DNA of 38,139 bases from Verrucomicrobiota bacterium (lineage in GTDB: Bacteria; Pseudomonadota; Gammaproteobacteria; Nevskiales; Nevskiaceae), in the NCBI GenBank assembly GCA_903970595.1, contig CAJCJI010000016.1, forward strand, positions 1 to 38,139. The letters are read 5' to 3'. Positions 1 to 38,139 of the stretch are shown here, one piece after another. How positions within the stretch are numbered: position 1 is the stretch's first letter; the number at the start of each line of letters is the position of its first letter. The notes below the pieces were generated by a model. It was not told the DNA's origin and ran no database searches. It saw nothing but the letters and a program-made list of their open reading frames with translations. Made by a program: the position numbers and the translations under genes.

Positions 1-958
1 ATCCGCCGGCACCGTGCGGCGCGGCCGCCGATGGCCCGCTGCGCGCCGTGCGCCAGCGCCGCCAGTCCTGCCGGAATTGCAGCACCCGGTGTTGCGCCGC
101 CAGCGGCAAGGGCCGCAACAGGCGGTTGAACCAGGTGCGCTCCTGCAAGGGCAGCACCGGCCAGGGCGTGCCGCGCAAATGCTCGAAGTACAAGGCGCGG
201 CGCGGATGCCTGCACAGGTAGTGCCAGGGCTTGAACGGGCCGATGAAATGAATGATCGCCGGCTGCCGCAGCGCCTCGCCGACCTGCGCCTCGCTGAACG
301 GCAATTGATGCGGCGGCAGCTCGAACAGGGTGTTCTGCACATTCCAGCGCGGATGCAGGTGCAGGCGGCGCTGGCGCAGGACGGCCGACAGCGCATCCTG
401 CTCCGGGCAGGAATTGTGCGCATGCGCCGCGGCATAGCGGCGCAGCGCGCCGACGCTGTCCTCGTCGCGCATGCGCTGCAGATCGAGCAGCAGCACGCCG
501 GAATTGAGGTAATCGCGCGGCTCGTCCAGCCCCAGGTCCAGGCGCGGCCAGGGCCGCATGAAGGGGTAAAGGGGATTGGTCACCGCGCCGAACGCCTGGC
601 CCTGCAGATCGGTATTCCACAACGGCGCCAGGTCGTCGGCGACAATCATGTCGGCGTCCAGGTACAGTGCCCGCGGCAATTCCGGCAGCAGCAGCGGCAG
701 CAGGATCTTGTACCAGGCCGCGACATGGAACTGCTCGCGCGGAAAGCCCTCCAGCAGTGCCTCCGGTACCGGCAGGAAGCGCAGCCCGGCGCCGAACCGC
801 GCCGCCACCGCCCCCACCTTGGCACAGCCGTCCCGCGGCAGCTCCGCGCCGTGCATGAGGTGGATGCGGACCGGCCGGCCGGCATGCGTCAGCAGCGAAT
901 GCAGCATCGCCGAGACATGCGGCAGGAAGCCGGCGTCCGCCGAGCAGGCAATGTCCAT
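1..958 (-). CDS. Glycosyltransferase family 8 (3' end cut by window edge)
   Basis: Retaining GT8-type transferase, expected to move a sugar from a nucleotide-sugar donor onto a lipid-linked glycan at the inner membrane. The N-terminus MDIACSADAGFLPH and the metal-binding DAD in YLDADMIVAD (residues 101-103) are typical of GT8, as is NSGVLLLDL further on. HPRWNVQN and GPFKPWHYL are shared with the GT8 at 5148-6077, showing that the two are paralogs. The ATG at 958 is preceded by GGGG and aligns with the paralog's start. The frame stays open to base 1, so the C-terminus lies outside the window. It starts 40 bp after the methyltransferase gene stops and should be co-transcribed with it. The sugar transferred cannot be told from sequence. 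Confidence 0.88.
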   Translation of the reverse strand, partial: MDIACSADAGFLPHVSAMLHSLLTHAGRPVRIHLMHGAELPRDGCAKVGAVAARFGAGLRFLPVPEALLEGFPREQFHVAAWYKILLPLLLPELPRALYLDADMIVADDLAPLWNTDLQGQAFGAVTNPLYPFMRPWPRLDLGLDEPRDYLNSGVLLLDLQRMRDEDSVGALRRYAAAHAHNSCPEQDALSAVLRQRRLHLHPRWNVQNTLFELPPHQLPFSEAQVGEALRQPAIIHFIGPFKPWHYLCRHPRRALYFEHLRGTPWPVLPLQERTWFNRLLRPLPLAAQHRVLQFRQDWRRWRTARSGPSAAAPHGAGG

Positions 959-998
959 CAGTCCCCGCCCGATTTGTTCATGGACATGGACGGGGACA

Positions 999-2054
999 CT
1001 AGCCGCCGCCCGCCTCGCGGCTGAACAGGAAGAACTGGTCGAGCACGCCGATCAGGTCGCGCACATTGGGATCGAGGATGGTGTACTCGTGCACCCGCAG
1101 GCGAAAGCCGGCCTCGGCAAACAAGGCGCTGCAATCGCGGCGCGTGCCGTCGGCCTCGTAGCTGTAGATCTTCTCCGGCTCGTTGGGCAGCACCAGCAGC
1201 CAGCGCACGTCCAGCCGTACCAGCCATTCCAGCCAGGCGGCGATCGCCGCGTAACTCATCTCGCTGAAGCTGTGGATGTTGACGGCCAGGTCGACCGCGC
1301 CGCGCGGTATGGCCTGCTCCATGTCGTCCAGCGGCACCACGGTCGCGCGGCCCAGGCAGTTGCGGTGGCCCAGGTAGTATTCGCACAGGAAAGTGGAGCG
1401 CGGCACGGCGTCGATGCACCAGTAGCGCTCCACCCCGCCGTGGGCCTCCAGCATGCGGTGCGCCAGGCGGCCGTAGCCGGCGCCGACGTCGAGGATGCGC
1501 GGGCTGGCGCGCCCGAACAGGTCCCAGTGCCGCTCGAGGAAGCACAGTTCGTTGACCGAGTCGAGCAGGTCCCGGCTCAGCAGCGGCAAACCCTCGAAGC
1601 GGAAGGTGAAACAGCCGAATTGGCCATCCTCCCCCAGCCGCTCCAGCAAGCCGCGGCCATCCAGCCCGCGCAGGTATTGCGCGTAGAGGAAATACTTCAT
1701 GCGCGCCTGTTCGCGCACGTTGCGGTACTGCCAGACGTAGGCGTTGTCGCCGCGGAAGTACGGCAGCTCCAGCGCGTCGTCCGCAAGCTCGCCCTGCCAC
1801 AGGGTGTGCCGGCACACCGGCGAGTCGAAGGCGCGGTAGCGGCGCTGCAGTTCGAGCAGGCGCGGGCTGTCCAGGCGCAGCTCGGCTGGCGCGCTGTCCG
1901 GCAAGGGCACCGAGCTGTCGTAGCCGCCGCGCCTGGCGTGGATTTCCTCCTGCGAGATGCGCTCGATGCGGTAGCCCCCGCGTTCCAGGATGCCGCGCAG
2001 CAGCGCCTTGAAGCGCTTGCCCGCCCCGCCCTGCACCGCTTCGTTGGCGCTCAT
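999..2054 (-). CDS. Putative sugar O-methyltransferase (module copy 1)
   Basis: A SAM-dependent class I methyltransferase of about 351 aa, resembling the putative sugar O-methyltransferases of glycan clusters. The SAM-binding motif ILDVGAGYGRLAHR lies at residues 187-200. PYFRGDNAYVWQYR, SRDLLDSVNE and NIHSFSE recur in the protein at 6097-7119, so the two are paralogs. The frame stays open further upstream, but that part lies over the neighbouring GT2 gene in another frame. The ATG at 2054 forms an ATGA overlap with the GT2 stop, which decides the start. The GT8 gene follows. It probably methylates a sugar of the repeat unit; substrate and position are unknown. Confidence 0.85.
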   Translation of the reverse strand: MSANEAVQGGAGKRFKALLRGILERGGYRIERISQEEIHARRGGYDSSVPLPDSAPAELRLDSPRLLELQRRYRAFDSPVCRHTLWQGELADDALELPYFRGDNAYVWQYRNVREQARMKYFLYAQYLRGLDGRGLLERLGEDGQFGCFTFRFEGLPLLSRDLLDSVNELCFLERHWDLFGRASPRILDVGAGYGRLAHRMLEAHGGVERYWCIDAVPRSTFLCEYYLGHRNCLGRATVVPLDDMEQAIPRGAVDLAVNIHSFSEMSYAAIAAWLEWLVRLDVRWLLVLPNEPEKIYSYEADGTRRDCSALFAEAGFRLRVHEYTILDPNVRDLIGVLDQFFLFSREAGGG

Positions 2055-2989
2055 GGCGCCCTCGCGGCGGCGCCGGGGCGCAGCCAGCCGCGCAAGCGCG
2101 CGCTGGCGCGGCCCAGGCCCGGCAGCAGCATGGCGGGATGCTGCAGGCCAAGCGCGGCCGGCGGATAGCCCAGGATCGCCAGCCACAGCTGTGCCGCGCG
2201 AAACCACGGCGACCCCGGATTGTAGTGCTGCGCGATCAGGCGCCGCCCGGCGCGGGCGGCACGGCGCAGCCGCGCCGGCGCGGCCCGCAGATCGGCGGAT
2301 TCGTCGATGACGCGCCACCAGCTCTCGAAGATCTTGCGGGTCTGCTTGTCGCGCTGGTCCGGGTGGCGGCGGAATGCCGACCAGACCGCGTCCACCTTCA
2401 GGGCCGGGGCGCGGAACATCATGCGCAGCCACAGCTCCACGTCGCAGGCAAAATAGCGGCCGTCCCAGCCGCCCAGTTCGCGCGCCAGCGACGTGCGGAA
2501 AAAAGCACTGCTCTGCAAGACAAAAGTCCTCATGCTCAGGAAACGCTCCAGGCTCCAGGCCGGCCAGCGCGTCGGCGCGCTGATCTGCGCGCCGTTCTCG
2601 TCGATCAGATAGGCATCGCCATACACAATGCCCGCCTCGGGGCTGGCCTGCATCGCCGCCACCGCCGCGGCAATGGCGCCGGGCAGATAGACATCGTCGG
2701 AACTCTGGATGCCGGCGATGGCACCTTCGGCGCGGGCCAGGCCCTTGTTCACCGCGTCGGCCGGACCGCCGTCCGGCTCCGACACCCAGACCAATTCGGG
2801 ATAGCGCGCGGCATAGCCGCGCAGGATCTCCACGCTATCGTCGCGCGATGCGCCGTCCATGACCAGGACCTGCAGCGGCCGATAGTCCTGGGACAGGATG
2901 GAATCGAGCGTGGCGCGCAGGTACCGGCCCTGGTTGAAACTGGGCACGATGATGCTGATCAGGGGCGCGGCAGTACCCGACGGTTTCAT
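2051..2989 (-). CDS. Glycosyltransferase family 2
   Basis: Inverting GT-A transferase of the GT2 family, about 312 aa, acting at the cytoplasmic face of the inner membrane. The N-terminus has ISIIVPSFNQGRYL followed by TLDSILSQDY, the classic GT2 opening. VMDGASRDDSVEI supplies the nucleotide-binding acidic residue, and the SSDD near residue 98 is the DXD equivalent. It starts within an ATGA overlap with the GH10 gene upstream and ends in an ATGA overlap with the methyltransferase downstream, so it sits inside a tightly coupled operon. Donor and acceptor are unknown. Confidence 0.9.
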   Translation of the reverse strand: MKPSGTAAPLISIIVPSFNQGRYLRATLDSILSQDYRPLQVLVMDGASRDDSVEILRGYAARYPELVWVSEPDGGPADAVNKGLARAEGAIAGIQSSDDVYLPGAIAAAVAAMQASPEAGIVYGDAYLIDENGAQISAPTRWPAWSLERFLSMRTFVLQSSAFFRTSLARELGGWDGRYFACDVELWLRMMFRAPALKVDAVWSAFRRHPDQRDKQTRKIFESWWRVIDESADLRAAPARLRRAARAGRRLIAQHYNPGSPWFRAAQLWLAILGYPPAALGLQHPAMLLPGLGRASARLRGWLRPGAAARAP

Positions 2990-4212
2990 CGCGCCCTCGC
3001 CGGGCCGGGCCGACGGCGCTGCAGCAGCTCATCGCGCAAGGCCACATAGGCCGGCTTGGGCTGCAGCTGGCTGTCGAAAATGCAGGGCGCCTCGGCGGCG
3101 CGCCAGCTCGCCGCATCGGTGAAGCCCCAGACCATGAAGGTGCGGCAGCGCGGCTGGCCGAGGCAGGCCTCGAGCACATCGCGGTAGACCGCGGCCTGCT
3201 GCTGCAACTGCCCGGGCTGCGCGCCCGGGGCGGCACCCAGGGCGACGTCCAGTTCGGTCACGGCGACATCGAGCTTGAGCGCCGCGATGCGCTGGAACAG
3301 GTCGGCCAGGTAGTCGCTGGCCGGCGCGCCCAGGCCGATGTGGAATTGCAGGCCGACGCCGTCGATCGGCACGCCCTGCGCCAGCAGGCCGGCCAGCAGC
3401 AGCAGCATGCCGTCGCGCTTGGCGATGGCCGAGGGGTAGCCGCTTTCGGTGCCGTAGTCGTTGTAGTAAAGCTTTGCGGAAGGATCGGCTTCGCGCGCAA
3501 AACGAAACGCCATCGCAATGTATTCCGGCCCGATCTTGCGCAGCCAGAGGGTGTCGCGCAGGCCGCAAGGCCTGGGTCCCGGACAGTCCGCCACCGCCTC
3601 GTTGACCACGTCCCACTGCACCACCACGCCCGGGTAATGTGCCCGGTAATAGCCCATGACCGTGGCGATGTGCTGCCGCAGGATGCGGATCCACTCCTCG
3701 CGCGGGAAGTCTCCCTGGCTGAGCCAGTCCGGCAACGATCCATGCCATACCAGGGTATGGCCGCGCACCCTCATGCCGCCGTCCATCGCCATGCGCACCA
3801 CCTGGTCGGCCGCATGGAAGTCGAACACCGCAGGCTGCGGATGCAGCACCGCCCATTTCATCGAGTTTTCGGGGGTCACCATGGAGAATTCACGCAAGGC
3901 CGTGGCGCGATAGTCCCCCGCCCCCGCATACACCGCGCTGCCGATGCCCAGGCCCAGCGGCGCCGCCGCCGCGCGCAGGCTGACATTGGAGGACGGACCG
4001 GGAGCGGCGGCCCCCGCGGCGCCGGCCTGGACCAAGGCCAGCCCCGCCAGCGACAGGCTGATGGCAGCCCAGACAATGGCAGGCCGTGCAGTGAACACCC
4101 GCGCGGCGCGGCCGCGAAGCGCAGCGAAACTCAGATGATGGTCCCTCCGGTAGGGGGCTTCGCTTGTCGCGGGCGCCGTGGCGAACCGCTGTTTTTGGTG
4201 CCCTGCAGCCAA
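2986..4212 (-). CDS. GH10 endo-beta-1,4-xylanase-like glycoside hydrolase
   Basis: A retaining glycoside hydrolase of family 10. HTLVWHGSLPDWL, WDVVNEAV (acid/base Glu), YYNDYGTE, VGLQFHI and VTELDVAL (nucleophile Glu) appear in family order, and VWGFTDAASW with QPKPAYVAL closes the barrel. The usual WHSQ motif is WHGS here. A hydrophobic stretch at residues 44-70 followed by small residues looks like a signal peptide or anchor, so it acts in the periplasm or outside. The start is uncertain: 4212 is a TTG giving a long basic leader. A GTG at 4098 gives a compact signal peptide, and GGAGGGA near 4143-4149 hints at an initiation site between them. Inside a biosynthetic operon it more likely trims the polymer made here than digests plant xylan (inference). 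Confidence 0.88.
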   Translation of the reverse strand: MAAGHQKQRFATAPATSEAPYRRDHHLSFAALRGRAARVFTARPAIVWAAISLSLAGLALVQAGAAGAAAPGPSSNVSLRAAAAPLGLGIGSAVYAGAGDYRATALREFSMVTPENSMKWAVLHPQPAVFDFHAADQVVRMAMDGGMRVRGHTLVWHGSLPDWLSQGDFPREEWIRILRQHIATVMGYYRAHYPGVVVQWDVVNEAVADCPGPRPCGLRDTLWLRKIGPEYIAMAFRFAREADPSAKLYYNDYGTESGYPSAIAKRDGMLLLLAGLLAQGVPIDGVGLQFHIGLGAPASDYLADLFQRIAALKLDVAVTELDVALGAAPGAQPGQLQQQAAVYRDVLEACLGQPRCRTFMVWGFTDAASWRAAEAPCIFDSQLQPKPAYVALRDELLQRRRPGPARAR

Positions 4213-4247
4213 GCCGTGGCATGATCCGATCCTAGCATATGGGCAGA

Positions 4248-4280
4248 CCGCATAGACCGGGGCAAAAGCCGCATAAAGGC
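4248..4280. repeat. Direct repeat, 21-bp period, upstream of the TylF-like gene
   Basis: Two direct copies of CCGCATA spaced 21 bp apart: CCGCATAGACCGG at 4248-4260 and CCGCATAAAGG at 4269-4279. The 13-bp CCGCATAGACCGG recurs exactly at 17161-17173, in front of another EPS gene. Spacing of two helical turns suggests a binding site for a dimeric regulator on one face of the DNA. The function is inferred. Confidence 0.45.
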
Positions 4281-4366
4281 CGCCTATGGACGATGAGGAG
4301 CGGGCGCTGCAACAATCCGCAAAGCCTGCGCCCGGCGCCCGTATCGCCTACGCCAACCGAGAAGAC

Positions 4367-5158
4367 ATGAAAATCCCCAGGCCGCAGCCGCGCCAGTGGC
4401 TCAACAACGTGAAGCAGCGGCTGTTTTCCAGCAGCGCAGCCAGCGCCCCCGGCGGACCGTCCAGGGACCCGCCCTCGCCGGCCGACCAGGCGATCATCCG
4501 GCAGGTGCGCCCCTACACCATGACCAACGAGCTGCGCATCCGCGCCCTGCTGGAAGGGGTCGATTATGTGGTGCGCGCCGGGGTGGAAGGCGCCTTCGCC
4601 GAGTGCGGCGTATGGCTGGGCGGCTCGGTGCTGGCGATGATCCTGCGCCTGCAGCAGCACGGCGTCGGGGATCGCGACATTTTCCTGTACGACACCTTCG
4701 AGGGCATGACCCAGCCCGGCGAGCACGACCTGTCGGATTACGACGAGCCGGCCCTGGACACCTGGAAGCGGGCGGACAGCGAATCGCGCAGGCCCTGGGA
4801 TTTCTTCTTCAAGCCGGAGTTGTTCAACCTCGATGCGGTGCGCCGCACGCTGCTGGCCAGCGGCTACCCGGCCTCCCGCATCCATCTGGTGAAGGGTCCG
4901 GTGGAGCAGACCATTCCGGCCCAGGCGCCGGAGAGCCTGGCGCTGCTGCGCCTGGACACGGACTGGTACGAATCGACCCGCCACGAAATGCAGCATCTCT
5001 ACCCGCGCATCGCCGGCGGCGGCGTGCTGATCGTCGATGACTACGGCCATTGGCAAGGCTGCCGGCGGGCGGTGGACGAATACTTCGGCAGCGGCCAGGC
5101 ACGGCCGGTACTGCTCAACCGCATCGACTACACGGCGCGCATCGCGGTCAAGCCCTGA
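4367..5158 (+). CDS. TylF/MycF-family O-methyltransferase
   Basis: A class I SAM-dependent methyltransferase of the TylF (macrocin O-methyltransferase) type, whose known members methylate sugar hydroxyls using a metal ion. GAFAECGVWLGGSVLAM is the SAM-binding loop, FLYDTFEGMTQP the second acidic motif, LLRLDTDWYEST and GGVLIVDDYGHW the metal and catalytic region. The frame is open to an ATG at 4286. I prefer the ATG at 4367, which has GAGAAG just upstream and leaves the 4248-4280 repeat in a promoter position. It is the only plus-strand gene in the left block, and its 3' end overlaps the convergent GT8 gene by 11 bp, leaving no room for a terminator. Confidence 0.85.
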   Translation: MKIPRPQPRQWLNNVKQRLFSSSAASAPGGPSRDPPSPADQAIIRQVRPYTMTNELRIRALLEGVDYVVRAGVEGAFAECGVWLGGSVLAMILRLQQHGVGDRDIFLYDTFEGMTQPGEHDLSDYDEPALDTWKRADSESRRPWDFFFKPELFNLDAVRRTLLASGYPASRIHLVKGPVEQTIPAQAPESLALLRLDTDWYESTRHEMQHLYPRIAGGGVLIVDDYGHWQGCRRAVDEYFGSGQARPVLLNRIDYTARIAVKP

Positions 5159-6077
5159 GCCGGCGCAAGCGGGCCTGCAAGCGCAAAGCCCAGGCAATCC
5201 AGGCCGGCGGCAGCGGCTTGAGCCAGATACTGAATGCGTCCCGCCCCAGCACCGGCGGCAGCGGAAACCCGCTGTGCCGCATGTGCCGCCACCAGCGGCG
5301 CCGCGCCGGGTGCTTGTTGAGATAGTGCCAGGGCTTGGCCAAGCCCGGCCCCTCGAAATGCCAGATGGCCGGCCGCGCCAGGGCTTCCGCCACCGGCTCC
5401 CGGCCGAACTGCCGCTCGGCCAGCCCGCGCCAGAAATACAGGGAGTTCTGGCAGTTCCAGCGCGGATGCAGGGACAGCCGCTCGGCGGCGAGGGCCAGGT
5501 TGAGCGCGTCCTGGTCCGGCCACAGCACGCCGGCGCCGCGGGCGCAGGCGATCTGCCGCACGCGCTCGCCCAGGCCCAGGCGCATCCGCTCCAGGTCGAT
5601 GAGCAGCACGCCGCTGTTGAAATAGCCGCATCCCTGCGGCAGATCCAGGGCGGTGATCCTCGGCTGCAAACCCGGCTCCACCACATTGTCCACCGCCGCC
5701 ACGCAGCGGCCCTGCAGCGGCATCAGCCACAGCGCGTCGAGGCGGTCGACCACCAGGGTATCCACGTCCAGGTACAGCACCCGCTCCTGCCCGGGCAGCA
5801 GCTCCGGCAGAAACAGGCGGTACCACATAGCCGGACCGAAGTAGTCCGAGACCGGCAGGCCGGCCAGCCGCTCCCCGGCAATGGCTTGGCTGCGCAGCGC
5901 CGCGCCGGGCTGGCCCTCCACCAGCCGGCGCAGCCTGGCCAGTGCGTCCTCCGGCAATCCCGGCGGATGCAGGAAATTCACGGTGATGGCCGCGTCCGGA
6001 TGCAGCGCCAGCAGCGAATGCAGCATGGCGGCGCAGTAGGGCACATACGCCGCATCGGCGGCGCAGGCAACTTCCAT
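5148..6077 (-). CDS. Glycosyltransferase family 8 (module copy 2)
   Basis: Complete GT8 transferase of 309 aa and paralog of the truncated gene at the left edge. It opens MEVACAADAAYVPY, has DVD in YLDVDTLVVD (residues 104-106), NSGVLLIDL, HPRWNCQN and KPWHYLNKHP. A GTG at 6086 lies in frame, but the ATG at 6077 matches the paralog's N-terminus exactly. It follows the O-methyltransferase by about 19 bp, in the same order as in module copy 1. Presumably it adds a sugar to the lipid-linked repeat unit, with a specificity that may differ from copy 1. Confidence 0.9.
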   Translation of the reverse strand: MEVACAADAAYVPYCAAMLHSLLALHPDAAITVNFLHPPGLPEDALARLRRLVEGQPGAALRSQAIAGERLAGLPVSDYFGPAMWYRLFLPELLPGQERVLYLDVDTLVVDRLDALWLMPLQGRCVAAVDNVVEPGLQPRITALDLPQGCGYFNSGVLLIDLERMRLGLGERVRQIACARGAGVLWPDQDALNLALAAERLSLHPRWNCQNSLYFWRGLAERQFGREPVAEALARPAIWHFEGPGLAKPWHYLNKHPARRRWWRHMRHSGFPLPPVLGRDAFSIWLKPLPPAWIAWALRLQARLRRLRA

Positions 6078-6096
6078 CTTGAGCACGGATCGGCTC

Positions 6097-7119
6097 TTAG
6101 CCCTGCAGTTGGAACAGCATCATGTGATCGTGCACGCCGACCAGCTCCCGCGCTGCCGCATCGGCGATCACCGGCGACGAGGTCTTGAGGCGATAGCCCG
6201 CCGCCGCCAGCAAAGCGGAGAAATCGCCGCGGCTGCCGTCCATCTCGGTGGACAGCAGCTGCAGGCCCTCATTGGGTATCAGGAACAGCTGCGGCACGCG
6301 CAGTCGCCGCAGCTGCTCCAGCCACCAGGCGATGGCGCCGGAGGCGCACTCGGAAAAGCTGTGGACATTGATCGCCAGGTCGAACTGCCCCGGCTGCAGC
6401 GCCCCGACCTGGTCGAGCAGCACCGTGCGCGCCGGCGGGCAGATGCCGCGAAAGCCCAGGTAGTATTCGCTGAGGAAGCTGGAAATCGGCACGGCATCGC
6501 AGCAGGCGTAATCCGCCGGCCGCACGCCGCTCTCGCAGAAACGGTGCGCCAGCCGTCCGTAGCCGGCGCCGATGTCCAGCACGCGGATGCCGGGCCGCTC
6601 CAACAGCCCCACATGGCGGTCGAGAAAGTCGATCTCGTTGGCCGAGTCGAGCAGGTCCCGGCTGTAGCGGCCATATCCGGGGAAGTCGAAGCTCCAGCAG
6701 CCGAAGGCGCCGTCCTCGCGCAGGCGCTGCAGCAGGCCGTGGCGGTCACGCGCGCGAATGTCGTTGAGATAGATGAAGTACTTGAGCTGGGTGGTCAGGC
6801 GCCGCTCGCGGTAGTGCCAGACGTAGGGCGTATCGCCGCGGAAATACGGCAGCACCGTGCTGAAGTCGAACCACTTGCTGCTCCAGCGCGTGTGCCGCAG
6901 CACCGGCAGATCCAGGCCGGCATAGAGGCTTTCGATCTGGCGCAGGCGCGGATGGTCCGGCCGCAGGCGTTCGGCCGCATCGGCCGGCAGCGGCTCGCTC
7001 GGATCCTCCCAGGTTTCCAGGTAGCGCCATTCCTCGTCGTCCAGGCGCTCGACCCGGTAGCCGTGACGGCGCAGGAAGGCGCGCAGCGCGCGGCGCGGCA
7101 GCTTGCGCAAGGCACTCAT
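6097..7119 (-). CDS. Putative sugar O-methyltransferase (module copy 2)
   Basis: SAM-dependent methyltransferase of 340 aa, paralogous to 999-2054. VLDIGAGYGRLAHR at residues 180-193 is the SAM site. PYFRGDTPYVWHYR, SRDLLDSANE, NVHSFSE and the EYYLGFRG stretch match copy 1. The start ATG overlaps the stop of the FkbM gene as ATGA. A likely role is O-methylation of a sugar handled by the adjacent GT8. Family assignment is firm at fold level; the substrate is unknown. Confidence 0.85.
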   Translation of the reverse strand: MSALRKLPRRALRAFLRRHGYRVERLDDEEWRYLETWEDPSEPLPADAAERLRPDHPRLRQIESLYAGLDLPVLRHTRWSSKWFDFSTVLPYFRGDTPYVWHYRERRLTTQLKYFIYLNDIRARDRHGLLQRLREDGAFGCWSFDFPGYGRYSRDLLDSANEIDFLDRHVGLLERPGIRVLDIGAGYGRLAHRFCESGVRPADYACCDAVPISSFLSEYYLGFRGICPPARTVLLDQVGALQPGQFDLAINVHSFSECASGAIAWWLEQLRRLRVPQLFLIPNEGLQLLSTEMDGSRGDFSALLAAAGYRLKTSSPVIADAAARELVGVHDHMMLFQLQG

Positions 7120-7988
7120 GCGCTGGCCTGCTGCAAGGCCGCAGCCTCATCCACCAGGCGCGTCCAGGCGCGGCCCAGCAGACCGCCGCCGGCATCGCCG
7201 CGGCTCAGGTCCAGGGCAAAGGTATCCAGGCTCTCCTCCACGGTTGCATACCCCCGCTGGGCGAATTCGGTGCGGCATTGCGCGCGGTCGGCGGTGCTCA
7301 GGTGATGATGTTCGTAGATCACCAGCGCCGGCCGCCAGCGCCCCCAGTCGATGCGCTTGATGATCTCATAGTCGTAGCCTTCGGTATCGATCTGGATCAG
7401 GTCCACCCGCTCGATGCCGTGCCTGGCGCAAAGGCCGTCGAAGGTCAGGCAGGGCACGTCGGTCTGCACGATGCGCTGCTCCAGCCCCGGGATCTTGTCG
7501 CGGTGCTTGAGGATCACCTCGCGCCGGAACGAGCCCAGGGCGTCATACCAGACCGGCAATTGTTCGCCGGGCGCGGCCTGGGCCAGATGATAGAACGGCA
7601 ACTGACCCTCGCGGTCGGCAATGGCCGAATTCTCGAGCCGGACGCGCGGATGACCGCGGTAGCGGGCGCGCAGGCGCTCGAACACGAACGGCACCGGTTC
7701 CACCATCACCCCATGCCAGCGGCGGTTCTCGACCAGCAGGCGCAGCGGATCGCGCTGCTGCCCGTCGTTGGCGCCGATCTGCAGGAAGCTGCAGCGCGGA
7801 AAGCAATCGGCGAACACCTGCAGGAACCTGGCCGACGGGTAGTCCGGCATGCGCTGCGGCAACAGCGCCCGCACCCGCCGCAGCAGGCGCCAGGCGCCGG
7901 AGTAGCGCGGCACCAGGCGGGTTACGCCGTAGCCGATCCGGTCCAGGGCATCGGCGATGCGCAACTTCAAGCGGGAGGCCGCACTCAT
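7116..7988 (-). CDS. FkbM-family methyltransferase
   Basis: SAM-dependent O-methyltransferase of 290 aa. FLQIGANDGQQRDPL (from residue 68) is the FkbM SAM motif, followed by VMVEPVPFVFERL, LTFDGLCARHGIERVD and the DTEGYDYEII motif of the Methyltransf_21 domain. A longer open frame exists upstream, but it lies over the flippase gene. The ATG at 7988 gives an ATGA overlap with the flippase stop and is the better start. It also overlaps the next gene by ATGA. FkbM proteins methylate hydroxyls on sugars, polyketides or peptides; in this operon a sugar is likely. Confidence 0.88.
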   Translation of the reverse strand: MSAASRLKLRIADALDRIGYGVTRLVPRYSGAWRLLRRVRALLPQRMPDYPSARFLQVFADCFPRCSFLQIGANDGQQRDPLRLLVENRRWHGVMVEPVPFVFERLRARYRGHPRVRLENSAIADREGQLPFYHLAQAAPGEQLPVWYDALGSFRREVILKHRDKIPGLEQRIVQTDVPCLTFDGLCARHGIERVDLIQIDTEGYDYEIIKRIDWGRWRPALVIYEHHHLSTADRAQCRTEFAQRGYATVEESLDTFALDLSRGDAGGGLLGRAWTRLVDEAAALQQASA

Positions 7989-9499
7989 GGAGGCATACCC
8001 GGCCGCAGGTGCATGAGGATATCCGCGATGGTGCGGCGCGAGCCCAGGCTGGCCAGCACCAGCGCCAGGTAGACCGCGGCCATGAACGCCGCCTCGCAGG
8101 GCAGACGTATCCAGACGCTGTAGCTTTCCAGGGCCAGGTGCGCGATCGAGGCGACCAGGGCCGCGGCCACCGCCGCCAGCAATGGCGTCACACACACTTT
8201 GACCACCATGCCGACGCGCAGCTGCGTACCGCGGAAGGCATAGCTCAGGCAGGGCCAGGTGAGCAGCAGCAAGGCTCCCGAGTAAGCCATCGCCACCAGG
8301 CCCACGCCCCAGGTGCGCCCGCCCAGGTAGAGACCACCCACGGTCGCCACCAGCAGGAAGCTCCAGCCGTATACGCCCCAGCGCAGCATCTGGCGCGTGC
8401 GGCCGCTGGACATGTAGAGCCAACCGGTGGAGGACATGATCGGCTGGACGCACATTCCCGGAGCAAACAGGCTCACCAGAAAACCGGTCTGGGTCCATTG
8501 TTTGCCGAGCATGGCCAGCACCAGGTCAGGCCCCATGATGAAGCAGCCGGCGCCGAACGGCATGGACAGCAAGGCCATCACCTCGATGCCGCGCAGGTAA
8601 TAGCGCGCATAGGTCTCCGGTTCGCTCTGCAAGCGGGACAAGGCCGGGGCGGCGATGCTGCCCAGCGGCTGGCTGATGTAGCCGAGCAGGGTTCGCGTCA
8701 GCATGTCGGCGCGGCTGTATTGCCCCAGCGGCCCGGCGCCAAGGAAGCGGCCCATCAACAGCACGCTGCCATAGGTACCGACATAGGCCATCAGGCCGAA
8801 TTGCACCAAGTAGCCGCCGTAGGACAGCATCGGCCAGATTTCGGGGTCGAAGCGGGGCCGCCCCGGCCGCCACTGCGACTGATGCCAGACCAGCAGGACC
8901 GAAATGGCATCGGCGGCGACCACCTGCACCACCAGCGCCCAATAGCCCGCGCCGGCGTGCGCCGCCAGCACCGCCAGGATGCCGCTGGACAAGGCTGAAA
9001 TCACCTGCAGCTTGGAGGTCAGCGCGAACTTGAGCTGGCGCACCAGCAGGGCATTGTGCTGGGCCGCCAGCGCGCCCAGCACGAAGGTAAGGGACAGTAC
9101 GCGGGTCACCGCGGTCAGCCGCTGGTCGCCGTAAAACGCCGCGACCAGGGGCGCACCGAGGCAGGCGGCGATGGTGGCCAGCGCCCCCGCCCCGACATTG
9201 ACCCAGAACAGGGAGTTGACGTGGCTGTCGGTGAGGTTTTCGCGCTGCACGGTGGCGCTGGCCAGGCCCAGGTCGCGGAACACCATGCCGACCGACAGCA
9301 CGCCCATGGTCATGGCGATGACGCCGAAATCCACCGGCGTCAGCAGGCGCGACATCACCGCCACCACACCCAGGCGCAGGAACTGGTTGATGCCCATCGC
9401 CGACACCGTGAGCAGGCCGCCCCGCACCGACAGCGCCTTCAGGCGCCCCAGCGACATCGGTTCGGATGCGTGTTCCCGGCCGTCCCTGGAGGGATTCAT
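7985..9499 (-). CDS. Wzx/WzxC-type polysaccharide flippase (MOP superfamily)
   Basis: Polytopic inner-membrane protein of 504 aa that should flip the undecaprenyl-linked repeat unit to the periplasmic face. The N-terminal region LRLGVVAVMSRLLTPVDFGVIAM, with a conserved RLLTPxDFG, is the hallmark of WzxC-like exporters. It is followed by DLGLASATVQRENLT and a regular series of hydrophobic segments to the C-terminus. A second in-frame ATG at 9457 (MSLGRLK) is an alternative start. It lies 3 bp after the upstream glycosyltransferase. With a flippase, Wzc-like co-polymerase and OPX protein, this operon fits a Wzx/Wzy-dependent pathway. Confidence 0.9.
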   Translation of the reverse strand: MNPSRDGREHASEPMSLGRLKALSVRGGLLTVSAMGINQFLRLGVVAVMSRLLTPVDFGVIAMTMGVLSVGMVFRDLGLASATVQRENLTDSHVNSLFWVNVGAGALATIAACLGAPLVAAFYGDQRLTAVTRVLSLTFVLGALAAQHNALLVRQLKFALTSKLQVISALSSGILAVLAAHAGAGYWALVVQVVAADAISVLLVWHQSQWRPGRPRFDPEIWPMLSYGGYLVQFGLMAYVGTYGSVLLMGRFLGAGPLGQYSRADMLTRTLLGYISQPLGSIAAPALSRLQSEPETYARYYLRGIEVMALLSMPFGAGCFIMGPDLVLAMLGKQWTQTGFLVSLFAPGMCVQPIMSSTGWLYMSSGRTRQMLRWGVYGWSFLLVATVGGLYLGGRTWGVGLVAMAYSGALLLLTWPCLSYAFRGTQLRVGMVVKVCVTPLLAAVAAALVASIAHLALESYSVWIRLPCEAAFMAAVYLALVLASLGSRRTIADILMHLRPGMPP

Positions 9500-9502
9500 G
9501 TC

Positions 9503-10657
9503 TCAATCGGTTCCCAGGCGGCGCAGGGCACTCAACCAGGTGCGCATGCACGCCGCCGTCTCGACCAGGAATTCGCGGCCGCCCTCGTCCCAGACGAAAC
9601 CGCGGAAGCGCGGCGCCTGCTGGTCCAGGGCCTCGGCCAGGGACGCATAGGCTTCCCCATAGCTGCCGCCCGACAGCTGCAGCTGCTGCAGCCAGGGCAG
9701 CAGCTCTTCGATCACCACCATGCCGGCCAGCTCGTGATACAGATCCTTGAGCAGGTTGTGCGGCGTGCGCCAGTGCTCGGCCACCGGCGAACCGATGCGT
9801 ACCGCATCGCCCAGGTGCTTGGCGCATTTCTGCACGAAATAGCCGGACAGGATGTCGCCGAAGCGGTCGATGCGCATGCCCTGTAGCGGGAACCCCATGC
9901 GCACGTACCAGTACGCCGGCAGCGCCTGCCGGACCAGCGCCGTATTCTGCGTATTGATCGGGGACCAGGCGGAGGCCCCCAGCAGTACCGGAACGTCCGC
10001 CGCCGCCCGGCCCTGCGGGCGTTGCGCCAGGCGGGTGATGGCGTCCACGTCCGGGTCCTTCAGCCACAGCCCGGCATTGATCGCCACACGGCTGGCGGCC
10101 ATTGCCGCGGGGACGCGCGGCAGCATCGGAGCCGGCACCGCGGTTCTCGCGGCGAACGGAAATCCGCGCGGATGGATGTCTCCCACCGCGCCGAAATCGA
10201 GCAGCGAGCAGATGTTGAACCACTCACCCTGCGCCACCTGGTGGACGCCAAGCTCGCCGCACAGACGCCCCGCCGACTGGTGGCTGCCCACAAAATCGCT
10301 GCCGGCCAGGCAATAGTTGTCGTCGTCGATCGAGATCAGCAGCGGCGTGCCGCTCTCCCAGGCGCGCAGAAAACCGATGTTGCGACGGTTGTCGCTGTTC
10401 CAGGGAATGAAGTCCTCCGGCAGCCCCAGCTGGCGCAGATAGGCGTCCTGCTCCTCCAGGCTGGGACAATCGATCAGAAAGCCCTGGCGCGCGGCGGCGG
10501 CGGCGGCCTCGTAGACGCTGGGCGGGGTCTTGCGGTCGCAGATGATGCGCAGCACCACGTCCCGCTCGCGGCCATGGGCGCGCAGGTCGTCCAGGTAGCC
10601 CTGCAACCAGGCCGGCTCGAAAATGGTGGTGACGACGATGTCAGCAGCGCGTGTCAT
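9503..10657 (-). CDS. Putative glycosyltransferase, RGP/STELLO-like (GT-A fold)
   Basis: A 384-aa soluble protein opening IVVTTIFEPAWLQGYLDDL. NSDNRRNIGFLRAWESG leads into LLISIDDDNYC, an acidic DDDN cluster like that of reversibly glycosylated polypeptides and STELLO (DUF288) proteins. RFGDILSGYFVQ further on parallels the R-F-G-D-I-W element of the same group. It is most likely a nucleotide-sugar-dependent transferase, or possibly a mutase-like enzyme, since plant RGPs include UDP-arabinose mutases. Its start lies inside the end of the upstream methyltransferase (17-bp overlap) and the flippase follows after 3 bp. Assignment rests on motif recall and is moderate. Confidence 0.6.
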   Translation of the reverse strand: MTRAADIVVTTIFEPAWLQGYLDDLRAHGRERDVVLRIICDRKTPPSVYEAAAAAARQGFLIDCPSLEEQDAYLRQLGLPEDFIPWNSDNRRNIGFLRAWESGTPLLISIDDDNYCLAGSDFVGSHQSAGRLCGELGVHQVAQGEWFNICSLLDFGAVGDIHPRGFPFAARTAVPAPMLPRVPAAMAASRVAINAGLWLKDPDVDAITRLAQRPQGRAAADVPVLLGASAWSPINTQNTALVRQALPAYWYVRMGFPLQGMRIDRFGDILSGYFVQKCAKHLGDAVRIGSPVAEHWRTPHNLLKDLYHELAGMVVIEELLPWLQQLQLSGGSYGEAYASLAEALDQQAPRFRGFVWDEGGREFLVETAACMRTWLSALRRLGTD

Positions 10658-11828
10658 TCAATAGCCTTTCCAGGTCCGGCTCGGCGGGCATCCTGATGAA
10701 AACATAGAGCCCGGAAAACTGGGAGAAAAACCGGAAACCGCCGCGCAGCCCCTCCAGGCTCTCGTGCACCGCGGCGCGGTTGCCGAGCAGGGCCGGATGG
10801 CCGTAATCCTCGCACACCACCACGCCGCCGGTACTGAGCGTCACCTCGCTGCCGCCCTTGAGCAAGGCGTCGAACAGGAAACGGGTGGCGCGATAGGAGT
10901 CGCAGTCGATATAAGCCAGGGCCAGCTGGCGCAGGCCGCTGTCCGCCAGGGTCCGGGTGAAATCCCCGCGCACCAGCGTGACGTTGTCGAATGGCGCCAG
11001 CTTGGCGCGCACCTCGTCGAAGCGCACGTCGTGACTGCGGTTCCAGAAATGATCCAGGCCCAGCGACTCCGCCGGAAAGCTGTCGAAGGTATCGAACATC
11101 AACAGCCGCCGCTGCGCTCCAAGCGCCTGCAAGGTGCGGGCAATGAGGTAGCCGCTGTGGCCCCGGTAGGAGCCGAACTCGGCGATATCGCCCGGCACGC
11201 CGTTGTCGATCACCTGGCGCAGCAACTGGTACAGGTCCAGATAATCGCGCAAACCGCACTTCTGCTCGAAGTGCTGCAGCGACTCCTCGTAGATTGCGTA
11301 TGGTCCGGGCCGGTCGAGCAATATCGGCGAAACGAAAAAAGTATCCCGGTACTCGTCGCGCCGCTCGAACAGGCGGCGTTCGGCTTCCAGGCCGGCGCAG
11401 TATTCCAAAGGCGTTGCATGGAGCCAGGCGTGGCCGGCCAGCATGCGCGCCGCTGCCGTCAGTTGCGCGGCCCCGGTGAACGCACACAGGATCTGCACTG
11501 CGCCCCGGCAATGCGCCTGATCCCAGCCCGCCACGGCGCCGGGCTCCGCGCTGCGGTGGGCGATCCCGCCGCGCTGCAGCGCGCGGTTCAGGGCCAGGTG
11601 GTAGGCATCCCCCGGACCCAGGCTCAACACCCAGGCCTGGTCCGCCGCTGCCCGGTCCTGCAAGGCCTGCCGCGCCCACTCGGTCAACGCGGCAACGGCT
11701 TGCCCGGTGTTGTCCACGCCCAGCCAGCGCGCCCGTTCCGCCGGGCTGAGCACACCCAGGCGGCGCCGCAACGCGGCGCGAATGCGCTGGAAACTCAGGC
11801 GCTTCAATTTGCCGCGGGCAAGGCTCAT
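10641..11828 (-). CDS. TylF-like methyltransferase with N-terminal extension
   Basis: A 395-aa protein whose C-terminal two-thirds is a TylF/MycF-type methyltransferase: DIAEFGSYRGHSGYLIAR as the SAM loop, LLMFDTFDSFPAE, LAYIDCDSYRAT and VVVCEDYGHPA. The first 150 or so residues have no motif I recognise, although LSLGPGDAYHLAL looks like a degenerate nucleotide-binding fold, so this could be a two-domain enzyme. The frame stays open for another 285 codons upstream, antisense-like over the kinase gene; the ATG at 11828, just after the kinase stop, is the credible start. Likely role: O-methylation of a sugar in the repeat unit. Confidence 0.8.
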   Translation of the reverse strand: MSLARGKLKRLSFQRIRAALRRRLGVLSPAERARWLGVDNTGQAVAALTEWARQALQDRAAADQAWVLSLGPGDAYHLALNRALQRGGIAHRSAEPGAVAGWDQAHCRGAVQILCAFTGAAQLTAAARMLAGHAWLHATPLEYCAGLEAERRLFERRDEYRDTFFVSPILLDRPGPYAIYEESLQHFEQKCGLRDYLDLYQLLRQVIDNGVPGDIAEFGSYRGHSGYLIARTLQALGAQRRLLMFDTFDSFPAESLGLDHFWNRSHDVRFDEVRAKLAPFDNVTLVRGDFTRTLADSGLRQLALAYIDCDSYRATRFLFDALLKGGSEVTLSTGGVVVCEDYGHPALLGNRAAVHESLEGLRGGFRFFSQFSGLYVFIRMPAEPDLERLLNDTRC

Positions 11829-11866
11829 GAACGCATTACCAAGGCCGGAACGCACCGCAGCCCCGG

Positions 11867-14035
11867 CTACTCGTAATTGTAGTAATAGGCTTCGTAGTAG
11901 GTATGGTGGCGGCGCGGATCCACCTGGTTGATGATGCATCCGACCAGGTTGCCGTGCACCAGGCGCAAGCGCCCGATGGAATGCTTGACCGCGCGGCGGG
12001 TGGTCTTGTCGGGTTTGACCACGAAGACCACGCCCGGGACGTACTTGCACAGGATCAGCGCATCGGCGCCCACCTGGGCCGGCGGCGTATCGAAAATGAT
12101 GCGCTGGTAGTCCTGCCCCAGGCGCTCGATCAGTTCGTGGAACGCCGGAGAGGCGATGGCCTCGGCCGGGTTGGGCAGGGTCTTGCCGGCGGGCAGCAGG
12201 CTGAAGGGCATATCCGGTACCGCGTGGATGCAATCCTCCAGCTGCGCCGTGCCGCTCAGCAGATGAGACAGACCGGGCGATCCGGCCTTGATGCCCAGGT
12301 AGCGCGCCAGCGAGGGCCGGCGCAGATCCGCTTCCACCAGCAGCACCCTGGAGTTGGTGCCCAGGCCCGCCGCCAGGCAGGCCGCAACCGTGCTCTTGCC
12401 CTCGAACGGCAGCGAGGAGGTGACCATCAGATGCCGTTCCTGCTTGCTCCATTCCGACACCATCAGGGCGGTCTGCACGGAACGCAGTGCTTCGGCGAAC
12501 GGCGAGCGCGGGCTTTCCACTGCAGCGCGCGCCGCCGATCCGTTGCGGGGAAGCTTGGCGATGAGCGGCAGGATGCCGAGCACCGGAACCCGGGTGATGA
12601 CTTCGAGGTCCTCGGCGGAGCGGATCTCCTCGTTGAGCAGGTGGCGCAGCGCGGCCAGGACCACGCCGAACAGCAGTCCGCAAGCGCCGGCAATTGCCAT
12701 CATCTTGAGCGTCCTGGGCTTGAACGGCTTCAGCGGCGCGATCGCCGGATCGATGACGCGCGCATTGACCTCGGCGAAGCTTTCGCCCAGATCGGCCTCC
12801 TTGAACTGACGCAGGAAGGTGTCGAACAGCTGGCGATTGCTGTCGACATTACGCTGCAGCACGCTGGCCTGGTAGGACTTGTCGTCGAAGGCCCGCATAT
12901 GCTCCTGGTTGGAAGCGACCTGCGCGGACAGTGCGGCGGCGTTCTGCTTGGCGATCTCGTATTGCGCCTTGATGCCCTGCGCGGCGACCCGCAGCGACTG
13001 GTAATAGGAACCCCTGGCGGCTTCGAGGCGGCCGCGGGCCTGCTCCATGGCCGGGTGCTTCGGTCCATAGCGCTGCTCTTGCTGGCGGTAGGACTCCTGC
13101 GCGTCCAGATAACTGGCGCTGGCCTTCTGCACCACCGGGTCGAGCAGCAGGGAACTGACGTTTTCGAGCCGCGAGGGATCGTCGCCCGCCGCTTCGATCC
13201 TGGCGTAGGAGTTGGCGAGCGCGGTGACCTTGAGCTGCGCGTCGCGCAGTTCCTTGGAGTTGTCGACCAGCTGCTCCTGCATCAGGTTGCGGTCGCCGCC
13301 GACCTGGACCAGGTTCTGGCTGTCGCGAAACGATTGCAGGCTCTTCTCCGACTCTTCCAGTTGGCCGCGGATGTCGCCGATCTTTCCCGACAGCCAGTCC
13401 ACCGCCTTGCGGGTGATGTTCAGGCGCGCCTGCAGCGCGCTGTCGATGTACTGCTCCGCCACCTCGTTGGCGATCCTGGCGGCGAGGTCCGGGGAAAAGG
13501 AATCGTATTCCACCTTGACCAGCTGGGTGCCGATGACCGGGTCGACGGTCAGGCGGCTCTGCAGTGCGTCCACATAGTTGGCGCGCTTGATCTGTGCCTC
13601 GTTCTCGGCCGGCTTGGAGCCGCCAAAGGACTTCATCAGGGAACTCAACCAGGTGAGCGGACTATATGGCGCCGGCGCCATGTCCTTCTCGAAATCCGGG
13701 TCATCCATGAGCTTGAGCTTGTCCAGCACATGCTCGGCGACGCTGCGCGACTTGAGGATCTCGTCCTGCGAGGCGTAATACTCGAAAGTGCCGGCGCCCG
13801 GATCGTAGATCTCCTTTTGCGTCGGCTCCAGATGGTTGCTCTTGGCCTCGATCAGCAGGGTCAGCGTGGCGCGGTACTGCGGCCGCGAGGCAATGCAGTA
13901 CACCGCCGCCCCGATCAGCGCCAGCACCGCGAAGGCCAGCACGCTCCACTTGTAACGGCCGAGGGTGCGGATCAGATCGGGAAAATCGATCAGCTCGCGG
14001 TCGTCCTCGGGTAGAACGCTTATCTCGGTGGCCAT
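11867..14035 (-). CDS. Wzc-type chain-length regulator fused to BY-kinase
   Basis: An inner-membrane polysaccharide co-polymerase of 722 aa that controls chain length and export by cycles of tyrosine autophosphorylation. The N-terminal Wzz domain starts near residue 15 with a membrane segment at about 32-52. A long coiled-coil periplasmic region follows, then a second membrane segment at about 455-475 after PLKPFKPRTLK. The cytoplasmic kinase has Walker A SSLPFEGKS (residues 540-548; F replaces the usual G), Walker A' LLVEADLRRP, Walker B RIIFDTPP, and a tail with six tyrosines in HHTYYEAYYYNYE. A TTG at 14041 is in frame, but the ATG at 14035 is preferred. It pairs with the OPX lipoprotein and barrel just upstream. 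Confidence 0.93.
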   Translation of the reverse strand: MATEISVLPEDDRELIDFPDLIRTLGRYKWSVLAFAVLALIGAAVYCIASRPQYRATLTLLIEAKSNHLEPTQKEIYDPGAGTFEYYASQDEILKSRSVAEHVLDKLKLMDDPDFEKDMAPAPYSPLTWLSSLMKSFGGSKPAENEAQIKRANYVDALQSRLTVDPVIGTQLVKVEYDSFSPDLAARIANEVAEQYIDSALQARLNITRKAVDWLSGKIGDIRGQLEESEKSLQSFRDSQNLVQVGGDRNLMQEQLVDNSKELRDAQLKVTALANSYARIEAAGDDPSRLENVSSLLLDPVVQKASASYLDAQESYRQQEQRYGPKHPAMEQARGRLEAARGSYYQSLRVAAQGIKAQYEIAKQNAAALSAQVASNQEHMRAFDDKSYQASVLQRNVDSNRQLFDTFLRQFKEADLGESFAEVNARVIDPAIAPLKPFKPRTLKMMAIAGACGLLFGVVLAALRHLLNEEIRSAEDLEVITRVPVLGILPLIAKLPRNGSAARAAVESPRSPFAEALRSVQTALMVSEWSKQERHLMVTSSLPFEGKSTVAACLAAGLGTNSRVLLVEADLRRPSLARYLGIKAGSPGLSHLLSGTAQLEDCIHAVPDMPFSLLPAGKTLPNPAEAIASPAFHELIERLGQDYQRIIFDTPPAQVGADALILCKYVPGVVFVVKPDKTTRRAVKHSIGRLRLVHGNLVGCIINQVDPRRHHTYYEAYYYNYE

Positions 14036-14072
14036 GAGCAAAAAGGGTATTTGAATAAATGGGCGACGGACT

Positions 14073-14669
14073 TCAAAACGTCCGCTCGCCGATGATCAGG
14101 GTGTCGCCGGGGAGCAGCTGCGAGTCCATGGTGACGCTGATGCGCTGCGACTCGGGCGTGTTTTCGCGCTGCGCATACACCCGGCTGGTCGATGCGAAAT
14201 CGGTCAGTCCGCCCGCCAGCGTCACCGCTTCCTGGACCTTCAGCCCGATGGTATAGGGATAGGAGCCCGGGCGGCGCACCTGCCCGGAAATGTAGACCGG
14301 CCGGTATTCGGCCACGTTGACCCGCACGTCCGGATTGACCATGTAGCCGTTGCGCAGGCCGGCGGCGATCACCGCCGCCAGCTGCTGCGCCGTGCGGCCT
14401 GCGGCGGTCACCTCGCCGAGAAACGGGTAGTTGAATTTTCCGTTCGGCTCGATCAGCGGCTTGACCGACAGGTCCGGCTCGCCGTAGACATCGATCTTCA
14501 CCGTATCGCCCGGGGCGAAGCGATACACCGCCGCGTCGAGCGCGGAAGTCGCCGAGAGACGGTGCGCGCCGGTCTGCACCGGTGTGCTGCGCTGCGGCAG
14601 CGGCGCGGCACAGGATACAAGCAGGAACAGGCCTGGGCCTGCCAGTAAGGCAAGGGAACGAAACGCCAT
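14073..14669 (-). CDS. Short Wza/OPX polysaccharide export lipoprotein
   Basis: A secreted lipoprotein of 198 aa with lipobox LLVSC at residues 16-20. The Poly_export domain follows (YRFAPGDTVKIDVYGEPDLS, then FNYPFLGEVTAAG and NPDVRVNVAEYRPVYISGQV) with one SLBB-like domain ending DTLIIGERTF. Full-length E. coli Wza is nearly twice as long and carries extra domains and a C-terminal outer-membrane helix. This protein stops at the periplasmic ring, so it cannot form the outer-membrane pore by itself. The beta-barrel encoded just upstream in the same operon is the obvious partner. It should form the periplasmic conduit between the kinase-linked co-polymerase and the barrel. Confidence 0.92.
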   Translation of the reverse strand: MAFRSLALLAGPGLFLLVSCAAPLPQRSTPVQTGAHRLSATSALDAAVYRFAPGDTVKIDVYGEPDLSVKPLIEPNGKFNYPFLGEVTAAGRTAQQLAAVIAAGLRNGYMVNPDVRVNVAEYRPVYISGQVRRPGSYPYTIGLKVQEAVTLAGGLTDFASTSRVYAQRENTPESQRISVTMDSQLLPGDTLIIGERTF

Positions 14670-14705
14670 GTGCTTTCAGGGTACCCGCTGGTATGTCCGA
14701 ATCGA

Positions 14706-16079
14706 TCAATCCGCGGCAAACGCGACCTTGACGCCCGCAAAGACGTCCGCGCGGCTGTAGTCGGCTCCAACCACATTGGAGTCGCGCCGGCCGAAGGCTC
14801 CAGTGCCGTAGACCGACACGGCGCGCGTCACCGAATAGGAGGCATACACGGCGCCGAAATACTGATGGTCTACGCGTCCGGCATTGTCGTTGACGAATTT
14901 CAGGTCGACCGCGTTGGCCGTGGCACGGGTCAGCAACAGCGGGGACCAATGTTCCGTCCAGTTCAGGGCGACGGATTGCACGTCGAGGAAGCCGCTCGAG
15001 GTCAAATAGCTTTGCTGGCTGCTTTGCCCGGCATCCAGGGCGAACTCGCGATAACGCGCCGGATTCCACCGCACGGTGGCCAGCCAGTCGAAGCCGGTAA
15101 ACGCCGGCTGCGCGCCGCCGACGAATTCGCGTTTCAGGGCGCCCACGCGCAGGTCGCCCGAAGTCTTGGCCGTGGCCAGCCAGCGCACGCCGCCGAGCAC
15201 CTGGTACAAGGTGCCGCCCTGGTTGGCCTCGCCCGCATAAATATTGGGGGTCTGCACCTGCGTGGCGCTGAAGTCCACCAGCAACTGGGTCTTCGGCGAA
15301 ATGGCGTAGTAGACGATGCCCTGGCCGGTCAACTCGTTGTAGTCCAGGTAATTGGAATAGAACTGATTGGTGTAGTAGGTCTTGTCCAGGGCGGAGATCG
15401 AGCCTTCCACCGACAAACCGGAGATGGATACGCCGTGCAGCCAGTTCAGCGACACCGAACCCATGCGCCAGTCGTCGAGTTGCGCCGGATTGATCACGCC
15501 GCCCTCGGTGCGATTGGTGCCGAATGGATCGTGCCCCATCACCAGACTGCCGTTCAGACCGAGGCGGTCTTCACGAAAGGGCTCCCAAAATGCACCGGTG
15601 GATACGATGGCGTCGGCGTAGTCGTCGTGCTGGCCCGGGGAATTGAGGGTCTGCAGGGTCGCGCCCGCCACCGCCCTGAACTGCAGGCGCGGCAGATTGT
15701 CCTGGTAAGCCACGATCGGCTGCAGCGCCCAGCCCCAGGCCTGAACCTTGTTGGGGGCGCTGTCCGTCATGTAATACAGGTTGTCGGTAAAGGTGCGGGC
15801 CAGGCTGGCGCGCGCCATGAACAGCCGGCCAAGTCCCGCGCTTTCCTCGCCCGGCTCCTGGGCCGAGGGGCTGGTGGACGCCGACGGACTCGGCGGTCCG
15901 CCGTTGAACGGCTGCCCCGGCATCACCAGGGATCCGGTTGAACCTGCCGATGCGGCATCCGATGCGGCATCCTGCGCAGCCGCGGACATGACAGCCCCGG
16001 CCGCGGCCGCGGCGCAGGCCACGGCCAGCAAGCCGCGAACTGCCTTTTGCGGAGCGGCCAACGTCTCGCGTTTACACAT
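14706..16079 (-). CDS. Outer-membrane beta-barrel of the EPS exporter (EpsL/BBP2-like)
   Basis: A 457-aa outer-membrane barrel. A cationic start, a hydrophobic stretch and an AxA-type site before QDAAS form a signal peptide (about residues 1-36), then a low-complexity Pro/Ser segment to about residue 75. The rest alternates polar and aromatic residues in amphipathic strands: ASLARTFTDNLYYMT, WALQPIVAYQDN, LQFRAVAGATLQTL, and a closing FAGVKVAFAAD with a penultimate-strand Phe. This fits the BBP2/EpsL-like barrels found in EPS loci. It is first in its operon, followed by the short OPX lipoprotein after 36 bp. Role as the outer-membrane pore for the polymer is inferred from fold and position. 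Confidence 0.82.
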   Translation of the reverse strand: MCKRETLAAPQKAVRGLLAVACAAAAAGAVMSAAAQDAASDAASAGSTGSLVMPGQPFNGGPPSPSASTSPSAQEPGEESAGLGRLFMARASLARTFTDNLYYMTDSAPNKVQAWGWALQPIVAYQDNLPRLQFRAVAGATLQTLNSPGQHDDYADAIVSTGAFWEPFREDRLGLNGSLVMGHDPFGTNRTEGGVINPAQLDDWRMGSVSLNWLHGVSISGLSVEGSISALDKTYYTNQFYSNYLDYNELTGQGIVYYAISPKTQLLVDFSATQVQTPNIYAGEANQGGTLYQVLGGVRWLATAKTSGDLRVGALKREFVGGAQPAFTGFDWLATVRWNPARYREFALDAGQSSQQSYLTSSGFLDVQSVALNWTEHWSPLLLTRATANAVDLKFVNDNAGRVDHQYFGAVYASYSVTRAVSVYGTGAFGRRDSNVVGADYSRADVFAGVKVAFAAD

Positions 16080-16303
16080 GCATCCCCCTGAATTTTGACG
16101 GAGCCTTTTTTACTGGCCAGCGTACGAAATCGCTGCCGATAGTAAGCGCGGAAGCGGCTCAGCGTCCATAGCCGGCGGGACAGCAATATATCTTTACGCT
16201 ACAAACGATTGCACCGCCAACCTGAACGACGCCATCTTGTGATGACACGACTCAGGCCTCATCCTAGCAAATCCTCCCAAACATAAAATCATCCAGGAGA
16301 ACC

Positions 16304-17146
16304 ATGCGGGCATTGAATCGAGTGGCGCGCGCGATGCTGCCCCGGCCCTGGATTCCGGCCGCACGGCAGCTGGCGGTACGGGCGGGCCTGGTGCGGGACC
16401 AGCCCCTGCGTTACCCGTTCTGGGAGACGCTGCACCATTATCCCTCGCCGCGGCCGCATTACCGCTGGGGCACCCTGTGCGCGGCCTTCCTGGCCAGGCA
16501 ACTGGGCTACCCGCGCATTTCCGTCATCGAATTCGGGGTTGCCGGCGGCGACGGCCTGCTGGCGCTGGAAGCGGTCGCGGCCGAGGCTGCGGCCGCGGCC
16601 GGAATAGCCATCCACGTCTACGGGTTCGATTCCGGAACCGGGCTGACCAAGCCGCAGGACTATCGCGACCTGCCGCAGCTGTGGGCCGAGGGCGACTACA
16701 AGATGGACGTCGCCCGCCTGAAGAGCCGGCTCAAGACCGCGCAGCTGGTGCTCGGGCCGGTGGCGCAGACCGTGCCGCAGTTTCTCGCCGGCGGTCCGGC
16801 GCCGATCGGCTTCGTGGTGTTCGACCTCGACCTGTATTCCTCGACCATGGACGCTTTCGGCATTTTCCGCGCCGCGGACGAGGCGCTGCTGCCGCGCGTC
16901 ACCTGCTATTTCGACGACATCATTGGCTACTCGCACAGCGATTTCAACGGCGAACGCCTGGCCATCGCGGACTTCAACCGGGCCAATGAAATGCGCAAGA
17001 TCTCCCAGATTTACGGCTTGCGCCACGCCCTGCGCCTGGACCAGTGGTGGACCGACATGATGTACATGTTCCACGCCTTCCAGCATCCGCGCTACCAGGA
17101 TTTCGACGGCACCAATCCCTGGAGGGAAATTCCTCTTTCCGGGTGA
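16304..17146 (+). CDS. Class I methyltransferase-like protein
   Basis: A 280-aa soluble protein with a Rossmann-like SAM motif, VIEFGVAGGDGLLALE (about residues 73-88), an acidic second motif YGFDSGTGLTKPQDY, and VFDLDLYSSTMDAF plus TCYFDDIIGYSHSDFNG where TylF-type enzymes place metal-binding acids. It is probably another O-methyltransferase of the glycan, although sequence outside these motifs is not one I can name. The start is firm: AGGAGA lies 6 bp upstream of the ATG. It heads a plus-strand group and is divergent from the barrel gene across a 224-bp gap. Confidence 0.68.
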   Translation: MRALNRVARAMLPRPWIPAARQLAVRAGLVRDQPLRYPFWETLHHYPSPRPHYRWGTLCAAFLARQLGYPRISVIEFGVAGGDGLLALEAVAAEAAAAAGIAIHVYGFDSGTGLTKPQDYRDLPQLWAEGDYKMDVARLKSRLKTAQLVLGPVAQTVPQFLAGGPAPIGFVVFDLDLYSSTMDAFGIFRAADEALLPRVTCYFDDIIGYSHSDFNGERLAIADFNRANEMRKISQIYGLRHALRLDQWWTDMMYMFHAFQHPRYQDFDGTNPWREIPLSG

Positions 17147-17160
17147 TCGCTTCCGGGCCA

Positions 17161-17206
17161 CCGCATAGACCGGAAATGAGCCGTATAGACCGGAAATGAG
17201 CCGTAT
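17161..17206. repeat. Tandem 20-bp repeat upstream of the sugar transferase
   Basis: Copy 1 (17161-17180) reads CCGCATAGACCGGAAATGAG and copy 2 (17181-17200) differs at one base (CCGTATAG...). A third copy keeps only CCGTAT at 17201-17206 before the sequence diverges. The first 13 bases are identical to 4248-4260. The array ends where a weak -35-like TTTACT (17206-17211) begins, 17 bp before TAACCT (17229-17234). This arrangement suits activator sites feeding a promoter for the sugar transferase gene; the function is inferred. Confidence 0.5.
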
Positions 17207-17263
17207 TTACTATTGAATTGCCTTCCTTTAACCTGCGAAAAAGCACAAACTCAGGGAGGAGCC

Positions 17264-17377
17264 TTGAGGCCACTGAAAGGCTTCAGTAAGGGTGCGGCTC
17301 AAATACTGGTCCGGCGTCGGCTGGCGGATTCGCCAAGGCCTGCATCCGGCGGTAGGCGCACCTTGCGGTATAAATAA
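17264..17377 (+). CDS. Possible 37-aa leader ORF before the sugar transferase
   Basis: A TTG at 17264 sits 3 bp after a strong ribosome-binding sequence (AGGGAGGA at 17253-17260) and opens 37 codons ending in TAA at 17375-17377, 28 bp before the sugar transferase ATG. The peptide is very basic, with RRR and RR runs, and resembles no family I know. It could be a leader peptide, or the ribosome-binding match could be chance. Low confidence. Confidence 0.22.
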   Translation: MRPLKGFSKGAAQILVRRRLADSPRPASGGRRTLRYK

Positions 17378-17405
17378 ATAACGATTGCGGGGTGGGCTTT
17401 ACATC

Positions 17406-18125
17406 ATGGACGAATTGTCCGTTCATAGAGATTTGCTGCGGCTTGCATCCAGGGCGCCGCAAAATCCACAGCAAAACCTTTTACCGGTCGAATTTGTATG
17501 GATCGAATCGGGATACTGGTCGCGCCTGATCAAACGCGGCATCGACATCGCCGGCAGCCTCAGCTTGCTGCTGCTGCTATCCCCCTTGCTCGCGGTGGTG
17601 GCCTGCGCCGTGGCGCGCAGCGGCCGGCCGATTCTGTTTGCCCAGGCGCGGGTCGGCCTCGGCGGAAGGATCTTCCGCTGCCTGAAGTTCCGCTCGATGA
17701 GCCCGGGCGCCGAGGAGATCCTCGACGAACTGCTGCGCAAGGATTCGGCGCTGCGTCAGGACTGGGAACGCGGGCAGAAGCTGAAGAACGATTTCCGCAT
17801 CACCCCGGTCGGCGCGATACTGCGGAAATGGAGCCTCGACGAACTGCCCCAGCTGTGGAATGTGCTGCGCGGCGACATGAGCCTGGTGGGGCCGCGCCCC
17901 GCCCTGCCCTCGCAGATGGAGATCTACGGCGCTTCGGCGGCGGTCTATTCCTCGATGCGGCCGGGCATCACCGGCCTGTGGCAGATCACGGCCCGCGGCG
18001 ATATGAACTTCAAGCGGCGCGTCGCCCTGGATTGCGAGTACGTGGAAAACTTCACACTGGGCAAAGACCTGGTGTATCTGTTGAAAACCGTACTGGTGGT
18101 ATTGCGCCGGGACGGCGCGCATTGA
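17406..18125 (+). CDS. Undecaprenyl-phosphate sugar phosphotransferase (initiating)
   Basis: Polyprenyl-phosphate sugar-1-phosphate transferase of the bacterial sugar transferase family, which starts the repeat unit on undecaprenyl phosphate. At 239 aa it is the short form: one membrane segment (about residues 45-70, LSLLLLLSPLLAVVACAVA) followed by the catalytic core KFRSMSPGAEE, KWSLDELPQLWNVLRGDMSLVGPRP and PGITGLWQITARGD. The multi-span N-terminal half of WcaJ/WbaP is absent. The ATG at 17406 with GGGGTGGG upstream is the start. It is the only initiating transferase in the window, so one or both export systems may depend on it. Confidence 0.95.
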   Translation: MDELSVHRDLLRLASRAPQNPQQNLLPVEFVWIESGYWSRLIKRGIDIAGSLSLLLLLSPLLAVVACAVARSGRPILFAQARVGLGGRIFRCLKFRSMSPGAEEILDELLRKDSALRQDWERGQKLKNDFRITPVGAILRKWSLDELPQLWNVLRGDMSLVGPRPALPSQMEIYGASAAVYSSMRPGITGLWQITARGDMNFKRRVALDCEYVENFTLGKDLVYLLKTVLVVLRRDGAH

Positions 18126-18174
18126 GGATTGCGCCGCACGGCGGCGGCACCTCGATTGACGGCGGGATCCTGCG

Positions 18175-19170
18175 ATGATGCCGGCCCCGCAGCCCGAGAC
18201 TTCGATTGCGGCGGCAGGCTCGCGCAAGCTGCGGCCCTGGCTGCCGGACTTCCTGATCGTCGGGGCCATGAAATGCGGCACCTCCAGCATGCGCGCGGCG
18301 CTGCGCCTGCATCCGCAGATCTTCATGCCCGACGGCGAGATCTTCTTTTTCGACATCGACGACTTCCAGCAGCACCCGGACTTTTTTGCCTACGACGGCC
18401 GCCGCTGGACCCTGCGCGATTTCGACGGCGAACTGGAACGCTACCTGGAGTGGTATGCCCGTTTCTTCGCGCAGGCCAGGCCCGGACAGCACGTGGGCGA
18501 GGATTCGACCACCTATCTGGTCTCGCATCAGGCGCCAGGCCGCATCGCCAGGCTCAATCCGGACATGCGCATCATCATCATGCTGCGCGATCCGGCCAGC
18601 CGCGCCTACTCCAGCTATTGGCACCTGGTGCGCTACGGCCGCGCCGTATTCAGCTTCGAGGACATGCTGCGGCTGTGTCCGGAGGCGGTGGTCCAGCGCA
18701 GCTACTACAAGCAGCAAATCGAACACTACCTGCGCCATCTTCCGCGCCGCAATCTGCACTTTGTCCTGCTCGAGGAATACGTCGCGGCGCCGGCGCAGGT
18801 GCTGGACGGGGTCTGCCGCTTCCTCGGCGTTCCGGCCGAACTGCTGCCGGCGCAGACCGGCGCCAGGCACGACAATCGCGGTGCGGCGCCGCGCTGGCCG
18901 CGCTTGCAACGGCTGCGCAACCACCTGGCCTGGAAGCGCGAATCGACCCAGTTCCTGGCCCATCTGCCCGACCAGGGCGGCGGCATCCGCCCCGGGTACC
19001 GGCGCAGCCTCGCAGACCGGCTGTACACGCGGCTCAACCCTTCGATTCCTGCAACCGAGCCGATGCGGCCCGGTACCCGCGAGTTCCTCAACAGGCTGTT
19101 CGAGCGCGAGAACCGCGGCCTTGATGAACTGATCGGCAAAGACCTGACACGCCATTGGTACCGGGACTGA
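18175..19170 (+). CDS. PAPS-dependent sulfotransferase
   Basis: A 331-aa cytosolic sulfotransferase that should move sulfate from PAPS to a hydroxyl or amine of the polymer. FLIVGAMKCGTSSMRAAL (about residues 23-40) is the 5'-phosphosulfate-binding loop with its catalytic Lys, and IIIMLRDPASRAYSSYWH is the 3'-phosphate-binding motif. GEDSTTYL lies between them as in heparan-sulfate-type enzymes. It follows the sugar transferase by 49 bp and overlaps the GH71-like gene by 16 bp. No PAPS-forming genes are present in the window, so the donor must come from general sulfur assimilation. A sulfated exopolysaccharide is the natural reading. Confidence 0.9.
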   Translation: MMPAPQPETSIAAAGSRKLRPWLPDFLIVGAMKCGTSSMRAALRLHPQIFMPDGEIFFFDIDDFQQHPDFFAYDGRRWTLRDFDGELERYLEWYARFFAQARPGQHVGEDSTTYLVSHQAPGRIARLNPDMRIIIMLRDPASRAYSSYWHLVRYGRAVFSFEDMLRLCPEAVVQRSYYKQQIEHYLRHLPRRNLHFVLLEEYVAAPAQVLDGVCRFLGVPAELLPAQTGARHDNRGAAPRWPRLQRLRNHLAWKRESTQFLAHLPDQGGGIRPGYRRSLADRLYTRLNPSIPATEPMRPGTREFLNRLFERENRGLDELIGKDLTRHWYRD

Positions 19171-20795
19171 AAGCCGGGGTTTGCGCTCTCGCCGCGCCGG
19201 CCATCCTGGCGCTGTGCGCCGCCCTGGCCGCACCGGCCCTGGCTGGCGACCCGGCATGGCCGTTCGACCAGCCGCCGATCGACACGCTGCGGCAGTCGCC
19301 GAAGAAGGTGTTCGCCCACTACTTCACGCCGTTCATGCTGTGGCACTACCAGGTGTCGGGCCGCTGTCCCGCTGCATCGCCGGACTGCGGCGACGACGGA
19401 GCCCACGATGTGTATCAGGACTACCTCAGCGGGCGCGGAGCGGACGACGTCCACCTGGCGGTCGGGGGCTATTTGCGCGAGCGGCCCCTGCCCGCTGCCG
19501 CCACGCCGGCCAACGATCCGGCCTGGGAACTGCACAATGCCGAGGAGGAGGTGCGGCGCGCCAGCGCCCTGGGGCTCGACGGTTTCGCGGTCGACATCCT
19601 GTGGGACCAGGGCGAGTCGCCCGACCAGGACTGGCATCGGGTCAAGGTGCTGCTGCAGGCGGCGGCCGAGGTCGATCCCGACGCTCCGGGGCACACCGGC
19701 TTCAAGATCATGCTGATGCCGGACATGGATACGCAATGGACGGAAAGTCCGGCGCGGCTCGCCAAGGGTATCGCTACGCTTTCTGCGTACTCATCGGTCT
19801 ATCGCGTTCCAGCCTGCGAGCATACCGACCGGCACCCTGCTGCCAACTGCCTGGTGGTGGCGCCCTACGATGCCGCCAGGCGCAGCGGGGCCTGGTGGGC
19901 CGATTGGAAACGGCAGATGCAGGCGCAGGGGCTTGACGTGGCGCTTCTGCCGGTGTTCCTGGAGTGGTGGAAGTACGCCGATTCACGCCTGGGATATGCG
20001 CCGTTGGCTTACGGCTACTCCGATTGGGGCACCGCTTCGTTCCTGCAGCAGGCGAGTTGGCTGACCATGTCCGCGCAGGCGCACAAGCTGGGGATTCCCC
20101 TGTGGATGGGCACCGTCCGGCCCCAGGACTCGCGGCCCAAGGATCTGAGCCCGCCCACGTATTTCGAGAGCGTCAACAGCCGCGTGTTCCGCGAGACCTG
20201 GGGCAACGCCATCTCCGGCGGCGCGGACTGGGTGCAGATCGCCACCTGGAACGACTATTCGGAACACACCGAGATCGCCCCTTCGACGCGGACCCAGTAC
20301 GGCTTCTACGACCTCACCGCCTATTACACCAGCTGGTTCAAGTCCGGCGTGCAGCCGGCCATCACGCGCGACGTGCTGTATTACTTCCATCGGCGGCATA
20401 GCAGCGCCGCCGTGCCCAGCCAGGTTGCCGCGGCCAATCGCTTCGAGCTGCGCCATCCGGCGCTGGACACGGCGGTCGATCAGATCGAACTGCTCGCGTT
20501 CCTGACTGCGCCCGGCACGCTGCGCATTTCGGCCGGAGGCACCGTGCTGGCCGACAAGGCGGTGGTGAATGTCGCCGCCGGAGGCAGCATCGTCTCCCTG
20601 GCGGCGCCGCTGCCGGCGGCGGCCTCCCCCACCCGGCTCAGCTTCAGCCTGATCCGCAACGGCAAGACCGTGACCAGCGTCACCAGCCCCAGCCCGGTGT
20701 GCGACCGGATCGGCTACCAGGATCTGCTGTACCAGGCCGGTAGCAGCTCGCGGGCGCCGGTGCCTGGGATCGCGGACGGCTGCGGCAGCTACTAA
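19155..20795 (+). CDS. Secreted GH71-like (alpha-1,3-glucanase family) glycoside hydrolase
   Basis: A 546-aa secreted protein. A TTG at 19155 is the only start that gives the signal peptide (hydrophobic about residues 8-29, cleavage near ALA-GDP), because a stop lies 8 codons upstream. KKVFAHYFTPF, EEVRRASALGLDGFAVDIL, FKIMLMPDMD and WVQIATWNDYSEHTEI follow the order of GH71 endo-alpha-1,3-glucanases, which are close to GH99. The last 120 or so residues look like a beta-sandwich appendage. Its start lies within the sulfotransferase gene, so the two are coupled. It probably trims or releases the polymer in the periplasm or outside. Its stop is 4 bp from a convergent gene. Confidence 0.72.
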   Translation: MVPGLKAGVCALAAPAILALCAALAAPALAGDPAWPFDQPPIDTLRQSPKKVFAHYFTPFMLWHYQVSGRCPAASPDCGDDGAHDVYQDYLSGRGADDVHLAVGGYLRERPLPAAATPANDPAWELHNAEEEVRRASALGLDGFAVDILWDQGESPDQDWHRVKVLLQAAAEVDPDAPGHTGFKIMLMPDMDTQWTESPARLAKGIATLSAYSSVYRVPACEHTDRHPAANCLVVAPYDAARRSGAWWADWKRQMQAQGLDVALLPVFLEWWKYADSRLGYAPLAYGYSDWGTASFLQQASWLTMSAQAHKLGIPLWMGTVRPQDSRPKDLSPPTYFESVNSRVFRETWGNAISGGADWVQIATWNDYSEHTEIAPSTRTQYGFYDLTAYYTSWFKSGVQPAITRDVLYYFHRRHSSAAVPSQVAAANRFELRHPALDTAVDQIELLAFLTAPGTLRISAGGTVLADKAVVNVAAGGSIVSLAAPLPAAASPTRLSFSLIRNGKTVTSVTSPSPVCDRIGYQDLLYQAGSSSRAPVPGIADGCGSY

Positions 20796-20799
20796 AGCA

Positions 20800-21792
20800 T
20801 TACGGGGTCGATGCGGGAGCTTGCGCCGGCATCAGGCTCGCATCCACCGCGCGCTGCAGCACCCCGGCCAGGATGCCCTGGCCTTCCGCGCGCAGATGGA
20901 TACCGTCGTTGGCGAGCACCTTGCGCCCCGCCGCCAGCGCTGCCTGCAGCTCATGGGCATCGTCCACCCAGGGCACCTGCTCGTCGCGCGCCACCTCCTG
21001 GTTGGCGTAGTAGCCGGCCTGGAACCTGCCGCCCGAAAGCTCGCTCCGGCTCAGGTGCTGCATCAGCGCCAGCTTCGCCCCGCGTGCCCGGGCCAGGCGG
21101 AAGATGTCGCGCTCGGCCCGCGCGCACCAGGCGATGTCCGCAGCCGAAACCGGGGCGCCCGCGAGGCTGCGGTCGACCCCCGCGGGCGTTGCGCCGATGC
21201 CGAACAACTGCGGCAACAAATAGGTGACGAACAGATCCTGCAACGCCAGCACCGGCTGCCTGGCCGGATACTCCGCCGAAACGCCGACCACCGGGATGAA
21301 GGAGGGCGCGTCGGCATAGTCGTGCGAGGACAGTTCCAGTACCACCACGTCCGCATCCAGCGTACCGTAGGCTTGCAGCCAGGCCAGCTCGTTCGGCGGC
21401 CCCCAGCTCTTGGCGCTGGCGTTGCCGACGACGACCGGACGCCGCAGGCGCGCCGCCAGGGAACGCTGCAGCAGCGCCGTGGCGATCGCCGCCTGGTCGA
21501 TCGCGGCGCTGCCGTTGACCACGCTGTCGCCGATCACCAGCACCCGGAATTCCGCCGGATCGCTTTTCCGCGGCGGGAAGTCGTCGGCCCGCATGCCGTA
21601 GCGATTGACCGAGTACAGCTGATGAAAGCGGTGAACCACCTGCGATGGCACCAACTGGTATTCCATGCGCTCATCGCTCTGGTACAGGGGCAGCTGCCCC
21701 AGCCCGATGAGCCAGCGGCAGATCGCCTCGCCCGCGCAGGCCAGGCACAGCAGCGCCAGCAGCGGTTTGCGCCAGGCGTTCCCTGAGCTCAT
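20800..21792 (-). CDS. SGNH/GDSL-family hydrolase, membrane-anchored
   Basis: A 330-aa protein with one N-terminal hydrophobic segment (about residues 9-32) and an SGNH-type esterase fold. Block I is VLVIGDSVVNGSAA with Ser90 as nucleophile, VVVGNASAKSWGPPNE supplies the oxyanion region, LELSSHDYADAP a further block, and DGIHLRAEGQGIL the catalytic Asp-x-x-His. Such proteins in EPS clusters remove or transfer O-acetyl groups; direction cannot be told here. The ATG at 21792 overlaps the stop of the upstream membrane glycosyltransferase gene as ATGA, which overrides a longer frame upstream. It could act with the acyltransferase encoded divergently at 23558. Confidence 0.8.
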   Translation of the reverse strand: MSSGNAWRKPLLALLCLACAGEAICRWLIGLGQLPLYQSDERMEYQLVPSQVVHRFHQLYSVNRYGMRADDFPPRKSDPAEFRVLVIGDSVVNGSAAIDQAAIATALLQRSLAARLRRPVVVGNASAKSWGPPNELAWLQAYGTLDADVVVLELSSHDYADAPSFIPVVGVSAEYPARQPVLALQDLFVTYLLPQLFGIGATPAGVDRSLAGAPVSAADIAWCARAERDIFRLARARGAKLALMQHLSRSELSGGRFQAGYYANQEVARDEQVPWVDDAHELQAALAAGRKVLANDGIHLRAEGQGILAGVLQRAVDASLMPAQAPASTP

Positions 21793-23501
21793 GGCTCCCG
21801 CCCGGACCCGGCGCCCGGATCGTAGCGATGAAAGCCGCGGTCCGCGGGATCGAAGTACAGCAACTGGACCGGGGCACCGCGCAGCGTCAGCCGCAGGCTG
21901 TCCCACTGGCCGTCTTCCGCGCCGGGCAGCAGTTCGACATCGATATCCGGCGCCGGCTTGAGCCGCGCCGGCTGGGCATGCGATACGAAAGCGCCGCACC
22001 AGTCGATGCCGCAGGACTGGTCGAACTCGAACTGCCCGGCCGTCGCCGTGGCTTTCAGCGCGACGCTGCACGGCTGCCGCAGCCGCAGCGCGCTGGCCGG
22101 GCAGGCAAAGTCGGCCGCCTTGACGATCCGGGCATCGACACCTCCTGCCAGCCGCAGCCACCGCGCCTGGGAGTGCCAGCTCACCGGGTCGTTCAGCACC
22201 AGCACGGTCTCGCCCGGCGCGAAGCGCTTGAGTTCCGCCAGGTACTGCCGGCTGATCTGCGAGTACTCCACCAGCAAGGGCTGCAGTTCGATCCAGCGCT
22301 CACGCGCGCGCCACTGCGTTGCCGCCAGGCCGACAAGCAGGGCGAGCAAGGCCAGCAGGCCCAGGCGCGGCGCGCGGCGCTCCGCCAGCCACAAGCCGAG
22401 GCAAGTCAGCAGCCACACATCCAGCACCGCGCCGTAGCGGGCGCCCAAGCCCACCAGGGTCATGAACCCGTAGGAAAACAGCAGGCCCAGCTCGGCCAGG
22501 CGCGGCGGCTGCCGATCGCGCAGCAGGCGCAGAACGATCAGGCCTGCAGCCGCCAACAGAAATCCAAGGTTGGCGGCGAATAGCAGCCAGGCGCGCAGCG
22601 CCTGGCTGCCCGCGCCGTGCAGGTGGAACGGCAGCGTGTCCACCCACAAGGGCCATTGCAGCACCAGCTTGAGTGCACGCTTGAGCGTATCGCCGGCGCC
22701 GGACGGCAGTACATAGACGCCGCCGGCCGGGTTGCCGAACGCCAGCACGCGCAGTGCCAGCCAGAGCAGCAAGGGCAGCGCCAGCAGGAGCAGCGGCCAG
22801 GGCGAGGGCCGCGGCCGCGCCGTCCACCAATGGAGCAGATAGGCGGCCAGCGCCGCGGCCAGGATCGGCAGCACCGTTTCCTTGGTGAAGACCGCCCACA
22901 GCAGGACTGCCGCGGCCAGCGCCCAACGCCCGCGGTTGTACGCCAGCAGGACCAGCAGGCTCAGTGCCGCCACCAGCGGATCGAAAGCACCGTAGGGCGA
23001 CTGCAGCACCCCGAACTCGGGGGCCATGGACGGCATCAGCGGCGCCAGCGCCGCCAGCGACAGGGACGGCCGCAGCGCCGCCGCGGGATGCTGCCGGATC
23101 GCCAGGAACACCAGCCCGGAGCAGGCCCCCATCGCGGCGTAATTGAAATACAAGTAACCGCCCGACTCCGGGGACAGTGCCAGCCCCAGCAGCCAGTACA
23201 CCGCGTTGAAACCGGGCCGCAGGAAATCGGCGTAAGGGTGCGAGACCGCCGGATCGTAGACGAAGTAATCCGAAAAGCCGCGGGTGAACCACTGCAGCGG
23301 CGCGGCGAACGCCGGATGGGAGTTGGCGACGATCGCCCACTGGTCGGCGAGCGGAAAGTAGTCGCGTGCGACGAAGCCGTGAAGCGCGCAGCACAGGCCC
23401 AGCGTCCAGGCCAGCGCCAGGCCGAGGGCCCAGGCCAGGTCCCGCCCCGCCAGGGCGCGCGCTGACCGATCGGGGTCGGCCTCCCTGTCAGGTGAACTCA
23501 T
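21789..23501 (-). CDS. Polytopic GT-C-type membrane glycosyltransferase (polymerase candidate)
   Basis: A 570-aa integral membrane protein with about ten hydrophobic segments between residues 25 and 400 and a soluble periplasmic C-terminal domain of about 150 residues. The first periplasmic loop, HGFVARDYFPLADQW, carries the acidic residue expected of GT-C enzymes, and WAVFTKETVLPIL resembles the PMT/ArnT group. These proteins use polyprenyl-phosphate sugars in the periplasm. No canonical Wzy is seen elsewhere in the window, so this could equally be the repeat-unit polymerase. The start ATG at 23501 lies in a 56-bp divergent gap with an inverted repeat. Confidence 0.72.
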   Translation of the reverse strand: MSSPDREADPDRSARALAGRDLAWALGLALAWTLGLCCALHGFVARDYFPLADQWAIVANSHPAFAAPLQWFTRGFSDYFVYDPAVSHPYADFLRPGFNAVYWLLGLALSPESGGYLYFNYAAMGACSGLVFLAIRQHPAAALRPSLSLAALAPLMPSMAPEFGVLQSPYGAFDPLVAALSLLVLLAYNRGRWALAAAVLLWAVFTKETVLPILAAALAAYLLHWWTARPRPSPWPLLLLALPLLLWLALRVLAFGNPAGGVYVLPSGAGDTLKRALKLVLQWPLWVDTLPFHLHGAGSQALRAWLLFAANLGFLLAAAGLIVLRLLRDRQPPRLAELGLLFSYGFMTLVGLGARYGAVLDVWLLTCLGLWLAERRAPRLGLLALLALLVGLAATQWRARERWIELQPLLVEYSQISRQYLAELKRFAPGETVLVLNDPVSWHSQARWLRLAGGVDARIVKAADFACPASALRLRQPCSVALKATATAGQFEFDQSCGIDWCGAFVSHAQPARLKPAPDIDVELLPGAEDGQWDSLRLTLRGAPVQLLYFDPADRGFHRYDPGAGSGREP

Positions 23502-23524
23502 CTCAATTGGTTTACAAACACCCG

Positions 23525-23545
23525 GCCGGCACTGATACTGCCGGC
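23525..23545. promoter_or_regulatory. Perfect inverted repeat in a divergent intergenic gap
   Basis: GCCGGCA (23525-23531) and TGCCGGC (23539-23545) are perfect reverse complements around a 7-bp centre, in the 56-bp gap between the divergent membrane glycosyltransferase and acyltransferase genes. The same bases include GGCAC-N7-TGC, which fits the GG-N10-GC spacing of sigma-54 promoters on the plus strand. Either an operator for both genes or a -24/-12 promoter is possible; neither is proven. Confidence 0.4.
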
Positions 23546-23557
23546 ATAATACAGTCA

Positions 23558-24841
23558 GTGAGCGGCCTTGAAGTGGGCAATGACTCGTCGGCTGCGAACA
23601 CCGCTTCGCGGCCCCAGGCCGTGGCACAGGAAACCCGCAGCATCGACCGATCCGGCAGCGGCGTCGGCAGCCGCCGCATTACCGAGATCGAAGGCATACG
23701 CGGCCTCCTGTCGCTGATCGTCGTCGGCGGCCACTTGTTCGTCACCAACGGATGGCATCCCGAGAACCAGCCCCTGTTCTGGTATGCGGGCTGCATGGAC
23801 GTGTTCTTCTGCATCTCCGGCTTTCTCATCACCCGCATCCTGCTTGGCAACCAGGACCGTCCGGACTTCCACAGAGCTGCCTTTCTCAAGAACTATTTCA
23901 TCCGCCGCATCCTGCGCATCTGGCCGATGTACTACCTGGGGATGCTGTTCGCCTACCTGGTCTACCGGGTCAGCGGCGGCATGACCGCGCATGGCGAATT
24001 CCATCCCTGGCATCCGGCCTGGTACGAGGTGCTGATCCCGTTTTTCTACCTGCAGAACGTGGAACTGTATTTCGGGCATCCGCTGTTCAACTACCTGTTC
24101 ATCTTCGTCCACTCCTGGTCGGTGGCGGTGGAGGAGCAGTTCTACCTGGTCTGGCCGTTCGTGGTGTTGTTCCTCCTGCGCCGGGCCGGGCCGGCATTGC
24201 GCCTGGCGGCAGGCGGCGGCGCCATCCTCCTGGCAATGGTGCTGCGGGTGAAGCTGCTGCACCTGAGCACGGTCACGCTGTGGCTGCTGGCGACGCGCCT
24301 CGACGGTTTCGTCCTGGGCGCGCTGCTGGCCTACGTGGAACGCGCCGTCGCCGCCGGCCAGGCGGCCCCCGCGTTGTCCCGCATGTTTCGCTGGCTGTGG
24401 CTGTGGCCCTGCATCGAACTGCTGCCCTACCTGAGCCAGGGCTACTTCGGCATCGACTGGCACCTGCCCAGGTCCCTGGACAAGACTCTGTTTGATCCCT
24501 TCTTCAATTTCGCCCTGCTGGGCTTCAGCCTGATCGGCTACTGCGTGTTTTTCGGCTCCTCCGTCCACGGCAAAAGCCCGGTGGTGCGCTTGTTGAACCT
24601 GCGCCCGCTGGCTCACCTGGGCGCCATCAGCTATTCCACCTACCTGCTGCATGTGCCGATCGTGTTCGCGCTGCTGCCCCTGCTGCGCAACGCCTACGAC
24701 TTGTCCACCTGGGCCAGCTTTGCCATCGGCTACGCCTTGACCCTGGGCCTGGCCCATTTCACCTACACCTTCGTCGAGGCCCAGGCGATGCGCCTGAAGA
24801 AACGCTTCGGCTACGCAGCGGAGCCGCGCTCAGGCACCTGA
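23558..24841 (+). CDS. Acyltransferase family 3 (OafA/YrhL-like)
   Basis: An integral-membrane O-acyltransferase of about 427 aa that probably acetylates sugar hydroxyls of the polymer. ITEIEGIRGLLSLIVVGGHLF is the usual first segment with its conserved E-G-x-R-G, followed by DVFFCISGFLITRIL, FIRRILRIWPMYYL and HSWSVAVEEQFYLVWPF, all family hallmarks, and about ten membrane segments in total. The frame is open far upstream through the divergent gene; a GTG at 23558 is the first plausible start, but it is weakly supported. Its last 12 bp overlap the convergent fghA gene. Confidence 0.9.
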   Translation: MSGLEVGNDSSAANTASRPQAVAQETRSIDRSGSGVGSRRITEIEGIRGLLSLIVVGGHLFVTNGWHPENQPLFWYAGCMDVFFCISGFLITRILLGNQDRPDFHRAAFLKNYFIRRILRIWPMYYLGMLFAYLVYRVSGGMTAHGEFHPWHPAWYEVLIPFFYLQNVELYFGHPLFNYLFIFVHSWSVAVEEQFYLVWPFVVLFLLRRAGPALRLAAGGGAILLAMVLRVKLLHLSTVTLWLLATRLDGFVLGALLAYVERAVAAGQAAPALSRMFRWLWLWPCIELLPYLSQGYFGIDWHLPRSLDKTLFDPFFNFALLGFSLIGYCVFFGSSVHGKSPVVRLLNLRPLAHLGAISYSTYLLHVPIVFALLPLLRNAYDLSTWASFAIGYALTLGLAHFTYTFVEAQAMRLKKRFGYAAEPRSGT

Positions 24842-25696
24842 GCGCAAGGGCAGCGGTCGCAGCAATGCCCTGGCATGATGTTCCAGGTGCTCGGCGATCA
24901 GGGTCTGGATGAACCAGTAGGAATGGTCGTAAGCGGCGTGGCGGCGCAGACGCAGGCGCTGGCCGGAAGCGGCGGCGGCAGTTTCCAGCGCTTCAGGCTT
25001 GAGCTGGCCGTGGAGAAAGGCATCGGCCTCGCCCTGGTCGATCAGGATCTCGCCGGGAAAGGCAGCGCGGCGCATCAGGCAGCTCGCGTCCCATGCCTCC
25101 CAGAGCGCGCGGTCGGCGCCCAGGTAGTTGCCGAAGGCCTTCTCGCCCCAGGGCACCACCGCCGGATTGCAGATCGGCGCGAAGGCGGAGACGGACTGCC
25201 AGCGCGCCGGATTGCGCAGGGCCGTGACCAGGGCGCCGTGGCCGCCCATGGAGTGGCCGAAGATGCCGCGGCGGCCGGGCAACGCCGGAAAGCCGGCTTC
25301 GATCAGTTCCGGCAGTTCGCTATTGACGTAGCTGCCCATGCGGTAATGGCGCGACCAGGGCTCCTGCGCGGCGTCGAGGTAGAAACCGGCGCCGACGCCG
25401 AAATCCCAGGCGGCGGAATCCCCCGGTAGGTCCAGGCCGCGCGGGCTGGTGTCGCAGGCCACCAGGATCAGGCCCAGTTCGGCGGCGCGCCGCTGCGCGC
25501 CGGCCTTGATCATGAAGGTCTCTTCGTTGCAGGTGAGGCCGGCGAGGTAGTACAGCGCCGGCACCCTGCGCGCCTGCGCCTGCGGCGGCTGGAACACGGC
25601 AAAGTTCATGCGCGTGCCGGTCTGCGCGGAGGCGTGGCTGTAATAGCCCATGCGTCCACCAAAGCAGGCATGCTCCTCGCGGGTTTGCAGCGACAT
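24830..25696 (-). CDS. fghA: S-formylglutathione hydrolase
   Basis: Cytosolic serine esterase of 288 aa that splits S-formylglutathione to formate and glutathione, the second step of glutathione-dependent formaldehyde oxidation. LYYLAGLTCNEETFM is the oxyanion region, GHSMGGHGAL carries the nucleophilic Ser, LIDQGEADAFL the Asp and YDHSYWFIQ the His. The length is normal for FrmB/FghA/esterase D. It starts at an ATG that shares one base with the stop of the dehydrogenase gene (TGATG), so the two enzymes are made together. It has no evident link to polysaccharide synthesis. Confidence 0.96.
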   Translation of the reverse strand: MSLQTREEHACFGGRMGYYSHASAQTGTRMNFAVFQPPQAQARRVPALYYLAGLTCNEETFMIKAGAQRRAAELGLILVACDTSPRGLDLPGDSAAWDFGVGAGFYLDAAQEPWSRHYRMGSYVNSELPELIEAGFPALPGRRGIFGHSMGGHGALVTALRNPARWQSVSAFAPICNPAVVPWGEKAFGNYLGADRALWEAWDASCLMRRAAFPGEILIDQGEADAFLHGQLKPEALETAAAASGQRLRLRRHAAYDHSYWFIQTLIAEHLEHHARALLRPLPLRSGA

Positions 25697-26805
25697 CAGT
25701 ACACCACCACGCTGCGGATCGACTCGCCCCTAGCCATCAGCTCGAAGCCCTCGTTGATGCGCTCCAGCGGCAGCACATGGGTGATGAGGTCGTCGATGTT
25801 GATCTTCTTGTCCATGTACCAGTCGACGATGCGCGGCACGTCGGTCCGGCCCCTGGCGCCGCCGAAGGCCGAGCCCTGCCAGACCCTGCCGGTGACGAGC
25901 TGGAAGGGGCGCGTGGCAATCTCCTGCCCCGCGGCGGCGACGCCGATGATGGTGCTGACGCCCCAGCCCTTGTGGCAGCACTCCAGCGCCTGGCGCATCA
26001 GGGTGGTATTGCCGACGCATTCGAAGCTGTAGTCGGCGCCGCCCCCGGTCAGCTCGACCAGGTGCGCCACCAAGTCACCCTGCACGTCCTTCGGATTGAC
26101 GAAGTGGGTCATGCCGAACTTGCGCGCCAGCGCCTCGCGCGCCGGGTTGAGGTCCACGCCGACGATCATGTCCGCGCCGACCAGCCGGGCGCCCTGGACC
26201 ACGTTCAGGCCGATGCCGCCGAGGCCGAACACCACCACACGGGCACCAGCCTCCACCTTGGCGGTGAACAGCACCGCGCCGATGCCGGTGGTGACGCCGC
26301 AGCCGATGTAGCAGACCTTGTCGAAGGGCGCGTCCTCGCGGATTTTCGCCAGGGCGATTTCCGGCAGTACGGTGTAATTGGCAAACGTCGAGCAGCCCAT
26401 ATAGTGCAAGAGGGTTTTGCCGCCGAGCGAGAAGCGGCTGCTGCCGTCCGGCATCAGGCCGCGGCCCTGCGTGGTGCGGATCTTCTGGCACAGGTTGGTC
26501 TTGCGGCTCAGGCAGTATTCGCACTCACGGCATTCCGGTGTGTACAGGGGTATGACATGGTCGCCCCGCTTCAGGCTCTTCACCCCGGGGCCGACCTCCA
26601 CCACGATGCCCGCCCCCTCATGGCCGAGGATCGCCGGAAACAGGCCCTCCGGATCGGCGCCGGACAAGGTGTATTTGTCGGTGTGGCAGATGCCGCTGGC
26701 CTTGACCTCGACCAGCACCTCCCCTTCCCTGGGACCGGCAAGCTGCACCGTCTCGATGCTCAGGGGCTTGCCGGCTTCGAAGGCAACGGCGGCGCGTACA
26801 TCCAT
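25696..26805 (-). CDS. adhC: S-(hydroxymethyl)glutathione dehydrogenase (class III alcohol dehydrogenase)
   Basis: Zinc-dependent NAD-linked dehydrogenase of 369 aa that oxidises the formaldehyde-glutathione adduct to S-formylglutathione. GICHTDKYTLSG and GHEGAGIVVEVG hold catalytic zinc ligands, PECRECEYCLSRKTNLC the four structural-zinc cysteines, and VFGLGGIGLNVVQGARLVGA the NAD-binding loop. The ATG at 26805 has GGAG 8 bp upstream and matches family N-termini; the frame upstream is open but not conserved in style. It is first in an operon with fghA. An inverted repeat lies about 135 bp upstream. Confidence 0.97.
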   Translation of the reverse strand: MDVRAAVAFEAGKPLSIETVQLAGPREGEVLVEVKASGICHTDKYTLSGADPEGLFPAILGHEGAGIVVEVGPGVKSLKRGDHVIPLYTPECRECEYCLSRKTNLCQKIRTTQGRGLMPDGSSRFSLGGKTLLHYMGCSTFANYTVLPEIALAKIREDAPFDKVCYIGCGVTTGIGAVLFTAKVEAGARVVVFGLGGIGLNVVQGARLVGADMIVGVDLNPAREALARKFGMTHFVNPKDVQGDLVAHLVELTGGGADYSFECVGNTTLMRQALECCHKGWGVSTIIGVAAAGQEIATRPFQLVTGRVWQGSAFGGARGRTDVPRIVDWYMDKKINIDDLITHVLPLERINEGFELMARGESIRSVVVY

Positions 26806-26938
26806 GGGATCGCTCCATTGTGGCGGGTTCGGAACTGCGGGCTGAGCCCGGCGGCCCGGCTGGCAGGGTAACGAAAAGACCGGCACCGATCCAATGTCCG
26901 GCGTCGGCGAACCTCCGCCATGCGTCACCATGCGTTAC

Positions 26939-26970
26939 ATGCGTAACAGGTTTTTGGTGCTGTTACGCAT
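26939..26970. promoter_or_regulatory. Perfect 11-bp inverted repeat upstream of adhC
   Basis: ATGCGTAACAG (26939-26949) and CTGTTACGCAT (26960-26970) are perfect reverse complements with a 10-bp centre. A third half-site, ATGCGTTAC, lies immediately before (about 26930-26938). Three related half-sites upstream of the formaldehyde operon look like a regulator-binding region rather than a simple terminator. The cognate regulator is not in the window. Confidence 0.5.
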
Positions 26971-26993
26971 GGTCGGAAATGAAAATCGAAGAT

Positions 26994-27010
26994 CCGCCGG
27001 CATCCGGCGG
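26994..27010 (-). terminator. Possible terminator hairpin (minus strand)
   Basis: CCGCCGG and CCGGCGG (7-bp arms, 3-nt loop) form a GC-rich hairpin. Read on the minus strand it is followed by ATCTTCGATTTTCATTT, a loosely T-rich tract. No gene just to its right on that strand is recognised, so the role is doubtful. Confidence 0.25.
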
Positions 27011-27293
27011 CGACAATGACGGCCGTCTATGTCCATGGAGATTCAGAAAGGTTCCAGAAGGCTCGCGTCGCGTTTTGTGGCGATGCCCTTTGCATGGCGT
27101 GGAAGGCTCCGTATCCATGCTTGGGCCGCCCGGCGAACATTCGCAACTCCAATCCCACGATGATCTCTTTTCATTTTATCGCCTCCCGCATGATTGCCGA
27201 TTCCGTGCCCGCTTGCCCACGGATATGCGGGCCGGCGCGGAGTGCTGGCGGAGCATGCACTCTTGACCGCGATGTAGGACAAACCGCTTTCTG

Positions 27294-27322
27294 TTGCTCT
27301 CGGGATTGTAGTACCATATATT
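27294..27322 (+). promoter_or_regulatory. Sigma-70-like promoter in the gene-poor stretch
   Basis: TTGCTC (27294-27299), a 17-bp spacer and TATATT (27317-27322) form a fair housekeeping promoter on the plus strand in locally A/T-rich DNA. Transcription would begin near 27329, giving the metallopeptidase-like gene a leader of about 450 nt or driving a separate non-coding RNA. Prediction from consensus only. Confidence 0.35.
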
Positions 27323-27780
27323 ACGATACTTAGGCCGGCGCGCCGACGACAAGGCGACGCGGAAAGTTGAAAATTCACCGGCGCAGCGCGCGCGATGCCG
27401 GCGTGCCGTGAAGATCCGCGAAATTTTCCGGAGAAGCGGCCCGTACGCTGGCGCGCGCCCCCGTCGCCACCAGCCTTCCTGCCCGTGCTAGACACAAAAC
27501 CGATGTCCAGTCAAGGGCCGGTGTGCGGCAATAATTGCGCCAGATGTCCCAGCACAGGCGTATCTCAATAAATTTCATAGAAAATTCAAATAAACTCCTG
27601 GATTTCCGGCCGGCGCAGCCTGACAATCCTGAAGGAATCATGGCTGGCCGGGTGCGCGGCACTCACTCTTTGGCTACCATTTAACCCAGGTTTACCGAGT
27701 CGGCACGGCATCCGCCGGAGCCGGTGCGGCTGTCTCCGTATTGCAAGACGATTGACCCAGGCCAAGGAACGCACCAAGGC

Positions 27781-28224
27781 ATGAGCTTGCCGCCCAGCTA
27801 CATGGATTCGATGGATGTGCGCGTTTACCTGGCTGAAGATGCCATGGTCGAGGTGCACGGAAGCCGTCATTTCGACTCCCTGACCGAAGTGCGCCGGTAC
27901 GTGCGCGAGCTGGTCGCCCAGCCCTGGTTCCTGCGCCTGTGGCCACAGAAAATGGTGTTCCAGGTCCGCGACGGCAGGGGCAGAAACTATGCCAGCTGCG
28001 AGAGCGCGGATGGGGTTCATTTCACGCTGCGTTTTCCAAAGCAAAGGCGCGAGCGCTTCTATATCCTGCACGAGGTGGCCCATGCCTGCAGCTGGAACAC
28101 CTCGAATCACGATCACGACGTGATTTTCCGCAAGGCGGTGAAGGCGCTGGTGCAGCGGCAGATGGGGCGTGGCGCGGTGGAGACTCTGGTGACGGGGTGG
28201 AAAAAGGCCGGCCTGGCGGCTTAA
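27781..28224 (+). CDS. Small HEXXH metallopeptidase-like protein
   Basis: A protein of about 147 aa with the zinc-binding motif in YILHEVAHACSW, so HEVAH supplies two His and the catalytic Glu. A possible third ligand lies in NHDHDVIFRKAV, where the spacing resembles small SprT- or TIGR04338-like putative metallohydrolases. No signal peptide or membrane segment is seen, so it is probably cytosolic. The frame is open to an ATG at 27724; the ATG at 27781 (MSLPPSY) is preferred, since the extra residues show no conservation-like pattern. It ends 9 bp from the convergent histidine kinase gene. Function unknown. Confidence 0.72.
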   Translation: MSLPPSYMDSMDVRVYLAEDAMVEVHGSRHFDSLTEVRRYVRELVAQPWFLRLWPQKMVFQVRDGRGRNYASCESADGVHFTLRFPKQRRERFYILHEVAHACSWNTSNHDHDVIFRKAVKALVQRQMGRGAVETLVTGWKKAGLAA

Positions 28225-28233
28225 GCCGTCCGG

Positions 28234-30150
28234 TCAATGCCGAACGGCCGCCCTGTTCATCAAGGTTTCGAGGGCGTCGAGGTCTACCGGCTTGACGAAG
28301 TGGTGATCAAACCCGGACGCCATACTAAGCCTGCGGTCCCGATCCTCTCCCCATCCGGTGAGCGCCACCAGCAATACGGTCTTGCCCCAGGGCTCCTGCC
28401 GCATCTGGGCCGCGATCTGGTGGCCGGATTGGTCTGGCAATCCGATGTCGAGCAAAACGACATCCGGCGGCCTCTGCCGCGCTTTCGCCAGGCCCTCCGC
28501 ACCCGATTTTGCCGTCGTCACTTCGTGGCCAAGCGCCCCGAACAATGCGGCCAGCGATTCCGCGGCATCGACGTTGTCGTCCACAACCAGGATACGTCTT
28601 GCGGCGTGCGCCGGATGGGGTAACAACGGAGCTGTTGATGCCATCTGCACCGGCACTTCCTCAGCCAACGGCAGACAGATAGTGAATTCAGCGCCTTTCT
28701 CCGCGCCTTCGCTGCGCAGGCTGACGGTGCCCCCATGCAGGGCCACCAGATGCTTGACCACCGACAGGCCAATCCCCATACCGCCCTCGCGGCTGGCGTC
28801 CGAACCCTCGGCGGTCCGGATAAACATTCCGAACACCGCTTCCTGCATCTCGGGGACGATCCCCATGCCGTTGTCGGCGCAGCGGACCCGCACCTGCTTG
28901 CCGTCCCGCTCCACGACCAGACGGATCAAGCCCCTTGGACGCGTGAATTTCGCAGCGTTGTTCAACAGGTTGACGAGTATCTGCACCAGCCGCGTGCGGT
29001 CGCCCAAGACCCACAGGTCCGGTGTCAGGGACAACTCCAGGCGATGGTTCTTGGACTCGATCAGGGGGCTGGTGGCTTCCATGGCATCGCTGACCACGTC
29101 GCTCAAGCCAAGTTTTTCCTTCTTGAGCTGGATGGTCCCCTGCGTCAGGCGGGAAAGGTCCAGCAGGTCTTCGACGAGGCGGCCCAGGTGATTGACCTGG
29201 CGCTCCATCATTTCCAGGGTGCTCCGAGGTACATGGCCGCTGTACCCGGTCATACGGATGAGATGCAGGCTGGTCTTGAGCGGAGCCAGGGGATTTCGCA
29301 ATTCATGCGCCAGGGTGGCGATGAATTCGTCCTTGCGCCGATCGGCTTCGGCCAAGCTCCGCTCGGCGCGTTTGCGGTCACCGATGTCGCGGGCCACCTT
29401 GGATGCGCCGATGATCACTCCGTTACTGCCCCGGATCGGCGATATCGTCAGGGAGATTTCGACCGGAGAGCCATCCTTGCGCCGCCGAATCGTTTCAAAA
29501 TGGTCCACCGACTCCCCGCGGCGGATGCGGGCGAGGACGGAGGGCTCCTCGTCGAGGCGATCGGGTGGGATCAGGATGGTGATGGGCCGGCCGATGACTT
29601 CCGCAGCCTCGTAGCCGAACAGGCGCTCCGCACCCTGGTTCCAGCTGGTGATGATGCCGTTGATGTCCTTGCTGATGATGGCATCGTCCGAGTACTGGAT
29701 TATGGCGGCCAGCCGGGCACGGGCATGATCGGACTCCTTGTAAGCCGTGGCATCCAGCATCTGGTTTACGGCGCCCAGCAACTCTCCCGACGCATCGATG
29801 ATCGGGTTGGGGTTCAGCCGCACCTGGCGGCGGCTGCCATCGGACTTCTCGATGATGATTTCGGCGTCGTGGATGGCTTGCCGGGCGCGGATGGCGAAGG
29901 CCATCGGGCTCTGATCCGGCGGCAATTCCTGGCCGTCCACCTGGTAGCGGCGCAGCGCCCCGCACCAGCGGTCACGGCCAATCTCGGGCCGGCGGCCCCA
30001 GAGGGCCACGGCTGCCTCATTGAAGTGAGTAATATAGCCGTCGGCGTCGCAGATGTAGACCGGGCCATGCAGGTAGTGGATCAATTCCGCCCAATGGGCA
30101 CTGGCCAAGGGCGGCGCATCCCGAGCCTTCTCTGACCTCCCTTTTTCCAT
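28234..30150 (-). CDS. Soluble hybrid histidine kinase (PAS-PAS-HisKA-HATPase-REC)
   Basis: A 638-aa cytosolic sensor kinase. Two PAS domains lie at about 20-135 and 145-262. The second contains SDDAIISKDINGIITSWN and ends KVARDIGDRKRAE. HisKA has FIATLAHELRNPLAPL with phospho-acceptor His282. The ATPase has LVNLLNNAAKFT (N box), ADNGMGIVPE (G1) and GMGIGLSVVKHL (G2). A C-terminal receiver at about 520-635 has VVDD, phospho-acceptor Asp568 in LLDIGLPDQ, and FVKPVD. There is no membrane segment and no DNA-binding output, so it must signal through another partner. AGGGA upstream of the ATG supports the start. Its position next to the EPS operon suggests, but does not show, that it controls it. 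Confidence 0.95.
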   Translation of the reverse strand: MEKGRSEKARDAPPLASAHWAELIHYLHGPVYICDADGYITHFNEAAVALWGRRPEIGRDRWCGALRRYQVDGQELPPDQSPMAFAIRARQAIHDAEIIIEKSDGSRRQVRLNPNPIIDASGELLGAVNQMLDATAYKESDHARARLAAIIQYSDDAIISKDINGIITSWNQGAERLFGYEAAEVIGRPITILIPPDRLDEEPSVLARIRRGESVDHFETIRRRKDGSPVEISLTISPIRGSNGVIIGASKVARDIGDRKRAERSLAEADRRKDEFIATLAHELRNPLAPLKTSLHLIRMTGYSGHVPRSTLEMMERQVNHLGRLVEDLLDLSRLTQGTIQLKKEKLGLSDVVSDAMEATSPLIESKNHRLELSLTPDLWVLGDRTRLVQILVNLLNNAAKFTRPRGLIRLVVERDGKQVRVRCADNGMGIVPEMQEAVFGMFIRTAEGSDASREGGMGIGLSVVKHLVALHGGTVSLRSEGAEKGAEFTICLPLAEEVPVQMASTAPLLPHPAHAARRILVVDDNVDAAESLAALFGALGHEVTTAKSGAEGLAKARQRPPDVVLLDIGLPDQSGHQIAAQMRQEPWGKTVLLVALTGWGEDRDRRLSMASGFDHHFVKPVDLDALETLMNRAAVRH

Positions 30151-30264
30151 TACCCGTCCCTACCGGCCGCGCCCTGCTACTCGCGCCATACACAGTCTGT
30201 GGGCTGATGATACGCCGCGCCAGGACGCAACAGAACCCTCGGACGCGCGTACCGACTGCTTTAA

Positions 30265-30285
30265 ACGGGCGACGGAATTGCCCGT
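30265..30285 (-). terminator. Weak terminator-like hairpin after the lipoprotein gene
   Basis: ACGGGC (30265-30270) and GCCCGT (30280-30285) form a 6-bp stem with a 9-nt loop. On the minus strand the stem is followed by TTTAAAG. It lies about 50 bp past the lipoprotein stop. The T-tract is short, so the call is weak. Confidence 0.3.
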
Positions 30286-30337
30286 CCGGACTCCATGCAG
30301 CATTTTGCGGACGCTCGCCGGCGGGATTGCTTATCCT

Positions 30338-30835
30338 TCACTGGGCAACTTGCGCGTCATGAAACGCATTGGCGATACCAAGCGCCGCGTTCATGGAGTG
30401 CTGCAGAGCCCGGCCCCTCAGGCCCTGGGCGAACAGGCCATCCTGTTCCATGGATACCTCCAGGTTCACCTTGCGCATGACGGCCGCGGCCTGGCGCAGG
30501 CGGGGCACTCCCTCGGCGAGGACATCCGGCGGCGCCTGGTCGTTAGCGCCCATTCCGTCGTCGAACCCGGCGGCACGAATCACGGCAATGGCGGCATCGA
30601 GTTCGTCGAGCGCGATCTGCTCATGCGGACTGGCGGCTGCTCCAGTTCCGCGGTGCCGGACCAGCCAGTGCGCCTGGCGCAGATCGCCGAGTGCCTGCAA
30701 ATAGACCGGATGGGTCTGGGCTGGGGAAGGAGCCGGAGGTGGCGGGGGCTCGGACGGATCCTGAACGGCGCAGCCTGCCGCTGCGCTCAAAACGGAAACG
30801 GCCGCGAAGGCGAAGGCGGCAATACGCAAACTCAT
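30338..30835 (-). CDS. Small putative lipoprotein of unknown function
   Basis: A 165-aa exported protein. MSLRIAAFAFAAVSVLSAAAGC is a lipoprotein signal with AAGC as lipobox (Cys at about residue 22), followed by a Pro-rich linker and a helical domain. Recognisable stretches are HPVYLQALGDLRQAHWLV, IALDELDAAIAVIRAAG and a C-terminal amphipathic helix. The ATG at 30835 has GGAG 9 bp upstream; the frame upstream is open but intergenic. It follows the TPR-GT9 gene by 119 bp, so it may belong to the operon or have its own promoter. I do not recognise the family. Confidence 0.75.
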   Translation of the reverse strand: MSLRIAAFAFAAVSVLSAAAGCAVQDPSEPPPPPAPSPAQTHPVYLQALGDLRQAHWLVRHRGTGAAASPHEQIALDELDAAIAVIRAAGFDDGMGANDQAPPDVLAEGVPRLRQAAAVMRKVNLEVSMEQDGLFAQGLRGRALQHSMNAALGIANAFHDAQVAQ

Positions 30836-30954
30836 GGACGACTCCACTTGGCTGTCAGGAACAAAGGATGATAAGTCGGTAAATTGGTCAATGGCTCCAC
30901 GCCCGAACGCCGCGGCGCATGGGCGCAGCGGCAGCCTCAGGCGATTAGGCAGCG

Positions 30955-32880
30955 TCACGCGGAATTCAGGACACCCGGTCTTGGTGATGCCTCCCGGCAC
31001 TTCAGAAGCTCCAGCAAGGCCTCCCGCGCCTCGTCCACCACCGGCGCCCATTGTTCAGTCGCTTTTTGGCGGAAAACGCGGGCGCTGGGATACCAGGGGG
31101 AATCGGATCGATCCTGCAGCCAGCGCCAGCAGCCCGAGAAGCGGTTGAGGATCCACACCGGCTTTCCCAGCGCGCCGGCCAGGTGCACCACCGAGGTATC
31201 CACGGAAATGAGCAGATCCAGGTTTTCGATGAGCGCCGCAGTGTCCGAAAAATCCTTCAGCTGTTCCCCGCAGCGGTCGATCTGCGGCAGTTGCTCCAGC
31301 AGTTCAAGGTCGACACGCGGAATGTCCTTGTGCAGGCTGATCCATTGCACATCCAGTTGCAGCAAGGGCAGCAGCGAGGCCAGCCGCATGTCGCGGTTCC
31401 AGTTGATCGGCGGGTACTGCCGTCCGGCCCATACCAGGCCGACGCGCAGCCGCTCCTTGGGGCCCAGGCGGTCGCGCCAGGCGCTGACCCGCTCGGGCGG
31501 CGCTTGAACGTAGGGCACTTCGGCCGGAATATTCTCAAGGGTCGTGCCGAAGGCCAGGGGCAGGCTCATCATCGGGCAATACAGATCATGCGGCGGCAGC
31601 GGGGCGGTCTCGCCGACCACTTCCGACACGCCCGGGATGGTGCGCAGCAGTTCCAACAGGGAATCGGGCAGGCGCAGGATGACGCGGGCGCCCTGCGCCG
31701 CGGCCAGCGTGGCGTAGCGCGCGAACTGGATGCTGTCGCCGAGACCCTGCTCGCGGTTGAGCAGCAGGGTCTTGCCGGCCAGAGGGGGCTGCCCCAGCCA
31801 GCGCGGGGCCGCGGTGGCCAGCAACTCCTTGTCCAGCGGCGGCCGCCGCCAGCGGACTTCGAAGTCCGCAAATCCCTCGGCCAGGCGGCCCAGGCTCAGG
31901 TAGATCAGGCTGCGGTTGTCGATGGCTTCCAGGTTCTGCGGATCGATCGCCAGGGTCCGGCCGAGGCTCGCAATGGCCTCGTCGCTGCGGTTCAGATTGG
32001 AGTAGGCCATGCCCAAGATGCTGTGCAGTTCCGCACGCTGCGGATGCCGCTGCACGCCTGGCTCCAGGATGCGCACCGCCTCCTCGTGCCGGTTCAACTT
32101 GATGTACGCCGCGCCGCAGTAGTTGAGCGTGATCGGATCGTCGGGCGCCAGTTCCAGGGCGCGCTTCAGGCAAGCCAGCGCCGGCTCGCTCTGGCGCATG
32201 TCCGCATACGCCAGGCCCAGGCTGGCGTGAAGATCCGCGAGCTTTGGGTGGTGCGTGATCGCCCGCTGCAGCACGTTCACCGCCTGCTCGAACTGCCCGA
32301 GGTTGTTCAAGGCCATGGCGCAGTTGCGCAGCGCCACCACATTGTCGGGCTGCAATGCCAGGACCTGCTCCAGGCATTGCAGGACTTCCGGGTGGCGTTC
32401 CAGCCTCGCCAGCGATGCGGCACGCTCCATCCATGCCATGGCGTGCTGCGGCGCCAGGGAGGTGGCCATCGCAAAGCTGTCGGCAGCCTCGGCGAACCGG
32501 CGCAGGCTTTTGAGCACGCCGCCCCGGTGCAGCCAGGCGTCGAAGTATTGCGGTTGCAAGCTCGTCGCCCGCACCAGATAGGTCAATGCCGGCTCGTATT
32601 GACCGCCAAGCGCCAGGGCCACACCGCTGTGCAGCCAGGCGAAGGCATCGTTGGGCTGCTGCGCCAGCCTTTTGCGGAAGCAATCCAGGGCCTCGGGCGC
32701 ACGGCCCATGCGCAGCAAGCTCAATCCCAAGTGGTTCTGGCCATCTCCATGGTGCGGCGCCCAGGCAAGCACCTGTGAAAAGGATCGATGCGCTTGCGCA
32801 AGATCCCCGCGGGACAGGGCTGCGAGGCCGCTGCGCATCGCCGCGTCGATCTGTGCATTCGTAGCCTGGCCTGTCGACAT
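30955..32880 (-). CDS. TPR protein fused to a GT9-like glycosyltransferase domain
   Basis: A 641-aa protein. The first 345 or so residues are about nine tetratricopeptide repeats (for example AFAWLHSGVALALGGQYEPA, ADLHASLGLAYADMRQSEPA). The C-terminal part, about 375-625, is GT-B-like: LLLNREQGLGDSIQFARY, RVGLVWAGR, and LLISVDTSVVHLAGALGKPV, which matches the nucleotide-sugar site of heptosyltransferase-like GT9 proteins. No signal peptide is seen, so it is cytosolic. It starts 2 bp after the GT4 stop. It could glycosylate a protein or the lipid-linked glycan, with the TPR region presumably docking a partner. Confidence 0.85.
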   Translation of the reverse strand: MSTGQATNAQIDAAMRSGLAALSRGDLAQAHRSFSQVLAWAPHHGDGQNHLGLSLLRMGRAPEALDCFRKRLAQQPNDAFAWLHSGVALALGGQYEPALTYLVRATSLQPQYFDAWLHRGGVLKSLRRFAEAADSFAMATSLAPQHAMAWMERAASLARLERHPEVLQCLEQVLALQPDNVVALRNCAMALNNLGQFEQAVNVLQRAITHHPKLADLHASLGLAYADMRQSEPALACLKRALELAPDDPITLNYCGAAYIKLNRHEEAVRILEPGVQRHPQRAELHSILGMAYSNLNRSDEAIASLGRTLAIDPQNLEAIDNRSLIYLSLGRLAEGFADFEVRWRRPPLDKELLATAAPRWLGQPPLAGKTLLLNREQGLGDSIQFARYATLAAAQGARVILRLPDSLLELLRTIPGVSEVVGETAPLPPHDLYCPMMSLPLAFGTTLENIPAEVPYVQAPPERVSAWRDRLGPKERLRVGLVWAGRQYPPINWNRDMRLASLLPLLQLDVQWISLHKDIPRVDLELLEQLPQIDRCGEQLKDFSDTAALIENLDLLISVDTSVVHLAGALGKPVWILNRFSGCWRWLQDRSDSPWYPSARVFRQKATEQWAPVVDEAREALLELLKCREASPRPGVLNSA

Positions 32881-32882
32881 GA

Positions 32883-34190
32883 TCAAGGCTCCCGAACGCC
32901 CGCGGGGACCAGGGGGCCGCAAGCCGACAGCGCGGAATACCAGCTGCCGGCGGCGCGATCCGCCGTATACCGTTCAAGAAACAAGGCCCTGGCTCTTCTG
33001 CCCATATCCAGTCTCAGCCCGGGCTCCCGTTTCAATTGCAGAATCCGTTCGGCCAGCCCCGCACCGTTTCCGTCCGCGACGGCCATGCCGCAGCCGGCCG
33101 ATCGCAGAATCTCCGACATTTCTCCATCCGGGTCGCCGACGAAGATCAAGGGCCGCCCGGCGGCGAATATGCCATAGCATTTGCTCGGCACCAGCAAACC
33201 TTCCAGGCTTTGCAGCTGGCAAGCCAGATGCACATCCGCGACGGCCAGGCCATCGGCAAGCGACTCACGCGGCTGGTAGGGAAGAAACAGCATGTTGGAA
33301 AGGCCCTTGCGCGAGGCTTCCTGCTGCAACAGGCTCATGTGAGCGCCGCCGCCGGTCAGGACGAATACGATCTCGGGATCGGCCGCCAGGAGGGCGGCCG
33401 CATCCAGGATGGCGCGGAAGTCGTGCGCCCGGCCCAGGTTGCCCGAATAGCCCACGACAAAACGGCCCTGCAGATTCATCCGGCCCCTGAGCTTGCTGTG
33501 CTCCGCCGGGAGCGGCTGGATGGTATCGCCGTCCGCCCAGTTCTCGATGATGCGTATGCGCTCGGCCGCGACGCCGCCGCTCAGCAGGTGGTCGCGCATG
33601 CGCGTGCCCAGAACCACGTTGATGCGGGCGGCGGCCAGCGTGCGGTCGCGCAGGCGGCGCAGCCCGCGGTCAAACCATGCCGGCCAGGGCGCCACGCCAA
33701 GCCGGGAGGCAATCTCGGGAAAGATGTCCTGCAGCCAATTGACCAAAACCGCGTCCCGCAATCCGGCGGCGAGCGCCACCACCAGCGATATCAGGGGAGG
33801 ATCGGTTTTGGCGATCAGCACGTCGCTCGAACGGGCAAGCCGCAGCAACATGGCGAACACGGAAACGTAGAAGCTTGCGTAATCCAGCGCGCGCCCCGGC
33901 AGGGTTCCGCGCCCGAAGCGCGTGGTCCAGACCCGGCGAACCCGGACTCCGGCGATTTGTTCTTCATCGGGCAGCCTGGCCTGGGGATCTTCGTACAGCT
34001 GGCGCGAGCTGACGATGTGCACCGCCAGCCCGCGCGCCGCCAGACGCTCCGCCAGATCGGTGAGCATCTGGCTGGTCGCCGACAGATCCGGACGGTAATA
34101 GCGGTTGACGAAGATGACCCTGCGCACGCCGATCGGCCCGCCTGCAACCGGACAAGAAGCCGTCTGTACAAGCATCTCGTCAGCCGTCAT
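32883..34190 (-). CDS. Glycosyltransferase family 4 (WcaI-like)
   Basis: Retaining GT-B enzyme of 435 aa. VIFVNRYYRPDLSATSQMLTDL is the opening typical of WcaI-type GT4 proteins. VNWLQDIFPEIASRLG, IIENWADGD, VGYSGNLGRAHDF and the C-terminal SLEGLLVPSKCYGIFAAGRP follow in family order, the last holding the donor-binding E/S-K region. It should add a sugar to the lipid-linked repeat unit at the membrane. The start is uncertain: 34190 has no clear ribosome site, and an in-frame ATG lies 5 codons on. It follows the ATPase gene by 47 bp in the same operon. Confidence 0.92.
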   Translation of the reverse strand: MTADEMLVQTASCPVAGGPIGVRRVIFVNRYYRPDLSATSQMLTDLAERLAARGLAVHIVSSRQLYEDPQARLPDEEQIAGVRVRRVWTTRFGRGTLPGRALDYASFYVSVFAMLLRLARSSDVLIAKTDPPLISLVVALAAGLRDAVLVNWLQDIFPEIASRLGVAPWPAWFDRGLRRLRDRTLAAARINVVLGTRMRDHLLSGGVAAERIRIIENWADGDTIQPLPAEHSKLRGRMNLQGRFVVGYSGNLGRAHDFRAILDAAALLAADPEIVFVLTGGGAHMSLLQQEASRKGLSNMLFLPYQPRESLADGLAVADVHLACQLQSLEGLLVPSKCYGIFAAGRPLIFVGDPDGEMSEILRSAGCGMAVADGNGAGLAERILQLKREPGLRLDMGRRARALFLERYTADRAAGSWYSALSACGPLVPAGVREP

Positions 34191-34237
34191 TTCAAGTGAC
34201 AGGGCTCAGCCGGAATCCGGTATCTGCTTCGCGCCGC

Positions 34238-35191
34238 TCAGCGATCGCCCTGGGAAAACAAGCGGCGGACGGGATCGGTCCAGTGCGGTTTGCGCAGCGG
34301 CGGCGGGGGCGGCGCGGTAGGCCTGCGGGGCGGCGCGTCCGGCACCGCTGCCGCCGCGAACGGAGAGGAAGCCGGCGGCGGAAACAGGCCGCCGGCAATT
34401 CGATCCTTGATGACCTGGAGCATGACGACCCGGTCCACCTTGGTGCTTTCCGCGGCGTAGGCATAGACCAGCGCCAGATCGCAAATCTGATTGATCAGCC
34501 GCGGGATGCCGCGGCTGCTGGCCCAGACCAGGGACGCGGTGTCGCGCTCGAACAGATCCGCATTGCCGCCCGCGACGCTCAGCCGGTGGCGGATATATTC
34601 GACCACTTCCTGCTCGCTTAAGGGCTTCAGGTGAAAATCGACGCTGATACGCTGGGTCAATTGCCGCATATCCGGCCGCTTGAGCATCTCGCGCAATTCC
34701 GGCTGCCCGACCAGGATGATCTGCAGCAACAGGCGCTTGTCGGCATTGACGTTGGACAGCATGCGCAGCTCTTCGAGCGTCTTCAGACCGAGGTTTTGAG
34801 CCTCGTCGACGATCAGCAGCACCTGCCGTCCAGCCTCGTACTCCCGCTCCAGGAACGAGCGGAACAGCTCGTGGCGCTTGACATCGTCCTGGTCCGGACC
34901 GTCGAGCGAGAAGGCCACACAGATCTGGCGCAACAGGGAGCCCAGGCTCTCGCTGGTGTTGGAGATCAGCCCCACCCGGGTATCTTCCGGCATCTTTGAA
35001 ATCATGCGCCGGATCAACAGGGTTTTGCCGGAACCGACTTCCCCCGTAAGCAGGGTGAACAGGGTCTTGTTCAGTATCCCGTACTGCAGCATGGTCAACG
35101 CCGCGCGATAATGCGGCGACAGGAACACAAACTCCGGGTCCGGCGGGAGCGCGAACGGCTTCTCTTTTAGCCCGAAATGTTCCTCGTACAT
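34238..35191 (-). CDS. ExeA-like AAA+ ATPase of an EPS locus
   Basis: A 317-aa ATPase. FGLKEKPFALPPDPEFVFLS is the standard ExeA/GspA-like opening, Walker A is GEVGSGKT (residues 50-57), Walker B is LLIVDEAQ (125-132), and QRISVDFHLKPLSEQEVVEYI with SRGIPRLINQICDLAL follows as in the family. The last 50 or so residues are Pro/Ala-rich, without the peptidoglycan-binding domain of ExeA. Similar ATPases accompany chain-length and kinase genes in exosortase-type EPS loci, where they are called XrtA-associated ATPases. It lies 6 bp after the kinase-fold gene. Its exact role is unknown; it may energise or gate the secretion complex. Confidence 0.88.
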   Translation of the reverse strand: MYEEHFGLKEKPFALPPDPEFVFLSPHYRAALTMLQYGILNKTLFTLLTGEVGSGKTLLIRRMISKMPEDTRVGLISNTSESLGSLLRQICVAFSLDGPDQDDVKRHELFRSFLEREYEAGRQVLLIVDEAQNLGLKTLEELRMLSNVNADKRLLLQIILVGQPELREMLKRPDMRQLTQRISVDFHLKPLSEQEVVEYIRHRLSVAGGNADLFERDTASLVWASSRGIPRLINQICDLALVYAYAAESTKVDRVVMLQVIKDRIAGGLFPPPASSPFAAAAVPDAPPRRPTAPPPPPLRKPHWTDPVRRLFSQGDR

Positions 35192-35197
35192 ACGGAC

Positions 35198-36067
35198 TCA
35201 ATAATACGCCAGGGAAGGCTTGTGGGAATTGTTCAGCACGGTGCCGACCACCGGTATTTCGCGCAGCAATTCCAGCGAACGGACCAGGTCTTCACGCCGG
35301 GTGCGGCGCTCTTCCACGACGATCAGCGCCGCCTGCACACAGGGCGAAAAGGCCAGGGCGTCGTCCGCCAGCAGCAGCGGCGGCAGATCGAAGATCAGGA
35401 TCCGATTGGGATAGCGGTCGCGCAGCTGTGCGACGACGGCCGCGGTATTCTGGTCGGCCAGCAATTCCGAGGAGTTCTCAATCGAGGTACGCGCCAGCAA
35501 GACCGTCAGGCGCTCATACCCGTCGATCCGGACCATCGCCTCGGTCACCGGGCGCCCCTCTTCCAGGCACTCTTCCACGCCGATCTCGGGTTCCACTCCA
35601 AGCCGGTGTTGAATGCTCGGCCGCCGCAGATCGAAGTCCACCAGCAGCACAGACCGGTTCTTCTCCGCAGAGATGGCGATGGCGAGATTGATGGCGGTGA
35701 GGGTTTTGCCGACGTCCTCGGTTGCGCCGATCACGGCCAGGGTTCTGGCTTTCAACTGATCCATGCGCTTGAGCACCTGGGTGCGCAGCATCTTGTATGC
35801 CGGGCCGTTGGGGCCCAAGGCGTCCGGGTGGAGGATTTTCTCGCGCTCCCGCAGCCTTTCGTCGAGCTCGAACGGGGGCGATGAAACTTCCTCGCCGATG
35901 AATTCACCGGGCGGCGGCGGAGAGGACAGCGAATCCTCCTTGATGGCTTCCACCGCCTCGATCAGCTCCAGATCGGCATCGTCGCCCGTTCCGGTGGCCT
36001 TCTTGCGTTCCGCGGCCAGCCGGCGAGCCCGCTCCAGCGCGACGCTAATACGGTCCATATTATCCAT
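35198..36067 (-). CDS. CpsD/CapB-type tyrosine-kinase-fold ATPase
   Basis: A 289-aa cytosolic protein with the BY-kinase P-loop fold, encoded separately from its membrane partner. Walker A is GATEDVGKT (114-122), Walker A' LLVDFDLRRP (from 141), Walker B ILIFDLPPLL. The first 85 residues are charged and helical with a Pro run. The tail ends SLAYY, without the tyrosine cluster that BY-kinases phosphorylate, so autophosphorylation may be reduced or use other sites. ATG 36067 has AGGG upstream; a frame extending to 36109 is open but less likely. It should bind the cytoplasmic end of the chain-length protein encoded 13 bp upstream. Confidence 0.88.
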   Translation of the reverse strand: MDNMDRISVALERARRLAAERKKATGTGDDADLELIEAVEAIKEDSLSSPPPPGEFIGEEVSSPPFELDERLREREKILHPDALGPNGPAYKMLRTQVLKRMDQLKARTLAVIGATEDVGKTLTAINLAIAISAEKNRSVLLVDFDLRRPSIQHRLGVEPEIGVEECLEEGRPVTEAMVRIDGYERLTVLLARTSIENSSELLADQNTAAVVAQLRDRYPNRILIFDLPPLLLADDALAFSPCVQAALIVVEERRTRREDLVRSLELLREIPVVGTVLNNSHKPSLAYY

Positions 36068-36080
36068 AGGTAAGCCCTTC

Positions 36081-37826
36081 TCAACCGAATAGCCGGCGCA
36101 TGCCGACATGCCAGAGCACGTCGAGCGGCAAATAAAGGAAATTGATCAATATCAGCAACACCAGCACCCCGACGCCACCACCGATGAGCGCATACATTTT
36201 GCGCCTGGCGCGCAGGGCGCGCTCGGCATTGGTTTCGATGACCGGCAGGATCGCCAGCGGCGGCACGCCGAGAATTGCCTCGAGATCCTGGAAGCCGCGG
36301 ATGCTGGTATCGAGGTTTTCCAGCAGGAACATCATGCCAAGCGCCGAGGCCAGGGCCACGACCAGCCCGGCGACCAGGATGACCGTACCGTTCGGACTAT
36401 CCGGCTGTTCGGGCGTGACGGGCGGCTCGATCAGGGCAAAACGCTCGCCCTTGCGCTCGTCTTCCAGGTTCTGCGAGACCTGGGCTTCCATCTGCTTCTG
36501 CCGGACTTCGCGATACTTGATCTGATCGTTTTCCATATCACGGACGATCGCGGCATAGTCGCGTTCCACGGCAGGGGCACCGGACAGCCTCTGCTCCAGG
36601 TCCGCGCGCTTGGCCTTCAGGCTGGCTTCTTTTTCGAGCAGCGATTTGCGGTCCTCGACATTGCCATCGCGCTGGGCCTTCAATTCAAGATAGGCGGGAT
36701 TGTCGGGCTGCGTAACCGCCGTGGGGACTTTCTTGCTTTCGCTCTGCGCTTGGGCTTTCAGGGCGTCTACCAGCCTCTGCAGACGCAGCACGTCCGGGTG
36801 ATCCGGCGCATATTTTTGCTTGGCCAGCGCCAGTTGGGTCTCCGTGTCCTGCAACTGGCGGCTGATGTCATTGCTGCTATCGACCGTGCCGACCGTTTTT
36901 TCCAGGCTGGCGATCTCTCGCTGCAGCCGCAATACGTCCGGATGATACGGCGAGTAAATTCCGCTGACCCGGCTGTATTCGGTACGCAGATACTTCAGCC
37001 GGTCCGCCGGCGAAAGCACGCGCTCGCCGGTCGAGGTGTAGACCTGCGAACTCGGACTGATCTGCGCCAGCTGTGCATCCAGGTAGATGACCTGCTGATC
37101 GAGTGCGCGAATCTGGGTCTGGACGTCGCGCAAATCGTCGTCGGTGCGGTTCAGCAACTGCGTGTTGATCGGATTCATGTCCGGCAGTTCGCTGAAATGG
37201 GCCTCCTTGAATTTTGCGAGGTCCACCTGGCGCTGCTTGATCTGCTGGTCGAGCCGCGCGGATTCTTCGGCCAGAAAGCTGGATGCGTTTTCCGCGTCCT
37301 GCTTGCGGCTGTCGATGTTGACCTGCAGATACAAGGACACCAGTTCATTGGCGACGCGCGCCGCCAGGTCCGGCGACCGATTGCTATAGCTCACCGAAAA
37401 AGCGATGGTGGCCTTGGTCGGATGCCCGGCCCGGGGATCGATCACGTCGGCGCTGATCATCTGGAAATTGATGTCATCGCGCATGCGCTTGAGGATCTTT
37501 TCACGCGGCGCCGATTTGCGCAGCCCCGGGTAGAGATTGTAACGCTCGATGATGCGGAACAGGTTTTCGGTGGTCATCACGCGCTGCGTGATCACCTGGA
37601 TACGCTGATCCGCAAACCCATTGATGGCGGAACGCACGAAATCGGTCGGCAAGTCCTGCTGCTCGATGAGGATGGTGCCGGTCGAAACGTAGGTGGGCGG
37701 CCACAGAAACTCGGCCAGCAGCGCCGCGATCATCACGCCGACAAAGGTATAAAACACCGGCCAGCGCCGTCGGCGCAGGGCACTGCGCAGTTCCAGCAAA
37801 CCGCCCGCTTTCTGGGTCTCGCTCAT
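36081..37826 (-). CDS. Wzz/GumC-type polysaccharide chain-length protein
   Basis: An inner-membrane co-polymerase of 581 aa. The Wzz domain begins near residue 10 with a membrane segment at about 25-45 (FYTFVGVMIAALLAEFLW). A long periplasmic coiled-coil region runs from about 150 to 450, with two copies of the motif P-D-V-L-R-L-Q-R (about residues 308 and 353). A GTVILVAGLVVALASALGMMF segment near 480 and a third hydrophobic stretch near 550 close the protein. It resembles the chain-length determinants of exosortase-A loci in size. The ATG at 37826 has GAGG 6 bp upstream. It works with the separately encoded kinase-fold protein next door. Confidence 0.92.
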   Translation of the reverse strand: MSETQKAGGLLELRSALRRRRWPVFYTFVGVMIAALLAEFLWPPTYVSTGTILIEQQDLPTDFVRSAINGFADQRIQVITQRVMTTENLFRIIERYNLYPGLRKSAPREKILKRMRDDINFQMISADVIDPRAGHPTKATIAFSVSYSNRSPDLAARVANELVSLYLQVNIDSRKQDAENASSFLAEESARLDQQIKQRQVDLAKFKEAHFSELPDMNPINTQLLNRTDDDLRDVQTQIRALDQQVIYLDAQLAQISPSSQVYTSTGERVLSPADRLKYLRTEYSRVSGIYSPYHPDVLRLQREIASLEKTVGTVDSSNDISRQLQDTETQLALAKQKYAPDHPDVLRLQRLVDALKAQAQSESKKVPTAVTQPDNPAYLELKAQRDGNVEDRKSLLEKEASLKAKRADLEQRLSGAPAVERDYAAIVRDMENDQIKYREVRQKQMEAQVSQNLEDERKGERFALIEPPVTPEQPDSPNGTVILVAGLVVALASALGMMFLLENLDTSIRGFQDLEAILGVPPLAILPVIETNAERALRARRKMYALIGGGVGVLVLLILINFLYLPLDVLWHVGMRRLFG

Positions 37827-37907
37827 ACGCACCTCGACCAATTGCCGCACAAAGAATTTGTAAACGCAGCGTCACCGGGACGCGCCGAGAGGAAGTTCGC
37901 TAAGGGC

Positions 37908-38139
37908 TTAGTTAATGAAGGCACGCGGGTTCCCATTCCAGATGATTTTGAAGCCGGCGCTGTAACCGTCCGCGTTGGTGCCCGGGACGTCCAGACCCTG
38001 TTCCGCGCTTTGCTGCCGGTAACGCGCCAGGGCTTCCAGGTGCCATTTCTCCGTAAGCTGCCAGAAGAAGGCCAATTCGACGCTGCGGTACCAAACCGTG
38101 GAATTGAACAAGGCCGCAGGCGCCGTGCCGCCGCCCCCG
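37908..38139 (-). CDS. C-terminal end of an outer-membrane beta-barrel (partial)
   Basis: Only the last 76 residues are inside the window; the frame is open through base 38139. The sequence alternates aromatic and polar residues in amphipathic strands (STVWYRSVELAFFWQL, WHLEALARYRQQSAE, GYSAGFKIIWNGNP), as in the closing strands of an outer-membrane barrel. It stops 81 bp before the chain-length gene, in the same orientation. The likely partner role is outer-membrane channel of the second export system, like the PEP-CTERM-associated barrels of exosortase loci. The call is tentative because most of the gene is missing. Confidence 0.55.
   Translation of the reverse strand, partial: GGGGTAPAALFNSTVWYRSVELAFFWQLTEKWHLEALARYRQQSAEQGLDVPGTNADGYSAGFKIIWNGNPRAFIN

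Follow-up and report, generated by a model that had tools for sequence, protein, structure and literature searches.

The locus analyzed here raises the question of whether the decorating enzymes encoded side by side in it act on one and the same glycan. The first-pass annotation had claimed that they do, placing six methyltransferases, a sulfotransferase, an OafA-type acyltransferase and an SGNH hydrolase around a single product. We analyzed the window, by which we mean the whole stretch of 38,139 nucleotides, together with its host MAG (5.15 Mb, 87% complete) and related genomes. Gene identities were assigned by homology and are as follows, the TIGR04371 cut-off being 44 bits:

1..958, minus: GT8a glycosyltransferase, truncated by the contig end (PF01501, 117.7 bits; homologues in relative clusters)
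999..2054 (start approximate), minus: NanM-type O-methyltransferase 1 (TIGR04371, 59.8 bits; relatives up to 61% identity)
2051..2989, minus: GT2 transferase, candidate furanosyltransferase (PF00535, 84.7 bits; co-occurs with GT75)
2986..4212, minus: GH10 endo-xylanase-like protein (PF00331, 306 bits; 236.6 bits to 1xyz)
4286..5158, plus: TylF1 O-methyltransferase (E 2.4e-21 to NovP; 56-62% homologues in 6 relative loci)
5148..6086, minus: GT8b glycosyltransferase (PF01501, 110.6 bits)
6097..7119, minus: NanM-type O-methyltransferase 2 (TIGR04371, 49.6 bits)
7116..7985 (start approximate; ORF extends to 8498), minus: FkbM-type O-methyltransferase (PF05050, 69.8 bits; NCBIfam, 71.1 bits)
7985..9499, minus: Wzx-type flippase (PF13440, 252 bits)
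9503..10657, minus: GT75 NDP-pyranose/furanose mutase, MtdL/Hyg20 type (MtdL structures, 314 bits, aligned residues 7-381 of 384)
10641..11870 (start approximate), minus: TylF2 O-methyltransferase with N-terminal extension (PF05711, 57.7 bits; 48-56% homologues adjoin GT75 in 4 relatives)
11867..14041, minus: Wzc-type co-polymerase/tyrosine autokinase (PF02706, PF13807; TIGR01007, 116.8 bits, above cut-off; TIGR01005, 292.9 bits, below cut-off)
14073..14669, minus: Wza-type export protein (PF02563, 74.6 bits; SLBB)
14706..16079, minus: outer-membrane beta-barrel, BBP2_2/EpsL-like (PF10082, 58.1 bits)
16304..17146, plus: third TylF-like methyltransferase, weak by profile (motif kept; 55% homologue in the G064 cluster)
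17385..18125, plus: WbaP-type initiating sugar-phosphate transferase, catalytic part only (PF02397, 205.5 bits; TIGR03022, 276 bits, below the full-length cut-off)
18175..19170, plus: PAPS-type sulfotransferase (PF13469, 66.8 bits; 3rnl, 112 bits; heparan sulfate 3-O-sulfotransferases, 72 bits)
19155..20795, plus: GH71-like glycosidase (PF03659, 79.3 bits)
20800..21792, minus: SGNH/GDSL hydrolase (PF13472, 30.9 bits, slightly below the cut-off of 32.9; GDS and D..H motifs)
21789..23501 (start approximate), minus: polytopic membrane protein, candidate polymerase or GT-C transferase (no family above cut-off)
23600..24841 (start approximate), plus: OafA-type O-acyltransferase (PF01757, 86.6 bits)

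Six methyltransferase genes do lie where the first-pass annotation had put them, and they represent at least three families by profile or motif (three TylF-like, that at 16304 by motif only, two NanM-type and one FkbM-type). A methyltransferase gene is also present at position 4367, but this position is not its start, being an in-frame ATG at codon 28 of the gene at 4286-5158. A long minus-strand ORF at 4232-5686 is antisense to this plus-strand TylF gene. The genes at 4286 and 10641 scored above the cut-off in a PF05711 search, in which the 16304 gene had no match; the latter reached E-values of 0.025 to Methyltransf_24 and 0.0064 to CalS11, and its AlphaFold model from a single sequence was of too low quality for use (pLDDT 41). 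The D.D.Y..T and (D/E)D motif of TylF enzymes is kept in all three genes. Within the host MAG, both TIGR04371 matches and two of the three PF05711 matches fall in the window, a concentration beyond what chance would give.

The decorating-enzyme genes are surrounded by a Wzx/Wza/Wzc/WbaP export cluster, the left side of which is cut by the contig end, and four markers of the Wzx/Wzy pathway (initiating transferase, Wzx, Wzc and Wza) are present in the window. Among the window ORFs, the sole candidate for a Wzy polymerase was the polytopic membrane protein at 21789-23501, which has a paralogue at 56% on host contig C160 and whose AlphaFold model from four sequences was likewise unusable (pLDDT 50). 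We defined a core set comprising TylF1, Wzx, FkbM, NanM, GT8a and GT8b, and found at least four of these six genes in clusters of seven related genomes from three families, with three to five methyltransferase-matching genes per cluster at a threshold of at least 120 bits. The gene order Wzx-FkbM-NanM2-GT8b-NanM1-GT8a of the window is kept in relative G022. A second core copy was not found in host contigs C160 and C43, searched whole, or in the parts of C435, C299 and C317 that were searched. The core genes turn up as a group again in related bacteria, which makes the clustering of decorating enzymes genuine, and the idea of many substituents around a single glycan is well supported by the export genes and the recurring gene set. 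In relative G061 an ABC exporter pair is present and the window Wzx has no match, and the glycan may therefore differ between genomes. Two other EPS-like loci with WbaP and UXS (G001 and G004) have none of the core genes.

The organiser of the cluster is, judging by sequence similarity, the gene at 9503-10657, which encodes an MtdL-type GT75 protein predicted to convert an NDP-pyranose to the furanose. Equivalents of MtdL D87, D109-D111, R159, D195, Q229, R257, D260, H287, R289 and H292 are kept in seven of seven aligned members; the accessible text of PMC9937993 gives roles for these residues, among them the DDD metal motif and the acceptor Arg159. T13 and D195 correspond to window residues 10 and 203, both invariant in the seven-row alignment. 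Of the GDP-selecting residues, T13 and S86 are kept, while the base-contacting N42 is replaced by K; S228 is replaced by T. Specificity for GDP and for fucose is therefore not certain. An RGP profile and the GH10 xylanase had at first suggested arabinofuranose made by a plant-like UDP-arabinose mutase. We abandoned this idea, since the protein scores 28 bits to the UDP-arabinopyranose mutase 8cid versus 314 to MtdL. This mutase, the key element of the locus, was absent from the first-pass annotation. A homologue of the GT2 transferase (E<=1e-40) occurs in six of 100 relatives, namely the five with an MtdL-type GT75 and a sixth, G050, in which it adjoins a distant GT75-like gene (Fisher p 8e-8 for co-occurrence, kinship ignored). 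TylF2 is present at four of six other MtdL-clade loci versus none of three TylF1 loci without that GT75.

The sulfotransferase at 18175 was borne out by its PF13469 score and by two kept motifs, which we take to be of the PAPS type. The acyltransferase and the SGNH hydrolase are both present as claimed, but lie beyond the interval 999-19170 to which they had been assigned. In relative G067, a 53% homologue of the sulfotransferase sits between GT75 and TylF1, and it is mainly this locus that makes sulfate on the same glycan plausible. The best plasmid homologue (38.5%), from an Anabaena plasmid, lies beside sugar-nucleotide genes; no EPS export genes are listed in its 12 kb flanks in the PLSDB gene tables, which are incomplete. 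Both catalytic Glu contexts are kept in the GH10 protein, and hydrophobic N-termini suggest that this protein and the GH71-like protein are exported.

Taken together, the product looks set to be a secreted sugar polymer with many methyl groups, probably with sulfate, and probably with fucofuranose, a rare five-membered-ring form of fucose. We consider it rather probable that the window encodes a Wzx-type exopolysaccharide pathway building such a methylated, sulfated, fucofuranose-bearing polymer, for which we infer the substrate of each enzyme and the order of the steps. WbaP would load the first sugar of the repeat unit onto the lipid carrier, and GT8a, GT8b and GT2 would extend the chain. 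GT75 would convert a GDP-L-hexose, most likely GDP-L-fucopyranose, to GDP-L-fucofuranose, and GT2 would transfer the resulting furanose. TylF2, and probably also TylF1, would methylate the fucose residue, with the NanM and FkbM enzymes methylating other positions or sugars. The sulfotransferase would act before Wzx flips the repeat unit, and the acyltransferase and SGNH protein would adjust O-acylation outside the cytoplasm. The polymer would leave via Wzc, Wza and the BBP2_2 barrel and may be trimmed by GH10 and GH71. The predicted exported glycan would thus carry O-methylated L-fucofuranose, probably xylose, and sulfate. We give even chances to a broader proposal, in which a GT75-GT2-TylF2 module fed by gmd and fcl equips the surface polysaccharides of bacteria with O-methylated L-fucofuranose. 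Furanose would then be made without flavin and beyond antibiotic pathways, and the module would have been joined to a recurring glycan core that is rich in methyl groups, in some cases sulfated, and served by interchangeable exporters.

The same multiply methylated, exported glycan could instead contain a different furanose, if GT75 acts on GDP-L-galactose or another NDP-sugar. The accessible text of PMC9937993 reports that MtdL and Hyg20 also convert GDP-L-Galp, and the N42 and S228 replacements fit such a substrate. Supply genes bear on both readings. Four relatives (G060, G061, G067 and G070) have gmd and fcl (GDP-L-fucose synthesis) and UXS (UDP-xylose synthase) in the GT75 cluster, on one contig stretch with GT75, and in G064 TylF1, UXS, fcl and gmd are consecutive. 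The host genome has gmd (592 bits) and UXS (76%), but fcl was not found at E<=1e-30 in this MAG, which is incomplete and in which the cluster is cut by the contig end; the tested neighbours of gmd on C435 were YjbF-, sulfatase- and beta-lactamase-like, none of them fcl. Also counting against fucose, G195 has an MtdL-type GT75 with no fcl and merely a weak gmd-like match within 40 kb. In G307 a distant GT75 lies beside fcl and a gmd-like gene, and because this GT75 lacks D87 and H287 it lends weaker support to the fucose link. On balance we regard another substrate as unlikely, though it is the most serious competitor to fucofuranose.

Less likely still is an ordinary heteropolysaccharide cluster in which local gene shuffling gathered the decorating enzymes. 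The methyltransferases would then modify several sugars unrelated to one another, and the target of the sulfotransferase would be a lipid or another glycan. Parts of the locus do vary as this would predict: among relative loci, the separate NanM2 place occurs only in G022 and a third TylF-like gene only in G064, GH10 (at 120 bits) and GH71 homologues were found in none of ten, and a sulfotransferase match of at least 120 bits in only one of ten (G067), which counts against the pathway proposed above. The host genome has seven further PF13469 sulfotransferase loci elsewhere. Shuffling, however, sits poorly with the core recurring in seven genomes of three families and with the co-occurrence of GT2 and GT75 in the set of 100 genomes examined. 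A small glycosylated secondary metabolite in place of a polysaccharide comes to mind because antibiotic pathways are known to use TylF enzymes and GT75: PDB relatives of TylF include antibiotic sugar methyltransferases, and the only two characterised bacterial GT75 enzymes in the accessible text of a 2023 paper (PMC9937993) belong to the A201A and hygromycin pathways. The scanned window ORFs, however, include no family for a scaffold of the polyketide, peptide or nucleoside kind, and with Wza, Wzc, BBP2_2, WbaP and Wzx all in the window we find this very improbable.

The methylated, sulfated, fucofuranose-bearing exopolysaccharide, if correct, would link GT75, known in bacteria from those two antibiotic pathways as far as the accessible text of PMC9937993 goes, to surface polysaccharides, and would name the GT2 protein as the likely L-fucofuranose transferase. 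None of the literature matches listed (among them the best 15 of 108 and the best 8 of 14, with subscription papers mostly outside coverage) assigned a bacterial polysaccharide to GT75. The window protein resembles MtdL over nearly its full length with catalytic residues kept; unlike MtdL and Hyg20, the predicted mutase is encoded among polysaccharide export genes and co-occurs with a GT2. A sulfotransferase within a Wzx-type EPS cluster is shared with the synechan xss cluster (PMC8205485), the accessible text of which does not use the term methyltransferase, whereas in the window six methyltransferase genes accompany a predicted furanose mutase. As the same 2021 text states that, to its authors' knowledge, sulfotransferases were not found in EPS clusters of other bacteria, the window would be a non-cyanobacterial case. 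The trio of methylation (noeI, acting on fucose), sulfation (noeE) and acetylation (nolL) is described for the NGR234 Nod factor in the accessible part of PMC4881576, but that product is a lipo-chitooligosaccharide, unlike the window glycan, and the likeness is one of analogy only. Homology of the window FkbM to a rhizobial plasmid gene such as noeI found no support, as none of the four plasmid records matched was rhizobial. Fucofuranose in a surface polysaccharide, as predicted here, is reported for the Campylobacter jejuni HS:41 capsule; according to the accessible part of that study (PMC12369002), it is formed there by an FAD-dependent mutase from a CDP-D-sugar, whereas the window enzyme is of the divalent-metal GT75 type and presumably uses a GDP-L-sugar.

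The crowded methyltransferase cluster is real and recurring. Profile scans of plausible ORFs in the window bore out the claim of the first-pass annotation, made from sequence alone, that it encodes six methyltransferases along with a sulfotransferase, an acyltransferase and an SGNH hydrolase, and the at least three methyltransferase families it proposed correspond to three TylF-like, two NanM-type and one FkbM-type proteins. The gene it placed at 4367 does encode a methyltransferase, but 4367 is an in-frame ATG within a gene located at 4286-5158 (+). A long minus-strand ORF overlapping 4286-5158 was rejected as antisense. The 16304 gene gave a weak profile match (E 0.025), with the TylF-like motif kept. 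Further cluster members are WbaP, Wzx, Wzc, Wza, a BBP2_2 barrel, two GT8, one GT2, GH10 and GH71. Both TIGR04371 matches and two of the three PF05711 matches in the host genome lie inside the window, with placement odds below 0.01 for each family by a rough, post hoc calculation. Since the window is an entire contig of a fragmented MAG (5.15 Mb, 534 contigs, 86.88% complete), the cluster is cut within GT8a at position 1.

Searching 100 relatives with TylF1 (4286-5158) identified eight genomes (the host, G022, G028, G060, G064, G067, G070 and G099), of which the G099 match (37%) was dropped. When a core of six genes (TylF1, Wzx, FkbM, NanM, GT8a and GT8b) was considered, with distinct places counted at 120 bits and homologues assigned by best tblastn hit rather than trees, all six were present in G022, G028 and G070, five in G064 and G067, and four in G060 and G061. 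These seven genomes come from three of the order's families (f1, f4 and f5), and in each locus 3 to 5 genes reach 120 bits against window methyltransferases. G022, G028 and G064 lack an MtdL-type GT75 and carry GT8, NanM, FkbM and Wzx homologues close to TylF1; G022 preserves the order Wzx-FkbM-NanM2-GT8b-NanM1-GT8a, with TylF1 in a different position. At the G195 locus, homologues of GT8, GT2 and FkbM accompany Wzc and Wza, and neither TylF nor NanM is present. None of the six core genes was found in G307 or the genome stretch L013, nor any in the EPS-like loci of G001 and G004, which have WbaP and UDP-xylose synthase (UXS). The G061 locus, which has no match to the window Wzx, has GT75 followed by a pair of ABC exporter genes (L016, 13229-15326, +) similar to Wzm/KpsM and Wzt, with scores under the NCBIfam cut-offs; this pair suggests that the glycan genes combine with different exporters.

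One window gene was overlooked by the first-pass annotation:
9503-10657 (-), predicted GT75 NDP-pyranose/furanose mutase, MtdL type

Its product matched Pfam RGP modestly (42.3 bits) and structures of MtdL, a characterised GT75 mutase, over almost its full length (314 bits). According to PMC9937993, MtdL and Hyg20 are the only two characterised bacterial GT75 members, and the residues shown there to be important are conserved in the window protein and six homologues, apart from S228, which is T in the window's own sequence, and N42, which is replaced by K. Some plasmid homologues are annotated as STELLO family.

MtdL-type GT75 is uncommon in the genomes surveyed. PF03214 matched 5 of 100 relatives, host included. 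Within the class, an alignment of seven GT75 sequences gave matches at E<=1e-20 in 6 genomes out of 369: strong ones in the host, G060 and G195, a distant one of nearly full length in G307, and weak, partial ones in the other two. Among 398 genomes sampled across the phylum, the host alone matched it at E<=1e-50. One genome-contig scan named three loci, in Ectothiorhodospiraceae, Gammaproteobacteria and Acidobacteria MAGs, the first two apparently being G067 and G195. Distant GT75-like genes (25-28%) at L099 7775-8761 (-), adjoining a GT2, and L086 15703-16686 (-) keep DDD and the acceptor Arg but not D87 or H287.

In co-occurrence counts that ignore kinship, with tests made after the loci were inspected, GT2 (120 bits) was present at six of seven non-window loci with a GT75 match at 120 bits, the exception being G307, and at none of three TylF1 loci without such a match, while TylF2 was present at 4/7 versus 0/3. 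GT2 homologues at E<=1e-40 occurred in 6 of 100 relatives, namely the five GT75 genomes and G050, where GT2 adjoins a 28% GT75-like gene keeping DDD and R159 but not D87 or H287. G064 has a similar gene (25%) without a GT2 homologue. TylF2 (10641-11870, -) has an N-terminal extension of ~170-200 residues, also seen in two aligned homologues.

Genomic segments of 12 to 40 kb surrounding GT75 homologues were compared with the window proteins. Those of G060, G061, G067 and G070 all contain gmd above cut-off, fcl (two above the NCBIfam cut-off, two below it at 493 and 472 against 500 bits) and a UDP-glucuronate decarboxylase (73-82% mutual likeness; 438 bits to 4gll in G070). The distant G307 GT75, without D87 and H287, adjoins fcl and a gmd-like gene. 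The G195 locus had no fcl and no strong gmd within 40 kb, and the 12 kb Acidobacteria contig had neither. In the host, gmd and a 76% UXS lie off the window contig, on C435 and C43; no fcl was found in the 86.88% complete MAG at E<=1e-30, nor among the genes examined near gmd. The adjacent series TylF1, UXS, fcl and gmd in G064 hints, without appeal to an MtdL-type GT75, that TylF1 acts on fucose. The cluster is best read as a predicted pathway for a methylated exopolysaccharide that probably carries sulfate and probably also fucofuranose.

Two apparently exported glycosidases, GH10 (2986-4212, -) and GH71-like (19155-20795, +), lie within the synthesis cluster and had no match at 120 bits across ten relative loci; GH10 would fit xylose, given UXS in relatives. 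A membrane protein (21789-23501, -) has a 56% paralogue (L074:6-1745) at the point where host contig C160 breaks off; this contig carries no other window homologues. Directly adjoining the methyl-rich cluster are formaldehyde-handling genes (24830-26931, -), S-formylglutathione hydrolase and S-(hydroxymethyl)glutathione dehydrogenase, both above NCBIfam cut-offs. A second polysaccharide-type block follows:
30955-37850 (-), Wzz-like and tyrosine-autokinase proteins of XrtA-like type (below cut-off), GT4, TPR protein with GT9-like end

The window sulfotransferase is similar to 3rnl and to heparan sulfate 3-O-sulfotransferases, and its PAPS-type motifs are conserved. Among the compared loci its strongest relative (53%) is in G067, between GT75 and TylF1, with weaker matches within the compared stretches of G064 (101 bits), G050 (61.6) and G070 (55.5). 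Considering this likeness, the G067 placement and seven other sulfotransferase loci in the host genome, sulfate is likely, rather than certain, to be carried on the window glycan. Sulfated polymers are known from marine Alteromonas. Since Pontiella is also reported with sulfated exopolymers, the statement in the synechan paper that sulfotransferases had, to its authors' knowledge, not been found in other bacterial EPS clusters (PMC8205485) is not absolute. The window FkbM protein matched no rhizobial plasmid in a plasmid search, so the likeness to Nod factors is an analogy only: in NGR234, according to PMC4881576, methyl, sulfate and acetyl groups are added by noeI, noeE and nolL, with noeI acting on fucose, and these are the same types of decoration as those predicted for the window cluster.
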